From Anaerococcus urinomassiliensis (lineage in GTDB: Bacteria; Bacillota; Clostridia; Tissierellales; Peptoniphilaceae), in assembly GCF_900128425.1 (NCBI RefSeq), contig NZ_LT635782.1, forward strand, positions 1,428,689 through 1,492,688: a stretch of 64,000 bases of DNA. Reading direction: 5' to 3'. The notes beneath the pieces are model-generated. The model made no database searches. It saw only the letters and a list, made by a program, of their open reading frames with translations, and was not told the DNA's origin. Within the stretch, counting starts at the first letter, position 1. The number at the start of each line of letters is the position of its first letter. Of the stretch, positions 1 to 64,000 are shown piece after piece. The position numbers and the translations under genes are program-made.

Positions 1-837
1 TTCTATCTGCTTTTTATTTTTATAACTTAAAGTAACACTCTTTCCTTGTAAAGTATTTCCAATATATACTTCATTTTCTATAATTCTATTTACTGTCTTT
101 GCTGACCAATTTCCACCTTTTGTATTTTGAAATCCATTACACTTAAATCCTTGACTTTCTTTATATTTTCTTGGAGTTAAAACTCCTAAATGATTTAGTT
201 CATCTGCAATTGCCTTTGAGGAATATCCCAAGAGTTTCATATCAAATATATTTTTGATAATATCCGATATCTCTTTATCAATCACTAACTTGTTTTTATT
301 CTCCTCAGACTTTTTATATCCATAAGGTGCAAAAGCACTGATAAAGTCTCCTTTTTCTCTTTTTATCTTTTGAGAGCTTTTTACCTTATTGGAAATATCT
401 CGGCAATAACTATCATTGATGAAGTTTTTTATAGGAAGTATAAGGTGTGTATCGTTTATATCTGCACTTTTACTATCGTAATTGTCATTTACTGATATAA
501 ATCTTATACCGTTTTCCGGAAATATTCTTTGAATATATTTTCCAGCTTCTATATAATCTCTTCCGAATCTTGATAAGTCCTTTACAATAATTGTATTGAA
601 CTTTCTATCATAGGCAGCCTTTATCATTTCTTTAAAATTGGGACGATCAAAATTTGCACCTGAATATCCATCATCAACATACTCTTTGATCATTGTAATT
701 TGATTTTTTCTTGCATAAGAGTTTATAATTTCTCTTTGATTGGATATAGAGTTACTTTCTGTTTTTTCGCCATCTTCTTTTGATAATCTTAAATACATAA
801 CTGCCAAATTTTCTTTTGCTAAATTGTTTTTAAACAT
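1..837 (-). CDS. Large serine recombinase (partial, C-terminus beyond window)
   Basis: Site-specific recombinase of the TnpX/TndX large serine family, which excises and integrates conjugative elements through a Ser-linked intermediate. The 279 codons visible hold the resolvase catalytic domain (about residues 10-155: YLRLSKED with the likely nucleophilic Ser, then DLSRFGRDY with the conserved arginines). A recombinase DNA-binding domain begins near residue 175 (FAPYGYKKSEE onward). The ATG at 837 follows a strong AAAGGAGGC site. The frame is open to base 1, so the zinc-ribbon/coiled-coil C-terminus is missing. A 55-aa ORF lies upstream on the same strand. It probably mobilises the element that carries the rest of the window; that link is inference. 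Confidence 0.9.
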   Translation of the reverse strand, partial: MFKNNLAKENLAVMYLRLSKEDGEKTESNSISNQREIINSYARKNQITMIKEYVDDGYSGANFDRPNFKEMIKAAYDRKFNTIIVKDLSRFGRDYIEAGKYIQRIFPENGIRFISVNDNYDSKSADINDTHLILPIKNFINDSYCRDISNKVKSSQKIKREKGDFISAFAPYGYKKSEENKNKLVIDKEISDIIKNIFDMKLLGYSSKAIADELNHLGVLTPRKYKESQGFKCNGFQNTKGGNWSAKTVNRIIENEVYIGNTLQGKSVTLSYKNKKQIE

Positions 838-935
838 AAAAAAGCCTCCTTTAATTCAATTTACATACAATAAATCGAACCAAGGTTAGGCTTCCACAAA
901 AATATTATAACGCTCCTTATATTTTTTGTCAGCCC

Positions 936-1103
936 CTAATAGACAGAAAATTTTTCTTTGATGTATTCCTCTACTAAATTTTCTAAACTAAATCCATTCT
1001 CATTAAATTTAACTTCTATATTCCAACCATCAATTTGATTTATCATCTGTTTATCTTTTTTATCTGTTTTCATTTCTGTATTTATATTATGTTCATCACA
1101 CAT
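936..1103 (-). CDS. Small hypothetical protein (55 aa) upstream of the recombinase
   Basis: Not recognised. It is an acidic/lysine-rich 55-aa protein starting MCDEHNIN and ending EKFSVY, preceded by an AAGGAGAAGG ribosome site. It reads in the same direction as the serine recombinase, about 100 bases before it, in the place where Tn916 has xis before int. A directionality or accessory role is possible, but only the position suggests it. Confidence 0.55.
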   Translation of the reverse strand: MCDEHNINTEMKTDKKDKQMINQIDGWNIEVKFNENGFSLENLVEEYIKEKFSVY

Positions 1104-1124
1104 AATACCTTCTCCTTATCTTCA

Positions 1125-1440
1125 ATATTTTTAAGTTTTTTGACATTAACAGGCGTGTAGGTCACGACATTGGAATTTCACCACCGCCTCTTTTCAAGAT
1201 GAGCCGGCAACAACTGTAGAAGTATCATTATCCCCATTTGCTTCAATGCATCAGTTTCCTAGGCTGAATATATAATTTCTTTTTGTCGCTCGTTTTCTTT
1301 TATCCTTCTTTTAACTAGAGTATTTATTTAAACCGAAACTCTTATCAGCAGAAAAGTCATGGCGAAGAAATTATAAAGCTCCACAAATGGTTAATGTCCT
1401 GTCTTGGTCTATTCAGTTGTCAAGGTTCAAATCTATATAT
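1125..1440 (-). ncRNA. Candidate structured non-coding leader (recombinase side)
   Basis: About 320 bases with no convincing ORF, between the sigma-like gene and the recombinase operon. Read on the minus strand it has, in order, TTGACAACTGAATA, CGCCATGAC, CGAGCGA, GATAATGATACTTCTACAGT and GGTGGTGAAATTCC. The same blocks occur in the same order in the Tn916 orf8-xis gap at 33330-33640. Shared order with diverged spacers suggests a conserved RNA or regulatory element. The strand is assumed from the neighbouring genes. Confidence 0.4.
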
Positions 1441-1554
1441 AACGAGGTTTTAAAAGTCCCTCTATATATAAACCTTAATTTTTATGCCTCTTGTTTCCAT
1501 TTTTTTGAAGTATTTTTTAATTTCCCATAAAACAAGAAGATCCTTAGTAATTCC

Positions 1555-1959
1555 CTAATCTTCTACATCGAGTAGTTTTTTTAGTTTTTGTAATATTTTA
1601 TTTCTTGATGTGAAAATTTTTTTGGAAGATACATCTTTTTCTTTTGCTAGATCTCGGATTGTTTTTTCTTCAAAATATAAAGCATCGATTATCTTTCTTT
1701 CTTCCTCATTTAAGTTATCAAGTGCCTTATATAGATCCCCTATTCTAAGCTTAGTCTCAATTATCTTTTCTACATTTACACTTTTATCTACTATATTTTC
1801 TATAGCATCATTTTCGCTTGTAAAATAAAGATCTCTATACTTTCTATCTAGTCTTGATAGATACTCTTCACGATTCTTTAGTTTCTTATATTCTCTATAA
1901 ATTTCATCACTTACATATATTTTCTTTCCATCCACATAAATATATTTTTCTTTAGACAT
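1555..1959 (-). CDS. Sigma-70-like / Orf7-type regulator of the conjugative element
   Basis: 134-aa protein whose C-terminus looks like sigma region 4: LNEEERKIIDALYFEEKTI followed by a helix-turn-helix (LAKEKDVSSKKIFTSRNKIL). Such small sigma-like proteins control recombination genes in conjugative elements (compare Tn916 Orf7). The start at 1959 (MSKEKYIYVDG) has an AAAAGGAGGAC site. An in-frame ATG at 2028 would add 23 residues and also has an SD-like AGAGGAC, so the start is not fully settled. Upstream is a possible attenuator (see 1963-2040). Confidence 0.75.
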   Translation of the reverse strand: MSKEKYIYVDGKKIYVSDEIYREYKKLKNREEYLSRLDRKYRDLYFTSENDAIENIVDKSVNVEKIIETKLRIGDLYKALDNLNEEERKIIDALYFEEKTIRDLAKEKDVSSKKIFTSRNKILQKLKKLLDVED

Positions 1960-1962
1960 CTT

Positions 1963-2040
1963 GTCCTCCTTTTCTTTTTCAAATTCTTTTTTGAAAATAA
2001 AAAAAGGAGGACTGCGACATTTAGACATGCCGCGTCCTCT
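1963..2040 (-). promoter_or_regulatory. Leader hairpin with anti-Shine-Dalgarno arm and duplicated start
   Basis: On the minus strand, AGAGGACGCGG (2030-2040) can pair with the CGCAGTCCTCC side, followed by seven T residues, which is terminator-like. The same 3' arm, GTCCTCCTTTT (2002-2012), is an exact 11-base complement of the ribosome site AAAAGGAGGAC at 1963-1973. The two folds exclude each other. The motif GAGGAC-spacer-ATGTCTAAA is present twice, at 2028 and at 1959. Confidence 0.45.
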
Positions 2041-2261
2041 AAAAAATAATAGTTTAAAAACTAAATACAGTTTTTTATTAAATCTAAAAAATAAAAATAA
2101 ATATGATGTTTAAATAGGTAGATAAACTTATTATTTCCTTATATAGATTTTTTATCATTAAAGTATCTACCTCCATTACACATATATCTTTCTAAATATT
2201 GATATGAGCATAATTATCTTTTTTAGTATCTAAATATTTTATTGAAAGTATTAATAACTAA

Positions 2262-2715
2262 AGCTTGTCATGAAATTTATCAGCTTCCATGCTTGTGTGA
2301 TTATCTAAATTATTATTAAAATAATTTATAAATCTGAGTTTTATTTGTTCTTCCAAATTCTTAAATTTTTTATCATCCTTAGATTCAACTAAAAAATAGC
2401 ATATATAGATCTGAATTCTTCACAACTGAATATTTTATCTATTAATATTTCTATAATATTTGTATTAATAATACTGTCTACATCCTTTAATACAAATTCT
2501 ATGAATTTCACAAAATTAAATTTTTCAGAAATTAAATCATATAAAATATCCTCTTTTCTTTTATAATAACTATATAATCATCCTGTACTTATTCCCGCTT
2601 ATATATATCATTGTTGACTTATTAAACCTTTTGGAAATAAATACTTTTTTCCCAGTTTTTTTGTATTTGTAATTTTTTTGATTGACGGATAATCTTTATC
2701 TTTTTGAATTTTCAT
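2262..2715 (-). pseudogene. Decayed TetR-family regulator
   Basis: Starting from ATG at 2715, translation shifts frame after about 30 codons. It then resembles a TetR helix-turn-helix interrupted by stops (AGISTG*LYSYYKRKEDIL), followed by about 100 residues of helical C-terminal sequence with more stops. An intact gene would have produced a TetR repressor beside the MATE efflux gene. Ends are approximate. The stretch 2041-2261 is AT-rich and shows nothing else recognisable. Confidence 0.6.
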
Positions 2716-2771
2716 TCACAATGAAAATCTCTCCTTTCAAAGTCTAAATATATTATTTTTTAAAATGTTAT

Positions 2772-4115
2772 TTAGTTACCTTTTACCATTTTTGAAAGAG
2801 CTTTTCCTTGCATTATTAATCCAACTATAATCATCAATAAATCAACTGCCGGCTCTGCCCACCAAACTGCACTACTACCGAAAATTTTAGGAAGTATTAA
2901 CATAGCTGGAACAAATAAAATAAGTTGTCTTAGCATTACAATCTTTCCTGCCTTTTTGCCATCACCAATAGCTTGGAAAAATGTTATGGTCATAACCATT
3001 ACTCCGTATAAAATAAATACTGAGTAAAATAATCTAAGATTATTCAATCCTTGTGATATTATTTCTTCACTTACATTAAATCCTGATAGAATTTCTCTTG
3101 TAAATATTTGTACAGGTATCCAAAATATTGCAGCAAGAACTAGTCCGCCTATTGAAAATACTTTCATAGTTTCTCTTACCCTATCAAATTTTTTAGCACC
3201 AAAATTTGTTCCAACGACCGGTTGAAGTCCTTGGCTCATTCCCCAAAGTGGAATGAATGAAAAGGCATAAATTCTTAGAGTTGCTGCCATTAATATGCCG
3301 TTTGTCTCTCCTCCGTATAAAAAGGCTTGTTTATATAAAAGTGTCTGTTGAATCATAAAGAAAACTTGCATAATCATTGCAGAAACTCCTACACCAAACA
3401 TTTCTTTATAAACTTCTTTATACTTTCTAATTTTTCCTATTTTTACATTTTCACTTTTATTTTTAAAGTAATATAAAGTTACAATAGCTTGAATAATTTG
3501 AGCAACTACGGTTGCAATGGCAGCCCCTTCTATGGCATATTCTCCCATAGCTTTCATAAGTATTGGATCAAGAATAATATTTATAAAGGCTCCCATTGCC
3601 ATAATTCCCATGGCTCTTTTCATAAGACCTTCGCCACGCATAACCATATTAGCTGATTGTGTGAAGTTTACAAAAATAGAGCCTAAAAATATTACCCTTA
3701 AGTACCTAACTCCAAGTTCTTTAATCTCTCCACTTGCACCTACTAAGTCTAGAAAATGTGGAGCTAAAATTATTCCTCCAACTGTAATTATTACGGAAAA
3801 TAAAATTACAAAATAAATCAAATTTCCCATAATCTTATCTACGGTTTCTCTATCACCTTTTCCAAGAGATCTAGATAAAATTGATGCACTTCCCACTCCA
3901 AGTAAAGTTGATGTACCACTGTTAAAAAATGTAAGTGGAAGTGCAACTCCACAAGCGGTCATTGCACTTTGTCCTATAATATTTCCTGCAAAAATTCCAT
4001 CCATTAATGGATATAATCCTATAACTATCATTCCGATTACGGCCGGAATGGATAGTTGAAACATTAAAGATAATGGACTTTTTGTAAGAAGTTGTTCTTT
4101 CATATCCTGTTTCAC
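2772..4115 (-). CDS. MATE family efflux transporter
   Basis: 447-aa integral membrane protein of the MATE (NorM/MepA/DinF-like) family, which exports organic cations or metabolites using a Na+ or H+ gradient. About twelve hydrophobic segments form two repeats. Typical features are SIPAVIGMIVIGLYPLMDGI near the N-terminus, GEGLMKRAM in the first half and GMSQGLQPVVG in the second. The start is GTG at 4115 behind GGAGG with 7-base spacing. It lies 31 bases after the second ABC exporter, in the same direction, and may be the last gene of the transport operon. It could export the siderophore or a toxic intermediate; the substrate cannot be read from sequence. Confidence 0.88.
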   Translation of the reverse strand: MKQDMKEQLLTKSPLSLMFQLSIPAVIGMIVIGLYPLMDGIFAGNIIGQSAMTACGVALPLTFFNSGTSTLLGVGSASILSRSLGKGDRETVDKIMGNLIYFVILFSVIITVGGIILAPHFLDLVGASGEIKELGVRYLRVIFLGSIFVNFTQSANMVMRGEGLMKRAMGIMAMGAFINIILDPILMKAMGEYAIEGAAIATVVAQIIQAIVTLYYFKNKSENVKIGKIRKYKEVYKEMFGVGVSAMIMQVFFMIQQTLLYKQAFLYGGETNGILMAATLRIYAFSFIPLWGMSQGLQPVVGTNFGAKKFDRVRETMKVFSIGGLVLAAIFWIPVQIFTREILSGFNVSEEIISQGLNNLRLFYSVFILYGVMVMTITFFQAIGDGKKAGKIVMLRQLILFVPAMLILPKIFGSSAVWWAEPAVDLLMIIVGLIMQGKALSKMVKGN

Positions 4116-4146
4116 GTACTTACCTCCATTTATAATAAATATTTTC

Positions 4147-5892
4147 TCACAGTATTTTTACGCCATTATTTTTATTTTGCAGCTCTACCATATTTTTATA
4201 AATCCCATTTAAAGAAATTAGTTCATTATGGGTTCCTTGTTCTACAATATTGCCTTCCTTGATTACAATAATATTATCGGCATCTCTAATAGTATTTAAT
4301 CTATGAGCGATAACTAATAATGTTTTATTCTTTACCAATTCACTGATTGCTTCCTGTATATAGCTTTCATTATCCACATCAACACTTGCTGTTGCTTCGT
4401 CAAGAATTACAATAGGAGCATTTTTTAATATACAGCGAGCAATAGAAATTCTTTGTTTTTCACCACCAGATAGAGTTGCACCTCCCTCTCCGATCATTGT
4501 GTCAAATCCATCAGGAAGTTCCATAATAAAATCATAACATCTTGCTTTTTTGGCTGCTTCTATAACTTCTTCCTTAGTTGCATTTTCTTTTCCCATAGCA
4601 ATATTATTAAAAATTGTATCTTGGAATAAATAAACTCTCTGGAAAACCATACTGATTTCTGACATCAATTCAGACAGTGAAACATCCTTTATATTCACTC
4701 CTCTAATCAAAATTTCTCCAGAGTCTACATCCCAGAATCTTGCCAAAAGATTAGCCACTGTGGATTTTCCTCCACCAGACTGTCCAACTAAAGCCGTCAT
4801 TGTATTCTTATTCATTTTGAAACTCATATCATGCAAGACCTCTTTTTCACCATAAGAAAATTTAACATGATTAAAACAAATTTCAGGTTCTGAGGACTCA
4901 GATTTTGGTATATGTTTTTTCCCTACATCTTGTAATTCAGTTTCATTTAACACTTCTTCGATGCGATCCAAAGCAGCGTTCATTACAGTAAGCCTTGTAG
5001 CTTCACCATAAAGTGTTTTTAAAGGGCTAAATAAGTCAAACACAAACAAAATAAGCCCCAACATATATGGAAGTCCCAAAGTTCCTTTATTATTAAGATA
5101 TAAAGCCACTGCTAAAATAAATGTGATACCAATTCCATAAATAATATTTAAACCGGTTGTCCATGGTGTTATTTTATTTTCAAATTTTATTGATGTGTTC
5201 TTTGATGATATAAAATTATCTGTAAGAGATTTAGAATTTTCACCTAAAAGGTTATAACTTTTAATAACACTGATCCCCTCAGCAAATGACAAAACTGCAT
5301 CAGTGAGTTTTTCACTTTGTTCTTGTCTAATAACCGATTCAGATAAAGACATTTTGTTCATGCTATTTGCAAGCAATGTTGCAACCAGTGTCACACACAG
5401 CGCAATCAGTCCAATTCTGTAATCTAAAACAAACATGAATACTGTTAGTACAAGTGTTGATAATACATAGCTCATCATATTGGCAATCGTACTCATGGAA
5501 ACTTCTTCAATAAAAGCCATGTCCGAACTTAAAACAGAATTTATTTTTCCTAAATTACCTGCTGTAAAATATCCCATTGGAAGCTTTCTAAGATGATTAC
5601 CAAGCTGCATTCTTTTATCAGCAAAAATCATAAAGCCGGCTGCACTTTGTAATTTATCACTTAAGAAGTGAACCACAGCTTGTAATAAAACCACTAAAAC
5701 AAGTCCTACTCCTACATATAGAAAAGTTTTGGGAGTATTCGTTTTTTCATAAAATCCAATCAAAACGGTAAATGCAATAAATATAGGCATTTTACTTAAT
5801 ATAGATTCAACAAAGGCAAATATAAATGCGAACTTTATTCTGTTTTTGTATTTACCTGATAGATTTAAAATTCTTGAAATTAGTCTAAACAT
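4147..5892 (-). CDS. ABC transporter half-molecule, YbtQ/IrtB type (permease-ATPase fusion)
   Basis: 581 aa: six-helix exporter-fold membrane domain (about 1-310) fused to a nucleotide-binding domain. Walker A is GQSGGGKST (about residue 370), signature LSGGE, Walker B IVILDEATAS, H-loop IAHRL. The neighbouring half-transporter overlaps it by 8 bases, so the pair probably forms a heterodimer. In Yersinia ybtP/ybtQ and Mycobacterium irtA/irtB, such exporter-fold pairs import ferric siderophores. Linkage to a thiazoline NRPS cluster makes the same role likely here, but direction and substrate are inferred. Confidence 0.85.
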   Translation of the reverse strand: MFRLISRILNLSGKYKNRIKFAFIFAFVESILSKMPIFIAFTVLIGFYEKTNTPKTFLYVGVGLVLVVLLQAVVHFLSDKLQSAAGFMIFADKRMQLGNHLRKLPMGYFTAGNLGKINSVLSSDMAFIEEVSMSTIANMMSYVLSTLVLTVFMFVLDYRIGLIALCVTLVATLLANSMNKMSLSESVIRQEQSEKLTDAVLSFAEGISVIKSYNLLGENSKSLTDNFISSKNTSIKFENKITPWTTGLNIIYGIGITFILAVALYLNNKGTLGLPYMLGLILFVFDLFSPLKTLYGEATRLTVMNAALDRIEEVLNETELQDVGKKHIPKSESSEPEICFNHVKFSYGEKEVLHDMSFKMNKNTMTALVGQSGGGKSTVANLLARFWDVDSGEILIRGVNIKDVSLSELMSEISMVFQRVYLFQDTIFNNIAMGKENATKEEVIEAAKKARCYDFIMELPDGFDTMIGEGGATLSGGEKQRISIARCILKNAPIVILDEATASVDVDNESYIQEAISELVKNKTLLVIAHRLNTIRDADNIIVIKEGNIVEQGTHNELISLNGIYKNMVELQNKNNGVKIL

Positions 5893-7675
5893 TCATTTCA
5901 CCTTTCTTTCTACTGATTTTCCAATCTTTACTAAATAGTGTCGCATCCCATAATTTACGATATTCTACCGAAGATTCTAATAAATCTTTATGCTTTCCAT
6001 TCGCAACTAAACGACCATGATCCATAACCAATATCTGATCTGCATCTACAATAGACGGCAACTTATGTGCAATAACAATTAAGGTTTTCCCTTTTACAAG
6101 TTCACGAATAGCCGCTTCCATTTTTTCTTCATTTTCCGGATCTGCGTAAGCTGTTGCCTCATCAAGCACAACAATCGGAGCATTCTTTAAAATAGCTCTT
6201 GCTAATGATATTCTTTGCCTTTCTCCACCTGAAAGCATCTTTCCTGCTTCTCCAGCTAAAGAATAAATACCATTCGGAAGTCTATTTAAGAACTCCATGC
6301 ACTGGGCTTTTTTAGCTGCTTCTATAACCTCATCATCACTGGCATCTAAATTACCAATGCGAATATTTTCTAAAAGAGAGGTATTAAACAGATATTGGTC
6401 TTGTGCTACATAAGAAATTTGTTTGTTGAGTGATTCCAATCTTATGTCCTGTATGTCCTGTCCACCAATACTTATGCTTCCATCTAAAGCATCATAATAA
6501 TGAATTAAAAGTTTAGCCAAAGTACTTTTTCCTGAACCGGATTCGCCAACAATCGCTGTCTTTTCGCCGGCTCTTGCCGTAAAACTAACATTATGAATAA
6601 CATTCTTAATATAGGTTTCAGGCTGCCCATTTTCTCCCATCTTGCTTAACTGATAGCCAAAGGTAACATTGTCAAATAAAATAGTCTGTCCTGTTCCCTT
6701 AAAATCATTTTCTCCCTGTTTTAAAGGAGCCATATTTAAGGCTTGTTCTAAAGCAGAAATTTTATAATTTAACTGCGGCATAGTTGGTAAAAATCCGAGA
6801 GCTTTCAGTAGTGGTAAGCCTATACTTAAAGAAAGGCATAATATTAATATTAAGTTAGAAAGGCTTGCATAGCCCATATATACAAAGTAGCCACCAAGCG
6901 GCAATGTTAAAATAATTGTGCATGGGAGTAAGGCACTGTATAACGCCATCCATGGCCATGCCGTCTTATACCAAGCAAGTGCATAATCTCTGTAATTACT
7001 GATATCTTTAGAAAGGCGTTCATAAGACTCTGTTTGCTTATTAAATACTTTTACAACTTCCATACCGTTTACATACTCAATAATGGTATTATTCATTTTT
7101 CCACTTGCCATATAATATGGGCCCATTTGTTTCATGCCTACAGAGTACATAATCATCATTGCTAGAACGCTAATCGGAATAGAAGCTAATGACATTAAAG
7201 CTAATCTCCAGTCAATAAAAAACATTGAAACATAAACCATAATAGGTACAATTAAATTAGCTATTCCTTCAGGAAGCGAATGAGCTAAAAGCACTTCTAA
7301 ACTACCAATATCATCCACGAACATTTTTTTGATTGTACCCGTCCCTTTTTCTTCAACAACACCCAATGGAAGGGCTTCCATTTTTTTCTGTAAAGATGTT
7401 CGAAGTCCAAGTAACGTGTTATATGCTGCTTTATGTGAGACATTAAGACCTACTCCACCTAAGACAGCTTGTAATACTAAACAAACTAAAATGCTTATCA
7501 ACAAAAAAACAAGTCTTTCAAATTCCACTTGTTTACCTAAAACAAGTGGATTGATGATTTGATATACAAATAGAAAGGGTAACACACCCATAATTACACT
7601 AATAAGCATAATAAAACTTGCTAAGTGAATTGATTTTTTATGCGTACCAGCATATTCGAAAACCTTATTTAACAT
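5885..7675 (-). CDS. ABC transporter half-molecule, YbtP/IrtA type (permease-ATPase fusion)
   Basis: 596 aa with an N-terminal exporter-type membrane domain (six hydrophobic segments, about 15-310) and a C-terminal ATPase: Walker A GESGSGKST (about 380), signature LSGGE, Walker B IVVLDEATAY, H-loop IAHKL. It overlaps the upstream dual ATPase gene by 11 bases and the downstream half-transporter by 8, so the three are translationally coupled. It lacks the extra siderophore-interacting reductase domain found in mycobacterial IrtA. Proposed job: one half of a heterodimeric siderophore or metabolite transporter. Confidence 0.85.
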   Translation of the reverse strand: MLNKVFEYAGTHKKSIHLASFIMLISVIMGVLPFLFVYQIINPLVLGKQVEFERLVFLLISILVCLVLQAVLGGVGLNVSHKAAYNTLLGLRTSLQKKMEALPLGVVEEKGTGTIKKMFVDDIGSLEVLLAHSLPEGIANLIVPIMVYVSMFFIDWRLALMSLASIPISVLAMMIMYSVGMKQMGPYYMASGKMNNTIIEYVNGMEVVKVFNKQTESYERLSKDISNYRDYALAWYKTAWPWMALYSALLPCTIILTLPLGGYFVYMGYASLSNLILILCLSLSIGLPLLKALGFLPTMPQLNYKISALEQALNMAPLKQGENDFKGTGQTILFDNVTFGYQLSKMGENGQPETYIKNVIHNVSFTARAGEKTAIVGESGSGKSTLAKLLIHYYDALDGSISIGGQDIQDIRLESLNKQISYVAQDQYLFNTSLLENIRIGNLDASDDEVIEAAKKAQCMEFLNRLPNGIYSLAGEAGKMLSGGERQRISLARAILKNAPIVVLDEATAYADPENEEKMEAAIRELVKGKTLIVIAHKLPSIVDADQILVMDHGRLVANGKHKDLLESSVEYRKLWDATLFSKDWKISRKKGEMNV

Positions 7676-9131
7676 AGTTTATCTCCTTACATAAAATTTT
7701 TTTATTCATAAAATCCATGATCAACTCTTCATTTCCTTTTACAGATATTTTTTTATAATCCTTATCACCGAGCATTAAGACGGAATGACAGGTTTTAAAT
7801 AACAGCTCTAAGTCATGAGTAATTATTATAATTGGAAGCTCCTTTGCTTTTTCTGTCATTAATTCGGACATGATTTTCATACTTTTATAATCAAGCCCTG
7901 ATGTTGGTTCATCCAAAATTATTAGCTTACGACCTGATAAAAATGAAGTGATAATTGCCAATCGTTGTTTTTGTCCCCCTGATAATTTCTGTGGGTGATT
8001 GGTTTTCTTATTCCACAAATCTGTATCTTTTAAGTAGTTACGGATTTCTTCTAAATCACTTTCTGAATTTTTATCTTTGCAAAATATCAGTTCATTTTCT
8101 ACTGTGTCTAAAAAAATCTGAGCATCTACATCCTGTAATACACAGTATGAGTTTCTGAGCCTTTCCTTTTGTTTATGCCCATAGTTTACATCTAAATATT
8201 TTTCAGATAATCCGCATAATGCTTTTGCTAAAGTACTTTTCCCAATACCATTAGGACCAATAACTCCCATTATTTCGCTTTTCCCAAGCTCAAAAGTTAA
8301 ATTTTTTATCAAGGTTCTTTTCCCTTGATGGATACAAGCGTTATTTAGTTTTATGTAGCTTTCAGCTACAATCGGTTCTATTTCTGATACCAATTCTCTT
8401 TCATTAAGTGTTCTTAACTCAAGTTCCTTACATTTATCATTACTAAGACTCCCATTCGGAAAAATACCACATATTGTACCATCTTTTATATAAATCAACC
8501 TGTTAAAAATCTCTTTTAAATAATAGAGTCTATGTTCCGCTATAATTATTGTCTTCCCCATCGCTTTCAATCTGAGAAGTATTTCACTGAAGTGTTTTAT
8601 ACTATCGTAATCGAGGCTACTTGATGGCTCATCAAAAAAAATAATATCTGTATCATAGATAAGAGTTCCAGCTATAGCTACTTTTTGCCTTTCTCCTCCT
8701 GATAATTCAAAAATGGATTTTTTGCTGATATGGCTTATTCCTAATAAGTCCATTGCTTCTTCAACCTTTTCTTTTAATGTATCCCTGTCTAAGCCCAAAT
8801 TTTCACCCACTAAAGCAATTTCATCTTCAACAACATCACAAAAAAATTGATCTTTAGGATTTTGAAATACATTGCCAATATATTTAGCTAACTCTCCCTT
8901 TTTATATGCCGTTATATCTTTCCCTAAAATCTTGATTTCTCCGTCCAAATCACCATCATAAAAGGATGGAATAAGCCCGTTTAGTAATCTTAAAAGTGTC
9001 GTTTTTCCGCATCCGGAAAGACCCGTTAAGACTACAATTTCGCCTTTCTTTACGGACATTTTTAAATTTTTTAATATCAAATCTTCTCCATAATGAAAAG
9101 ATTTGATTTCTGCCTCTAAAATATTTTCCAT
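7665..9131 (-). CDS. ECF transporter fused dual ATPase (EcfA-EcfA')
   Basis: 488 aa carrying two ABC ATPase domains in one chain. Domain 1: Walker A GLSGCGKTT (about 38), signature LSGGERQK, Walker B IIFFDEPSSSLD. Domain 2: Walker A GPNGIGKST (about 295), signature LSGGQKQRLA, Walker B LIILDEPTSGLD. Energy-coupling factor (ECF) importers use two such domains with a T subunit and a substrate-binding S subunit. Both partners are directly upstream; the T-subunit gene overlaps this one by 16 bases. It should power uptake of whatever the S component binds. Confidence 0.9.
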   Translation of the reverse strand: MENILEAEIKSFHYGEDLILKNLKMSVKKGEIVVLTGLSGCGKTTLLRLLNGLIPSFYDGDLDGEIKILGKDITAYKKGELAKYIGNVFQNPKDQFFCDVVEDEIALVGENLGLDRDTLKEKVEEAMDLLGISHISKKSIFELSGGERQKVAIAGTLIYDTDIIFFDEPSSSLDYDSIKHFSEILLRLKAMGKTIIIAEHRLYYLKEIFNRLIYIKDGTICGIFPNGSLSNDKCKELELRTLNERELVSEIEPIVAESYIKLNNACIHQGKRTLIKNLTFELGKSEIMGVIGPNGIGKSTLAKALCGLSEKYLDVNYGHKQKERLRNSYCVLQDVDAQIFLDTVENELIFCKDKNSESDLEEIRNYLKDTDLWNKKTNHPQKLSGGQKQRLAIITSFLSGRKLIILDEPTSGLDYKSMKIMSELMTEKAKELPIIIITHDLELLFKTCHSVLMLGDKDYKKISVKGNEELIMDFMNKKILCKEINYVK

Positions 9132-9817
9132 AAACTCATCCCCAATAAAATCATCCCTCCGACTATCATTGCGATATCAATAAATGTAATTTTCACATCA
9201 TGAAAACTTGTTTTTTCCCCATCGTATTCAATTCCCTTTGATATAATTGAACAAGTTAAGGTGTCGCTTATGTCTATACACTTATACATAAGAGGAACAA
9301 AATATAACTCAAATGTTTTAATTGGTTTGAAAATACTTGCTTTAAATCCTCTAATTTTCATGCCGTTGTTTATTTCCTTCATCCTAATAGAGATTTCTGG
9401 AATAAAACGAAAAAATACTGTGATTCCTATACCTATTCCACCTTCAACTCCAATTTTTCTAAATGCAGCAATTAGATGCGAGGAGCTATATGATGACAGA
9501 ACTTTTCCCAATATGAAAAGTGGAGCAAATTTCAACACTATAAGTAGCATTGTATATATAGAGCCAATAAAAACATTTCCTAAATGCGGTTTTAGTAAAT
9601 AAATAAGTCCCCATACTATAAGCAATGAACATATCGTTCTAAATGCTTTTTTGATAGAAAATAAAAATAATAACCCTAAAACAAAAATAAGGGAAAATAA
9701 GTATTGGGATTGCTCTCCTACCGTTAAAATAACTGAAAATAATAAAATCAACCCAACTATAGTAAGTGGGTTGATTTTATCTGATAGTTGGTATTTGTTT
9801 TTATTATTTTTTTTCAT
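9116..9817 (-). CDS. ECF transporter transmembrane subunit EcfT
   Basis: 233 aa with about five to six hydrophobic segments, of the CbiQ/EcfT family. A cytoplasmic stretch with the EcfT coupling-helix motifs lies at about residues 145-210: MKIRGFK and, further on, IISKGIEYDGEK (variants of the family's Ala-Arg-Gly motifs). It connects the S component to the dual ATPase. It lies two bases after the S-component gene and overlaps the ATPase gene, so it belongs to one operon. Confidence 0.85.
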   Translation of the reverse strand: MKKNNKNKYQLSDKINPLTIVGLILLFSVILTVGEQSQYLFSLIFVLGLLFLFSIKKAFRTICSLLIVWGLIYLLKPHLGNVFIGSIYTMLLIVLKFAPLFILGKVLSSYSSSHLIAAFRKIGVEGGIGIGITVFFRFIPEISIRMKEINNGMKIRGFKASIFKPIKTFELYFVPLMYKCIDISDTLTCSIISKGIEYDGEKTSFHDVKITFIDIAMIVGGMILLGMSLWKIF

Positions 9818-9819
9818 CT

Positions 9820-10416
9820 CTACAAAACACTTTTTTTCTTCCTATTGCTAAAAAATTTATTATAAATGTATGTCCCGAAATAAGCACCTATGACTGATGC
9901 TACAAGTGAAATCAACAGACAAATCAATATGTTTCTAGGAGTGTAAAAATTATAAAGGAATGTTGCATAATCTTTTGTAAACATTTTTGGAAATTGCTTT
10001 GCAAGTCCTTCTACACCAAATACAAACATAAAATACATAGCATGTAAGGAATATATGAACATACCTGCTCCAAACGCAGTTCCAACCCTCATATTTTTAT
10101 TCACATAATTTTCCTTTTTACCAATTACAAGCTCTGCTAAAATTCCTGCAATAGCACAAACAACAATTACTGGCCACATTCCCATGAGAACATAGAAAAC
10201 ACCCATCAATAGAAAATATAAAAATGCTGTACCTCTTTGTTGAACCTGTTTACACATAATAACAAAAACCGGTGCTACAATAATTGTTGGCAAGGCTGAC
10301 GATAAATATAAACTTGGGAGCATTCCAAAGGATCCCGTCAAAAATCCTAATCCCATTGTCAAAATAAATCCAATAACTGAAAAAACAGCTATTTTTACAA
10401 CACTTTTTAAATTCAT
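9820..10416 (-). CDS. ECF transporter substrate-binding (S) component, MptD/Trep-Strep type
   Basis: 198-aa protein with about five to six hydrophobic helices and a basic tail, resembling S components of the Trep_Strep/MptD family. These bind the substrate and dock on EcfT; substrates of this subfamily are not established. It is the first gene of the transport operon, with an AAGGAGG site before ATG 10416 and two TetR operators just upstream (10492-10543). Linkage to the siderophore cluster suggests a metal or metallophore role, which is inference only. Confidence 0.75.
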   Translation of the reverse strand: MNLKSVVKIAVFSVIGFILTMGLGFLTGSFGMLPSLYLSSALPTIIVAPVFVIMCKQVQQRGTAFLYFLLMGVFYVLMGMWPVIVVCAIAGILAELVIGKKENYVNKNMRVGTAFGAGMFIYSLHAMYFMFVFGVEGLAKQFPKMFTKDYATFLYNFYTPRNILICLLISLVASVIGAYFGTYIYNKFFSNRKKKSVL

Positions 10417-10491
10417 AAGTTAATCCTCCTTAAAATTTTATTTATGTCTAATACATAGATATTAATTTTTAACTCCATACTCTCCACGACC

Positions 10492-10543
10492 AATATAACT
10501 AAGTTATATTTAAGTTAAAAATCAATTATAACTAAGTTATATT
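10492..10543 (-). promoter_or_regulatory. Two TetR operator palindromes upstream of the ECF/ABC operon
   Basis: AATATAACTAAGTTATATT at 10492-10510 is a 9-bp perfect inverted repeat around one base. A second copy with one mismatch is at 10525-10543. A third matching palindrome overlaps the promoter of the adjacent tetR gene (11219-11237). The 33-bp spacing puts both copies on one DNA face. The TetR protein is the obvious ligand. Confidence 0.8.
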
Positions 10544-10557
10544 TAGCTAAAAATTAT

Positions 10558-11196
10558 TTATAATCCTCGAATTTTTCTCCATCCTTCATTAAAGAACTGT
10601 GAAATCAATCTTGCATTTAATTTTACTTCTTCTTTATTTTGCGAATGAACTGCTACTTCTGATAAAGCATAAAAGTATGCATGATTCAGCAAGTGTATTC
10701 CTCTATTAGTTATTACATCATTGACATTATTTTCGCCATAAATCATACTTAGAATTTTAAAATGATTTTTGTCTTCTCTCTCAATGATACTATCTAAAAA
10801 GTTATTATGTTTTGTTCCATAAGAACCGAATATTAAAAGTTCAAACACATCTTTATGTTCAAAGAAATACAGTACCATTTCAATAGCATCTTGTGCTTTT
10901 GATTCCAAAACATTCTGAATAGCTTCTCTACTTATTGGGCTTTCTTTCTTATAAACATCAAAACTCTTGTCTTCATACATTGTATAATATATGTTTATTT
11001 GGTCTATTAGAGGTTCAACCAATTTACAGAAAAGATCTTCTTTATCTTCAAAATGTCCATAAAAAGCACCTGTTGTCACGCCCGCAGCTTTACATATTGC
11101 TCTTAGATTAGCTTTTTCAAATCCTTTTTCTTTGAAAATTTTTTTACCACAATCTAATATCTTTGAGTGAGTTACCTCATAATCTCCATTAGCCAC
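10558..11196 (-). CDS. TetR/AcrR-family repressor of the transport operon
   Basis: 212 aa. The N-terminal TetR DNA-binding domain (about 8-55) includes the helix-turn-helix AGVTTGAFYGHFEDKEDLF. The remaining helical region is the ligand and dimer domain, with an unknown effector. It is transcribed from its own consensus promoter (11235-11263), which carries a matching operator, so it is very probably autoregulated. The ECF/ABC operon 140 bases downstream carries two more operators. A siderophore or precursor as inducer is plausible but unproven. Confidence 0.88.
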   Translation of the reverse strand: MANGDYEVTHSKILDCGKKIFKEKGFEKANLRAICKAAGVTTGAFYGHFEDKEDLFCKLVEPLIDQINIYYTMYEDKSFDVYKKESPISREAIQNVLESKAQDAIEMVLYFFEHKDVFELLIFGSYGTKHNNFLDSIIEREDKNHFKILSMIYGENNVNDVITNRGIHLLNHAYFYALSEVAVHSQNKEEVKLNARLISQFFNEGWRKIRGL

Positions 11197-11218
11197 TATT
11201 CACTACATTCTCCTTTCA

Positions 11219-11263
11219 AATATAACTTAGTTATATTATAACACGCCTTGCTTTTAATTTCAA
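11219..11263 (-). promoter_or_regulatory. Promoter and operator of the tetR gene
   Basis: Minus strand: TTGAAA (11258-11263), 17-base spacer, TATAAT (11235-11240). The palindrome AATATAACTAAGTTATATT occupies 11219-11237 and overlaps the -10 box and start point, a classic repressor position. Confidence 0.8.
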
Positions 11264-11303
11264 TGCTAATACATGTAAGTACTATACTTTTAATATAAAT
11301 AAT

Positions 11304-12014
11304 TTAATTCCTATATGCTATAATGTAATTATTTGATATCTGAACCCCTTTAATTCCAAATTTATGTAATTCATTAATAATACATTCATTATCTATATTT
11401 TCCCATTCCAATGTATATACTATCTGTCTTTGTAAAACTTTATCTCTATTAAGATTAATCAGAAACTTCCATTGAAACTTGTTTTTTTTAATGTGTTTTT
11501 TTTCTTTCATTATCAATTCATATTCATAATCTCCTACTCTCACATTCTCCAATACAGTTCCGTTCTTTATATAAAAATACTCTTTACTTAAATTACTTAT
11601 AAGTATAGGGGCATCCTTTTCCAATTTTTCACCTAAATTTTTCCATAGAAATTCTCTTTCATACATATTAAAATGTCCTACTACCCCCATCAAAAAAACA
11701 GCGGATATATCTTTAGTAAATTCAATTTCAAATATATTAGTATCAATTACCGTTATATTATTTTTTTTAGCAATAACATTTTGTAATTTGGACATTAATG
11801 CAATTCTCATTTCTGGAGATTTTTCTATAGCATAAATCTTTTCACAATCAAACATTTCAGATATATATATTGATAAATTGCCCGTTCCTGCACCAATGTC
11901 AAATACTATACCTTTTTTCCTAACCAAAGGCATAATCTCATCAATAATTTTTTTATCTTGTTCCCACGAATTTCTACTTGTAATATCGTAAAACTCAACT
12001 TCTGACCCATACAA
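11304..12014 (-). CDS. Stand-alone class I SAM-dependent methyltransferase
   Basis: 236 aa with the SAM-binding motif FDIGAGTGNLS (about residues 38-48) and acidic motif II (YAIEKSP). No methylase subtype motif is obvious. It is the last gene of the siderophore cluster, 16 bases after the imide reductase gene. It may methylate a ring nitrogen, sulfur or phenol of the product, as tailoring enzymes do in thiazostatin-type metabolites; the site is unknown. No clear terminator follows, so read-through into tetR is possible. Confidence 0.8.
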   Translation of the reverse strand: MYGSEVEFYDITSRNSWEQDKKIIDEIMPLVRKKGIVFDIGAGTGNLSIYISEMFDCEKIYAIEKSPEMRIALMSKLQNVIAKKNNITVIDTNIFEIEFTKDISAVFLMGVVGHFNMYEREFLWKNLGEKLEKDAPILISNLSKEYFYIKNGTVLENVRVGDYEYELIMKEKKHIKKNKFQWKFLINLNRDKVLQRQIVYTLEWENIDNECIINELHKFGIKGVQISNNYIIAYRN

Positions 12015-12030
12015 ATTATATAATCCCCCT

Positions 12031-13116
12031 TTATTTTTGATATTTTTTCATTAAATTTTCGTGTATTTTTTTTGTATCTCCAACTTTATGATACTCCACT
12101 TGATTTGTGTATCCAATCTTCTTACATATGTCTGACCATAATCTTGATACGAAAATTTGTGATTGAACATTTGATAATTTACTATTTCTGTCCTGATTAT
12201 TTAATTCAACTATTGCTCTTTTGACAGCATTAATCCATATCTCTTCGAATGTATTAAGAATACTTGGAGCAACACTACTTCCTATTACAGTTGCTGTAGG
12301 GATCTTTAAAGCTTCATTGTTACTATCAAAACTTAATAAATTATTTGAATCTCTTGGTAATTCTATAAAAGGCAACCATACAATAGGTCCATTAGTATTT
12401 ATCAAACATAATCTTCCATTACTAAAAGTAGCCTCTATTCTATGGTATAAATGCATTGGATGATCTGCATCATATTTATCTACATTTCTATTAATTTTAA
12501 ATGTAACCGGGGTGTTTCCTATTTCTGACACTAAAACAGTATCACATATTTTATCTTTAACATCTAAATTACGTAAGTCACTCACATCACCTAATACCCA
12601 AGATGATATTGAATTTAAACAGCAACTCAACATATCAATACCATCATACAAAACATTAATTGAACACTCTAATGACATATTAACAATATTACTTTGCTTT
12701 TTTAATTCAACAAGTATTTCTAAAAAATCCAGAAAGGGTTGCGTGTATCTATAGAATGGATTAATCATAAATCCATTATCTTTCGCCACTTTCAGGCATT
12801 CCAATATTTCTTTTTCATGAACTGGATGTTCTAATAAAACCGGAATACCCCTTTTTAACAAACTTTTAGCAACTTCAAAACCACGACCACCAGCACCAGA
12901 ATTTGGAATTATAACACAAGCTAAATCCGCTATAATTCTATCATCATTAACATCTTTAAAATACGGTACTCCTAATTTATCCGCCAACACTTTAGTACGC
13001 TTACTACCACTACCTAAAATTCCAGATATATAGAAATCATCCATTTTATTTATTGCATTAAGATATATCTTACCAAATCCAGAACCACAGACTAAAACAC
13101 TCGTTTTTCTCATCAT
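12031..13116 (-). CDS. Thiazolinyl imide reductase (Irp3/YbtU-like)
   Basis: 361 aa, Gfo/Idh/MocA-related. An N-terminal Rossmann motif (VLVCGSGFGKIYLNA) is followed by signature stretches of the yersiniabactin imide reductase family: AGGRGFEVAKSLLKRG and VLLEHPVHEKEI. Irp3/YbtU and PchG reduce one carrier-bound thiazoline to thiazolidine with NADPH during assembly. The start at 13116 (MMRKTSV) follows GAAGAGG; the 39 upstream in-frame bases overlap the previous gene and have no ribosome site. Its presence is strong evidence for a pyochelin/yersiniabactin-like product. Confidence 0.88.
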   Translation of the reverse strand: MMRKTSVLVCGSGFGKIYLNAINKMDDFYISGILGSGSKRTKVLADKLGVPYFKDVNDDRIIADLACVIIPNSGAGGRGFEVAKSLLKRGIPVLLEHPVHEKEILECLKVAKDNGFMINPFYRYTQPFLDFLEILVELKKQSNIVNMSLECSINVLYDGIDMLSCCLNSISSWVLGDVSDLRNLDVKDKICDTVLVSEIGNTPVTFKINRNVDKYDADHPMHLYHRIEATFSNGRLCLINTNGPIVWLPFIELPRDSNNLLSFDSNNEALKIPTATVIGSSVAPSILNTFEEIWINAVKRAIVELNNQDRNSKLSNVQSQIFVSRLWSDICKKIGYTNQVEYHKVGDTKKIHENLMKKYQK

Positions 13117-13126
13117 AAAACCTCTT

Positions 13127-14101
13127 CTATATTTTATTGATTTGTTTTGAAACAATAGGTAATTTATTTAACAAGTCAAAAATTCCTTTATTATAAAACA
13201 AATCACAATATCTATTTATACCGACAACTTGTAAATTTCTTTCTAAAATTTCTTCTATTACAGTATATATTATATACGCTGTTATATAATCAGGATTTGG
13301 AGTAGAAAAAATAGCTGCTTTACTAAAGTAGTCTAATATACAATTTATATAAATTGAAACATTTACAGAATATCCTTTATTAACATATTCTAAATCTCTA
13401 AAATTAATATCTTTATAACTATTCTCTCCCAAAGCCGTATATGAGTATATATCCTTTATCTTATATTTTCTTCCGATGTATTCGACTTCGTTAATTATAT
13501 ATGGAAATATTTTACAAATATTTAATTCAGATGGTGTATAATTTGGATATAATTGGTCTGAATACTGTAATTTACCTCCTTTTACATTCTTCATGAAATA
13601 TCCATCAAAATTTTCATTTTTTGCTTTTATGAAATCTTTTTTTGAACTATTAGAGAAATTGTATTCTCCACCATGAATTATTTCAATTTTATCAGGAATA
13701 TCACTCATTTTTTCAATAAAATTCATTAAAATCACTCCAAGTAATCCTGGAATAAATCCTGTGTTTAATATCACTTTGGCATCAGAGTTATCTTTAAAAT
13801 GAAGTAACTTACATCCACTTGGATCAATATAATATATATTTTTCCTTAATGCAGCATAATACATAAATTCACTTAATTCTGATGATGGTCCTGCCGTTCC
13901 TACCAGTATTGAAATATCTCTACAAAACAAATCTAATTTTTCTTCATCTCTAATATCAAAAAAATAACCTTTTTCATTTTTAACATTTGAGTTCTCATTA
14001 TATCCACATTTTACAATGTATCCTTTTTCTTGTAGTATCTGAATTAAAATGCTTCCAATTCTACCACTTGAACCTAAAATCCCTATTACTTTATCATTCA
14101 T
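13127..14101 (-). CDS. NAD(P)-binding, saccharopine dehydrogenase-like protein
   Basis: 324 aa. The N-terminal dinucleotide-binding motif GILGSSGRIGSIL (about 7-19) is followed by ILVGTAGPSSE, as in saccharopine-dehydrogenase-like folds. A central region has NTGFIPGLLG. It is not one of the standard yersiniabactin or pyochelin enzymes. The gene overlaps the end of NRPS2 by 8 bases and sits just before the imide reductase. It could be a second reductase for a thiazoline or a release enzyme; the substrate cannot be inferred. Confidence 0.65.
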   Translation of the reverse strand: MNDKVIGILGSSGRIGSILIQILQEKGYIVKCGYNENSNVKNEKGYFFDIRDEEKLDLFCRDISILVGTAGPSSELSEFMYYAALRKNIYYIDPSGCKLLHFKDNSDAKVILNTGFIPGLLGVILMNFIEKMSDIPDKIEIIHGGEYNFSNSSKKDFIKAKNENFDGYFMKNVKGGKLQYSDQLYPNYTPSELNICKIFPYIINEVEYIGRKYKIKDIYSYTALGENSYKDINFRDLEYVNKGYSVNVSIYINCILDYFSKAAIFSTPNPDYITAYIIYTVIEEILERNLQVVGINRYCDLFYNKGIFDLLNKLPIVSKQINKI

Positions 14102-17100
14102 CTATCTCCTCCAATATTAAATTCAACAATTGTTCTGTATTGTCATAACATTTATAATCGCAGTCAATAAAGTTAGGGTTTCTATCTATAAATTCTATAC
14201 TTTTTTTATGACAGATTACCATTCTCCCTAAATATGACTCATATATATTATCTAAATTGGGAGATATAGCTACAATCTTTTTAAAAGCCTTTCTATCTAT
14301 AATTTTTTGACTCGCAAAGTTTAATATTTTATTGAATTCATTATCGAAAACCACTATAATTTTCTCTTTGCAATCATCTAATTCAACTAGATGCTTGAAT
14401 GTTTTTACTTTTTTAAAATCAAATTTTGTTAATTTCAATTTTTCTACTATCTCAAAATATGACTCACAATTTATATCTCCAAAAATAACAACTTCACTTG
14501 TTTTAAAGTTTTCATTATTATAATTTTCTTCAGTATCATTCTGATTAAATTTTTTTCCGTTTTTTGCAGCTTTAATATAAAGGATAATTTTATCAATTGT
14601 TCCATCCGACAAGGATACACTTAATAATTCATCAAATTTAATATCATATTCTTCAGCATATAATTCCATTATCTTTCCAGCGGCTTGAGATAACATTAAT
14701 GAATCAAATCCTAATTTTCTTAAATCATCACCCAAGTTCAAACTCTCTATAGCTCCAACATCTTTATATATTTTTACTATTGTCCTAGAAAAACTATCAC
14801 TTATATTGTTTGTTTTTATTTCTTTATCTAATATATAATTGTATATATCTTGTAAATTACATTCAGATAAAGATATTTTTAATAATTCATTAAACTTAAT
14901 GTCATAAGTATCTCCATATAAATTAATTATCTCACCTGCTGCCTGAGACAATAACAACGAATCAAATCCAATCTCCCTTAAATTATCCTTCTCTGTTAAA
15001 CTATCTACTTCCCCTATATCCATATATATTTTTAATATTGATTTAAACATACGGTTTTCTTTATCGTTAGACTTATTCTCATTTTCAAAACCATGTTTAA
15101 AGGATGAATTTTGTGTTTCCATATAGATATCTACTAATCTTTTTCTATCAATTTTTCCATTTTCTGTTAAAGGTAACGTATCTACACATATAAATTCACT
15201 TGGAATCATATACTGAGGCAACTTATCCCCTAAAAACTCTTTATAAGTCTGTTTTTTATTATCATTTTTTCTCATCACAAATATTTTTTGTCCAAAATTT
15301 GAATAAAAATTATTTGAATTTCTATCTGGAATAGATAGTATTAAATCTAAATTACAAGATTTGATACTTTCTTCCCATTCCTCTTCAGAGAAAAAAATGT
15401 TACCACTTTTTGCTCTGCTGTCGGTATGCTTTGGCATCATAAATGCCTGTGAAATGTCTATTTCTATATGTTCACCTACTGGATCTGCAATTATAATAAT
15501 GCCACTATCTGACAGCATCTCTTTTAAAATAGTAAGTGAGTTGTCGATGTTAATAACATTATTCAATACTCCAACTGCAACTATAACATCAAACTTATTG
15601 CTGTTTATCTTCTCATCTACATTATTTAAATCAAAAATTTCAGTATTTATATATGGATATTTTTGTTTTATATTATTCAAAAAAAATGTCGAAACATCTG
15701 TAAATAGATATTCATAGTGTGTATATTTATTTTTTGCAAATTTACTAAGTATGAAGTCAGTTGTGGCTCCTATACCCCCACCTACCTCTAATATATTTGC
15801 GTAGCTAGTATCTTTCAAATGCAAATATATTACATCTGATATTATGTTGTTAATATATTTAGAAATAATAGTTTGTTTATAAAGATCTTCCGCAATATCT
15901 GTGTTTCCGCCTGGGAATAAATTCACTAGCGGATTCATTTTTCCTGACAACAACTCACAGAAATTATCTGCATGTTTTTTTATATAGTTAGTAACCGATT
16001 TCGGAGCAACGATGTTATAGTCTTTACATAACTGATTCCATAAATCATTACTCACAATCTTATTACTATCTACAAAAGTATCTTCTATTTTTTTTATATA
16101 ATTATGTTGCTCTAAATATAGCAGCATTTTATCTAATATTGGCTGATTTTCTTTAGTTACACTGGTTTTGTTTACTATTGACCAATATTTTTCTAATTTA
16201 ACTGAAAAAATTTCATGCTTCTTCAAATTATCATATACTGATTTTAATATTGCATCAGTTAAGCATCTATTAAAATCTTCCATATTAATATTTTTATTGT
16301 TATAAATAATTTTATATAAATCCAAATGCTTTTTTATTGAATTCTTTTCTATAATAAAAGCTATAATTTTATTATCTATCTTTAACACAGAGCAATTTTC
16401 CACTGTATTAGACTTTAAAAGTTCACTTTCTATTTCAGATATCTCTATCCTATATCCGTTTATTTTTATTTGATTATCCATGCGACCTAGAAATTCAATT
16501 TCGCCAGTTTTTTGATATCTCCCTAAATCACCAGTTAAATAATAACGCCAGTTTCGATCACTATCATAAATAAATTTTTCCTTTGTTATAGCTTCATCAT
16601 TCAAATAACCTTCTGCTAGAGAGTATCCTGCGATTGCTATTTGACCAACAGAATATATCTCACACTCATTTAAATGTTTATCAATAACAACAACAGATTG
16701 TCCATCTAAAGGTTTCCCATATAGTATTGAAGGTAATTCTCTAACCTTAGGATTTATTTCATGATATATAGACCATATCCCTCCCTCGGTTGCTCCTCCT
16801 AAACTGAATATCTTACTATTAGGAAAAATTTTAATTAAATTTTCAGGTAATTTTGCTTTAATAACATCTCCAGATAAAAGACTAAATCTTAGGGAAGGAA
16901 AAACAACTCTTTCTCTACAAAAATATTCCAATAACTCTACCTGTGCGGGCACTGAATTCCACAACGTAATCTCATATCTTTTTATTAATTCATTCCAATG
17001 AGATGGATCATTTTTCCTATCAGAATCTGGGATAACAATCATACCACCTGCCCCTAACAATGAAAAAATATTAAAAACAGATAAATCAAACGAAGCTTCT

Positions 17101-19001
17101 GAAATAGCCAATATCCTATCCTTAGAGGTAAGTTTGATTAAATTATTTACAGCAGCAAGTGTATTTAATACAGCATTATGTGTCATTATAACACCTTTAG
17201 GAGTTCCTGTCGTTCCAGAAGTAAAAATCACGTACGCAATATCTGAAATATATTTTTTTTCAATAATGTCAAATGAATCACATTTTTTTAATGCTTCATT
17301 AATTCTGTCTTCATCCAATACAAAATTCACTTTAGCTTTATTCAATATTTTTAGTTGTCTTTCATATGGCTGGCTAATATCAATTGGTAAGTAGGAAAAA
17401 CCGCTCATTAATATTCCTAGAATACCAACTATTTGATTATAATTTTTATCTATTTTAATCCCTATATATGGAACTTCAGCACTTGAACAATTATTAATAA
17501 TATAATTTGATACCTTCAGAGCATCATAATAAAGTTTTTGATATGTATACTCTTTACCTCTGTATACTATAGCTATTCTGTCTGGATGTTTTATTGATTG
17601 TTCAATAAATCTATCTTGTATACGTCCCTTGATAGAAACATCTTTGTGGTTATTATAAAATTTTTCAAACGAAACTATATTTTTTCCTAAATTATTTTCC
17701 CATGAAAATGAATTTCCAGCAACTTCTGTAAGAAATCTTTCAAAACGCAAAAACATAGTATCAATTAGATCGTCATCAAAAATCCCTTCCCTTACATCCC
17801 AATTGATAGATAATGCTCTATCGGGATTCAATCCACTAACATCTTCGACTATTTGACAATCTACCCATACTTGAGGAGTCTTTGTTATTCCATACTTAAT
17901 ATTCAGACTTCTACTATCGTTCTGCAAAACACCTGTAAACACAAAGGGGGATATAAAATCTCTATTATTAGTTAATTTTTTTATATCACTAATAACATCG
18001 ATACCAGAATAGTTCCTATGATCTAAATCATCTATTAACTGTTCAAAAATAGACCTAGAATACTCCAAAAAGCTTTTTGTTTGTTCAAAATCTACTTCAA
18101 GTATATTTACATCTGTAAATTCTCCTACAATATTTTTACTATCTAGTACCGGTATTCTATTTTGTATCGGTATGTTTAATAAAAATTTTTTGTTCTCACT
18201 CCATAAACTAATAATATAAGAATATGCGGAAAGAATAACAGATGAAAACGTTAAACCATATTTAACAGACTTTCTTTTTAATGATTCTAAGCAGGAACTA
18301 TTTAAATAAAAAGTATAACGTTTAAACTCATTTCCTACACTCGTTTTTGGAGATAATCTTCCACTCCTCGGTAGTCTAGGATATGATGGGAAATTATTTA
18401 TTCTATCATTCCAATATTTTTTATCTTCTAATATTCTATTATCATTATACTCACTAACTAAATCTAAATAATCAAAGAAATCTCCTTGTTTTTTATCCAA
18501 TAATGCACCAGATAATAAAGCTTTTAGCTCTTTAAATAAAATTTGTACACTCCCAAAATCTACAAATAATAAATTTATAGATAAATGCAATATATTAAAT
18601 TTTTTTGTTTTTACTACAATTCCTTTGAAAGATTTATTAAAAACTTTATAATCTGTATTTTTGAGTTCTTCACGTATAATAGATAGTCTATTCTTAATAT
18701 CATGGTCTGTAGAATTAGAAAGATCAATCACCTCTATGTTATCAACATAATCGCAACCATTTATTATACATCTACCATTAAAAATGCTTGCTCGTAACAT
18801 CTCATGCCTACTAACTAAAATTTTCCATGAATTTAGTAGTTTGTCAGTATCACAGTCTTCTAAAAATATTTCTAAATACCCTTGGCAATCTACACCTCCC
18901 CATTTTATATCATTTTGAGAGCCTATATAATAAGAATGCTGCATCGGTGTAAGATTATGCGCCTTAATATTTTTACTATTGTCATCTATAACCTTTTTCA
19001 T
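14094..19001 (-). CDS. NRPS2: Cy-A(MT)-PCP-PCP synthetase
   Basis: 1635 aa. Order: cyclization domain (about 15-440, motif position NLLFVD near 144, normally DxxxxD); adenylation domain (about 450-1300; FTSGTTGTPKG near 597; FDLSVFNIF, LWNSVP and GGATEGGIW fit the cysteine code); a methyltransferase inserted before the last adenylation motifs (intact SAM site LEVGGGIGATT near 1074); two near-identical carrier domains with LGFDSLLLSQAAG and LGFDSLMLSQAAG (Ser near 1347 and 1433); then an unrecognised tail of about 145 aa. There is no thioesterase and no polyketide module, unlike HMWP1. Predicted job: add and cyclise a cysteine and C-methylate it. It overlaps the carrier-protein gene by one base. 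Confidence 0.9.
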   Translation of the reverse strand: MKKVIDDNSKNIKAHNLTPMQHSYYIGSQNDIKWGGVDCQGYLEIFLEDCDTDKLLNSWKILVSRHEMLRASIFNGRCIINGCDYVDNIEVIDLSNSTDHDIKNRLSIIREELKNTDYKVFNKSFKGIVVKTKKFNILHLSINLLFVDFGSVQILFKELKALLSGALLDKKQGDFFDYLDLVSEYNDNRILEDKKYWNDRINNFPSYPRLPRSGRLSPKTSVGNEFKRYTFYLNSSCLESLKRKSVKYGLTFSSVILSAYSYIISLWSENKKFLLNIPIQNRIPVLDSKNIVGEFTDVNILEVDFEQTKSFLEYSRSIFEQLIDDLDHRNYSGIDVISDIKKLTNNRDFISPFVFTGVLQNDSRSLNIKYGITKTPQVWVDCQIVEDVSGLNPDRALSINWDVREGIFDDDLIDTMFLRFERFLTEVAGNSFSWENNLGKNIVSFEKFYNNHKDVSIKGRIQDRFIEQSIKHPDRIAIVYRGKEYTYQKLYYDALKVSNYIINNCSSAEVPYIGIKIDKNYNQIVGILGILMSGFSYLPIDISQPYERQLKILNKAKVNFVLDEDRINEALKKCDSFDIIEKKYISDIAYVIFTSGTTGTPKGVIMTHNAVLNTLAAVNNLIKLTSKDRILAISEASFDLSVFNIFSLLGAGGMIVIPDSDRKNDPSHWNELIKRYEITLWNSVPAQVELLEYFCRERVVFPSLRFSLLSGDVIKAKLPENLIKIFPNSKIFSLGGATEGGIWSIYHEINPKVRELPSILYGKPLDGQSVVVIDKHLNECEIYSVGQIAIAGYSLAEGYLNDEAITKEKFIYDSDRNWRYYLTGDLGRYQKTGEIEFLGRMDNQIKINGYRIEISEIESELLKSNTVENCSVLKIDNKIIAFIIEKNSIKKHLDLYKIIYNNKNINMEDFNRCLTDAILKSVYDNLKKHEIFSVKLEKYWSIVNKTSVTKENQPILDKMLLYLEQHNYIKKIEDTFVDSNKIVSNDLWNQLCKDYNIVAPKSVTNYIKKHADNFCELLSGKMNPLVNLFPGGNTDIAEDLYKQTIISKYINNIISDVIYLHLKDTSYANILEVGGGIGATTDFILSKFAKNKYTHYEYLFTDVSTFFLNNIKQKYPYINTEIFDLNNVDEKINSNKFDVIVAVGVLNNVINIDNSLTILKEMLSDSGIIIIADPVGEHIEIDISQAFMMPKHTDSRAKSGNIFFSEEEWEESIKSCNLDLILSIPDRNSNNFYSNFGQKIFVMRKNDNKKQTYKEFLGDKLPQYMIPSEFICVDTLPLTENGKIDRKRLVDIYMETQNSSFKHGFENENKSNDKENRMFKSILKIYMDIGEVDSLTEKDNLREIGFDSLLLSQAAGEIINLYGDTYDIKFNELLKISLSECNLQDIYNYILDKEIKTNNISDSFSRTIVKIYKDVGAIESLNLGDDLRKLGFDSLMLSQAAGKIMELYAEEYDIKFDELLSVSLSDGTIDKIILYIKAAKNGKKFNQNDTEENYNNENFKTSEVVIFGDINCESYFEIVEKLKLTKFDFKKVKTFKHLVELDDCKEKIIVVFDNEFNKILNFASQKIIDRKAFKKIVAISPNLDNIYESYLGRMVICHKKSIEFIDRNPNFIDCDYKCYDNTEQLLNLILEEIDE

Positions 19002-19270
19002 TAGATTTCACCTTCAAAAATAACATCGTCATTTAATTCTATCTCGTCTAAACATTTTTCTACAAAGTCTATTGGTGTAACAAATAAAAACACGGATTTT
19101 AGTTTTATATTTATAGCATATCTTTGATTTAATATCGAGATAAACTTTGTTGCATTAAGACTGTCTAAACCTCTTTCTAATAAGTTATCGTCTTTATTGA
19201 TATCTTCATTTAAAATTTCGCACCAAATATCACAAACTATTTTCAATTTTATATCTTTCTTACTTTTCAT
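19001..19270 (-). CDS. Stand-alone peptidyl/acyl carrier protein
   Basis: 89 aa with the 4'-phosphopantetheine site in LLERGLDSLNATKF (Ser about residue 37) and the usual four-helix length. It sits between the hydrolase gene (4-base gap) and NRPS2 (1-base overlap). It would tether an intermediate in trans, perhaps for the detached cyclization protein encoded just upstream. The phosphopantetheinyl transferase at 29469-30161 should activate it. Confidence 0.85.
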   Translation of the reverse strand: MKSKKDIKLKIVCDIWCEILNEDINKDDNLLERGLDSLNATKFISILNQRYAINIKLKSVFLFVTPIDFVEKCLDEIELNDDVIFEGEI

Positions 19271-19274
19271 AAAA

Positions 19275-20294
19275 TTAGCCTATATCCTTTCTCATTTGCA
19301 ACATAACCCACTTCGATATACTTTCAATAGCTTCAGTGTCAATTTCTCCGCCGATATCTTGAAGTGGAGACTCTACTTTTTGTAAAGAATGACCCAATCC
19401 TGGGAATAGCTTTATATCTACATTTTTATTTATTTTCTTTGCGAGCTCGACGCTCTCCACAGGATTAATCCATCCATCATTAATTCCATGTAATATAAGT
19501 ACTGGTTTGCCAAACTTGCTAAAAATCTCTAAATCTCCATTCCATGAATCTAGAAAAAAATTTTCCACATAATTTGAAATGTTTAACGAATTATCTCCTA
19601 TTAGTTTTGCAACGTTCTTCCAATCTTTATTTATGTTTATTACGCCATCTGAATTTGTATCAATTCTATCGTTAAACTTTAATATCCCATTACTCGCTTT
19701 CCTTAGTAGCATTGTACTAATTGCAAACGAAACAGAGGAAGAGTTTAATTCGTATCTCTCAAAATCAAAAACATTTACTAAGCCATCATTATCACTATCT
19801 ATTTTTTCTAACTCCATAGTAACTAACTCTTCTAATATATACTGGAAGTAAGAATTCCAGCCTTTAGCAACACCTGATTGCAATATTAATCCATCTATCC
19901 CATCTACCTCTTTAATAATATTAGCTATTACTCTAACTCCTTCACTCCAACCATAAATATAAATCTTACCTACATCATTCCTATTTTTTAAATACTTCGT
20001 AATGCAAATAGCATCCTGTATTATTTTGTCAATTTGATAACCATAATTTTTGTTAAACCTAAATGTACTTACACCATTTCTTAAAAGTTCATCCGATATT
20101 ATTTTAAAATTTTTAGAAACAATCCTGTTGGAATAATAAACTGTTCCATCTTTGTCGCTTTCTCCAGAGCCATGAATGAATAAGACTATATTTTTTTCAC
20201 TATTTTTATCCTTAATATCATATTCGAATTGACCTGTTATATTTTTTTCAGCTCCCTTTATAACAATTTTTTCGGTACAAATATTTTTCATCAC
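19275..20294 (-). CDS. Alpha/beta hydrolase (thioesterase-like) with two EF-hand-like loops
   Basis: 339 aa. Alpha/beta-hydrolase signals: oxyanion loop FIHGSGESD (about 40), nucleophile elbow GWSEG (Ser about 117), acid HGINDGW (about 276) and histidine LGHSLQ (about 301). The lid region carries DSDNDGLVNVFDF (about 168) and DTNSDGVININKDW (about 214), which look like dockerin or EF-hand calcium loops. In an NRPS cluster without an integrated thioesterase this is the best candidate for product release. The start ATG at 20294 or the next codon are equally possible. Calcium binding is inferred from pattern only. Confidence 0.75.
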   Translation of the reverse strand: MMKNICTEKIVIKGAEKNITGQFEYDIKDKNSEKNIVLFIHGSGESDKDGTVYYSNRIVSKNFKIISDELLRNGVSTFRFNKNYGYQIDKIIQDAICITKYLKNRNDVGKIYIYGWSEGVRVIANIIKEVDGIDGLILQSGVAKGWNSYFQYILEELVTMELEKIDSDNDGLVNVFDFERYELNSSSVSFAISTMLLRKASNGILKFNDRIDTNSDGVININKDWKNVAKLIGDNSLNISNYVENFFLDSWNGDLEIFSKFGKPVLILHGINDGWINPVESVELAKKINKNVDIKLFPGLGHSLQKVESPLQDIGGEIDTEAIESISKWVMLQMRKDIG

Positions 20295-20308
20295 ATTATC
20301 TCCTTCGT

Positions 20309-21733
20309 CTATAAAATATTAAATTTCATATTGTTTAAAAATTTTATATAGTTATTGAAAAGCGTTTCAATATACTCTTTTTCAAATAACTCTTCTACAT
20401 AATCCCAAGAAATAACCATAGAATTTCTTATTAATCTAATATGATGATCTATTATTACTTGAGGTGTTTTACTAATAGCATAGTTTTCTGTAACAAATCC
20501 CTCCATAATAGTATCTTCTTCTATTACACTAGTCAAAACAAAAGGAGATACTATTTGTCCTAGCTTGTTTTGTTTTATATACTTAAATGACTCCATTCCA
20601 TCATATTCAATAAATTCTAGTATTTCTAAAATAGAATTTCTAATATTTTTTAAATCATGGCAAAAATTTCCACTTTTTGTATAATTTAAAACTGCTATAT
20701 TAGAAAATTCACCAATTATATCATTTTCATTTTCAATAATATTTTTTCTTCCATTCATAGTTAATATTATTGAAGATCTTTCTTCACCACTAGCTTCAGC
20801 TAAAAAACTAGCGTAACAGGTCGCAATATACATAGTCGGTGTGTATCCCAATAGTCTAAGTTTACTAAATATTTCTTTAGTTTCCTTTACAGTAAATTCA
20901 TAGCAAACCCTTTTAAAGGTTACTTTTCTTATTTCTGAAAAATCTCTTTTATATTTCAATTCTGGGATACTATATTTTTTCATTTCATCCGAAAGATACT
21001 TATGATATTCTTCCATTTCCAAATTATCTAAATATAGACTTTCTTTTCTTTTATAAATACTGTAGTTAGTGCTTGCAATTTTTTTGTGTATATCTAAAAA
21101 ATATCTATAAAATATTTCCTTGATTAGATTGTTGGCACTCCAAGCATCTAATACTATACAGTTGAATATAAAATACAATATATCGTCGCTATTTGAATCT
21201 TTATGTACATAAAAATCAAAAAGTGGCCAATCATAATACGAATATTTCTTATCAAAAATTAGATTCCTAATTTCATTATAATCGAGATTATTATCAAGTT
21301 TTTTTATTTTATATTTGTCGAATGTATCAAAAATTACGTACTTGTTAATATCAACAAAAAAACATCTTAACCCTTCATTTTCATAAATCAATTCATTTAT
21401 TATTTTTTCAAGCCTTGATATGTCTATGTTGTTTATCTTGTACTCAATATAATAAGCACAGTTAGTCCCACCCAATTCACAATCTGTATCCATCCCCAAA
21501 ATATATGACTTTTGAATAGGACTTAATTCTATTCCAGTATTAATATTTTTTAATACTTTTATAAACTGGTTTTTATTTTTTCCTATATATTCTCTAAAAT
21601 CAGAAATAAATTTATTGCTTGTTCCATCCATAGCTTTATATTTTATTTTTTTATCATCTAGATATAATCTAATATTATTTTCTCTTAAATAAATTATATA
21701 TTTTAAAACGCATACATCTGAGATCAATGCCAA
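20309..21733 (-). CDS. Stand-alone NRPS cyclization/condensation domain with N-terminal docking domain
   Basis: 474 aa. Residues 1-50 (VLKYIIYLRENNIRLYLDDK onward) resemble the TubC N-terminal docking domain that links NRPS subunits. Residues about 65-470 form a heterocyclization-type domain (IELSPIQKSYILG start; ISKTPQVIIDHH and ISWDY near the end). At the catalytic DxxxxD site the protein has NCIVLD (about 193), so the first Asp is Asn. No adenylation or carrier domain is attached. It likely acts in trans between NRPS1 and the free carrier or NRPS2. It starts 5 bases after the NRPS1 stop. Confidence 0.82.
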   Translation of the reverse strand: MALISDVCVLKYIIYLRENNIRLYLDDKKIKYKAMDGTSNKFISDFREYIGKNKNQFIKVLKNINTGIELSPIQKSYILGMDTDCELGGTNCAYYIEYKINNIDISRLEKIINELIYENEGLRCFFVDINKYVIFDTFDKYKIKKLDNNLDYNEIRNLIFDKKYSYYDWPLFDFYVHKDSNSDDILYFIFNCIVLDAWSANNLIKEIFYRYFLDIHKKIASTNYSIYKRKESLYLDNLEMEEYHKYLSDEMKKYSIPELKYKRDFSEIRKVTFKRVCYEFTVKETKEIFSKLRLLGYTPTMYIATCYASFLAEASGEERSSIILTMNGRKNIIENENDIIGEFSNIAVLNYTKSGNFCHDLKNIRNSILEILEFIEYDGMESFKYIKQNKLGQIVSPFVLTSVIEEDTIMEGFVTENYAISKTPQVIIDHHIRLIRNSMVISWDYVEELFEKEYIETLFNNYIKFLNNMKFNIL

Positions 21734-21737
21734 CCTC

Positions 21738-24700
21738 CTATTTTCTTATAGAAAAAATAAATTTAGCAAGTTCACTAGGAGTAGGTTTCTCAAAAATAGT
21801 TTTGATGCTAAGTTGAATATCAAATTTTTCATTTAATAGCTTAACTAATCTAACAACTTTAAGAGAATCTCCTCCTTCAATAAAAAAGTTACTATTACTC
21901 CTAATGCATTTTGTTGATAAAATTTTTTCAAATGATTTTATTACCTTATATTCTATGTCATAGCATTTGTTTTTTTGTACAATATTAACATTTTCATATA
22001 GAGTCTTCTTTATATTTTTATTAGAAGATATTGCTTCTATCTCAGCTTCATCTGAATCCAAAGTATCGATATAAATATTATCCCAATTATCGTTTTGAAT
22101 CATTAAATCAATAATATTTTTATATTCATCAAACATTTTTGCAATAGTATTTTCTTCAAATAATTCTTTTATATAATCCCAAGATAAATATAATCCTCCT
22201 TTTAAAACAAACACTTGATGATCTAACCAAACTTGAGATGATTGAGAAATACTATAACTTAGGTTATCAATCCACTTTTCTTCTCTACTGTCATCAATGC
22301 CAATTCCACTAGTGAATACAATTGGCATTACTGATTCGATATAATTATTGATTTTTTTTCTTATTTTTCTTTCAAATTCAATTGAACTATATAACGAATG
22401 AGAGATATCATCTAGTAACTGATTCTGAACATCAGTGATTTTAGAATATAAACTTTCTCCACACTTTTCTTTAATTTCCAATAAGTTTAAAGTTGTAAAG
22501 TCACCTATCACCCCATCTATATCATTATGAAGTTGCTCTCTATTGAACCTCGTAATATTTAATGCAAAATGTTTGTTACTTGACCATTTCTTAAGTGTTT
22601 CACTATATGCAGTAATAAGTGCAGAACTGGTAGTGAATCCATATTTTTTACAAATCTCCTTAAAAATATTCCATTTATTTTCAGATAAATAAAAATATTT
22701 TCTTACAAATCTTACTTTTTTAACGTTTCCTTCATAATTTATTAATGGTAGTTTAGGATATTCTGGAAAGCTTTCAATTCTATCTTCCCAATAATTCTTA
22801 TCTTCTATATATTTTTTTGTATGTCTCAGCTTTCCTAAGGCTAAAACATAATCTCTATAGCTTATATCAATATCCGGAATCAACTTTCCATCATACAACA
22901 TTTGCCATTGTTTTAGCACATGAAACATACTCCAGCCATCAAATATTATGTTTTCAAACCTAACATGTAGTTTGACAATGCCTTTTTTTAGCTTAGTCAC
23001 CCTAACATCAAATAAAGGCCATTTATCGTAATGTATTGTTTTATTATAAATTTCGTTTCTGATTGTATTGATTTTATCCAAAATTCTATCTTCTTCAGTA
23101 TAACTTAAATCAAAAACTTGAATTTTATAATATGGAACGTTAGGCAGTATTTGTTGCTGTCCTTCATTCAATATTATAGCCCTCATCATATCATGTTTTA
23201 TTATTAATTCATTAAAAGACTTTTCTAATTTTCCGATATCTATATTTTTCAACTCTACTTCAAAATAACAATTAGTAGATATACCGGTTAAATTATGTCC
23301 CCCATTCATTCCTATCCAATAGGCAAATTGTATGTCAGTCAGAGGAAAAGGCTTATGCCTATTATCTATATCCATTAAAATCTGATTCTTCATTTCTTCA
23401 CTATTGATATGATGTTTTTTCCTATTTCCTACTACAATAGATAGTTTTTCTATCGTCGGATTCTCAAAAATATCTTTTACTGAAATCTTAACATTATACA
23501 AACTGCTAATCTTTCCAACTATCTCAGTCGCCGTTAGAGAATCTCCACCAATAGAAAAATAATTATTGTCTACACCTATATTTTCGTTATTAAAAATATC
23601 CTTCCATATTTTTAGTATAGTAAGCTCCAATTCATTTTTAGGTTTTACATTATAATTAATTTCTAATTTTTCTTTTTTATTTTTATTCTTTAACTTATTT
23701 TTCAATTTCTTCCTATCAACTTTTCCATTTTTATTTAATGGAATGTCATCTACTTTATAGAAATTTGCAGGAATCATATAGCTTGGTATTTCATGTGATA
23801 AATAACTTCTTAATTTTTCAAAGGTAGACTTGTTTTCTTTTAAGTTAGCTATTATAAAAGTTATAAAATTAGAGCATTCTGTCCTTTTTTCACTGTTTAT
23901 ATAGAGGACTTCACAATCATTATTGTCAAAATCATCTGGTCTTACTTCGTTAAATGGCTGCTCATTTATTATATCTGCTGTAATAATAGGCAGTAGGTTA
24001 TTATTTTTTAATTCATTACCAATAATAAGTCCATTAACTTTCAACACTTTTAGTACTCCTTCTATAAGAGTCTTTTTGGCATTACTTCTGTGAATCGAGT
24101 TTAAAACTATAGCAATATCAAAATTATCTTCATCTAAAGAAGTTTCTAAGTTATCATTTATACAAACATATTTAAATTTATTATCATTCTCCAAATCAGA
24201 TAGATTATTTCTAAAGTAGATAGAACTATCAGCATAAATATACTCACTAATAAACTCTTTAAGCTCTTTAAAAATAGTAGTAGTAAGTTCACTATTTCTA
24301 GTTCCATATTCTAAGATTTTTATATTTTTTTTATTATTTAATCTTGCATAAGCCTTTATTGAATTTATAATGCTATTAATTGATTCTTCATAGCCTAAAA
24401 GTTCTTCTGTAAATTTTGACATATAGGATTTATTTGAATCTGAATAAAAGGCTTCTATAGGATCTTTTTCTCCCGACAAAATCTTTATAAGCTCCAATTC
24501 TAAATCCTTTAAATAATTGCCTATTTCATTATTGCAACTTTCTTCATTTATGAAAATCTCATCTTCTCTTAATGAATATTTTTCATTCTTAAATTCTAAA
24601 TATTTTAAAGATAAAAGTTTATTTATCCAATTTTCAATTATAAATCTATTTCTTTTTGAATCCTTAATTTTATTATAAATATCAACAATTGAGTAGCTAT

Positions 24701-27700
24701 TATTTACTAAATCAAGTTCAAAGCTTTTAAAGACATTTATAATAGTTTTGGCGACCAGCCTATTTATTTTTTCATTTTGTGTCCTTATATCCTCATAAGA
24801 GATTTCTTCCACTTCCTCAATAAAAGAAGCGTCTATTTTTTCTAAACATTTATTAGTATTAAAGTTATCAGAATCCTTGTCAATTTTTACAAAGGCTACT
24901 AGATTTTTGCTGTTTACTTTTTCTATAAAATCAACTACTACTTTTTTAACACCATCAAATTTACTTATAGCATCTTCGATTTCCCCAAGTTCAATTCTAT
25001 GACCTTTAATTTTTACTTGAGTGTCTTTTCTTCCAAGAAATTCAATAGTACCATCATTCCAAAATCTTCCATTATCTCCAGTTCTATACCACCTAATCCC
25101 ATCTTCTTCAAAATACTTATTATTAGTTAGGTCTTCATCTCCATGATAACATTTAGCGACACCTACCCCACCAATTAAAAGTTCTCCCTTAACATAATTA
25201 GGGCATATTCTACCTAATTCATCTACTACTCTATAGACTTGGTTTTTAAGTGGTCTTCCATATGGAATTGACATCCAATCTTTTGGTATTTCTCTTGGTG
25301 CATTTAAATAATTTGACCAAATTGAAGCTTCCGTTGCACCACCCATAGCAACAACTATAGAATTTTCTTTTTCGCTTATCTTATAAAATCTTCCTGGTAA
25401 GTCTTTTGCTATCCAATCTCCCGATAACATAACAATTCTAAGTGGTAAGTTTTTCTTTTCACCCTCTGCCATAGTTACGAGCATGTCAAAAAGTATAGGT
25501 ACAGAGTCCCACACACTTACCTTATATTTTTCAATAATTCTAATCCATTCATCAGAATTACGATAATTATCTTCATTAGTTGTTATTAGTGTTCCACCTA
25601 CACCAAGTACTCCAAAAATATCATATACTGATAAGTCAAAGTCTATTGCTGACACCATAAGTAACGTATCATTTGAATTAATAGAATATTTTTCATTTAA
25701 ATCATTAATAGTATTAATGGCACTTGTGTGCATGATCTCAACACCCTTTGGCACTCCTGTAGTACCTGATGTCATTATTATATAGGCTGAGTCAAAAGGT
25801 CTTACTTCTATAGGCTTATCAAGACCTAAGAATTTATCTATAGTCTTGTCTAAATCAATTAAAGAAACTTCTCTCGTATCTAGTTTGCAATCTTCTATTG
25901 TTTTATTATCACTGATTACAAACTTTATACCTATTTGTTCGTATATTTTACTTCGCCTTTCACTAGGTTGATTTATTCCAATAGCAACATATGCTGCTCC
26001 AGCAAAGAGTATTCCAAATATAGCATAAATTTGCTTGCTTGATCTCGGGAGAGTAATGCCCACATATTCTCCCTTTTTTATTCCATTTTCCTTTAAATAT
26101 CCTGCTATATTTAAGGATTTTTCATATAAGTCCATATAGGATATTTCTTCTTTAGTTTCTGAATCTATAATTGCAATTTTTTCTGGATTTTCTTTTACAT
26201 TTTTTATAAATCCGTCATATAATCTTTCATCAGGAAAGTTTAATGGAAGAATTGATTGAAGCTCTTTTTCTCTTGCTAGTTTTTGATTTTCTGATAGCAC
26301 ATCAAATTTGCTTTCCCAATTTTCTTTTTCTGTTAGTCTTAAAAGTTGTTTTTCTAAAGAATTTAACATATCATCTAACATTTTTTCAGGGAAAAGTTCA
26401 TCTACACTATCCCAGCATAATACTAAATCTCCATCTTTTATATAAGATTGGAAATCTAACCATACTCCTGGAGTTTGTGATACCATATATGTAATTTTGC
26501 CCAAAGCTTCCCTTGAAATTTCAGTTTCTAGTGGATAGTCTATGTTGCACGCAAAAACTACAGGTGCTACATTAAGGCTTGTCCCCTGTGATTTTGATAT
26601 ATCCCTTTGAACTTGTACTCCACTATAAGATGAATGACTAACATTGTCTATAAAGGTTTTGCTTATTCTATTCAAAGTTTCTAGGAAAGAAGTATCATTT
26701 TTTCTTTCATGCTCTACTAATAAGATATTTGTAAAGTCTGCCACCATATCTTTCATGTTTTCGTTTGAAAGATCTCTATTAAATAATGGTAAGTTTATAA
26801 AAAACTTATCTTGGTTAGTCCATCTTTCTAGAATTAAATCATATGCAGTTAATAAAACCATTGATGGCGTAGATTTATAGCTTGCTGCAAGCTCTTTTAT
26901 TTTGCTCCACTTATCTTTTTCAATAACTCGTTTTCTTCTAGTAAATCTTGTTTCTTTGATTTGTTCAGGATCTTTTCTTAATGGTAAATTAGGTCTTTCT
27001 ATTTCAAATGAGTCTATTTTTTCTTTCCAAAACTCTTGGTCTTTTTTATAAATTTCAGAGTCTACTTCAAGATTATTTATATAGTCTTTAAAAGTATAAC
27101 TGTTTAGATTGTCTAATTCTTTTCCTAAATACAATTCTCCTAATTCTTTTAAAAGAATACTCATACTCATGACATCGGCAACAAGTAAATCTAAATCAAA
27201 GAAAATTTTATTTCTATTCTGTGACAGATTTGCAAGTTTTAATCCTGCGACTTCTCCCATTTCTACTCTGAGTTTTCTATGCGATAAATTTTCTCGTATT
27301 TCATCTAATCTAATTTTTCTTTCTTTTTCATCTAAATTAGATAAGTCAAAAACTTCAATTTCTTCACTAAAAGGTTTATCTAATATTTCTTGCTTTCCAT
27401 CTTCTGTGAATCTTGCCCTGAGCATTGGATGTCTATATTGAAGTTTATTCCATGCATCATTCAATCTTTTACAATCTATTTCTTCTCCGTCTATTTCAAT
27501 ATAGGCATGACAACCCACTCTACCTAGAGTTTGATCATCACTTCTGCCTATAAAATAAGAATATTGAACATCTGTAAGATTGAATGAATCTTTACCATCA
27601 TTTGATTTCTTATTATCTTTTGAAGGTTTCTTAATAATTTTTGAATTATCTACTAGGTCAAACCATGAATTAAGTGTAGGCTTCTCAATGAGCTTTGCGA

Positions 27701-27872
27701 AGGAAATTCTAATTCCTTCTTTTTTAAGAACTCCTGAAAGTTGCATTACTTGCATGGAACTTAAGCCTTTTTCTATTAAATTATCATTTTCCCCTATTTT
27801 TGATTTTTGTAAGGTATCTTTTAACCATTTTACAATTATTAATTTAATTTGTTTCCCTACGTTTGGTTCCAT
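21738..27872 (-). CDS. NRPS1: ArCP-Cy-A(E)-PCP-Cy-PCP, HMWP2/Irp2-like
   Basis: 2044 aa with the domain order of yersiniabactin HMWP2. Aryl carrier (LIEKGLSSMQV, Ser about 38); Cy1 with canonical DLLVAD (about 230); adenylation domain (TSGTTGVPKG about 705; FDLSVYDIF, VWDSVP and GGATEASIW fit the cysteine code). A methyltransferase-like insertion with a degraded SAM site LEYGTRNSEL (about 1190) corresponds to the epimerase-type domain of PchE/HMWP2. PCP1 has GGDSL (about 1442); Cy2 has ENIIFD (about 1642), where the first Asp is Glu; PCP2 has GGDSL (about 2000). It should build an aryl-thiazoline-thiazoline chain from an aryl acid and cysteine. ATG 27872 follows GAGGAG. Confidence 0.93.
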   Translation of the reverse strand: MEPNVGKQIKLIIVKWLKDTLQKSKIGENDNLIEKGLSSMQVMQLSGVLKKEGIRISFAKLIEKPTLNSWFDLVDNSKIIKKPSKDNKKSNDGKDSFNLTDVQYSYFIGRSDDQTLGRVGCHAYIEIDGEEIDCKRLNDAWNKLQYRHPMLRARFTEDGKQEILDKPFSEEIEVFDLSNLDEKERKIRLDEIRENLSHRKLRVEMGEVAGLKLANLSQNRNKIFFDLDLLVADVMSMSILLKELGELYLGKELDNLNSYTFKDYINNLEVDSEIYKKDQEFWKEKIDSFEIERPNLPLRKDPEQIKETRFTRRKRVIEKDKWSKIKELAASYKSTPSMVLLTAYDLILERWTNQDKFFINLPLFNRDLSNENMKDMVADFTNILLVEHERKNDTSFLETLNRISKTFIDNVSHSSYSGVQVQRDISKSQGTSLNVAPVVFACNIDYPLETEISREALGKITYMVSQTPGVWLDFQSYIKDGDLVLCWDSVDELFPEKMLDDMLNSLEKQLLRLTEKENWESKFDVLSENQKLAREKELQSILPLNFPDERLYDGFIKNVKENPEKIAIIDSETKEEISYMDLYEKSLNIAGYLKENGIKKGEYVGITLPRSSKQIYAIFGILFAGAAYVAIGINQPSERRSKIYEQIGIKFVISDNKTIEDCKLDTREVSLIDLDKTIDKFLGLDKPIEVRPFDSAYIIMTSGTTGVPKGVEIMHTSAINTINDLNEKYSINSNDTLLMVSAIDFDLSVYDIFGVLGVGGTLITTNEDNYRNSDEWIRIIEKYKVSVWDSVPILFDMLVTMAEGEKKNLPLRIVMLSGDWIAKDLPGRFYKISEKENSIVVAMGGATEASIWSNYLNAPREIPKDWMSIPYGRPLKNQVYRVVDELGRICPNYVKGELLIGGVGVAKCYHGDEDLTNNKYFEEDGIRWYRTGDNGRFWNDGTIEFLGRKDTQVKIKGHRIELGEIEDAISKFDGVKKVVVDFIEKVNSKNLVAFVKIDKDSDNFNTNKCLEKIDASFIEEVEEISYEDIRTQNEKINRLVAKTIINVFKSFELDLVNNSYSIVDIYNKIKDSKRNRFIIENWINKLLSLKYLEFKNEKYSLREDEIFINEESCNNEIGNYLKDLELELIKILSGEKDPIEAFYSDSNKSYMSKFTEELLGYEESINSIINSIKAYARLNNKKNIKILEYGTRNSELTTTIFKELKEFISEYIYADSSIYFRNNLSDLENDNKFKYVCINDNLETSLDEDNFDIAIVLNSIHRSNAKKTLIEGVLKVLKVNGLIIGNELKNNNLLPIITADIINEQPFNEVRPDDFDNNDCEVLYINSEKRTECSNFITFIIANLKENKSTFEKLRSYLSHEIPSYMIPANFYKVDDIPLNKNGKVDRKKLKNKLKNKNKKEKLEINYNVKPKNELELTILKIWKDIFNNENIGVDNNYFSIGGDSLTATEIVGKISSLYNVKISVKDIFENPTIEKLSIVVGNRKKHHINSEEMKNQILMDIDNRHKPFPLTDIQFAYWIGMNGGHNLTGISTNCYFEVELKNIDIGKLEKSFNELIIKHDMMRAIILNEGQQQILPNVPYYKIQVFDLSYTEEDRILDKINTIRNEIYNKTIHYDKWPLFDVRVTKLKKGIVKLHVRFENIIFDGWSMFHVLKQWQMLYDGKLIPDIDISYRDYVLALGKLRHTKKYIEDKNYWEDRIESFPEYPKLPLINYEGNVKKVRFVRKYFYLSENKWNIFKEICKKYGFTTSSALITAYSETLKKWSSNKHFALNITRFNREQLHNDIDGVIGDFTTLNLLEIKEKCGESLYSKITDVQNQLLDDISHSLYSSIEFERKIRKKINNYIESVMPIVFTSGIGIDDSREEKWIDNLSYSISQSSQVWLDHQVFVLKGGLYLSWDYIKELFEENTIAKMFDEYKNIIDLMIQNDNWDNIYIDTLDSDEAEIEAISSNKNIKKTLYENVNIVQKNKCYDIEYKVIKSFEKILSTKCIRSNSNFFIEGGDSLKVVRLVKLLNEKFDIQLSIKTIFEKPTPSELAKFIFSIRK

Positions 27873-27882
27873 ATTCTGCTCC

Positions 27883-29469
27883 TCAATCTATTAATTTTAA
27901 TTTTTTTCTATCAATTTTTCCTAATGCTGTCAACGGCCATGAATCAATATATTTTATATCATCTGGTAATTTAAATTCAGCTACATTATTATTAACTAAA
28001 AATTTCCTAACGTCCTCTAAAGAAAGTTCTTCCTTTTCATTTTTTAATATGAATATCCCTATCTTCTCACCTAAAAGTGGATCTGGTATCCCCACAACTT
28101 GAACATCTTCTATATTTTCATTTGATAGTAAAATATCTTCAATTTCAGATGGAGTTATCTTTTCTCCAGCCCTATTTATTGTTTCTGAAATTCTTCCAAC
28201 TACCTGATAATTCCCATCTTTTAGTTTCCTTACCTTATCTCCAGTTTTGAAATATAAATCTTTGTCTATACATCTTTTATTTACTTCTGGGAGCTTATAA
28301 TAGCCATAAATTGTATAAGAGCCTCTAACTATAAGTTCTCCGTAATCTTCATCTTTGACTTCTTCTCCATCTTCATCAACTATTAACAATTCATCAAACT
28401 CACTTATAGGTTTACCTTGAGTTGTAAATATAGTTTTACTATCATCATCTAAAGAAGTTGTCATAATCAGACCTTCAGCTATTCCGAAAATTTGTTGTAA
28501 TTTGCACCCAAATTCTCTTTCTATTTTTTCTGCAAGCTTTTCTTCTAAAACCGAACCTCCAACTTGAAGAACCTTTAATGAAGATATATCATAATCATCT
28601 ACCTTTATAAAATCTATACATATATTTGCCATAGCAGGAACTAATCCCGTTATCGTAACCTCCTCTTCCTCAATTAAAGGCAAGATTTCATCTGGGCTTG
28701 TTACTGGGCATAAAACAACTTTGCCGCCTATAAAAAATGTTCCTAATATCCCTGGGCAACATAAAGGAAAGTTGTGAGCAATAGGAAGAGAGGCTAGATA
28801 AATACTGTCTTGATCCATTTTACATCTCTTTGCAGTTTCTTTTGCTACATAGATATAATCGCAGTGTCTCCTTGGTATCAATTTTGGTATCCCAGTGGTA
28901 CCACCCGATAAAAGTAATAATCCTATTTCTTTATAGTCAACATCTATATGTTGATATATATAATCTTTATCATTGAGATTGTAAAAATTTTTATATCCTT
29001 GATTATCCCCAAGAATATAAACTTTAAAATCTATGTTTAATTCTTCTCTTACTTCTCTAATCATATCCACATATGAAAATCCAAGATATTTACCCTTAGA
29101 TATATATGCTTTTGCTCCTGATTTTTCTAATATTCCCTTTATTTCATTTTTCCTGTGAGCTGGAAGGGATAATACAGGAATCAAACCAATCTTAAACATG
29201 GCAAAAAGGATAATAACAAATTCATGGCAATTAGGAAGTTGAAGAACGATTCTATCTCCCTTTTTAAATCCAGCTTTCAATAAACCATTGGCATATTGGC
29301 AAGCTTTTCTATTTAATTCTTGATATGAAAGTTCAACATCTCCATCTACTAAGGCAATTTTATCCCCATATTTTTTAGCACAATCTTCAATAAATTCTCC
29401 TAAGGTCATATGCGGCCATACTTGTTCATCATAAATTTTTTCTAATTTTTCTTTTAATTCAATGTTCAT
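27883..29469 (-). CDS. Aryl-AMP ligase, probably salicylate-specific (YbtE/PchD/MbtA-like)
   Basis: 528-aa stand-alone adenylation enzyme of the EntE/DhbE family that activates an aryl acid and loads it on the aryl carrier of NRPS1. Motifs: LSGGTTGIPKL (P-loop), HNFPLCCPG, FGIAEGLI, KTGDKV and GKIDRKKL. In DhbE the residue in HNYPLSSPG that contacts the 3-hydroxyl is Ser; here it is Cys, as in salicylate ligases such as PchD and MbtA, which favours salicylate. The start at 29469 is chosen because ATG overlaps the previous stop (TAATG) behind GGAGG. No salicylate synthase is in the window. Confidence 0.9.
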   Translation of the reverse strand: MNIELKEKLEKIYDEQVWPHMTLGEFIEDCAKKYGDKIALVDGDVELSYQELNRKACQYANGLLKAGFKKGDRIVLQLPNCHEFVIILFAMFKIGLIPVLSLPAHRKNEIKGILEKSGAKAYISKGKYLGFSYVDMIREVREELNIDFKVYILGDNQGYKNFYNLNDKDYIYQHIDVDYKEIGLLLLSGGTTGIPKLIPRRHCDYIYVAKETAKRCKMDQDSIYLASLPIAHNFPLCCPGILGTFFIGGKVVLCPVTSPDEILPLIEEEEVTITGLVPAMANICIDFIKVDDYDISSLKVLQVGGSVLEEKLAEKIEREFGCKLQQIFGIAEGLIMTTSLDDDSKTIFTTQGKPISEFDELLIVDEDGEEVKDEDYGELIVRGSYTIYGYYKLPEVNKRCIDKDLYFKTGDKVRKLKDGNYQVVGRISETINRAGEKITPSEIEDILLSNENIEDVQVVGIPDPLLGEKIGIFILKNEKEELSLEDVRKFLVNNNVAEFKLPDDIKYIDSWPLTALGKIDRKKLKLID

Positions 29470-30161
29470 TAATTTTCCTCCAAGCATATTGCCCCGAAAT
29501 ATTTGTCATCATAGTTTAATGACTTTAATCTACTTATTGTATTCCTTTTACTATCATTAATTTCTATAAATTCATTTCCAAAAGAAATTATTTCAATCTC
29601 TTTTAAATTCCTTACAAGACCAATACCATCACATTTAAGATAAGCTTCTTTTGCAGTCCAATATCTATAGAAACTGATTATGTTATTATCTATATTTATA
29701 ATTTCATCTTTAGTAAAACAATTTTCTAATATATCCTTAAACTCAAATTGATAATTTATTTTTTCAACATCTATTCCTACTTCTATTTTAGAAAAAGCTA
29801 ACAAGACCAAGTCTTCTGTATGGGATATGTTAAACTTTAATCCTAGAGTGTTTTCTACATAAGGCTTATTGTTTTTATCCCTCTTGACTCTTAAATCATT
29901 AATTCCTTTTTCGAGTAAACCTTTTAAGGTCAAATTAAGTATTGCCCTTGATGCTAGATAATTAATTTTTGCTATTTCTGATTTATAATCTTCTGATTTT
30001 ATTATCTCCTCTTTAGTTAAATAAGGAAGTAATTTTTCTTCTAATAATTTATCTGTATAAGCCTTAATTAGTATTAAATTATTACTAGCTAATTTATCTT
30101 TTAAATCTTCTAAAGTAAGAAAATCATTAATTTTTCTTATTTCATATTCTTCAATTTTCAT
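29469..30161 (-). CDS. 4'-phosphopantetheinyl transferase (Sfp type)
   Basis: 230 aa with the Sfp family motifs FNISHTEDLVLLAFS, VGIDVEKI (Mg-binding Asp) and FYRYWTAKEAYLK. It transfers phosphopantetheine from CoA to the Ser of the six carrier domains encoded downstream. The start overlaps the end of the thioesterase gene by 11 bases. Cognate Sfp-type enzymes are usual in NRPS clusters. Confidence 0.92.
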   Translation of the reverse strand: MKIEEYEIRKINDFLTLEDLKDKLASNNLILIKAYTDKLLEEKLLPYLTKEEIIKSEDYKSEIAKINYLASRAILNLTLKGLLEKGINDLRVKRDKNNKPYVENTLGLKFNISHTEDLVLLAFSKIEVGIDVEKINYQFEFKDILENCFTKDEIINIDNNIISFYRYWTAKEAYLKCDGIGLVRNLKEIEIISFGNEFIEINDSKRNTISRLKSLNYDDKYFGAICLEEN

Positions 30162-30903
30162 TTACTTTTATAAACTCTTTTATCTCTTTAATGACACTTT
30201 CAGGAGATGTATTGACAAACATATGCTTGCCATCGATATATCTATAAGTGAATTCTTTTGTGGTATAATCTTGCCATTTTATAAGTTCATCTAAAGTCAT
30301 TTCTTGATCTTTATCTCCCATAAGACCTAGTATAGGTGATTCTAATTTCTCAAATTTTGTGTCTTGATAGTCTTCATCTATTGCAAAATCTGCCCTAAGT
30401 GTTGGCAAGAAAATAGAAATTAAATCCTTATTGTCTAAAATTTCTTTTGGTGTTCCTTCATATCTTCTTAAGCCTTCTATAAATCCGTCATCATCAAGAT
30501 GATAAATTGGATGAGGTTCTTTATATAATGGTGCTCGTCCTCCTGATATTATTATTCCTCTTGGATTTATGTAATCCGAATTTTTAATTCTTAATGCAAG
30601 TTCATAAACTATTTTTGTTCCCATACTGTGTCCAAATAAATAATAAGGTTTTCTAAAATTAAAATTTTCTTTCATATCTTCAAATAAATTATCCACTAAG
30701 ATGTTAATGTCACTTATAGCCTTTTCAGAAAACCTGTTTTCTCTTCCTGGATACTGGGCAACAAGTAATTTTATATCTTCAAACTCATCTTTCCATTTTC
30801 TAAAGGCAGACACTCCACCACCTGCAAACGGAAATATAACAAGACTAGCTTTAATATTGTTTTCGTCTAATTCTTTATTTAGCATTTCAAAATTTTTTGA
30901 CAT
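30151..30903 (-). CDS. Type II thioesterase (YbtT/GrsT-like)
   Basis: 250 aa. FPFAGGG oxyanion region, nucleophile elbow GHSMG (Ser about 93), GDKD acid and a C-terminal GKHMF histidine. These external thioesterases clear wrongly loaded carriers. It is the first gene of the biosynthetic operon. ATG 30903 follows AAAAGGTG; an upstream in-frame ATG at 30936 lies inside the operator and has no ribosome site. The promoter is at 30953-30981. Confidence 0.9.
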   Translation of the reverse strand: MSKNFEMLNKELDENNIKASLVIFPFAGGGVSAFRKWKDEFEDIKLLVAQYPGRENRFSEKAISDINILVDNLFEDMKENFNFRKPYYLFGHSMGTKIVYELALRIKNSDYINPRGIIISGGRAPLYKEPHPIYHLDDDGFIEGLRRYEGTPKEILDNKDLISIFLPTLRADFAIDEDYQDTKFEKLESPILGLMGDKDQEMTLDELIKWQDYTTKEFTYRYIDGKHMFVNTSPESVIKEIKEFIKVNEN

Positions 30904-30928
30904 AAATTCACCTTTTAATATATTTTTT

Positions 30929-30944
30929 GTTAGCAATAGCTAAC
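30929..30944 (-). promoter_or_regulatory. Probable DtxR-like operator 1
   Basis: GTTAGCTATTGCTAAC is a 6-bp perfect inverted repeat with a 4-base centre, just downstream of the -10 box of the biosynthesis operon. It resembles DtxR/IdeR-type boxes built on TTAGNNTAGC/GCTAA half-sites. A related GTTAGTAACTAAT lies upstream of the regulator gene itself (31454-31466). Confidence 0.6.
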
Positions 30945-30952
30945 TTTTATTC

Positions 30953-30981
30953 ATTATATACCATTTGATAACATTTATCAA
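30953..30981 (-). promoter_or_regulatory. Promoter of the siderophore biosynthesis operon, with overlapping palindrome
   Basis: TTGATA (30976-30981), 17-base spacer, TATAAT (30953-30958) on the minus strand, about 50 bases before the thioesterase ATG. The -35 box is half of a second inverted repeat, TTGATAACATTTATCAA (30965-30981, 7-bp arms). The promoter is thus bracketed by two palindromes. Confidence 0.8.
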
Positions 30982-31011
30982 TGAGTTTTTGAACGTTTTT
31001 GTAAAATAATT

Positions 31012-31057
31012 AAAAAAAATAGCATAAAAAACTTATTTAAAAGTTATCTATGCTATT
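31012..31057 (-). terminator. Rho-independent terminator after the DtxR-like gene
   Basis: Minus strand: AATAGCATA pairs with TATGCTATT around an inner ACTT/AAGT stem, followed by eight T residues. It lies directly after the stop codon, separating the regulator from the biosynthesis operon. Confidence 0.8.
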
Positions 31058-31059
31058 AA

Positions 31060-31431
31060 TTATAAGGTTTCATTAAAATGTTTTTTTAATTTTTTAAACG
31101 TTTCATCTGATATAACGTGTTCTATAAGACAAGCTTCACTTTCTGCTTGTTTAGGATTAACTCCAAGTTTAATGAATACGCTAGTAAGATACATATGTTT
31201 TTTATACATCTTTTCACAAAATTTTTTTGATTCGTCTGTTAAACGAATTATTTTATCATCTCCATAAGTTATCCTGCCTTTATTGTCAAGTTTTTTTAGC
31301 ATTCTTGTAACCGTCGGTCTTTTGTAATCCAAATAGTTAGCAATGTCTATATTTCTAACCTCTTCATTTTCCAAAGATAAAATATATATGGCTTCTAAAT
31401 AATTTTCTTCAGCAAATTCCCTGTGTAAAAT
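31060..31431 (-). CDS. DtxR/MntR-family metal-dependent repressor with apparent ATT start
   Basis: The family N-terminus is present in frame (REFAEENYLEAIYILSLENEE), followed by the winged-helix recognition region (IANYLDYKRPTVTRMLKKL) and metal-site residues (KKHMYL, EAEC-like SEACLIEH). No ATG, GTG or TTG precedes this N-terminus. The frame opens after a stop at 31435-31437, and the best start is ATT at 31431, 6-7 bases after AGGGGGAG, giving 123 aa. A TTG at residue 16 would cut off the first helix. The short form lacks an SH3-like domain, as in MntR. Such proteins repress siderophore genes when metal is plentiful. Confidence 0.75.
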   Translation of the reverse strand: MLHREFAEENYLEAIYILSLENEEVRNIDIANYLDYKRPTVTRMLKKLDNKGRITYGDDKIIRLTDESKKFCEKMYKKHMYLTSVFIKLGVNPKQAESEACLIEHVISDETFKKLKKHFNETL

Positions 31432-31453
31432 AAATTACTCCCCCTCTTAAATT

Positions 31454-31466
31454 GTTAGTAACTAAT
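31454..31466 (-). promoter_or_regulatory. Possible operator of the DtxR-like gene
   Basis: GTTAGTAACTAAT holds the inverted repeat TTAGT-A-ACTAA, close to the half-site of the palindrome at the biosynthesis promoter. It lies 23 bases before the proposed start, consistent with autoregulation. The rest of 31467-31616 is very AT-rich with no gene. Confidence 0.4.
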
Positions 31467-31616
31467 AATTTAATTAAATATCTTTAAATATGATAATTTA
31501 AAATATTTTTTAATATCATACATATTATTATAGTTGTAAAAGTATCTATTTCAAAGTAATTTTTTTAGTTTTTTAAAATTTAAGTTATCATAAAATAGTG
31601 TATTTTTAAATTAAAC

Positions 31617-31638
31617 AAAGTATAAATTTCTAATTATC
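31617..31638. repeat. Tn916 terminal inverted repeat, int end
   Basis: AAAGTATAAATTTCTAATTA plus TC. It aligns without gaps to the inverted other end (49620-49641) at 17 of 22 positions. The flank is ATTAAAC on both sides of the element, so the exact end and coupling sequence are uncertain by a few bases. Confidence 0.8.
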
Positions 31639-31752
31639 TTTTTATATTTTCTTAAATGCTCGTAAAGCCTTATTCTATGTGCTTTCGAGTATTTTTACTG
31701 TAGGAAGATACTTCACGTTTCTTTGCATATTTCCTCATGTCTTAGCTGTCAG

Positions 31753-31774
31753 AAGTGGTAAATAAGTAGTAAAT
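31753..31774. repeat. Tn916 Int arm-type (DR-2) binding sites, int end
   Basis: Tandem 11-mers AAGTGGTAAAT and AAGTAGTAAAT. Matching tandem copies lie at 49550-49571 near the other end. The N-terminal domain of Tn916 integrase is known to bind such direct repeats inside both ends. The stretch 31639-31752 shows no gene. Confidence 0.7.
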
Positions 31775-31786
31775 TCATTTGTACTA

Positions 31787-33004
31787 CTAAGCAACAAGAC
31801 GCTCCTGTTGCTTCTCTTTATTCAAGCGTTTCATTTCTGCCATTGCAGAATCGAATGTTGCATGTGCGTAATAGTTCAGCGTCATGGCTATATTAGCATG
31901 TCCCATAATGTACTGTAATGCCTTTGGATTCATTCCTGCATTTGCATAGTTGGTACAGAATGTATGTCGCAAACTATGTGGAGTGATGTGTGGCAATTTA
32001 TCCTCGTTATACTTATTGTATTTCTTAACAAGACCTTTCATCATGCCGTTGTAATCACTTGCCACTTTTGGATAGTTCTTTCTATTAAGAAAGAGGAAAT
32101 CACTATATCCATCAATCTCAACACGCTTATCATTCTTTCGATTCGCTAACACTCGCTTAAATGCTTGATAGGCTTCTTCAACCATAGGAACTTGACGTTC
32201 GCCACTTTTGGTCTTTGGTGTTTCAATGTAGTACCCAATTTCAGTATCTCTCAATAGCTGATGGTCTATATTGACAAGACGATTCTCAAAATCTAAATCT
32301 GGAAGTGTCAAACCACCAAACTCTGAAATACGAAGACCTGTTTTTAAGAGTATCAGAATTTCATCATAATTTTTGCTGTAGGTTTTATCAGCTTTTGCAA
32401 AGGCTAACAGTTTTTCTTCCTGTTCTTCTGTTAGTACGGTCTTAGGGACAGTATCATCATCAAGAACTGCTTTCAGTTGAAAGTCAAATGGATTCTTCCG
32501 AACACAATCATCTTGTATAGCAATATAGAATGAAGCCTTTAAAGAACGTTTGTAGTTATTGATGGTTTGATAAGCATAACCATTTTCACTCATTCTAATA
32601 GCCCATTCTTTAGCGTCTGATGGCTTAATACTGTCAATACTTCTTACACCTAACTTGTCTTTCTTCAAAATATCCATAAGATATTTGCGTCCAGTTTCAG
32701 TGTTTTTTCTAACCTTTGGTCTTTGAGCGTTCTGTTTTGCGTAAAGCTGGCAGAGTGTCATTTTCTTTCCTACAACATCAATACCATCATGAATGTCTTT
32801 CTGTAACTCTGCGATTTTCTCTCTAAGTGAGATACAATCACGCTTTCCTGCTGGTACTCGGTCTGTAGCCACAAGTTTCCACGAGTAAACAAATTGCGGT
32901 TCTCCAAATGAATCTATATATTTGTATAAGTATCTTCCGTCTTTTCGTTGGCTCTCTCCAGTCTTTAAGATTCGACCTTTATTGTCACGTCTTTTTTCTG
33001 ACAT
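31787..33004 (-). CDS. int: Tn916 integrase (tyrosine recombinase)
   Basis: 405 aa, the length of Tn916 Int. An N-terminal three-stranded arm-binding domain (about 1-75), core-binding domain (about 80-170) and catalytic domain are present. Catalytic residues appear in KTGLRISEFGGL (Arg), HITPHSLRHTFCT (His-x-x-Arg), GHANIAMTLNYYAH (His and nucleophilic Tyr). It excises and inserts the transposon with Xis. Confidence 0.97.
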   Translation of the reverse strand: MSEKRRDNKGRILKTGESQRKDGRYLYKYIDSFGEPQFVYSWKLVATDRVPAGKRDCISLREKIAELQKDIHDGIDVVGKKMTLCQLYAKQNAQRPKVRKNTETGRKYLMDILKKDKLGVRSIDSIKPSDAKEWAIRMSENGYAYQTINNYKRSLKASFYIAIQDDCVRKNPFDFQLKAVLDDDTVPKTVLTEEQEEKLLAFAKADKTYSKNYDEILILLKTGLRISEFGGLTLPDLDFENRLVNIDHQLLRDTEIGYYIETPKTKSGERQVPMVEEAYQAFKRVLANRKNDKRVEIDGYSDFLFLNRKNYPKVASDYNGMMKGLVKKYNKYNEDKLPHITPHSLRHTFCTNYANAGMNPKALQYIMGHANIAMTLNYYAHATFDSAMAEMKRLNKEKQQERLVA

Positions 33005-33085
33005 GGCATTTGCTCCTTTCCTTTATGGAAAGAGCCTTGATACGACTTAATACTATTTTATCATATACAAGACCCTTTGGCGACG

Positions 33086-33289
33086 CTAGATTGCGTCCAA
33101 TGTATCTATAATTTTTTCAAATTGTTTTCGTTTAATCTGAATACGATTGCCATTCATAATCAGCCAATTTGCATTTTTATTTTCCTCTGCCAAGCGTCGT
33201 AGCTTGTTTTCGCCAATACGAAAATATTTTGACGCTTCTTCAATGGTTAGGGTATAACGTTCCCAAATAGGAATGTCAGTCTGCTTCAT
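33086..33289 (-). CDS. xis: Tn916 excisionase
   Basis: 67-aa basic protein with a winged-helix DNA-binding domain ([20 protein letters not shown]). It stimulates excision by Int and regulates transfer. It is located 81 bases before int on the same strand and preceded by AAGGAGG. Confidence 0.95.
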
Positions 33290-33329
33290 AAAATCCTCCT
33301 TTCCAAATCACTTATTTGGATTTCATAAA

Positions 33330-33640
33330 AGTTGTTTTACCAGCAATCGAACAGCTTTAGCAAAGCTCACGGGAGTTCCACCCCTGCATGGTTCTCATGT
33401 AGCCATACTCATTGCCTGCGACGGTTTTATCACGCTCGGACTATTGACTGTATGGGAGTATCATTATCACGATAAGAATGTCGTTGCAGGCAATCCTGCT
33501 AAAGATTGCTTCTCGGATCACTAACATGAATCGCTCGCTATCTTTATAAGATAGGTCATGGCGGTTAGTTCCGTTGGCTCTTTTCTTATCGAAACGTATT
33601 CGATTACTTTTATTCAGTTTTCAAAGAACAATGGCTCGTT
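33330..33640 (-). ncRNA. Tn916 orf8-xis intergenic structured element
   Basis: About 460 bases separate orf8 and xis without a credible gene. On the minus strand this part contains TTTGAAAACTGAATA, CGCCATGAC, CGAGCGA, GATAATGATACTCCC and GGGGTGGAACTCCC. It also has a long-range stem between GATTGCCTGCAACGAC and GTCGCAGGCAATGAG (about 33405-33505). The blocks match 1125-1440 in order. A structured leader RNA is suspected; the function is unknown. Confidence 0.4.
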
Positions 33641-33749
33641 AGCCTATCAAAACACATTGAAAGCTCAATATGCATTGGTGGAATAACAAACCTCCCTGTT
33701 CGGGAAGCGTGGAATGGTTTAGCACGCTTCCACGAAAGGAGAGAGGATA

Positions 33750-33980
33750 TTACTTAATTTCAAATGACAAAATCTTTGTAATCAGTCTGGTTTCCATTCT
33801 TCCACGTAAGACTTCATCAACGACCATACTTTGATTGCCATATTCATCTTTCATAAGTCGTAGGGAACGCTTCGTTATGTACCCTCTGTAATGATGTAGA
33901 ATCTGGTTAATCGCTTCGGTATCGCCATCTGTTGCCTTTACAATGAGAGGAAAGGGAATCATAGGATATTGTGTTTTCAT
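33750..33980 (-). CDS. orf8: Tn916 Orf8, HTH-domain regulatory protein
   Basis: 76 aa, helix-turn-helix type (TDGDTEAINQILHHYRGYIT). In Tn916, orf7 and orf8 activate transcription of the transfer genes once tet(M) read-through occurs. It overlaps the end of orf7 by 4 bases (ATGA coupling). Confidence 0.9.
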   Translation of the reverse strand: MKTQYPMIPFPLIVKATDGDTEAINQILHHYRGYITKRSLRLMKDEYGNQSMVVDEVLRGRMETRLITKILSFEIK

Positions 33981-34399
33981 TCTTCAAATTCCTCCATAAA
34001 CTTTTTAATTAAGGCTAGTCCACTGGTTCTATGCCGATAGACAGTAGAACGGTTCAATTTCAACAGGTCTGCAATTTCTGAATCGCTCATGTCCATAAAG
34101 TAAAACAGCAGTAGAATTTCACGTTTCTTGTCTGGCAACTCACGTAATGCTTCACTCAACAAATCATTTTCAACGCCTACTGATAACCCATTGAGTGTAA
34201 AAATCTGAAAGTCAGTTGAATAGTTATCTGTTGTCGCAAACTGGCTAACAAGATAATCGCCAACATCCGAAAAGGACACCTCACGCTTTGCAATCCTTGA
34301 AAGATAAAGCATATAATTCTTTCGCTCGTCTTCCATAGCACGTTTACAGATATAGTCAAACTGATTTTCTATTGTGGTCTGAAAAGAAGATGGTTTCAT
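33977..34399 (-). CDS. orf7: Tn916 Orf7, sigma-70-like regulator
   Basis: 140 aa. The C-terminal sigma region 4-like domain is LPDKKREILLLFYFMDMSDS followed by IADLLKLNRSTVYRHR. It works with Orf8 in switching on conjugation genes. ATG 34399 follows AAAGGGGGTGAG; a GTG at 34408 would add three residues. It is analogous to the sigma-like gene at 1555-1959 in the other element. Confidence 0.9.
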   Translation of the reverse strand: MKPSSFQTTIENQFDYICKRAMEDERKNYMLYLSRIAKREVSFSDVGDYLVSQFATTDNYSTDFQIFTLNGLSVGVENDLLSEALRELPDKKREILLLFYFMDMSDSEIADLLKLNRSTVYRHRTSGLALIKKFMEEFEE

Positions 34400-34678
34400 G
34401 TTTCTCACCCCCTTTCTGTCTAGGAAAGGAAGTGAGCCTTGCTCGTTTATCTCCTTTCACTCTTAGTCCCAATGTGAAAGGGGGATTTGTTGCATTACTG
34501 ATAAATAAACTTTGTAAAAAAGTTCTGAATAGCCAAAAAAGCATATAAACAGATTTATTTCTCTGTTTACATGCTTCTGTTATTCTATCTATATGATTTA
34601 TAAAACCACATTGGTGGACGTACTTATCTATTGCAGATAGACGACTTTTTTTGACAAGAACCCAATGTAAGGAAATTT

Positions 34679-34746
34679 ATTGTATATGATGTACTTCATG
34701 GCGACGTTGACCTCCAACAAACCGCCATTTGGAAGTAATATACAAT
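34679..34746. other. Long imperfect hairpin in the orf7-orf9 gap
   Basis: ATTGTATATGATGTACTTC and ATGGCG on the left pair with CGCCAT, then GGAAGTAATATACAAT, on the right around a 19-base loop. The 495-base gap 34409-34903 also holds a short stem TATCT/AGATA followed by seven T (34626-34652). No protein gene is convincing there. It could be an operator or an RNA structure controlling the divergent orf7 and orf9 transcripts. Confidence 0.45.
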
Positions 34747-34763
34747 ATTTTAACAGCGTAAAT

Positions 34764-34817
34764 AGCACTACCATATAACGGTTTTTTTTATTGGCGTTTA
34801 GTAGTGCTTTTTATTAA
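34764..34817 (+). terminator. Stem-loop AGCACTAC/GTAGTGCT before orf9
   Basis: AGCACTAC (34764-34771) pairs with GTAGTGCT (34801-34808), with an inner AACG/CGTT pair, followed by TTTTTATT. It is terminator-like on the plus strand and lies about 90 bases before the orf9 start. Confidence 0.5.
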
Positions 34818-34903
34818 ATATAAACCTATAAACCATATAACACGTTTTTCTATACCTGTTTTTAATTCAGTAGGAACAATAAAATGTATAGAGGTGGTCT
34901 ACT

Positions 34904-35257
34904 ATGCGTAAAAAAGAAGATAAATATGATTTTAGAGCCTTTGGTTTAGCCATTAAAGAAGCTCGATTGAAACGAGGTTTAACTCGTGAACAAGTGGGAG
35001 CATTGATTGAAATTGACCCACGGTACTTAACTAATATTGAAAATAAAGGGCAACACCCCAGCATACAAGTTCTTTATGACCTTGTATCGTTACTTCATGT
35101 TTCCGTTGATGAATTTTTCTTACCTGCTAATAACTTGGTAAAAAGCACCCGACGATTACAGATAGAGAAATACATGGATAGCTTTACAGACAAAGAACTA
35201 TCCTTAATGGAATCTTTAGCCAGCGGTATCAACGAAGCAAGAAACATCGAAGACTAA
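34904..35257 (+). CDS. orf9: Tn916 Orf9, XRE-type repressor
   Basis: 117 aa, on the opposite strand to the rest of Tn916. An N-terminal Cro/CI helix-turn-helix (about 14-68: [20 protein letters not shown]) is followed by a short tail. In the Tn916 model Orf9 represses orf7/orf8. RBS AGAGGTGG precedes ATG 34904. Confidence 0.92.
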
Positions 35258-35282
35258 TTAAAAGAATCCATACATAACGGAA

Positions 35283-35327
35283 AGAGCCGATAAAATGAGA
35301 TTGTATTAATCTCATTTTATCGGCTCT
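35283..35327. terminator. 19-bp perfect stem-loop between orf9 and the KTR gene
   Basis: AGAGCCGATAAAATGAGAT pairs perfectly with its complement around a 7-base loop. It separates convergent genes and overlaps the last codons of the KTR gene. No long T-run is present on either side, so it may act as a processing or stability element. Confidence 0.55.
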
Positions 35328-35505
35328 GCGTCTTTGCGTCTGGCTCTGTAATCACAGTTACTTTGAACTGCTTTATTTCAATTAAATTTTCTTGTCTGCA
35401 TTTCGGACAATAGAGGGGGAATTTTTTTAATTCAGTATCTTCCCTTATCTTTAATCGTGTTTTATTTCCACATACAGGACACAATATCCACTTGTAGTTT
35501 ATAAT
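35317..35505 (-). CDS. orf6: Cysteine-rich KTR-type small protein downstream of tet(M)
   Basis: 62 aa with two CxxC pairs (ILCPVCGNKTRL and LYCPKCRQEN), a zinc-ribbon-like protein commonly found after tet(M) in Tn916 relatives. The zinc knuckles are near the N-terminus. The only in-frame start matching the GGAGGAG ribosome site is ATT at 35505; a TTG nine codons on would remove part of the first strand. The function is unknown; the orf6 name follows position and is tentative. Confidence 0.65.
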   Translation of the reverse strand: MINYKWILCPVCGNKTRLKIREDTELKKFPLYCPKCRQENLIEIKQFKVTVITEPDAKTQSR

Positions 35506-35602
35506 AACTATCTCCTCCTTTACACTTTAATTCAAATCTTTATTAAAAAATATTTCATCTTATTTAACAAGAAACCATATTTATATAACAACATAAAATA
35601 CA

Positions 35603-37522
35603 CTAAGTTATTTTATTGAACATATATCGTACTTTATCTATCCTACTATTTGGACGACGGGGCTGGCAAACAGGTTCACCGGTAGTAACATGGTACCCTT
35701 TTAACTCTGTTAAACAAACACTACGTCCATTTGTAAAGAAAGTTAAATCACTACGATATTCTTGAATACATCGAGCAGGGATTTCTCCACTAAGAATGAC
35801 CTCATTATTTTTCAATTGAGTGTCTACGATGTTCGCACAATATTTAGGAGCATCGTTGTATGCTCGTGAAAGATATTCCTGTGGCGCATAAATTTTAAAA
35901 CTAAGATATGGCTCTAACAATTCTGTTCCAGCTTTTTTTAAGACTTGTTCCAATACAATAGGAGCAAGCATTCGAAAATCTGCTGGGGTACTAACAGGGC
36001 TATAGTATAAGCCATACTTAAAACAGATTTTACAGTCCGTCACATTCCAACCATACAATCCTTGTTCACAGCCATAGCGTATCCCCTCCATAACTGCATT
36101 TTGAAACGATTGATTTAAGTATCCAAGAGAAACCGAGCTCTCATACTGCATTCCACTTCCCAACGGAAGCGGTGATACAGATAAACCAATGGAAGCCCAG
36201 AAAGGATTTGGCGGCACTTCGATGTGAATGGTATATTCTGCATTTTTTAACGGTCTCTCCATATAAATGACTGTAGGCTCTTTTAGTTCTATCTCCACAT
36301 GATACTTTTCTTGCAACAGTGCACTAATCACTTCCATTTGTACTTTCCCTAAGAAAGAAAGTATAATTTCATGTGTCGTAGAATCCACGTAATATCGTAG
36401 AAGCGGATCACTATCTGAGATTTCCAAAAGGGCATCAAGCAACATTTCTCTCTGTTCAGGTTTACTCGGTTCAACAGTTGTTTGTAGTAGAGGGTGCGGA
36501 TTTTCAATCTTTTTTCTCTGTGGCAATAGTTTTGTATCTCCAAGAACACTATTTAACTTCAAAAACTCATTTTGCAAAATAACAATTTCTCCAGAATAAG
36601 CTCTATCAATCTTACATAATTCACCATTTATTGAAGTATACATTTCTGTAACTTTTATTTTTTCTTTTTCTGATACTCTAACCGAATCTCGTAAATGTAG
36701 TACTCCACTATAAAGGCGTATATATGCAAGACGTTGTCTTTTTTTTGTATATTCAATTTTGAAAACATTTCCGCAAAGTTCAGACGGACCTCGATGTGTT
36801 GATGAATAAAATTTATTCGTAATCACTTCTATAAGGTTATCAATCCCTATATTGTTTTTTGCACTTCCGTGATAAACAGGGAACAGGGAACAATTATGAA
36901 ATCTTATGCTTTCCTCTTGTTCGAGTTCCAATGCTTCTAATGATTTACCGGACATATATTTCTCTAAAAGGTCATCGTTTCCCTCTATTACCGTATCCCA
37001 TTGTTCAGATTCGGTAAAGTTCGTCACACACATATTAGGATACAGTTCTACCTTCTGTTTGATTACAATTTCGGCAGAAAGTTTCTCTTTAATATCCTGA
37101 TAAACCGTTGATAAATCAATTCCATTTTGGTCAATCTTATTGATAAAAAAGATTGTGGGAATCCCCATTTTCCTAAGTGCATGAAATAATATACGAGTTT
37201 GTGCTTGTACGCCATCTTTTGCAGAAATCAGTAGAATTGCCCCATCTAAAACTGATAATGAACGATATACTTCTGCTAAGAAATCCATATGTCCTGGCGT
37301 GTCTATGATGTTCACCTTCGTATTTTCCCACTGAAAAGAGGTTATTCCTGTCTGAATTGTAATTCCTCTCTGACGTTCTAAAAGCGTATTATCCGTCCTC
37401 GTTGTACCTTTGTCCACGCTTCCTAATTCTGTAATCGCTCCACTGTTATATAATAAGCTTTCTGTTAAGGTAGTTTTTCCTGCATCAACATGAGCTAAAA
37501 CTCCAATATTAATAATTTTCAT
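35603..37522 (-). CDS. tet(M): Ribosomal protection tetracycline resistance protein Tet(M)
   Basis: 639 aa, full Tet(M) length. EF-G-like GTPase: G1 AHVDAGKTT (about 12), G3 DTPGHMDF, G4 NKID; followed by domains II-V. It removes tetracycline from the ribosome in a GTP-dependent way. The start MKIINIGV at 37522 is the established one and follows ATGGAGGAAAATC; an ATG five codons upstream is within the ribosome site. Expression is controlled by the leader at 37538-37624. Confidence 0.98.
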
Positions 37523-37537
37523 GTGATTTTCCTCCAT

Positions 37538-37624
37538 TCAAAAACCCAAAAGGGCATAAAAATCCCAGTGATAAATACTTTTATCACTGGGATTTTTATG
37601 CATAACCATAGGTATACAAAGCAT
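37538..37624 (-). CDS. orf12: tet(M) leader peptide (Orf12) within an attenuator
   Basis: 28 codons, MLCIPMVMHKNPSDK onward, ending 15 bases before the Tet(M) start. It contains the two arms of a 21-bp perfect inverted repeat (37555-37600, CATAAAAATCCCAGTGATAA and its complement). In the accepted model, tetracycline-slowed ribosomes on this leader prevent termination and allow tet(M) transcription. The rest of the gap, 37625-37856, holds the tet(M) promoter region; I could not assign the boxes with confidence. Confidence 0.85.
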   Translation of the reverse strand: MLCIPMVMHKNPSDKSIYHWDFYALLGF

Positions 37625-37856
37625 ACAGATATTCTCTGGATACTTTAGAATCACATGATAAAGGTATTCTTAAACTGGGTACAAAAAACTAAGCCCTCCT
37701 AAAAAAGGACATCTAATTATTTGTTCCCGCTATCAAATTGACAGTTTATTTAAGAATACCTTGCCGCATATTTATTAACTCCTTTTAAATAGTCACTTAA
37801 ATAATAGCACGTAAGAGCATATTTGTAAAGGAATCTCCAATTTTTTATCAAAAAGA

Positions 37857-37889
37857 GTACATGATTACAAAGTATCTGTAATCATGTAC
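37857..37889 (-). terminator. Terminator after orf13
   Basis: GTACATGATTACA pairs with TGTAATCATGTAC around a 7-base loop, followed on the minus strand by TCTTTTT. It ends the Tn916 transfer operon upstream of the tet(M) region. Confidence 0.7.
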
Positions 37890-37898
37890 CAATATTTG

Positions 37899-38813
37899 TT
37901 ATTTTACAATCTTCCAATTACTCCCGTTCTTTTCAAGTACCAAATCAAATTGAGATACCTGCGTTGCTTTGGTCTGCTGGTCGATATACTCCACTGTCAG
38001 CGATACCGTGACTTGATTATCCTTACGATTGTGAATAGGATTTACCAGTTCTTGAAAGATGTACTCTTTTCCGATTGGTTTTAATATCCCGTCATTCACA
38101 TAGTAGGAAAGTTCACTGGCTGTCGCTGTAGGATAGAGCTTGAAGAACGTCGTTAAAAACTCATTGATTTCATTGGTTGTAATGGAATCAACCGTCCCCT
38201 CACTTTCAATGGCTTTTGGTTTATAACTTGATTTCTTAGGTATGTTGGTAATGGTCGGATTCTTAACCAGTACCATATTTCCAGAACCATCTACATAGAC
38301 ACTCACTATATAAGCAGAGTGGACGGTCTTTGTATTTTCTCCCTCTGTAATGAGCTGGTCTACACTGTAGGTTACATTAAACTCATTGTCGCCAGTTGGC
38401 TCTACCGTCCATATCTGAAATCCTCTTACAGAAGACGATACAGGAATATCTTTGCGTACTGTATCAACATTGAGAGCTTGAAGTTCATCTGTCAGATAGC
38501 CTTTTAGACTTTCCATTCGATTATCAATGGACTTATCGGATTGCTCCCATGAATAGTAGACTTTCGCAAAGTTCTCTACAAAATTTTCTACATGATGAGT
38601 ATCAACGTATTCCTTTTCTATGATAGTTGTTTCGTGAATAGTATGAGTATCTATAGCTGTAAAGTGCTTGAATATCGCAAAGCTGAAACTAAGCCCTAAA
38701 AGTACCCACAAGGCAATCACAACCTTTTTATGAGGATTGACCTTATAGACACGAGGTTTCTTTTCCTTTGGTATCTGTTTTTCTTTATTCTGATTTTTTC
38801 TAAATTTCATCAT
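37899..38813 (-). CDS. orf13: Conjugal transfer protein, TcpC/VirB8-like (Tn916 Orf13)
   Basis: 304 aa with a short basic cytoplasmic N-terminus, one membrane helix (about 28-50: KKVVIALWVLLGLSFSFAI) and an extracytoplasmic region of two NTF2-like domains, as in TcpC/ConG. It is a structural part of the mating channel. The start at 38813 (MMKFRKN) has AGAAAGGAAG; the 6 upstream codons from an ATG overlapping the orf14 stop are possible but lack a ribosome site. Confidence 0.9.
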   Translation of the reverse strand: MMKFRKNQNKEKQIPKEKKPRVYKVNPHKKVVIALWVLLGLSFSFAIFKHFTAIDTHTIHETTIIEKEYVDTHHVENFVENFAKVYYSWEQSDKSIDNRMESLKGYLTDELQALNVDTVRKDIPVSSSVRGFQIWTVEPTGDNEFNVTYSVDQLITEGENTKTVHSAYIVSVYVDGSGNMVLVKNPTITNIPKKSSYKPKAIESEGTVDSITTNEINEFLTTFFKLYPTATASELSYYVNDGILKPIGKEYIFQELVNPIHNRKDNQVTVSLTVEYIDQQTKATQVSQFDLVLEKNGSNWKIVK

Positions 38814-38827
38814 TAAATCTTCCTTTC

Positions 38828-39829
38828 TCATTGTTTGATTCGTCCTGCTCCCACTAAATGCTGTTGCCAGTAGGGGCTTGTTAAGTCGGCATAACCGATT
38901 GGGTCGCCTGCATGAAACATACGGTTATTGCCAAGGTATATCCCAACATGAGTAATATAAGAGCCAGCGTTATAGGTAGAATGAAAGAAAACCAAATCGC
39001 CAGCTTGTGCTTCCGATAGTGGGATATGCTGGGTCACATCATATTGCTGTTGTGCGGTTCGTGGTAAGTTAATTCCAGCTTTTCCATACGTCCATTGTGT
39101 CAGTCCGCTACAATCAAAAGAAGTAGTCGGGGAAGCTCCACCGTAAACGTATCGCCAGCCCTCATATTTCAGTGCTTCGTCCATGATGGCTTGTACCGTA
39201 TCATCATCAAACTCTGTTGTGACAAGATACTGCGTTACCAGTTGCACATAAAACATATTGCCATAGTTGTATCGCCAGCCCCCATTGATAGGTATGGCTA
39301 TGGGATTGGGGTAAGACACTTTTTCGCCACCTGAATACTCTTTTGAGAAACTTTGAGCCAGTTCAAAGGTATATTTATTTCCACGATTAGCCACATACCC
39401 TAAGAAACCACCACCATAATTGTAGGACTGGATAACCGATTCTAAATCTACACTGAGCCTTTCGCTACTGGCTAATAATTCACTGAAATACTTCACACCT
39501 TGCTTAATGGATTCTTCTGTACTCAATGAATTAGGTGGAAGACCGAGGGATTCCGAGGACTGCATAACATCTTCCGCAGTACCGCCCGATTCCACCTGTA
39601 TAATCGCAAGAAGTATGTTGACATATTCTTCAACGCCATATTCTTTGGCATATTTTTCTACCATAGGCTTATGAGCCAGCACTTCTGCGGAAACATTCAC
39701 ACCTCCATAATGAATATTGGAAATTCCGCTGTCCTGTTCATCTGAAAATAAAATGGCAACAAACAGAAGCAGTGAGAAGACCATCAAGAATAATCCAGAA
39801 CCACCAATCACTAAAGTTTTCAACTTCAT
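38828..39829 (-). CDS. orf14: Cell-wall hydrolase, lytic transglycosylase + NlpC/P60 (Tn916 Orf14)
   Basis: 333 aa. A membrane anchor (about 5-28), lysozyme-like domain (ILLAIIQVESGG, catalytic Glu) and C-terminal NlpC/P60 endopeptidase (Cys in TSFDCSGLTQW, His in YITHVGIYLG). It opens the peptidoglycan for conjugation, like CwlT of ICEBs1. Overlaps orf15 by 4 bases. Confidence 0.93.
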   Translation of the reverse strand: MKLKTLVIGGSGLFLMVFSLLLFVAILFSDEQDSGISNIHYGGVNVSAEVLAHKPMVEKYAKEYGVEEYVNILLAIIQVESGGTAEDVMQSSESLGLPPNSLSTEESIKQGVKYFSELLASSERLSVDLESVIQSYNYGGGFLGYVANRGNKYTFELAQSFSKEYSGGEKVSYPNPIAIPINGGWRYNYGNMFYVQLVTQYLVTTEFDDDTVQAIMDEALKYEGWRYVYGGASPTTSFDCSGLTQWTYGKAGINLPRTAQQQYDVTQHIPLSEAQAGDLVFFHSTYNAGSYITHVGIYLGNNRMFHAGDPIGYADLTSPYWQQHLVGAGRIKQ

Positions 39830-42003
39830 GGTTTCTTACCGACTTTCTTAATGGTGGCGGTTTTGATTGGTGGTCTACTTCTTGTATTTTGTAGTGGTAC
39901 TCTTTGAACAGTAGACGGACGTTCTTTTGTGATTGGACGTTGTGAAGTTCTATCTGCTGTAGTGGTTGAAGTTGCTGGCTTTTGAACGGTTTTTTCTTGA
40001 ACGGTATTGCCTTGGCGTTCCACTTTTGGACTTGAAAAATCGGACTTAACTGCTGGACGCTCTTGTTTGGCTTGTTGAGATTCCTTATATGAAGTCTGAA
40101 TATTAGACTGTTTTGAGGTCTGTTCATCATGATATTGTTCTTGTCTTGTAGTCGGTCTTTCATGAACAGAAGAAGCAGGCTGTTTTTTCTGTTTGACCTG
40201 TTCCATTTCAGAGCGACGCTTCGCAATGGTTTTTCGCCTTTGTTCCTGCTGTTCCTTGCGTCCACTGGCTCTGTCCGCTTTGGTTTGAGAAATACTACTG
40301 GTTAAATCACGGACATTCTCTTTTACTTTGGATTTTCCTTGATATACTGCATATCTTGCATTGGTCGGCAAATCTTTAACCTGTTCTTTCAAACCACTAG
40401 CAGTGTCTACCATTCTGTCTTTGGTATCAGCTACTGTACCGATGGTTTGACCGATACGTTTTCCAAGTGTTGATTTTTCCTTTCCGTCTGGTCGGGAGTG
40501 ATCTGCTTGTGTCCTTGCAGAACTCCCCGAACCCGACTGTCCTTTTTTACCTGTAACAATGGCAGACCCAGCCCCTAGAGTAGTCATGGAACGTCCAAGT
40601 TTCCGCTGTAGACGGTGCATGTGAGCGTGCATAAGCATACGAGGTTTTCTCATCACACGACTTCCCACACTTTGAGAATCGTTACTCTGTAGAGAAAACA
40701 TACTCATTAAATCGCCCAGCTTGAAGTAGATTCCTGCAAAGGTCACAATCTGTAGAAAAGCAATCAAAAAGAACGGATAACCAGCCGATAAGGTATAGAG
40801 CATGGTTGAAATACTAAATGCTGTCGTAATAATCAATGTGATTCCAGCTCGTGTCAAAATGGTATTAAAGAGCTTTGTTATGGCTCGTTTTGACATACCA
40901 TCAAATGATGGAATCATGCTTAAAATAAAGCTCACAGGCAGAAACATAGCATAGATGATAAAAAGTACCTGCGAGAAAATCATGATTCCTGTTAATAGGA
41001 ATACAAATATGGAAATCCCAATATTGAAGACAAATAGGAAGAAGACTGTACCTAAACGGTTAATGGTCTTTGTAATGGTTAGATTGGTATTGCTTCTGTC
41101 TTCAATTTCTTCCGCAACAATTTTTTCTCTGTCTTCGCCATTGTTGGAATCTGGGCTGGTGGAGAGCAGGCTTTCCACACGGTCAATACCGATACTTTCA
41201 ATGTCTGAACTGTTGTATTGAAGCAGTAGCCACGGTTGCTGAACCTGTATGGAAAACAGGCTATCTCTGATTAAGTCCACGCTGTCCTTGCCTTGACTAT
41301 CGGAATGGGGCATGACAATCTTCGTGCCAAGTGATAAACTGGCATTACTGATGTCTGATGAAAAGTCATTGATTTTTTTAATGTAGTCGGGAGCGTAGGC
41401 AATAAAGGAAGCCGATAGGATAAACACCAGCACAAAATTCATAATGGCATGAATTGCCTTTGTGGTTTCTCTCTTTATCAGTCCCGTATAGGCAACATAA
41501 ACCCCAAGAACCAAAATCAAGAGTAAGAGGAATCCAACATAGAAACCCTCTGTTGAAAATCCGTTTGCACTCACACCAGCTAAGGTCTGCATATTCTTAC
41601 CAATGGAATCTGCTGTAGCGGAAATGAAGTCTAAGGAATAGGCTTCCTGTACTAAGTAACCTGTCGCATTGGAAACATACAAACTGATTGTCCAAATAAA
41701 ATTGGTAATGGCATATAGTCCATACATGACCTGTTTTCCAATCCCGTCCGACCAGTTCCACGGAAGCCAGCCCCAGCTATTATCCACATAAAAATCCAGT
41801 TGATAGTTTTCAAGTGGGTATCGGCTGTATTCATTTGCCACATTGACCGTATCATCTACCAAGCCCGCAGCTTGAACCACCGTTCCCAGCATGGCTAAAA
41901 GAAAAATGGCAATCACAAGTGTGAAAGCCACTGTCATTGCCACTTTACCTAGACGTTTCAGCGTCCAGTTTGATTTTATTCTGTTTACTATTGATGGTTT
42001 CAC
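39826..42003 (-). CDS. orf15: Conjugation channel membrane protein, VirB6-like (Tn916 Orf15)
   Basis: 725 aa. Several membrane helices lie in the first 430 residues (for example MTVAFTLVIAIFLLAMLG and an internal AIMNFVLVFILSASFIAYA). A long, charged, Gln/Arg/Lys-rich low-complexity tail (about 470-725) follows. It forms the inner-membrane channel of the transfer system. The start is GTG at 42003 after AGAGGTG. Confidence 0.9.
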   Translation of the reverse strand: MKPSIVNRIKSNWTLKRLGKVAMTVAFTLVIAIFLLAMLGTVVQAAGLVDDTVNVANEYSRYPLENYQLDFYVDNSWGWLPWNWSDGIGKQVMYGLYAITNFIWTISLYVSNATGYLVQEAYSLDFISATADSIGKNMQTLAGVSANGFSTEGFYVGFLLLLILVLGVYVAYTGLIKRETTKAIHAIMNFVLVFILSASFIAYAPDYIKKINDFSSDISNASLSLGTKIVMPHSDSQGKDSVDLIRDSLFSIQVQQPWLLLQYNSSDIESIGIDRVESLLSTSPDSNNGEDREKIVAEEIEDRSNTNLTITKTINRLGTVFFLFVFNIGISIFVFLLTGIMIFSQVLFIIYAMFLPVSFILSMIPSFDGMSKRAITKLFNTILTRAGITLIITTAFSISTMLYTLSAGYPFFLIAFLQIVTFAGIYFKLGDLMSMFSLQSNDSQSVGSRVMRKPRMLMHAHMHRLQRKLGRSMTTLGAGSAIVTGKKGQSGSGSSARTQADHSRPDGKEKSTLGKRIGQTIGTVADTKDRMVDTASGLKEQVKDLPTNARYAVYQGKSKVKENVRDLTSSISQTKADRASGRKEQQEQRRKTIAKRRSEMEQVKQKKQPASSVHERPTTRQEQYHDEQTSKQSNIQTSYKESQQAKQERPAVKSDFSSPKVERQGNTVQEKTVQKPATSTTTADRTSQRPITKERPSTVQRVPLQNTRSRPPIKTATIKKVGKKP

Positions 42004-42005
42004 AT

Positions 42006-44453
42006 TTACACCTCTTTTCGCACAGGTGGTCTGGTATCAAAGGCATGGAGCAGTTCTTCAAATACAGGGTGGAACTGTATCACACCGACACGACCATATA
42101 AATCACTGATAAGGCATTGCCCGTTTTCCAAATCACGCAATCGCTTCTGATTGTTTTCGTCCTCTGGGTCTACACCAAAAAAGGCTAAGGTCTTTTTAAT
42201 CTCGTTAAGGTCAGTGGAACGAAATGCAAATTTTAAGCCGAGGTTATTTTTCAGTTTTTCATCTAAGAGGTCGTCTGTATTTTGGGTCACGAAATATACC
42301 CCAGCGTTCATAGCACGACCAGCCCGAACCAGCTTCATAGATAGTGTTTTTCCTTGTGCTACCTGTAAAAAGCTCCATGCTTCGTCTAAATCTACAATCT
42401 TGAAAATGCTTCGGTCTGTATGGATAAAGTCTAAAGCAAAGGTACTAATGACAATCAGCATAGCAACGGATAAAAGCTCCATAGTGGTATATTCCTCAAA
42501 GGAAGTTTCCTTGTCGGGAAGTACCAAGTCCGCAACCTGTATAATGTTCAGTTGTTTTTCTAAGCTGATAGACTGCTCCACATAACCATTACTGAATAAT
42601 AAATGTGCAAAGTCATAGTCTGTAAAACTTTCGATATGGTCGGCTATACTGGTACTTAGTGGCGTATTCTCAACCCGTAATTCCTCAATCACTTTCATCA
42701 ACCCTCGTACTTCACTATTGGTTACTGCACGAATGGCTTTTCTAAGGATTGGGAAGCGTTCCCCATCACGAGAGGAAATCCCCGTAAGGAATGTCAGAAT
42801 ATCAATAGCCAGTGATTCAGAATCTTTGGGATTTTTCATAATCACATAAGGGTCAAGTAAGCCTTTGTTTTTCTCATCAGAAGTCAGAGTGACGATATTG
42901 ATTTCATGGGAAATCTCTGGCAAGGTTTCTTTCCATCTGCCACGTTCTGCTTTTGGGTCTACAATCACTGCTTGTGCCCCATAAAGCACCGCATAATAGA
43001 CGATAAGGTTATTCGCAAAGGATTTACCACCACCCAGCGAACCAACAAAAGCCGACGCTAACGCATTGGTTACTGAACCCTTAACCCCTTGACTGGCAAG
43101 AGCAGGTTTCAGATAGACATTGCGTCCAGTATCTAAGCTGTAGCCAACATAAATCCCCTCATTTTCCCCCAGCATTTGAGTAGCACCAAAACCTAAACCA
43201 GCGAGGAAATCAGAGGTCACGTATTGAATATAATCATTCATATAACGCTTGCTGGCAGGTAAAAATTCTTCATGTAAGCCGAGCATATCCCCAAATGGTC
43301 GTACCAGTTTTACGCTTAAATCGTCATAAAAATCTTTCACTTCATTACAACGACGTTTGAGTTCGTCAAGATCATTTGCTGATACCCTTACCACATAAGA
43401 CAGCTTGTACATAGATTCCTTGCTTTGGTCTAAATTGGTTTCCAGCTCATTCACACTTTCCAGAGCTTCCGCCACATTGGAGCTGGTTTCATTATCACTT
43501 TGCCAAGCGTGGTTATCCAAGTCTTTCAGTTCTTTCTTTTTATTGCGGACAGTAGATAGGGCTTTACGATTCGCTACAATTTCCACATTCATTGACGTAT
43601 CAATCGGGAATGTAAATTGCTGTTGCTGGTAGTAGAAGATTTCAGAGGACGGGAAGTCCAGTTCTCCGACAATGCTGTTAATGGTAAAGTAAGCTACATA
43701 GACGGTTTCATCTTCCTGCTGGATTTTCAAATATCGCTGTTTTTCTTCCACCAAACAGCGAGTAGGCTTAATCAAGTCATAGTATTTAATCAGCGTTTCA
43801 TTATCCAGCTTTTTCTTTGATAGATGGTACTCATACTCTTCATAGGCAGTGCCTGTCTGTCCGTAAAGGTGTTCAATCAGATAGCCGAAGTCGTCCTTAT
43901 CTAACCTGCGGATTTTGAAACGACGAGAGATTTTATTTTCTAAGAGCTTTTCCATCTTCTGAAAACGCAGGATTTCATCATTACTCATACTAACAAAATC
44001 GCCCATCAGCTTATGGTTCACATCATAGACAAAATCAGACAAAGCATTTTTTGCTTCAACGGTAAGACTTTTCATAGAAAACTCCTGATCGTTGAGAAGC
44101 AACTTAAAGCCGATAAAGAAACGGTAGTTCACTTGATTTTCGCCAATCATGGATATTAAAGCGTCTGTCTGTTGGTCGATTTTGTCATAGGCAACCGCTT
44201 TGAGCTTGCCAGTGACTTCATTTTTGGAACGCTCTTGTGCAGAACGTATGCTGGATTCTGTACTGATTTGTAAAGCATGAATTTTGCCATCACGATTTTG
44301 TGCGATAAGCTGTCTGAAAGAATCATGCACTTGTATTTTCTGTTCTGGACTTAGAAATGAGTAATTGTAAGGAACAAGCTCATAGTAAGCATAACATTCC
44401 CCGTCTTTATTCCAGACGAGATTGTTTTCAATGTATTTAATTGGATATGCCAT
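42006..44453 (-). CDS. orf16: VirB4-type conjugation ATPase (Tn916 Orf16)
   Basis: 815 aa. Walker A AFVGSLGGGKSFANN, Walker B KIVDLDEAWSFL and the VirB4/TraC-like N-terminal region. It powers assembly or DNA transport in the mating channel. The start MAYPIKYIEN at 44453 gives the known length; the 17 upstream in-frame residues lie inside orf17 and are not supported. Confidence 0.95.
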   Translation of the reverse strand: MAYPIKYIENNLVWNKDGECYAYYELVPYNYSFLSPEQKIQVHDSFRQLIAQNRDGKIHALQISTESSIRSAQERSKNEVTGKLKAVAYDKIDQQTDALISMIGENQVNYRFFIGFKLLLNDQEFSMKSLTVEAKNALSDFVYDVNHKLMGDFVSMSNDEILRFQKMEKLLENKISRRFKIRRLDKDDFGYLIEHLYGQTGTAYEEYEYHLSKKKLDNETLIKYYDLIKPTRCLVEEKQRYLKIQQEDETVYVAYFTINSIVGELDFPSSEIFYYQQQQFTFPIDTSMNVEIVANRKALSTVRNKKKELKDLDNHAWQSDNETSSNVAEALESVNELETNLDQSKESMYKLSYVVRVSANDLDELKRRCNEVKDFYDDLSVKLVRPFGDMLGLHEEFLPASKRYMNDYIQYVTSDFLAGLGFGATQMLGENEGIYVGYSLDTGRNVYLKPALASQGVKGSVTNALASAFVGSLGGGKSFANNLIVYYAVLYGAQAVIVDPKAERGRWKETLPEISHEINIVTLTSDEKNKGLLDPYVIMKNPKDSESLAIDILTFLTGISSRDGERFPILRKAIRAVTNSEVRGLMKVIEELRVENTPLSTSIADHIESFTDYDFAHLLFSNGYVEQSISLEKQLNIIQVADLVLPDKETSFEEYTTMELLSVAMLIVISTFALDFIHTDRSIFKIVDLDEAWSFLQVAQGKTLSMKLVRAGRAMNAGVYFVTQNTDDLLDEKLKNNLGLKFAFRSTDLNEIKKTLAFFGVDPEDENNQKRLRDLENGQCLISDLYGRVGVIQFHPVFEELLHAFDTRPPVRKEV

Positions 44454-44829
44454 AAAATTCACTCCTAACTGCTGTAATGGCTTCTTGTGGCTGGTTTCTG
44501 CCAAGCGTTACTTTTTTTCCTGCATAGGTCAGCTTTGGTCGCAGTGCATAAGCAATGACAGACTTCAAAAATCCATAAGGCTTTTTACCATCAAAAGTTT
44601 TTGTAGACATAAACCATGTGAAAGCCACAGGAATCCCAAAGTATTTGAGAAATGCTCCCTCTATCATGGAAAGAGGGGGCAAGTTGCCAAGTATCATCAC
44701 TGCAAAGAGTGACACGACAAACCATGTCATTTGCGTAAAGGTTATGGGAAACGGAAGTCTAAAATCATTGATAGAATACAGTACCTTTTCCACAGACCAG
44801 ATACTGGTATAGCTTCGTATTTTCTTCAT
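44437..44829 (-). CDS. orf17: TcpE-family conjugal transfer membrane protein (Tn916 Orf17)
   Basis: 130 aa with two central membrane helices (MTWFVVSLFAVMILGNL and the following IEGAFLKYFGIPVAFTWFM). Start MKKIRSYTSIW at 44829 behind GAAAGGATT. TcpE-like proteins stabilise the transfer complex. It overlaps orf16 by 17 bases. Confidence 0.88.
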   Translation of the reverse strand: MKKIRSYTSIWSVEKVLYSINDFRLPFPITFTQMTWFVVSLFAVMILGNLPPLSMIEGAFLKYFGIPVAFTWFMSTKTFDGKKPYGFLKSVIAYALRPKLTYAGKKVTLGRNQPQEAITAVRSEFYGISN

Positions 44830-44917
44830 GTAATCAATCCTTTCATAAAAAATAGGGGTAGCTGATTGAGCCACCCCGTAAAATAGAAAATCTGCCAGTA
44901 GTAATGTACCGACAGAT

Positions 44918-45415
44918 TTAATAGACGATTTCAAAAATCCCATGATTGGTTGAGATAAACGTTCCTGAAAGGTCTAAATCCCGACCATAGGCTTGATAAT
45001 CAATATAGTTTTGAAGACTAGCTGGTACTTCGCCTAAAGCACCCGTTTCTTCAATGTAGTAGCGTGCCACGTCATACATATCATCACAATCGGAATGAAT
45101 GATAATATCCTCTTGATGTTCGCTTAGTTCTTCAATGCTTGAAAAATGAGTGAGCAGAGCATATAGCTCCGATTGTAATTCTTCGGGTAATTCCGATACC
45201 ATTTCCCATAGTCGATTGAGTTCGCCAATGGAAGTGTATTCGTCAACCGTAAAGGGTAACTCGTAGTCATGAATGGCGTATTCCTCATATTCATCATTCA
45301 AGCCGATTTTCTCTTTGACTTCCTCAAAGTCAATGGGAAAGGTAAACCACGCACCGACCAATTCGCCCTCATTGTATTTGCCTAAATTCGCAATATAGAC
45401 TTGCATATCGTCCAT
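44918..45415 (-). CDS. ardA: Antirestriction protein ArdA (Tn916 Orf18)
   Basis: 165-aa very acidic DNA mimic (start MDDMQVYIANLGKYNEG; internal LWEMVSELPEELQSEL). ArdA mimics B-form DNA and blocks type I restriction enzymes during entry. Length and sequence match Tn916 Orf18. Confidence 0.96.
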   Translation of the reverse strand: MDDMQVYIANLGKYNEGELVGAWFTFPIDFEEVKEKIGLNDEYEEYAIHDYELPFTVDEYTSIGELNRLWEMVSELPEELQSELYALLTHFSSIEELSEHQEDIIIHSDCDDMYDVARYYIEETGALGEVPASLQNYIDYQAYGRDLDLSGTFISTNHGIFEIVY

Positions 45416-45531
45416 ATATTCACGTCCTTTCTTTGTAGAGATTCAAAAATCCCTACCGCACTTCGTTTGGTGTACCATTCCTTTGCGGAACATAAGAAAA
45501 CCACTTATATTCCACAAAAGAACGGTTTTAT

Positions 45532-45753
45532 TTAAGCACCAATAATGCGATTGAATAGCTCTAGTAAAATGTCTTTTACTCCAGCAGCGTTGAAGACTAA
45601 GCCAACCGCAATAATCGCAATAATTAAAAAGCCAATCAGTTTGCTAAACTCACGCTTGAAGCCAAGATACAAGCCAATCACAACGATTGCTAAAAGCACC
45701 AGTGATTGAGCGTTTGATAGAAACCAGTTATAAAGGTTTTGTCCAAAATTCAT
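45532..45753 (-). CDS. orf19: Small membrane protein (Tn916 Orf19, TcpD-like)
   Basis: 73 aa with two hydrophobic helices (SLVLLAIVVIGLYLGF and LIGFLIIAIIAVGLVFNA). It belongs to the transfer operon; TcpD-like proteins are small inner-membrane channel parts. RBS GAGAGGAG precedes the ATG. Confidence 0.88.
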   Translation of the reverse strand: MNFGQNLYNWFLSNAQSLVLLAIVVIGLYLGFKREFSKLIGFLIIAIIAVGLVFNAAGVKDILLELFNRIIGA

Positions 45754-45795
45754 AAAAATGTTCTCCTCTCTATATTCAATGAATTTGTATTTGAG

Positions 45796-47001
45796 TTATT
45801 TTTTTGTTGTTATCACGTCCTGTTCTTTTACTGACTGTTGCTTCAAAATCTGCTTGTGTCGGTCTGTCAGTTTCGCATGGTCGAGAATGTCTTTTACAAC
45901 CTGCGTCTGGTTGATTTCATCAAGTTTAATCGCAACCTTTAAGGTCGGGGCAACTTGATGAGATAGCCAGTTCAGCGTCCTTTGGAAGGAGTAAGGCTCT
46001 GGTTTTGTGGTTAGTTTTAATCGTTCACGATTGTTCCCAATAAACCAAGCCCATTCTTCATTCAGTTTCCAATCAGAACGAGGTTTGGAATCGTCTTTAT
46101 CTACAAAACGGATATACCGATTGATAATTTTAAAGGCGGTATGCTCTGGATTGTCATAGACGAGTAAATCACGGACTGCATAATAGGCACGCTCATTTTT
46201 CAATCGAATCTCAAAACGGTTTTTTACTTCTGCGTCTTCAATGGGAATATCATTTTTCTTGTACTGCTCGTAGTCCTTTTCATAGATACAGAAATAAACT
46301 TCACTTTGTAATGAACCGATATAGAGGGTGTTTCCCATACATTCCTTTTCCTCTTTGCGTACCAGTTCGCCACTGCGATAGCTTTTAAAACTGCGGAAGA
46401 CGGAGATACATTCTTCCTGTTGGCACTTTTCAGTGAGTACAGGGATATTTAAAATCCCTGTCTTATCGTTAATGGCAAGGTCAAGGCGTTTCATCACACC
46501 GCCAGCCACCAAAACGTCCATAAAGAACTCATACCAGCTTCTTTGTTGTGCCAGAAGATAGCTTTCAAATTGTCTGCACCCACGACCTTTCAATTCCACC
46601 AGAACTCCTTTGTCCAGTTCATGGGAGCAAAGGACGAATATGTCGCCTAAAGCATAATGCTCTGAATAAGAATAGAAACCATAGTCCTCATGAAGAAAAT
46701 AGGACAGTTTCAGTTGTAAGATGTTTTCGACCACCTGCTGTACGTCTGTTGTCGGAAAGCGAATTCTTACATAATCAAACAGCATTTCAAGGGGAGCGTC
46801 GGGATTGAAGCGTTCCAGAGCTTCCCAAAGGGACTGCTGTAAATCCTCTGATGGCTTGACTTTTCCTGTTTCAATATCGCTTAGATACTGCCTTGTAATA
46901 CCAGTCGCAACAGCTAAACGGTTTTGAGATAGTCCATAAGCCAAGCGTTTTTCTTTTAAATGCTGTAACCAAGTTTGTTCATTCAGTAAAAATCCCTCCA
47001 A
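45796..47001 (-). CDS. orf20: Relaxase, MobT/Rep_trans type (Tn916 Orf20)
   Basis: 401 aa. The N-terminal XRE-like helix-turn-helix (about 15-50: YGLSQNRLAVATGITRQYLS) precedes a rolling-circle replication initiator-like nickase domain (RLDLAINDKTG, FEIRLKNERAYYAV). It nicks oriT, which lies immediately upstream (47002-47178), to start conjugation. Confidence 0.95.
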   Translation of the reverse strand: MEGFLLNEQTWLQHLKEKRLAYGLSQNRLAVATGITRQYLSDIETGKVKPSEDLQQSLWEALERFNPDAPLEMLFDYVRIRFPTTDVQQVVENILQLKLSYFLHEDYGFYSYSEHYALGDIFVLCSHELDKGVLVELKGRGCRQFESYLLAQQRSWYEFFMDVLVAGGVMKRLDLAINDKTGILNIPVLTEKCQQEECISVFRSFKSYRSGELVRKEEKECMGNTLYIGSLQSEVYFCIYEKDYEQYKKNDIPIEDAEVKNRFEIRLKNERAYYAVRDLLVYDNPEHTAFKIINRYIRFVDKDDSKPRSDWKLNEEWAWFIGNNRERLKLTTKPEPYSFQRTLNWLSHQVAPTLKVAIKLDEINQTQVVKDILDHAKLTDRHKQILKQQSVKEQDVITTKK

Positions 47002-47178
47002 TCAAAAAGGCGTATGTCAACTTTTAAAGCCCATTTGACATACGCTGAAATTTTGTAAATCCCTTGTAACCAAAGGATTTTCTAATGTTTTTTTGACTGT
47101 TTCCTGTCGATTTGTACCCCCCTGTTAGATACGGGGGGTTAAGTGCTGGCGTGGCTATTGCCACACCAGCCAGCAAGA
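47002..47178 (-). other. oriT: Tn916 origin of transfer region
   Basis: The orf20-orf21 gap is the mapped oriT region of Tn916. It contains a GC-rich stem ACCCCCC/GGGGGGT (47116-47139) and a second hairpin CTGGCGTGGC/GCCACACCAG (47145-47168), typical of nickase recognition and single-strand origin signals. I cannot point to the exact nick from sequence alone. Confidence 0.75.
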
Positions 47179-48564
47179 TCAGTCCACACCTGCGACTTCC
47201 GCTTCGCACGTCGCCTGCGTGGACTGTCTGCTGTTGGATAACTTTTTAATTTCCTCCAAGAAATCATATCCTTTTGGTACAAGGGGAGTATAAAACTCTG
47301 ATATGACACTTGTTCCTACATCAACATAGCCACGACCTTTGATTCGCTTTAAGAAGAAATCCTTTTGTACGTCACTGCCAAACATCATGCCATAGCCCAT
47401 TTCAGACATACGACCTAAAGCCACTCTGAAATTAAACTGATCACGGATTCCGTCGCCTAAATATTTTGCGTCTGGACGTTGACAAGCCAGTATTAGAAAG
47501 AAGCCAGCTTGACGACCTAACATGACAATCTGTTTCAGCTTATTCATAACTGCGGTGTTTTCTTTTGTTCCCAGCATTTCCATGAAAGCGACGTATTCAT
47601 CAAAGATTAAGAAGTGTGCCGGGAGACCTAAGTAAGCATAATTTTTGCCAGTCTTATAGTTCTTCATCTGCTTCATTTCCTCACTACGTTTCATCATTTC
47701 TTCATAGAATGTTTCAATGCAAGAAAGCAAGTCTTCTTTTCTATAGTAGACATTTGCCATCACAGAACCTAAGTCCGCAAGATCAGCATTTTTCGGGTCA
47801 AGAATATACAGTTTTGAATCTGTATGAAGCAAGGCTTCAATCAGTGTCAGTATAAAGTAAGTTTTACCGCCACCTGTACCACCAGCAATCAACATATGAG
47901 GGAGCTTATCATATTCCCACCATACGTTTTTCATTAAGCGAAGTTTACCATCTTTAGCTTCTACTTCATCAATAGAAATACGACTGGCTATGGTGTCATA
48001 GAGCAAAGTATATTCCACATAGGAATCCTTTAACTCTTTATCCGTCAGCTCACAGTACAAGCCACTCTCTAATTTCTTTTCCAAGTGTAAGAGTTGGTCT
48101 TGATATTTTCCCAGCGTGATTTCCACCCGTATCTGTATCAAGCCATTTTTAAGTCGATAATACATTTTAGGGAAGTAGGTTATCTTTTCCTTTGTACGAC
48201 CAGCACTATCTTTAAAGAAACCCTCTGTTTTGACCTGTTCAGATTCATACCACTTGTTTTCAAGTATCATCTTTGCCAGTTTTTGACGGTGGTAAAGTTG
48301 TTTAACCGTATCATAGCGAACCCGTTTGAATACAAACGCTACCAGCAAGCAGATAAGAATTGCGACACTGAAACTGATAATTAAATAGGGAATGTCAATC
48401 TTATCTGCTTGTGATAGGTTAAAATCCTGCCAGTTGATCTGCTGGATTGTCTTCACATGAAACAGTCCGACAACCAGCAGGAAAACAGGCAGGAGTGACG
48501 CTATCGTAAAATGAAAGACTAAATCTTTACCAGATGGGCGAATCCTTTTACCACGCTGTTTCAT
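47179..48564 (-). CDS. orf21: FtsK/SpoIIIE-type coupling protein TcpA (Tn916 Orf21)
   Basis: 461 aa. Two N-terminal membrane helices (about 14-35 and 58-80) and an FtsK-like motor: Walker A IAGGTGGGKTYF (about 232), Walker B HFLIFDEYVAF (about 318). It carries the nicked DNA to the channel. RBS GAAAGGAG precedes ATG 48564. Confidence 0.95.
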   Translation of the reverse strand: MKQRGKRIRPSGKDLVFHFTIASLLPVFLLVVGLFHVKTIQQINWQDFNLSQADKIDIPYLIISFSVAILICLLVAFVFKRVRYDTVKQLYHRQKLAKMILENKWYESEQVKTEGFFKDSAGRTKEKITYFPKMYYRLKNGLIQIRVEITLGKYQDQLLHLEKKLESGLYCELTDKELKDSYVEYTLLYDTIASRISIDEVEAKDGKLRLMKNVWWEYDKLPHMLIAGGTGGGKTYFILTLIEALLHTDSKLYILDPKNADLADLGSVMANVYYRKEDLLSCIETFYEEMMKRSEEMKQMKNYKTGKNYAYLGLPAHFLIFDEYVAFMEMLGTKENTAVMNKLKQIVMLGRQAGFFLILACQRPDAKYLGDGIRDQFNFRVALGRMSEMGYGMMFGSDVQKDFFLKRIKGRGYVDVGTSVISEFYTPLVPKGYDFLEEIKKLSNSRQSTQATCEAEVAGVD

Positions 48565-48592
48565 GCGAAAAAGTCTCCTTTCTACCTAGCGA

Positions 48593-48979
48593 CTATTTGT
48601 CTTGTGTCGGTTCTTTCTTTGCTTGTGGTTGAGCTTTGAATGAACTAGAATCCTTTGTCAGCACAATATCGTCTGCCTTGATATACCAGTCAACATCTGC
48701 TCCTTGATAGGTGGCAGTAGCAACGGTGTCCGCAATGGGATTGATAAGTTCCACCCGTGCGTTATAATCAAACTCTTTCAAAGGCACGCTGGCAGGAATA
48801 CTTACTTGAATCATGCGTCCTTGTCCTTTGGATTTTAAGTCATAGGTACGTTCCTTGATTTCATCTGAAACCGACCCGTCTTCATTTTGGATTCTCACTT
48901 CACGACGTAGAGCAGAGAATTTCAATTCTCCAAAAGTCGTGTCTTTATCTAATACAATGCCATTTGCTAATCTCATCAT
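48593..48979 (-). CDS. orf22: YdcP-family (DUF961) protein, Tn916 Orf22
   Basis: 128 aa; it shares a fold pattern with its neighbour Orf23 (FGELKFSALRREVRI; RVELINPIADTVA). Related ICEBs1 proteins act as helicase accessory factors for element replication. Sited at the start of the transfer operon. Confidence 0.9.
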   Translation of the reverse strand: MMRLANGIVLDKDTTFGELKFSALRREVRIQNEDGSVSDEIKERTYDLKSKGQGRMIQVSIPASVPLKEFDYNARVELINPIADTVATATYQGADVDWYIKADDIVLTKDSSSFKAQPQAKKEPTQDK

Positions 48980-48994
48980 TTTTCCTCTCTTTCT

Positions 48995-49309
48995 TTATTC
49001 TTTTATCATGTCGTCAGCATGTAAAAGGTAATTTGTAAAACCACGAGTGCCGATTTTGTAGCCCTCTGCGGTAATACGTGGATTGACTAACTTCACACGT
49101 TCCTCAAAGCCGAAATGTTTTTCGCCAGCTTCAGCAGGAAGCACCACCACAATATCATCTGCTCTTTGAACATCAGAATAGAGATTATAGCTTCTTGATA
49201 AGACAGTTAGCCGTCCGTTGATTCTTCGCTGAACGACTTTATCCTCGCCAGCAAATTCTAAATTGCCGAATGTTTTTTCCATGTTGGGAATCACAAATTT
49301 AAGTTCCAT
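48995..49309 (-). CDS. orf23: YdcP-family (DUF961) protein, Tn916 Orf23
   Basis: 104 aa, paralogous to Orf22 (FGNLEFAGEDKVVQRRI; RVKLVNPRITAEG). A helicase-processivity role is known for ICEBs1 homologues. The gap to orf22 is 15 bases. Confidence 0.9.
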   Translation of the reverse strand: MELKFVIPNMEKTFGNLEFAGEDKVVQRRINGRLTVLSRSYNLYSDVQRADDIVVVLPAEAGEKHFGFEERVKLVNPRITAEGYKIGTRGFTNYLLHADDMIKE

Positions 49310-49331
49310 ATTTTTACCTATCCTTTCTTTT

Positions 49332-49406
49332 TTATTGGCTGAATGAATGTTTGATGGTCTTAAAGAGTGGGGAACGACCTTTTGATTCTTGATTTTTTGT
49401 TTTCAT
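49332..49406 (-). CDS. 24-aa peptide at the head of the Tn916 transfer operon
   Basis: MKTKNQESKGRSPLFKTIKH plus four residues, with a strong GAAAGGAAGTG ribosome site 6 bases before ATG. It precedes orf23 by 22 bases. It may be a real small protein or a leader peptide; the function is unknown. Confidence 0.5.
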   Translation of the reverse strand: MKTKNQESKGRSPLFKTIKHSFSQ

Positions 49407-49549
49407 AAGTTCACTTCCTTTCAAAATCGGGTAAAAAAATAGACACCTCATTTTTTGAAGTGTCTACCTATTAAATATTCAAATTTTATTGGAAGTATCT
49501 TTATATCTTCACTTTTCAAGGATAAATCGTCGTATCAAAGCTCATTCAT

Positions 49550-49571
49550 AAGTAGTAAATTAGTAGTAAAT
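49550..49571. repeat. Tn916 Int arm-type (DR-2) binding sites, far end
   Basis: Tandem AAGTAGTAAAT and TAGTAGTAAAT, matching 31753-31774. They lie about 70 bases inside the transposon end. Confidence 0.7.
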
Positions 49572-49619
49572 TGAGTGGTTTTGACCTTGATAAAGTGTGA
49601 TAAGTCCAGTTTTTATGCG

Positions 49620-49641
49620 GATAACTAGATTTTTATGCTAT
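49620..49641. repeat. Tn916 terminal inverted repeat, transfer-gene end
   Basis: GATAACTAGATTTTTATGCT plus AT. It is the inverted partner of 31617-31638. The flank continues TTTTATTAAAC. Confidence 0.8.
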
Positions 49642-49676
49642 TTTTATTAAACAAAAATAGCAAAAATAGCAAGCAC

Positions 49677-49698
49677 AGTAAGTGCATATGCACTTACT
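49677..49698. repeat. 22-bp perfect palindrome beside the Tn916 insertion
   Basis: Arms AGTAAGTGCAT and ATGCACTTACT with no spacer. It sits about 35 bases outside Tn916 in the host element. It could be an operator for a dimeric protein or a cruciform. No gene is recognised in 49642-49830. Confidence 0.6.
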
Positions 49699-49753
49699 AA
49701 AAATGAAATAAGAATACTACGATTATATCACTTATTTTTTCCCATTTTACTTG

Positions 49754-49770
49754 TTGGGGAATATCCCCAA
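49754..49770. other. Candidate oriT-associated inverted repeat of the host element
   Basis: TTGGGGAATATCCCCAA is a GC-rich perfect inverted repeat in otherwise AT-rich DNA, followed by ACCCCTAG. Its place, about 350 bases before mobC and the relaxase gene, fits an origin of transfer. The nick site is unassigned. Confidence 0.45.
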
Positions 49771-49831
49771 ACCCCTAGATTTATAATAATTAAATTCAGC
49801 AACAAACGCTTATAATAGCCCCAACGTAAAC

Positions 49832-49860
49832 TTGAATATTCCCTCAAAAAGTGATACAAT
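49832..49860 (+). promoter_or_regulatory. Consensus promoter upstream of the mobilisation genes
   Basis: TTGAAT (49832-49837), 17-base spacer, TACAAT (49855-49860). Transcription would run into the hairpin terminator at 49920-49966, about 100 bases on. Confidence 0.6.
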
Positions 49861-49919
49861 ATGAATGATAAAAATTTAAATCAGGAGATTTCCAGACGAA
49901 ATATATAGAATAAATTAAA

Positions 49920-49966
49920 CCTGTAAGTCAAGTAATCCTACTTGAATTTACAGGTTTTTCTTTTTT
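49920..49966 (+). terminator. Strong terminator/attenuator before mobC
   Basis: CCTGTAAGTCAAGTA pairs with TACTTGAATTTACAGG (one bulge) around ATCC, followed by TTTTTCTTTTTT on the plus strand. Together with the promoter at 49832 it defines a transcript of about 100 nt, or an attenuator for mobC. Confidence 0.75.
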
Positions 49967-50070
49967 ATTTCTATTAATAAATTTATTAGGTAGACGAACT
50001 TCAATGAGGTTTACTACGAGCTCTATATATACAATTATTATCCCATAATAAAGAGGGATTGAGAACAAAA

Positions 50071-50090
50071 TGTAGTATTTTATTACTACA
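50071..50090. promoter_or_regulatory. Inverted repeat before mobC
   Basis: TGTAGTA-TTTTAT-TACTACA, 7-bp perfect arms, followed by ACTATAATATACGAGGAGG. It lies just upstream of a TATAAT-like box and the mobC ribosome site. An operator for MobC-type autorepression, or part of oriT, is plausible. Confidence 0.45.
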
Positions 50091-50116
50091 ACTATAATAT
50101 ACGAGGAGGTTAAATT

Positions 50117-50485
50117 ATGACAAGTAGATTTAGGAATAACGGAATCTATTTAATGTTATCTGATGAGGAGTTAGAATTGTTAAATGAAAAATATAAAGCA
50201 TCTAAGTGTAAAACTCTTAGGCAATTTATTATGAAATGTATTTTAGAAAAAGATATTTATGTATTAGATATGGATGTCTTTCGTGAAATGTCAACAAATA
50301 TAAGTCGTACTTCAAATAATATAAATCAAATTACTAAAAGGGTAAATACTACATCAATTATATATAAAGATGATGTAGAAGATTTAAAAATCTTATTAGA
50401 AAATCAGGCAAAAGATATTTTCTCTATACGTAAAAAAATATACTCTCTTACTAATTCTAATAGCATAAATACTGAGAAAGAATAA
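50117..50485 (+). CDS. mobC: Mobilisation accessory protein MobC
   Basis: 122 aa, ribbon-helix-helix-like N-terminus (YLMLSDEELELLNEKYKAS, TLRQFIMKCIL) and the MobC motif SRTSNNINQITKRVN. It helps the relaxase open DNA at oriT. The stop overlaps the relaxase start by one base, with a GAGGAGG ribosome site before its own ATG. It is typical of Tn1549-like conjugative elements. Confidence 0.85.
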   Translation: MTSRFRNNGIYLMLSDEELELLNEKYKASKCKTLRQFIMKCILEKDIYVLDMDVFREMSTNISRTSNNINQITKRVNTTSIIYKDDVEDLKILLENQAKDIFSIRKKIYSLTNSNSINTEKE

Positions 50486-51855
50486 TGGCAATTACTAAAA
50501 TTCATCCTATAAAATCCACTTTAAAAGCAGCACTTGATTATATTATGAATAGTGATAAAACAGATGGAAAAATTCTAATTTCCTCCCTAAACTGTAACCC
50601 TATAACTGCTCATTTAGAATTTGAACAAACAAAAATAGAATGTAATTCTAAAGCAAAAGTTTTGGCAAGACATTTAATTCAATCTTTTTTCCCCGGAGAA
50701 ACTACTGCTGAAGAGGCTCATCAAATAGGAATAGAACTATGCGAAAAAATCTTAAAAGGAAAGTATGAATATGTTCTTACTACCCATATAGATAAGGGAC
50801 ATATTCACAACCATATACTATTTAATAATGTTTCTTTTGAGACTGGTAAAGCATATCAAAGTAACAAAAAAACTTATCACCAAATTAGAAATCATAGTGA
50901 TAATTTATGTAGAAAGTATAAGCTATCAGTTATAGATGAAGATTATGTAAAATTTAAGGAAAAGTATAAAACCAATGGTAAATCCTACAAAGAATATATT
51001 GAATTTAAGAAAGGAAAATCCTGGAAACATAAACTTCAAATCGCTATTGATCATACTATTAATAAAGCAAATAGCTATGAGAATTTCTTAAAGCTTATGG
51101 AAGAATATGGCTATGAAATTAAACTTGGAAAATATCTTTCTTTCAGGCATAAAAAACAAGGAGAAAAAGGGCGATTCATTCGTGCGAGAGAAACTACTCT
51201 TGGAAAAGATTATACAAAAGAGAAAATAAAAGAAAGAATTGAAAATAAGGTAAATGAAAATTACAAAAATAGTGAAGTATATTATGCTAAGAAATCTTAT
51301 AAGAAATTTGATAATATAATAGACATAGAAAGCAATGAAAAGGTTAAATCTTCTAAAGGTTATGAAATATGGGCTAGAAAACATAATATGAATACTATGG
51401 CGAAGACCTTAAATCAGCTTAGAAAATACGGTCTATCATCTAGTATGGATTTGGAAAATAAACTCCAAGAAGAGGCAGTTAATAGGCAAGAAATCCTAAA
51501 TAAGATTAAGGATATAGAAAAAGTTATGAGCGAAATATACGCAGTTATTGAAGACATTAATACTATAAAAATAAATAAGGTTATCTATAAAACCTATAAA
51601 GAAAACACAAATGATAAAGATTTTTATAGTGAATATAAGCCTCAAATTATCGCATATGAAAAAGCAATAAATACTTTAGAAAAGTGTCAATATAAAAATC
51701 TAAGTATAAAAGAGTTGTCAAAATTATATGATAAATACAAAAATAAAAAAGATATTCTTATGGATGACTACGCCAACGAGAATATATTGATAAATGAATT
51801 GACCCAATTAAGAAAGAATACTGATAAGTATATTTATAATGAATTGTATAAGTAA
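50485..51855 (+). CDS. Relaxase/mobilisation nuclease (MobA/VirD2-like)
   Basis: 456 aa. The PF03432-type relaxase domain has YIMNSDKTDG near the N-terminus, the metal-binding histidine triad HIDKGHIHNHILFN (about 109-122) and the likely catalytic Tyr at about 19. The C-terminal half is Lys-rich and partly coiled-coil. It nicks the host element's oriT. With the giant methylase-helicase and SSB-like proteins it marks a Tn1549/CTn-type element. Confidence 0.9.
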   Translation: MAITKIHPIKSTLKAALDYIMNSDKTDGKILISSLNCNPITAHLEFEQTKIECNSKAKVLARHLIQSFFPGETTAEEAHQIGIELCEKILKGKYEYVLTTHIDKGHIHNHILFNNVSFETGKAYQSNKKTYHQIRNHSDNLCRKYKLSVIDEDYVKFKEKYKTNGKSYKEYIEFKKGKSWKHKLQIAIDHTINKANSYENFLKLMEEYGYEIKLGKYLSFRHKKQGEKGRFIRARETTLGKDYTKEKIKERIENKVNENYKNSEVYYAKKSYKKFDNIIDIESNEKVKSSKGYEIWARKHNMNTMAKTLNQLRKYGLSSSMDLENKLQEEAVNRQEILNKIKDIEKVMSEIYAVIEDINTIKINKVIYKTYKENTNDKDFYSEYKPQIIAYEKAINTLEKCQYKNLSIKELSKLYDKYKNKKDILMDDYANENILINELTQLRKNTDKYIYNELYK

Positions 51856-51925
51856 GGATCTGGTGTATCAGCTTCTCCAGTAGTTTGAAAAGTTTTGTTT
51901 AGGGGAGACTGTGTAAAATTTTGTG

Positions 51926-51962
51926 TATCAGCCCTCCTGATAGGATGTGGCTGATATTTTTT
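51926..51962 (+). terminator. Terminator after the relaxase gene
   Basis: TATCAGCC pairs with GGCTGATA around a 15-base loop, followed by TTTTTT. It ends the mobC-relaxase transcript. Confidence 0.7.
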
Positions 51963-52000
51963 CAATATAACCCATCATTTTCCCTTAAAGACAACCAATA

Positions 52001-52036
52001 AAAAAATACAGGAGGCAGACTAAAAACTGCCCCCTA
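52001..52036 (-). terminator. Terminator after the SSB-like gene
   Basis: Minus strand: AGGGGGCAG pairs with CTGCCTCC around TTTTTAGT, followed after TGTA by seven T. It closes the operon that runs leftward from 64 kb. Confidence 0.75.
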
Positions 52037-52043
52037 TAATCTT

Positions 52044-53186
52044 TTACCTTTCTATGCTATTATCCTTTTTCTTCTTTTCATCCACTTTCATATCCCCTTT
52101 ATCCTTAAATTCCTTTAATTTCCCTATTGTTGACGCTTTTGCTTTAGTATGCTCTTTAGCTTTTAATAACTTTGCAGAGTATACTTTCAGACTTGTGTAT
52201 TCCTTATTATCCTTTCCCATACTTTTCTTTTCTTTGCCAAATAGGTGTACAAAATCTCCTTTTTTCAAATTTTTTACTTGATTGATTTTGTCATTATAGG
52301 CGTAGCAACTGATGAATTTTGCATTTCCTTCCTTGTCATTTTCAGCAATAGAAAAGGAGGCTACTTTAAAGTCCCTCCCATCTTTTGATTTTAAATCTTT
52401 AATTTCTATATCAGTTGCTATATTTCCATCTATATTTAATGTATCCTTTTCTTTATTATCTATATCTTTCATTTCTTTATCTCCTTGTTCTTGATTAGCT
52501 TCTAAGTTTTCTTTTAACTCTTCTTCATCTATATATTCAATAAACTTTTCATCAATAAGACCCATAACTGAATCGTTCATATAATTATCATAGGCATTAT
52601 TAAGAACATTTTCATTTTCTACTCCTGTTTCAAGAGATATAATACCTTTTACAAATTCTTTATGATTATATTCTGCTAAAAAATCTATTGTATTTTTCAT
52701 GCTTTCAAAATTTGTATTTCCCATATTTGCTATTGTTTTTATATCACTTGCGTATCTAACAGAATCCCATTCATACTTTCCACTTTCTTTGTTAAACTCT
52801 ACTCTTGTGGCTAAAATAAATTGCTTCCCGTCAAATAAGGTAGCTTGATTATCTTTCACATCCAATACCATAGTGTCTCCAAATTCAGTTTCAATTACAT
52901 TTCCCTTTTTTATATTCATTTTTATTCCTCCATTTCTATTTTTATCTTTCTTATCTGTTAAATCTTTTATTTCTTCTTCATTTCCGTCACTAATAATAAA
53001 TTGTTTTATTTCTTCAACTGTTGGATCATCAATTGTAGTCTGAATAAATTCAACTAATTTATCTTCTGAATCGGCAAAATTTTTAATTCCATATTCAACT
53101 ATATTGTTGATTATTCTCTGAGTATTACCATCAAAAGAAAAATTTTCTCGAATAAATTCATTAAATATATCTCTATCAAATTCCAT
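52044..53186 (-). CDS. SSB-like OB-fold protein of the conjugative element
   Basis: 380 aa. An N-terminal helical part (1-75), a central region (about 90-240: FGDTMVLDVKDNQATLFDGK) and a C-terminal OB-fold resembling single-stranded DNA-binding protein (about 250-345: LNIDGNIATDIEIKDLKS, KGDFVHLFGK). The tail is highly charged. It probably protects transferred single strands or helps the large helicase encoded 33 bases upstream. The function of the first 240 residues is not recognised. Confidence 0.65.
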   Translation of the reverse strand: MEFDRDIFNEFIRENFSFDGNTQRIINNIVEYGIKNFADSEDKLVEFIQTTIDDPTVEEIKQFIISDGNEEEIKDLTDKKDKNRNGGIKMNIKKGNVIETEFGDTMVLDVKDNQATLFDGKQFILATRVEFNKESGKYEWDSVRYASDIKTIANMGNTNFESMKNTIDFLAEYNHKEFVKGIISLETGVENENVLNNAYDNYMNDSVMGLIDEKFIEYIDEEELKENLEANQEQGDKEMKDIDNKEKDTLNIDGNIATDIEIKDLKSKDGRDFKVASFSIAENDKEGNAKFISCYAYNDKINQVKNLKKGDFVHLFGKEKKSMGKDNKEYTSLKVYSAKLLKAKEHTKAKASTIGKLKEFKDKGDMKVDEKKKKDNSIER

Positions 53187-53219
53187 ATTTTTTGTCCTCT
53201 AATAATCTCATTTAAAGCT

Positions 53220-56200
53220 TTATCTGCCACATGGTTCACTATTATTTATTTCTTTTATATTATTATTTGCTGCTAAATTCCCCTTATATTCCTTTAATTT
53301 ATCCATAATAGATGTTTTTTCTTTCCTTTCAAAATCTCCTATTTCCTGCACTTTACTATCTCTAAAATCAGCATCATTTCTATCTATTATTCCGTCTAAA
53401 TCCATATCTTTAGATAGTGGATCATAGAAGTTGCCATCATCATCTATCTCAAGTCCCATTACTTCTCTCAATTTTTCTTCATTTACTGATACAAGCTCAC
53501 TAAAGTCCCAAAATCCAATAGATGTCTTTATCTGTACTAACTCTTTTAAATCACTTGCATCTAAGGGATCATAGGTGTATTGAAAACTGTCAATTAAGTT
53601 CTTATCTACATAGGTGTTCATCTTGTAATTTATTAAATCTAAACTTACTTGTATTTCATGTTTTTCATCTGGTGTAGTTGTATAAGCTATTCCTATATCT
53701 GTTAAGTCAGGAAATATAGTATCAAAGTCCTCTAACCTGTTTTCTTCATCATATTCTCTGTTAAGGAAGTCTATCAATTCTTCCTTTACTTCTTCTAGTA
53801 ATGGATTATCTTGGCTTATATCTTCACTTTTTCCCATATCTAGTAAATTATTTACTTCTGCAAGTCTTAGTGTCTTATCCTTTAAAAGTTCAGCTTGTGG
53901 AAATGTCTTTTGTATTTCAATTTTGGCTGTTTGAAATTGCTCTTCTGTATCTTTTAGTTTTGAAATTGTATTTTCTAATCTTTCTGGTAATTTATCTAAT
54001 ACATTATCCATTCTTGTTATATTACCTATTTCATCTGTTCCAAACTCTCCTATATATTCTCCCTTACCTTTTAATATAAAGTTATATTTATTGAAAAAAG
54101 AATCATATTTTATGGATAAGTCAAAATTTCTATATTCACCTATTTTTTCTCCATCTTTATCCATTTCCCTATATATTTTAACTCCCTTAATTTTGTTCAA
54201 CAAAAACTCTCCAGCTATTTTCTTATCTATATACTTCTTTCCGTCAATAATTAGAGAGGTAAATTTATTATCTTCTTTTAAATTTTTATCTACATCTCTA
54301 TAAGGCTCAACATTTTTAATATCTTCCTTTAAGTTCTCTATCCTTTCTTTTAATCTTTCTATTTCCTTTGGATAAAATTTAACTACTTTATCTTCCAGCT
54401 TGTAAAGATTTGATTTAAAATTGGACTCTAGCATTTTAAGTTTAGAAACTTCAACATCAAGGTCCATCTTCTCCTTTATTAATGGATTTCCTGTTGCAAG
54501 AGCTTTGATTTCGGCATAGTTTAATGTGGCTTCGTCTACATCTTCTGCAACTCTTACAGGTGTCTTTGAAGTCATAATTTGGGAAATATATTTTTGTTTA
54601 TTCTCTAAGGTTTGGAATAGGTAGGCATCAAAAGTATTTTCTGTTACATATCTAAATATATGGACTTCCTTATTCTCATTTCCCTGCCTCACAATCCTGC
54701 CTGCTCTTTGAGAAAGATCAGCAGGTCTCCATGGTATATCAAGATCGTGAATTGCAATTAGTTTGTCTTGGGCATTAGTACCTGCTCCCATTTTCTGTGT
54801 TGAACCAAGTAAGACTCTTATTTCTCCCTTTCTTACCTTATCAAAGATAGCGTCTTTTTCCATATTGTTTTTTGCCTTATGAATAAATTCTATTTCATTT
54901 TCAGGTACTCCCATTTCTATAAGTTTTGTTTTAATATCATCATAGATATTAAAATCACTACTTGGTGTAGACATATCACAAAATATTAATTGAGCAGATT
55001 TTTTATCTTTATATTTATTCCAAATGCTAAATACATTTTTTATACAGGTATTTACCTTACTATTAGGATCATCAGGAAGTAAAGGATTGATTAATCTTTG
55101 ATCTAACGCCATCTTCTTCCCATCATTTGTTATTAATAGCATATTATCAACACTTGAATCTACCTGCTTATCACGAACCTTATCTGCTCTCTCGGAAAAA
55201 GTTTCAAGAATTTCTTTTTGTTCTTCGGTAGGCTTTGTTTTTATAGTTTCATAATGGGCAATTGGTGTAGGAAGATTTAAAACATCAACTGTTTTAATAT
55301 CCATAAATCCTTTTACAGTATTCATAAGTTCAGGAAGATTATAAAATTTTGCAAATCTGGTTTTGCTCCTATAACCATTACCCTCAGGATTTAATTCTAT
55401 TGCCGTTATTGTTTCTCCAAAAGTAGACGCCCAAGAATCGAAATGTTGCAATTTCATCTTTTTTAATTCATCATACTGTAAATATCTCTGCATGGTATAA
55501 AGTTCAGCCATACTGTTGCTTACTGGTGTACCTGTGGCAAATACTAATCCTTTATTATTAGTTATTTCATCCATATAGCGGCATTTCATAAGCATATCTG
55601 ATGATTTTTGTGAATCTGTAGAAGTAATTCCTGCTACATTCCTCATTTTAGAAAATAGATAGAGGTTTTTGTATGCGTGGGCTTCATCTACAAATAACTT
55701 ATCTACTCCCAGTTCCTCAAAGGTTACAACGTCATCTTTCTTATAATCAGCATTTAGTTTTTCTAACTTTGTCTCTAATTTTTTCTTTGTTTTTTCTAAT
55801 TGCTTTACAGTAAATCTTTGATCCCTTTCTCTCTTATATTCATCTATATAGTCAATGATTTCATCAATTTGACCTTGCAATTCATATTCTTGTCTTTCTT
55901 TTGATATAGGAATTTTTTCAAATTGACTGTGCCCTATAATAACAGCATCAAAACTTCCTGTAGCAATACGACTACAAAATCTTTTTCTTCTATCTGGTGT
56001 AAAATCTTTTTCTGTAGCACATAATACATTAGCTCCTGGATAAAGTTCATTAAATTCTCTTCCAAATTGCTCTACAATGTGGTTAGGAACAACAAACATT
56101 GACTTATTACTCATACCAAGTCTTTTTGACTCCATGGCTATACCTATCATTTCAAAGGTTTTTCCTGCTCCTACTTCATGGGCAAGTAAAGTATTTCCAC

Positions 56201-59200
56201 CAAACAAACCTCTTGCTATGGCATCTTTTTGATGTGCTCTTAATTCTATTTCAGGATTCATTCCTTCAAAAGTAAGATTAGATCCATCATATTCCCTTTG
56301 TCTTATGGAATTGAATCTTTCGTTATAATCTTCTACTAATCTATTTCTTCTTTCCACATCATCAAATATCCAGCTTTTAAATTCTTCTTTTATCATCTCT
56401 TGCTTACTTCTTGCAAGCATTGTTTCTTTTTGATTAAGCACAGATTTTTTCTTTCCATCACTGTCTTCTACTTGGTCAAATACCTTAGTATCTCTTAAAT
56501 TTAAAGTATCTTCTATCAATTTGTAGGCATTTACCCTATTTGTACCATAGGTAAAAGAAGCAAGGTCATTGTCCCTATCAGAGCTTTTTCCTTCAACTCT
56601 ATATTCTCCTGTAAAGTCAGAATACTTAATATCTATATTCCACCTTGATGAAACTGGTGTTTTCAACAAATCAAACATAAATTTTTTGTAATCTTGTTCC
56701 GGTATCCATGTTGCACCCATTCTAACTGTAATCTCACTTGCATCTAGTGCTTTAGGCATTACTTCCACTAGCTTTGCTTTTTGAAAATGTAACTCTTCTA
56801 ATTCTTTTTTTAAGAGTTTACTATCCTCTAGATTTTCTTCCTTTCCTAACTCTTTTTCGATGTTTTTAATATAAGAGTCTACAACTTCAATTTTATCTCT
56901 TATATTTCCTGACAAGTATTCATCAGCACTTACGTAAGGTCTTGAAAAATCTCCTAGCTCATTAGCAGACTTAAATGGATTTATATCATTAGGTTCAAAG
57001 GAATCTAAATTTAAAAATATTTCTCCCTTTAATTCTTCTATTAATTTATCTCTTGTTTTTCCTGTCAATTCTTCCATATAATCAAAATTTATTTTACCTT
57101 TTTGACTAATAGAGAGTACCAGAGCATCTATTGCCCTATCTGTATGATCTATTATTACAGCTTTTTTTATAGTTCTCTTGTTAAAGATGTCAGATTTTCC
57201 TATAAAGTTGCCTTCTTTATCTAATTTTTCCAAAGTTGAAATTAAAGAAAAATTGGCATCTTCTCTAAATAACTTTTTATTGGTTTTTGAATTTAGTCTT
57301 CCATGTTTGCTATTGAAATCATCGTAGAATTTATTTAGATTTTCTTGTTCTTTTTTTATCTCTTCATCTGAATAGTCTTCTCTTTGATAGGTTATAACTT
57401 TCCTTAGACTTTCATTTAATCTTAAATATTCTTTTACCTTATCTTTATCCTTTTGGTTTAAGGATATTCTTTGCATAATTGAATTTTCTCTAAAATATAT
57501 TTCATCATCCACTAAAGCAAAAGAATAGTTTTTAACACTATCATCAGCTGGTATTGTTTCTTCTCCTAAATCATCATTTATTTGAGCTTCTTCATACATA
57601 CCTTGAATATTTTTAATGGCTTTTTTTAGTCCTTCTTCTAAAGAAATATCTTTATTTTCAATACATGCAAGGCTTGTCCCAAATCTTGACGGTATTTCTT
57701 CCATAGTCCCTATTACCATCTGAGGATTATCTACAAAGTATTTATTATATATTAGTCCTTTTGCATCTTTGTCTAGCTTTACCCAGTCTTCATCTAGCTT
57801 TAATAGCCTATCTCTCTTTTTTAAAAAGATTATATCTGAAGTTACTTCTGTTCCAGCTACCCCTTTAAATGTAGTATTTGGTAGTCTTATTGCTCCTAGG
57901 AACTCTGCCCTTTCCGATATATATCTTCTAACATCTTCACTTTTTTTATCCATTGTTCCTGAAGATGTTATAAAGGCAATGATGCCTCCATCCCTAACCT
58001 TATCTAAAGTTTTAGCAAAAAAATAATCGTGAATAAGAAAATTATTTCTTTCATACTCACGATCTGCTACTTTAAATTCTCCAAAAGGAATATTTCCTAT
58101 GGCAACATCAAATAAATTATTGGAAAAATTTGTATCTTCAAAGCCTTTAACTTGTATTTTAGCATTAGGATATAAGTGTTTAGCAATTTTACCACTAATC
58201 CTATCTAACTCTACTCCATAAAAGTCTGACTCATTCATTTCTTCAGGTAGACTTCCTATAAATCTTCCTATCCCAGCACTTGGTTCTAAGATGTTCCCTT
58301 TTTTAAATCCAAAATTAGAAAGAGTTTCATAGATAGAGTCTATAACTACTTTCGGCGTATAAAAAGCTGTTAAGGTCGATTCTCTTGCTCTATTATATTC
58401 TTCCCCAGTTAAATTTTCTTTTAAGAAATTTCTCGCATCAAGCCACTGACCTTCCTTTTCTTCGTCAAATACATCAGCAAGTCCTCCCCAGCTTACATAC
58501 TTTGCTAAAATTTCCTGTTCATCTTTTCTTGCACTTCTATTTTCTTTTTCTAAAGCCTTTAAGACATTTATAGCTTCAATGTTGTTTTTTAATCTCTGTG
58601 AAGGTAGTAGGTTTTCTTCTTCATTAATAATTTTATAGTTTTCTAAAGAAACTTCAGAAACCCCTTCTATATTTTCTCTATCAGTCTTTTTGTCTTTTTT
58701 AACTTCTTCTTCGTTATTATTGTCAATATCTTCAAAGCTGATTTGTTCTACTAGTTTCCCTTTATCAATAGATTGTTTTTCTTTTTCACTAGATTTATAT
58801 ACTTCTAAATCAAGATTTTTGTAATCATTAAAAAGAATTGTTTCACTTCCGGTAATAAAACCATTCATTAGTCCTGTGCTATCTTCTAGTTCTATAGTTT
58901 TAGGACTTGTATTATCGTTAATGGCGGTTATAGTGTATTCTTTTCCTTTGTATCTAACACTCATACCTTCTTTAAATGGATTTTCTTCTTGCCTTGTTCT
59001 ATCATTTTCTATTTGCTGATTTAAATATCCATTTAAAAGCACTTCTCTATGTTTGTCATCAAGTAAATAAGGTAAGTTACTTAATATGTCCTTATAACTT
59101 TTATATTTTATAGCTTGATTAGAATTTAAAATATACCCATTATATCGTAAATTTTGTTTAAGAGATTTCCCCTTAACATCTAAGATTAGCTCTACCTTAT

Positions 59201-62200
59201 ACCCTTCTTTTCCATCTATAATATTTTCTGGTTTTTTTAATAATCCATCTTCTATTTTCTTTGACAGTAGTAAGTATTCTTCATTTTGAGGATCAAAATA
59301 GTATTCTCTTTTTTCTTTGATATCCTTACCTATTAACTTGGAAAGAACTTGTTTCTTATCTCTTATTTCTTCAATTTTGGATTTTTCTTCTTGCGATAAA
59401 TTTATATTAAAAGTAATTTTATTTTCTTCATTTATATGTGCTAAATTTTGATATGCTCCATTGATTTCAAGATTTTTATTAAAAACATATATATCATTAT
59501 AATAATCTGGAAATTGTTGATTAAAGCTTTGAACATCTATATCATAGCCTTCCTCAAATTTTGTAACTTTATCATCAGTAATTTCAAATAAACCTTCCCT
59601 TTCCAATTCTAATACATCATTTAAATTTGTAAGGTTTGATTCTTTCATCTTGGCAGTAATTTCATCAAACAAACTGTCTATTTTTCTGCTATCTTCAAAA
59701 GATTTCCCTTTATATAAAGTATAGATCTTTCCTTGTGAGTTTTCCTTTCTTGGATAAACTCTAATTCCTGTCTCTTCTAGTTCTATATCCTTTCTTTTCT
59801 CTTTATCTACTAAAGCGTAATAAATTCCTACTTTTACTGCTATTTTATCTTCTACAATCTCTTTTGTTAATTTTTCTTCTACTTCATTTCTTAATACTTC
59901 TAAAGCTTTCAAATCGCTTTCTTTAAAGGAATGTGAGAATAGTTTTAAGTCCTTATCAAAATAGGCATCATATGAATAATATGTTATTTGATTATGGTTA
60001 TTATCATATCCACTGGAAATATTTTTTATTTTTAAATATTTATTATCCTCTGTTTTAACTATATCTCCCACTTTTATAGAGAGTATCTCCTTATCATCTT
60101 CTATATTGTTTTCAAGTGAATTATTTAAATATTCTCTATATCTATGTTCTATTCTAATGCCTAATTCTTTAACCTTATCTATTGACTTCATATCATCTGG
60201 AAGATTTTCCTGCTTATCGGCAACTTCTCTCATGATTTTCGCATATTCTCTTTGAAATACAGAATTAAAACTTGCTAAAGTATTATTTCCTAAGTTATCT
60301 CTTGCCTTTATAATTTCATTTTCTAAAACTTTATCCTTAACTAATACATCGAAAAGTATATCTTCAATTTGGTCTATGGAAATTATTTTTTCATCTATCT
60401 TATTTTCTTCTATAGTTTGATTAAGTTCTATCTGATTTTTTCCTATTTGTTCATAAAGAAATTCAAAGTCTCTTTGGTTGATCTCATTTCCATCACCTAT
60501 GTCCATCTTATAGTGATCAACTATTTCTCCATCTACTATATGGTTAAAATAGAATTTGGAATACCCCTCCCACTCATCAGTCATCTGACTATACTCATCT
60601 TCTCCTAAGGTCTTATTATGAAGTCTTATCTTTTCATCTATTTCCCTTATTTCATCTAATAATTCTTTAGTCAGCCTTTGTCCTGTATAATCTTTTTCTA
60701 TTAGACTTGAACCCTCATTAAACTCAATTATCCAATAATCATCTTTTATATGGCTATCTAAATCAAAACCTATATTCTCTTTATTTTTATTAGTATAAAA
60801 TTCCTTAAATTCTTCAAAACCATTTACTATATCATCATCTATAACTTCTTTGTTAGAATTAACTACAATATTTGGAATATCATCATATCGACTTTGACTT
60901 TCTAAAAGGTAATATTCTCTTCCGTCTATTTCTTCCTTTTCTTTAATATAAAAAGTGTCATATATTCCCTCAAGAATAATTCCATCGTCTAACTGGTCTA
61001 ATGGTATATCTAATTGTTTTTCAAAGGCTATGGAATATATTTCTTCTTTTAAAAAGTTTGGTATAAATTCATCATAAATGATAAGTTTTCCATCATCACC
61101 TATACTTGCTACCGACTGTCCTTGATAATAATATATAGAACTATTATTTGTTCTTTCTATATATACATCATTATCAGTTGGAGGCAGATCATCTTGATAA
61201 TTTATATACTCCTGGATTTCTTTTTCTGTTTTATTTATTTCCTGATCTGTTTTTTTCTCCCTATTTTTTTCAAAACTTTCTTCATCTATATATCTATTCT
61301 TTTTAATAAGGTCATTAATTCTTCTTGCAACATTAGACCAAGATAGTAGTATTTCTTTTGCATTACCTTTATTATATTTTATTCCCGTCGCATCGTGCCA
61401 CTCACCACTTTCTCTTGCAGCAGATAGTGCATGAGAACTTCCACCTACGCCATATTCATTTTTCAAGAAGTCTGCTTGTTCTTTCAAATCATGCTTTTTA
61501 GTAAAAAATTCATATATTCTTTTCTTTCCATCAGAAAACCCACTTCCTCTTTTTAAGTTTTCATCTATCTCATCTTGTGTTATGAAACTCTGAATAGGTG
61601 CAATATCCTTTAAATTTGTCCTATATAATTTTCTTTCTATTTCTAGATCACTGATATCATTGTAGATTCTAGATAATTTATAATGATGAAATCTTAAAAT
61701 ATCAGGATTAATCTTATATTCTTCTAAAAATACCTCGTATTCTTTTCTGAGTTTATTTATAAAATTTTTATCTTCAAGTTTTTTTCCGAGATTTTCTTTT
61801 TCATCTTGGAAGCCTATTCCTTTTATATCATTAAGACTCGATAGATATCTATCCTTAGTTTCATCAGTAAGATCTCTCTTTAAATACAATAATGTTTCTG
61901 CTATTTTTTCTCTTTCATATGTCGCACTTTCTACAATCTCAACATTGCTAGCAAATTCTCCTCTATCTAATAAATTATTAATATTATTGGCTAAGTCTTT
62001 CCAAGAAACTATTTGCCCTTCTCTATACCTTGCCTCATCTCCATCTTTAAAAATTGCTCCTTCCTTTCCAAACCATGCAGATATCTTTCTTCCTTCAATT
62101 TCAAGACCATTAGCTCCCTTATATATTTCTTTCAAAAAGTTTACCTGTTCTTCTAAAGATTTACCCTTAGAAAATTCTGCTATTACCCCTAGTCTTCCAT

Positions 62201-63623
62201 CTTCATGATTTCCTCCATGTATTAAAAATGTATCTATTTCTCTTTGACTTATTGGATTTGAGAAGGATATTTGCTCTCCCTGATTTTTAGCAGAAAAAAA
62301 GGAAGTAGACTCTACTTCCTCATTTTTTAGATTAAGATTATCTCCTTTTCCCCTATTTCTTGTATGGTCATATCCATGTTCTTCTTCAATCTCAGATATT
62401 TCAGATAGTCCTCTTCTTTCAGTTCTTCTGTCAGCCCCCAAGTTTCCATCATTTTGACTTCTTCCCTCGTGATAAAGTCCTCTATCTCTTTTTCCTTTGA
62501 TAGAAGATGATCCATTAATGTCCCTTGCAAATACATTATCTGATAATCCTCTTCTTTGTTCTCCTTGAGAAAGTTCAATCTCATCCTTCCCCATCTGTTG
62601 AGTTTCTTTAAATCTATTTCCTTGGGAATTGCCATATTGGGTACTAGGACTTCCATTCCTTCCTCCAATTCTTCCATCTTGTATGTCCCTCCCTGTCTCT
62701 CGAAGGAATTCTCCTTGACGATTGGTGTGTAAATCCCCTCCTCCATGAGGTATTCCTTGCCTGCCAATGTTACTTTCTCTTTCATCTTCCAAGCCTCCTT
62801 TTTTAAAATTTATTTTACCGTTTATATCAGAACTTAATTTATTATAACGCTCCTTAAGCTCTTTTGTCTGCTCCAAATCTTTTCTTTCTTGAATTTTCTC
62901 TAGAATTTCTAATCTTTTTATTTCTCTTCCCAAATCAAGTAAGATATCTTTACTTATATTAGCACTTATACTTAATACTTTGTCTATGTCCGAACTTGAT
63001 ATTTTAGACAGTAAAGATAAGTTTTCTTCTTTTAGCTGATATGAGACCTCCATTCTCTCGCTTATGGAAATTTTTACGGATTCTTTTAACAAATTAAAAA
63101 GGTCTACCTTTTGAATGCTTTTTAAACTTTCATCAGATAGACTTTCTAAAATTTTATTGAATTTTCCTCTAACATTACTTTCTACTAAGGCAGCAATTTT
63201 ATCTTCTTGGCTTAATAGAAGCTTACTATCTTTTTCTTTAAACTTATCTATCATTTCATCTAGTAAGTTTAAATGTTTTTTGCCATCATATTCCCATAAT
63301 TTTACCTCAGAAATGTTGTGATCAACGCTTACCGTTTGCCTTATATCAAAGATATATTTTATTTTTCCATTTTCTATATCTAAAAGCGGTATTCCTTTTT
63401 CTCCTCTTTTGACACTCCTACCTATGCTTTTCCAGTAATCAAATTCCGCACAGGCTGTAGCCTTGGTATCCATATTGTAAATAGATATTTGGTGTATATA
63501 TGGGTACTTATAGTTATTGCCTGATACCTTTAAATATTCCTCATATTTTTTTATATCTTTCTTAAATTCTTCTTTTGCAAGATATATTGATCTACTTAAA
63601 TCTACTGTATCATATCTTGGCAT
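53220..63623 (-). CDS. Giant conjugative-element protein: ArdC-like, adenine methylase-like and SNF2 helicase (3467 aa)
   Basis: Residues 1-120 resemble the ArdC/LtrC N-terminal domain ([20 protein letters not shown]). A Gly/Arg/Asn/Gln-rich linker spans about 280-430. Two related modules follow at about 450-560 and 700-800 ([34 protein letters not shown]). A methylase-like domain spans about 1690-1990 with [11 protein letters not shown] and IGNIPFGEF in place of NPPF. An SNF2/DEAD helicase spans about 2465-3090: [12 protein letters not shown] (2481), [10 protein letters not shown] (2646), [13 protein letters not shown] (2978). Such fusions are typical of Tn1549-like elements, where they may protect or remodel incoming DNA. 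RBS AAGGAGGGG precedes ATG 63623. Confidence 0.88.
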
Positions 63624-63684
63624 TCTACCCCTCCTTGTTTTAGTAATAAAAAAAGAAGATATATTTTCTATACCTCCTTATTTA

Positions 63685-64000
63685 TTAAGCTTTATTATTA
63701 CTTATTTTTTCATTTAAACTCTCTTCATATTTTTTTAGTTCGCTAATTATCTTTTCAAATGGTATTTTTTCTCCAAATATCATATTTTTCATACTATCAT
63801 AATCTTTGGAAAAAATCTCCACTCCTTCTTTTGATGGAATTAACTTTATTCTTCCTTCCATTATCTCATCATATTTCGCCCAATTACTGGCATAAAACTT
63901 TTTCTTAAATTGAATAACAGAATTTAATAATTCTAATTGAGAAAAACTTTCTTCTTTTATGTCAGTAAGTAGCATTTTATATACATCATAAAAATGTCTT
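63685..64000 (-). CDS. C-terminus of an AbiEii/AbiGii-type nucleotidyltransferase toxin (partial)
   Basis: The reading frame is open through base 64000 beyond the internal ATG at 63975, and reads RHFYDVYKMLLTDIKEES onward. The RHxYDxY pattern and the ending DYDSMKNMIFGEKIPFEKII match the C-terminal part of AbiEii (DUF1814) toxins, the type IV toxin partner of AbiEi. About 105 residues are visible and the catalytic GSxxxD motif would lie outside. It suggests an abortive-infection or maintenance module in the element. It ends about 60 bases before the giant gene's start. Confidence 0.6.
   Translation of the reverse strand, partial: RHFYDVYKMLLTDIKEESFSQLELLNSVIQFKKKFYASNWAKYDEIMEGRIKLIPSKEGVEIFSKDYDSMKNMIFGEKIPFEKIISELKKYEESLNEKISNNKA

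What the first reader, a model, noticed from the sequence alone, without database searches (positions are those of the whole stretch)
2262..31466. Thiazoline siderophore NRPS cluster with its own transporters inside a conjugative element of an AT-rich anaerobe
The sequence shows a complete-looking set: aryl ligase, PPTase, HMWP2-like NRPS, second NRPS, imide reductase, TE, DtxR-like regulator, YbtPQ-like ABC pair and ECF importer. It is flanked by a serine recombinase on one side and relaxase/helicase genes on the other. The gene set recalls yersiniabactin and the S. equi equibactin locus (from memory), but has no polyketide module and has extra genes. Horizontal spread of a siderophore in Tissierellia-like bacteria would matter for their virulence and ecology.
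Basis: partly seen in the sequence, partly recalled or inferred. Interest (0 to 1): 0.75.

Follow-up and report, generated by a model that had tools for sequence, protein, structure and literature searches.

The report
Swappable siderophore cluster on conjugative element
This is an equibactin-like iron-scavenger gene cluster riding on a mobile element of Anaerococcus, and close relatives show the same element family carrying many different, cut-and-spliced versions of the assembly line across human-associated anaerobes.

Summary
Confirmed: window 2772-31431 holds a complete-looking equibactin-type metallophore locus (19 genes) on a ~91.5 kb ICE, with serine recombinases at one end and relaxase/T4SS genes at the other. 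Corrections: an 18 kb Tn916-type tet(M) element is nested between locus and relaxase; one recombinase gene is interrupted; the genome has no PF00425 (salicylate synthase family) gene, so the aryl acid must come from outside; only Cy1 has the full heterocyclisation motif. New: the locus is a mosaic. Its head is 94-95% identical in DNA to other Anaerococcus; from NRPS1 residue ~1420 on it is 92% identical to Peptostreptococcus (max chi-square 502; at most 26 in 1000 shuffles). In 29 clusters, this one included, I count 13 assembly-line layouts, with near-identical heads or ICE backbones joined to different tails, while rpoB of the carriers is 67-85% identical to this host's. G113 carries an uptake-only derivative of this locus. 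Side finding: this ICE family inserts exactly in Walker A codons of ABC-type ATPase genes (24 of 24 left ends, 25 of 25 right ends). No product has been measured. New variant of a known kind.

The parts
1..840 (-). N-terminal part of the first of three large serine recombinases; the gene is interrupted just outside the window (L003:19582-20000)
1555..2028 (-). sigma-70 region 4-like regulator, found at this end in most related clusters
2772..4115 (-). MATE-family exporter
4147..5892 (-). fused permease-ATPase ABC half-transporter (EqbL/YbtQ-like by architecture); 96% identical in Peptostreptococcus sp. D1
5885..7675 (-). fused permease-ATPase ABC half-transporter (EqbK/YbtP-like by architecture); 96% identical in Peptostreptococcus sp. 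D1
7665..9131 (-). ECF transporter fused double ATPase
9116..9817 (-). ECF transporter T component (CbiQ family)
9820..10416 (-). ECF transporter S component (MptD/Trep_Strep family)
10558..11196 (-). TetR-family regulator
11304..12014 (-). SAM-dependent methyltransferase
12031..13155 (-). thiazolinyl imide reductase (Irp3/YbtU family)
13127..14101 (-). Rossmann protein, distant saccharopine-dehydrogenase-like (EqbM-like candidate, weak)
14094..19001 (-). NRPS2: Cy-like (N....D..S), A (code DLFNLSLI, cysteine) with inserted methyltransferase, two carrier domains, no thioesterase found
   Evidence: carrier repeats and Cy motif read from the sequence
19001..19270 (-). stand-alone peptidyl carrier protein
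19275..20294 (-). alpha/beta hydrolase (G-W-S-E-G), candidate chain-release enzyme as proposed for EqbN
20309..21733 (-). stand-alone heterocyclisation-type condensation domain (N....D..S)
21738..27872 (-). NRPS1 (HMWP2/EqbE-like): ArCP-Cy1-A (code DLYDMSMI)-inserted domain-PCP1-Cy2-PCP2; chimeric, junction near 23612
27883..29487 (-). aryl-AMP ligase, code NFCAQGII (salicylate predicted)
29469..30161 (-). 4'-phosphopantetheinyl transferase
30151..30936 (-). type II thioesterase (G-H-S-M-G); recombination junction inside it near 30833
31060..31431 (-). DtxR-type metal-dependent repressor, conserved in-frame ATT at the expected start
31620..49640 (-). nested Tn916-family element (int 31787-33004; tet(M) 35603-37537; Rep_trans/Orf20-like 45796-47001; FtsK-like 47179-48564)
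   Evidence: Orf names recalled
50117..50485 (+). MobC/NikA-like accessory protein of the larger ICE
50485..51855 (+). relaxase (MobA/VirD2 family) of the larger ICE
52044..53186 (-). SSB-like protein of the ICE (weak Pfam match, below cut-off)
53220..63623 (-). giant SNF2-type helicase polyvalent protein of the ICE; T4SS genes follow to the right (L005)

Best explanation
The locus is an iron-regulated, equibactin-type metallophore system carried as cargo by an ICE family of anaerobic Gram-positive cocci. Shown by sequence: gene set, codes, ICE ends, horizontal transfer, mosaicism. Inferred: the DtxR protein represses in metal-replete cells; the ligase loads imported salicylate on the ArCP; NRPS1 adds cysteine (Cy1 makes a thiazoline) and hands on through Cy2/PCP2, the stand-alone condensation and carrier proteins and NRPS2 (cysteine, methylated), with one ring reduced; the free alpha/beta hydrolase releases the chain; MATE exports; ABC/ECF proteins import. 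The conserved ends of cargo and backbone serve as homology arms when two such elements meet in one cell, so recombination splices heads, modules, tails and transporters at or near domain borders and makes new chemotypes.
For: Families and codes. Gene order and A-domain code as in ICESe2. DNA map: 94-95% with G031/G023 from 31564 to 23674; 92% with L008 from 23566 to 10322, the end of that stretch, and both ABC proteins beyond it 96%; sharing stops at 26316, 24880-24982 or 27575/27903 with others. Max chi-square 502 (shuffles at most 25.9) and 851 (at most 24.0). rpoB 67-85% (aligned part only for the distant ones). 13 layouts in 29 clusters, 14 DNA types on part of the region. G044 shares 99.3% of 21.7 kb including an identical dtxR-side Tn916 junction but has other cargo. 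Five of 23 family genomes hold two clusters, the setting needed for exchange.
Against: No product, metal binding, expression or transfer was measured. Only Cy1 has D....D..S; Cy2 has E, and the stand-alone domain and NRPS2 have N at the first position, so the number of thiazolines is uncertain. No salicylate synthase family gene in the genome. The first recombinase gene is interrupted, so this copy may not move now. ICESe2 itself was not available for comparison. The thioesterase junction lies inside that gene and not at a border. Homology arms as the cause of exchange are inferred.
Confidence: 0.8

Rival explanations
1. The product is a secreted non-siderophore thiazoline (zincophore, copper chelator or antibiotic) and the DtxR/ECF/ABC genes handle another metal.
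For: The MptD-family S component and the DtxR-type regulator do not fix the metal; metal not testable here.
Against: Order and codes match the equibactin locus, for which iron uptake was measured.
Confidence: 0.2
2. The shared heads and different tails come from vertical inheritance of an old cluster with loss, not from recent exchange between elements.
For: For other NRPS families an ancient superproducer has been argued (PMC8097286, passages).
Against: Head 92% with G001, backbone 96% with G128 and tail 92% with L008 where rpoB is 67-69%; sharp breakpoints; one Tn916 insertion junction shared by two genera with different cargo.
Confidence: 0.05
3. The locus is a decaying remnant on an immobilised element and no longer makes anything.
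For: Interrupted recombinase gene; some relatives have shortened or split NRPS frames (G125, G037, G111, G128).
Against: The cargo frames in the window are open and, where a close relative exists, of similar length; two further recombinases are open frames.
Confidence: 0.15

Closest known systems
Equibactin locus eqbA-N on ICESe2, Streptococcus equi (PMC3672683; abstract, first part of Results, section 8 and passages read)
   Same: DtxR-TE-PPTase-ligase-HMWP2-like NRPS order; identical cysteine code DLYDMSMI; thiazolinyl reductase; importer plus fused ABC pair; no PKS; no salicylate synthase in what I read, and salicylate had to be supplied in defined medium; serine-recombinase ICE
   Different: EqbE/EqbG have a single A domain in all; here NRPS2 has its own cysteine A domain, two carriers and no thioesterase; extra stand-alone Cy and PCP, methyltransferase, TetR, MATE; three recombinase genes instead of one
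Yersiniabactin (HMWP2/HMWP1, HPI; compared through PMC3672683 and recall)
   Same: HMWP2-like NRPS1, YbtU-like reductase, ABC pair architecture
   Different: no polyketide module, no salicylate synthase gene, Gram-positive ICE
023_CTn1 cluster of Clostridioides difficile RT023 (PMC6814731; passages read)
   Same: equibactin-like cluster on a conjugative transposon
   Different: its gene list includes a salicylate synthase and a DAHP synthase
Tn916 (recalled)
   Same: the nested element: Tn916-type integrase, Tet(M), about 18 kb
   Different: it is a passenger and not the carrier of the NRPS locus
NRPS recombination landscape (PMC8097286; passages read)
   Same: natural module and subdomain swapping, also between species and genera
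   Different: there the A-core is the main exchange unit and the words mobile and conjugative do not occur in the text; here whole heads and tails are exchanged on conjugative elements, also with another family, with junctions at the ArCP/Cy1, Cy1/A, A8 and A/PCP regions

Membership tests
Equibactin-type metallophore locus | gene order dtxR-TE-ppt-ligase-NRPS (eqbA-E) | tested here: met
   against the gene list
Equibactin-type metallophore locus | cysteine A-domain code as EqbE | tested here: met
   DLYDMSMI, identical to Table 1
Equibactin-type metallophore locus | salicylate-type ligase code | tested here: met
   NFCAQGII; EqbD NFCGQGII, YbtE NFCAQGVL
Equibactin-type metallophore locus | single A domain in the two NRPSs together | tested here: not met
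   NRPS2 has a second cysteine A domain
Equibactin-type metallophore locus | EqbM- and EqbN-like accessory enzymes | tested here: inconclusive
   Rossmann protein with weak saccharopine-dehydrogenase links; alpha/beta hydrolase; no Eqb sequences available
Equibactin-type metallophore locus | secreted product that delivers iron | not testable with these tools
   needs culture and LC-MS
Yersiniabactin | polyketide module in HMWP1 | tested here: not met
   no Pfam PKS domain in NRPS1 or NRPS2
Tn916 family (nested element) | Tn916 integrase, Tet(M), Rep_trans and FtsK-type genes, about 18 kb | tested here: met
Conjugative ICE | relaxase, coupling protein, VirB4-like ATPase, VirB6-like protein, recombinase, two ends | tested here: met
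   the VirB4-like call rests on weak DUF87/AAA_10 matches
Conjugative ICE | excision and transfer | not testable with these tools
   one recombinase gene interrupted

The most novel reading that the evidence does not exclude
Anaerobic cocci share a mobile, combinatorial metallophore system: one ICE family that inserts in the universal Walker A codons of ABC-type ATPases carries interchangeable assembly-line heads, cores, tails and importers that are spliced between genera and families, giving many chemotypes, producers that depend on foreign salicylate, and uptake-only cheater elements, so that public-goods conflict is played out between mobile elements.
Probability: 0.5. Interest if true: 0.85.

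Novelty: new variant of a known kind. Interest (0 to 1): 0.7.

Why it matters
Equibactin on ICESe2 was described as the first system of its kind in streptococci. Here the same kind of cargo is in 23 of 130 genomes of one family of anaerobic cocci, in 13 layouts, mostly on related ICEs, with breakpoints sharp enough to serve as a natural record of which NRPS borders tolerate splicing. It makes testable whether mobile elements drive metallophore diversity and cheating in the human anaerobic flora, and whether salicylate from outside is the limiting input.

Tried and rejected
Tried: comparison with the S. equi record (accession not held); plasmid collection for relaxase and NRPS1: one NRPS1 hit above 60% identity, Anaerococcus prevotii DSM 20548 NC_013164.1, whose length equals contig C1 of G023, best relaxase hit the same plasmid at 51.8%; fold of the 324-aa protein (mean pLDDT 58, only the first ~95 residues good; best PDB hits lysine and carboxyspermidine dehydrogenases, TM about 0.3 or less), so its role stays open; terminal inverted repeats like the 108 bp of ICESe2 (no exact shared words of 18 bases at the ends; the inverted hits were copies of an insertion sequence that looks IS21-like by eye). 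Rejected: that the Tn916-type element carries the locus (relatives without it have the same neighbours); that the left ICE end is at the last recombinase stop, as one search suggested (the conserved terminus lies at C10:1422007-1422027); that the match to L008 ends between the two ABC genes, which I first took and which disproved. Dropped before counts: G122 (best match only 34%) and G111:C17 (44%, many stops); so 28 clusters of 23 genomes plus L008 were typed. The typing left out some downstream NRPS frames; the 13 layouts are read by eye. The first test of left ends used a wrong frame (3 of 24 fitted) and was repeated in the right frame (24 of 24).

Full report
What is there. The window is contig C10:1428689-1492688 of a 2.19 Mb, 10-contig genome. 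From 31431 down to 2772 a co-directed run of 19 genes encodes a DtxR-type repressor, type II thioesterase, PPTase, aryl-AMP ligase, a 2044-aa NRPS, a stand-alone heterocyclisation-type condensation domain, an alpha/beta hydrolase, a stand-alone carrier protein, a 1635-aa NRPS, a Rossmann protein, a thiazolinyl imide reductase, a methyltransferase, a TetR regulator, an ECF importer (S, T, fused A), two fused ABC half-transporters and a MATE exporter.

Chemistry, by sequence. NRPS1 aligns with PchE over residues 26-977 and 1354-1477 (printed alignment) and its second Cy domain with Irp2 over 1501-1929 (table). Its A-domain code is D-L-Y-D-M-S-M-I, the code printed for EqbE; NRPS2's is D-L-F-N-L-S-L-I, the code printed for PchE, cysteine. 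The ligase code N-F-C-A-Q-G-I-I fits salicylate. NRPS2 carries a methyltransferase inside its A domain, two carrier repeats (read by eye; Pfam reports one weak match) and no thioesterase that I could find. Against a simple oligo-thiazoline: only Cy1 keeps D-x4-D-x2-S; Cy2 has E, and the stand-alone domain and NRPS2 have N at the first position. The genome has no PF00425 enzyme (0 matches; the family rings in 14 of 14 controls); of the 20 carrier genomes given to that call (of 24 carriers), 14, this one included, have none. In four of the six others (G013, G020, G025, G034) the gene lies about 9 kb from a cluster. So the window's product, if salicylate-capped, needs salicylate from outside, as equibactin did in defined medium.

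The carrier. The cargo sits on an ICE. Its ends are C10:1422007-1422027 and C10:1513510-1513539 (the right end differs from the family pattern at more than three places and was found by alignment), about 91.5 kb, so it runs 6.7 kb left and 20.9 kb right of the window. To the right are mobC, relaxase, giant helicase, topoisomerase, NlpC/P60, VirB4-like, VirB6-like and coupling-protein genes; to the left three large serine recombinase genes, the first interrupted by about 418 bases that aligned relatives lack. A Tn916-family element with Tet(M) sits at about 31620-49640 between mobC and dtxR; in relatives without it the two sides are adjacent.

Distribution. The NRPS1 head (residues 1-525) is found in 24 of 130 genomes of the family (24 of 108 complete ones); G122's match is only 34%. 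In an even draw of 391 genomes of the class, 12 match at E <= 1e-100, five of them of the window's own family, itself included. I took 28 clusters from 23 family genomes plus L008 of Peptostreptococcus sp. D1. By frame layout, read by eye, they fall into 13 assembly-line types; by DNA coverage of part of the biosynthetic region, 14. Ligase codes also vary: NFCAQGII, NFGAQGII, NFCIIGSI, KFCAQGLI, KFSAQGLV, so the aryl cap may differ. The relaxase beside the clusters falls in several classes: 95-97%, about 78%, 62% (L008) and 51-52% identical to the window's, so related cargo rides on more than one backbone; A. prevotii's is on a plasmid.

Mosaic structure. The window is 94-95% identical in DNA to G031 and A. 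prevotii (G023) from 31564 to 23674, and 92% identical to Peptostreptococcus L008 from 23566 to 10322, the end of that stretch; both ABC proteins beyond it are still 96% identical there, although the head of L008 is only 47-74% identical in protein. In the triple window/G031/L008, 1643 of 1745 informative sites left of the break side with G031 and 61 of 75 to the right side with L008; max chi-square 502, at most 25.9 in 1000 shuffles; the break is at 23612/23611, residue ~1420, the start of PCP1. A second junction lies in the thioesterase gene (30833-30821): before it 125 of 125 informative sites side with G044, after it 914 of 941 with G031; 851 against at most 24.0. Other relatives leave the window at residue ~519 (end of Cy1; five clusters) or 963-997 (A8 region), or join at ~99 (ArCP/Cy1 border). 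rpoB of 20 carriers is 67-85% identical in DNA to this host's, over the aligned part only for the distant ones, so the sharing is horizontal. G044, from another genus, shares 99.3% of 51861-30178 including the identical dtxR-side Tn916 junction, yet carries a different assembly line: the same composite element with exchanged cargo.

Uptake-only elements. In G113 the backbone (96.8%) runs to 49652 and, about 10 bases on, continues at 11579 with 98.8% identity through the rest of the cargo: everything from dtxR through the first 60% of the methyltransferase gene is missing, and TetR, ECF, ABC and MATE genes remain. G113 and G117 have relaxases 97% identical to the window's and are not among the 24 genomes with a match to the heterocyclisation head at E <= 1e-3. 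G117 keeps transporters of another type beside a Tn916-type element whose int-side flank differs. I read these as importer-retaining non-producers; an assembly error in G113 is not excluded.

How it most likely works. Shown: gene set, codes, ends, transfer between lineages, splicing. Inferred: metal-dependent repression, loading of imported salicylate, chain growth over NRPS1, the free Cy and carrier, and NRPS2, reduction of one ring, release by the free hydrolase, export by MATE, import by ABC/ECF, and homologous recombination in cells that hold two elements (five of 23 family genomes hold two clusters) as the source of new combinations.

Compared with what is known. It works like, and by order and codes belongs near, the equibactin locus of ICESe2 (PMC3672683: abstract, first part of Results, section 8 and passages read). 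It fails one tested feature of equibactin (a single A domain), so I do not call the product equibactin. C. difficile RT023 carries a related cluster with its own salicylate synthase (PMC6814731, passages). NRPS recombination in general is known (PMC8097286, passages). My searches (listings only except for the papers named) listed no paper whose title or abstract start describes these clusters in Anaerococcus, Finegoldia or Peptoniphilus, their mosaic exchange on ICEs, or the Walker A target; most subscription papers are not in that library.

Side finding. The ICE family's left terminus was found at 24 places in 20 of 130 genomes and its right terminus at 25 places in 22 of 130 (reversed-pattern control 0 in both). 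All 24 left ends run on into G-K-[ST]-[ST] (22 of 3808 GG in the window would fit the slightly wider test by chance) and all 25 right ends are preceded by G-x-x-G-x-G (no chance count made), by eye mostly of ABC transporter ATPases. In this genome the target is an AAA ATPase related to PDC-S06 of PADLOC. Some targets are orthologues and not every element here carries an NRPS, so these are not all independent insertions of this cargo.

Verdict.

Noticed in passing
L003:13319-13339 and L006:822-851; loci L131-L179: The ICE family inserts exactly in Walker A codons of ABC/AAA ATPase genes (24 of 24 left ends; 25 of 25 right ends); the target in this genome is an AAA gene related to the PDC-S06 defence candidate.
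   Followed up: partly
window 31429-31431: The DtxR-type repressor has an in-frame ATT where a start codon is expected, behind a strong ribosome-binding site, in 22 of 22 clusters where the script found the short form (of 29; L008 has a longer frame with a usual start); no ATG/GTG/TTG start covers the conserved N-terminus.
   Followed up: partly
L110, L109, L127 (G113): Uptake-only derivative of this very ICE cargo: biosynthetic genes gone, importer side 98.8% identical in DNA.
   Followed up: partly
L125, L086 (G044): Same Tn916 insertion junction as in the window, in another genus and with a different siderophore assembly line.
   Followed up: yes
L003:19582-20000: About 418 bases, with a copy in L006 near genes that look IS21-like by eye, interrupt the first serine recombinase gene.
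   Followed up: partly
L003:13402-15280: RNase LS (RnlA-like) toxin with an RNase H domain and a small unidentified gene lie inside the left ICE end, where relatives have a gene of 275 aa.
   Followed up: no
window 63710: Backbone identity to relatives drops from 95-97% to about 80% just before the helicase gene, a further recombination border in the transfer region.
   Followed up: no
window 1167-1231 and 33367-33467: Two pemK RNA family matches, the first outside the Tn916-type element; SQ2397 and sRNA_0030 matches lie inside it.
   Followed up: no
L003:86-3517, L006:9108-13280: A Dsr1-like protein and a type II restriction-modification pair lie on the two sides of the ICE.
   Followed up: no
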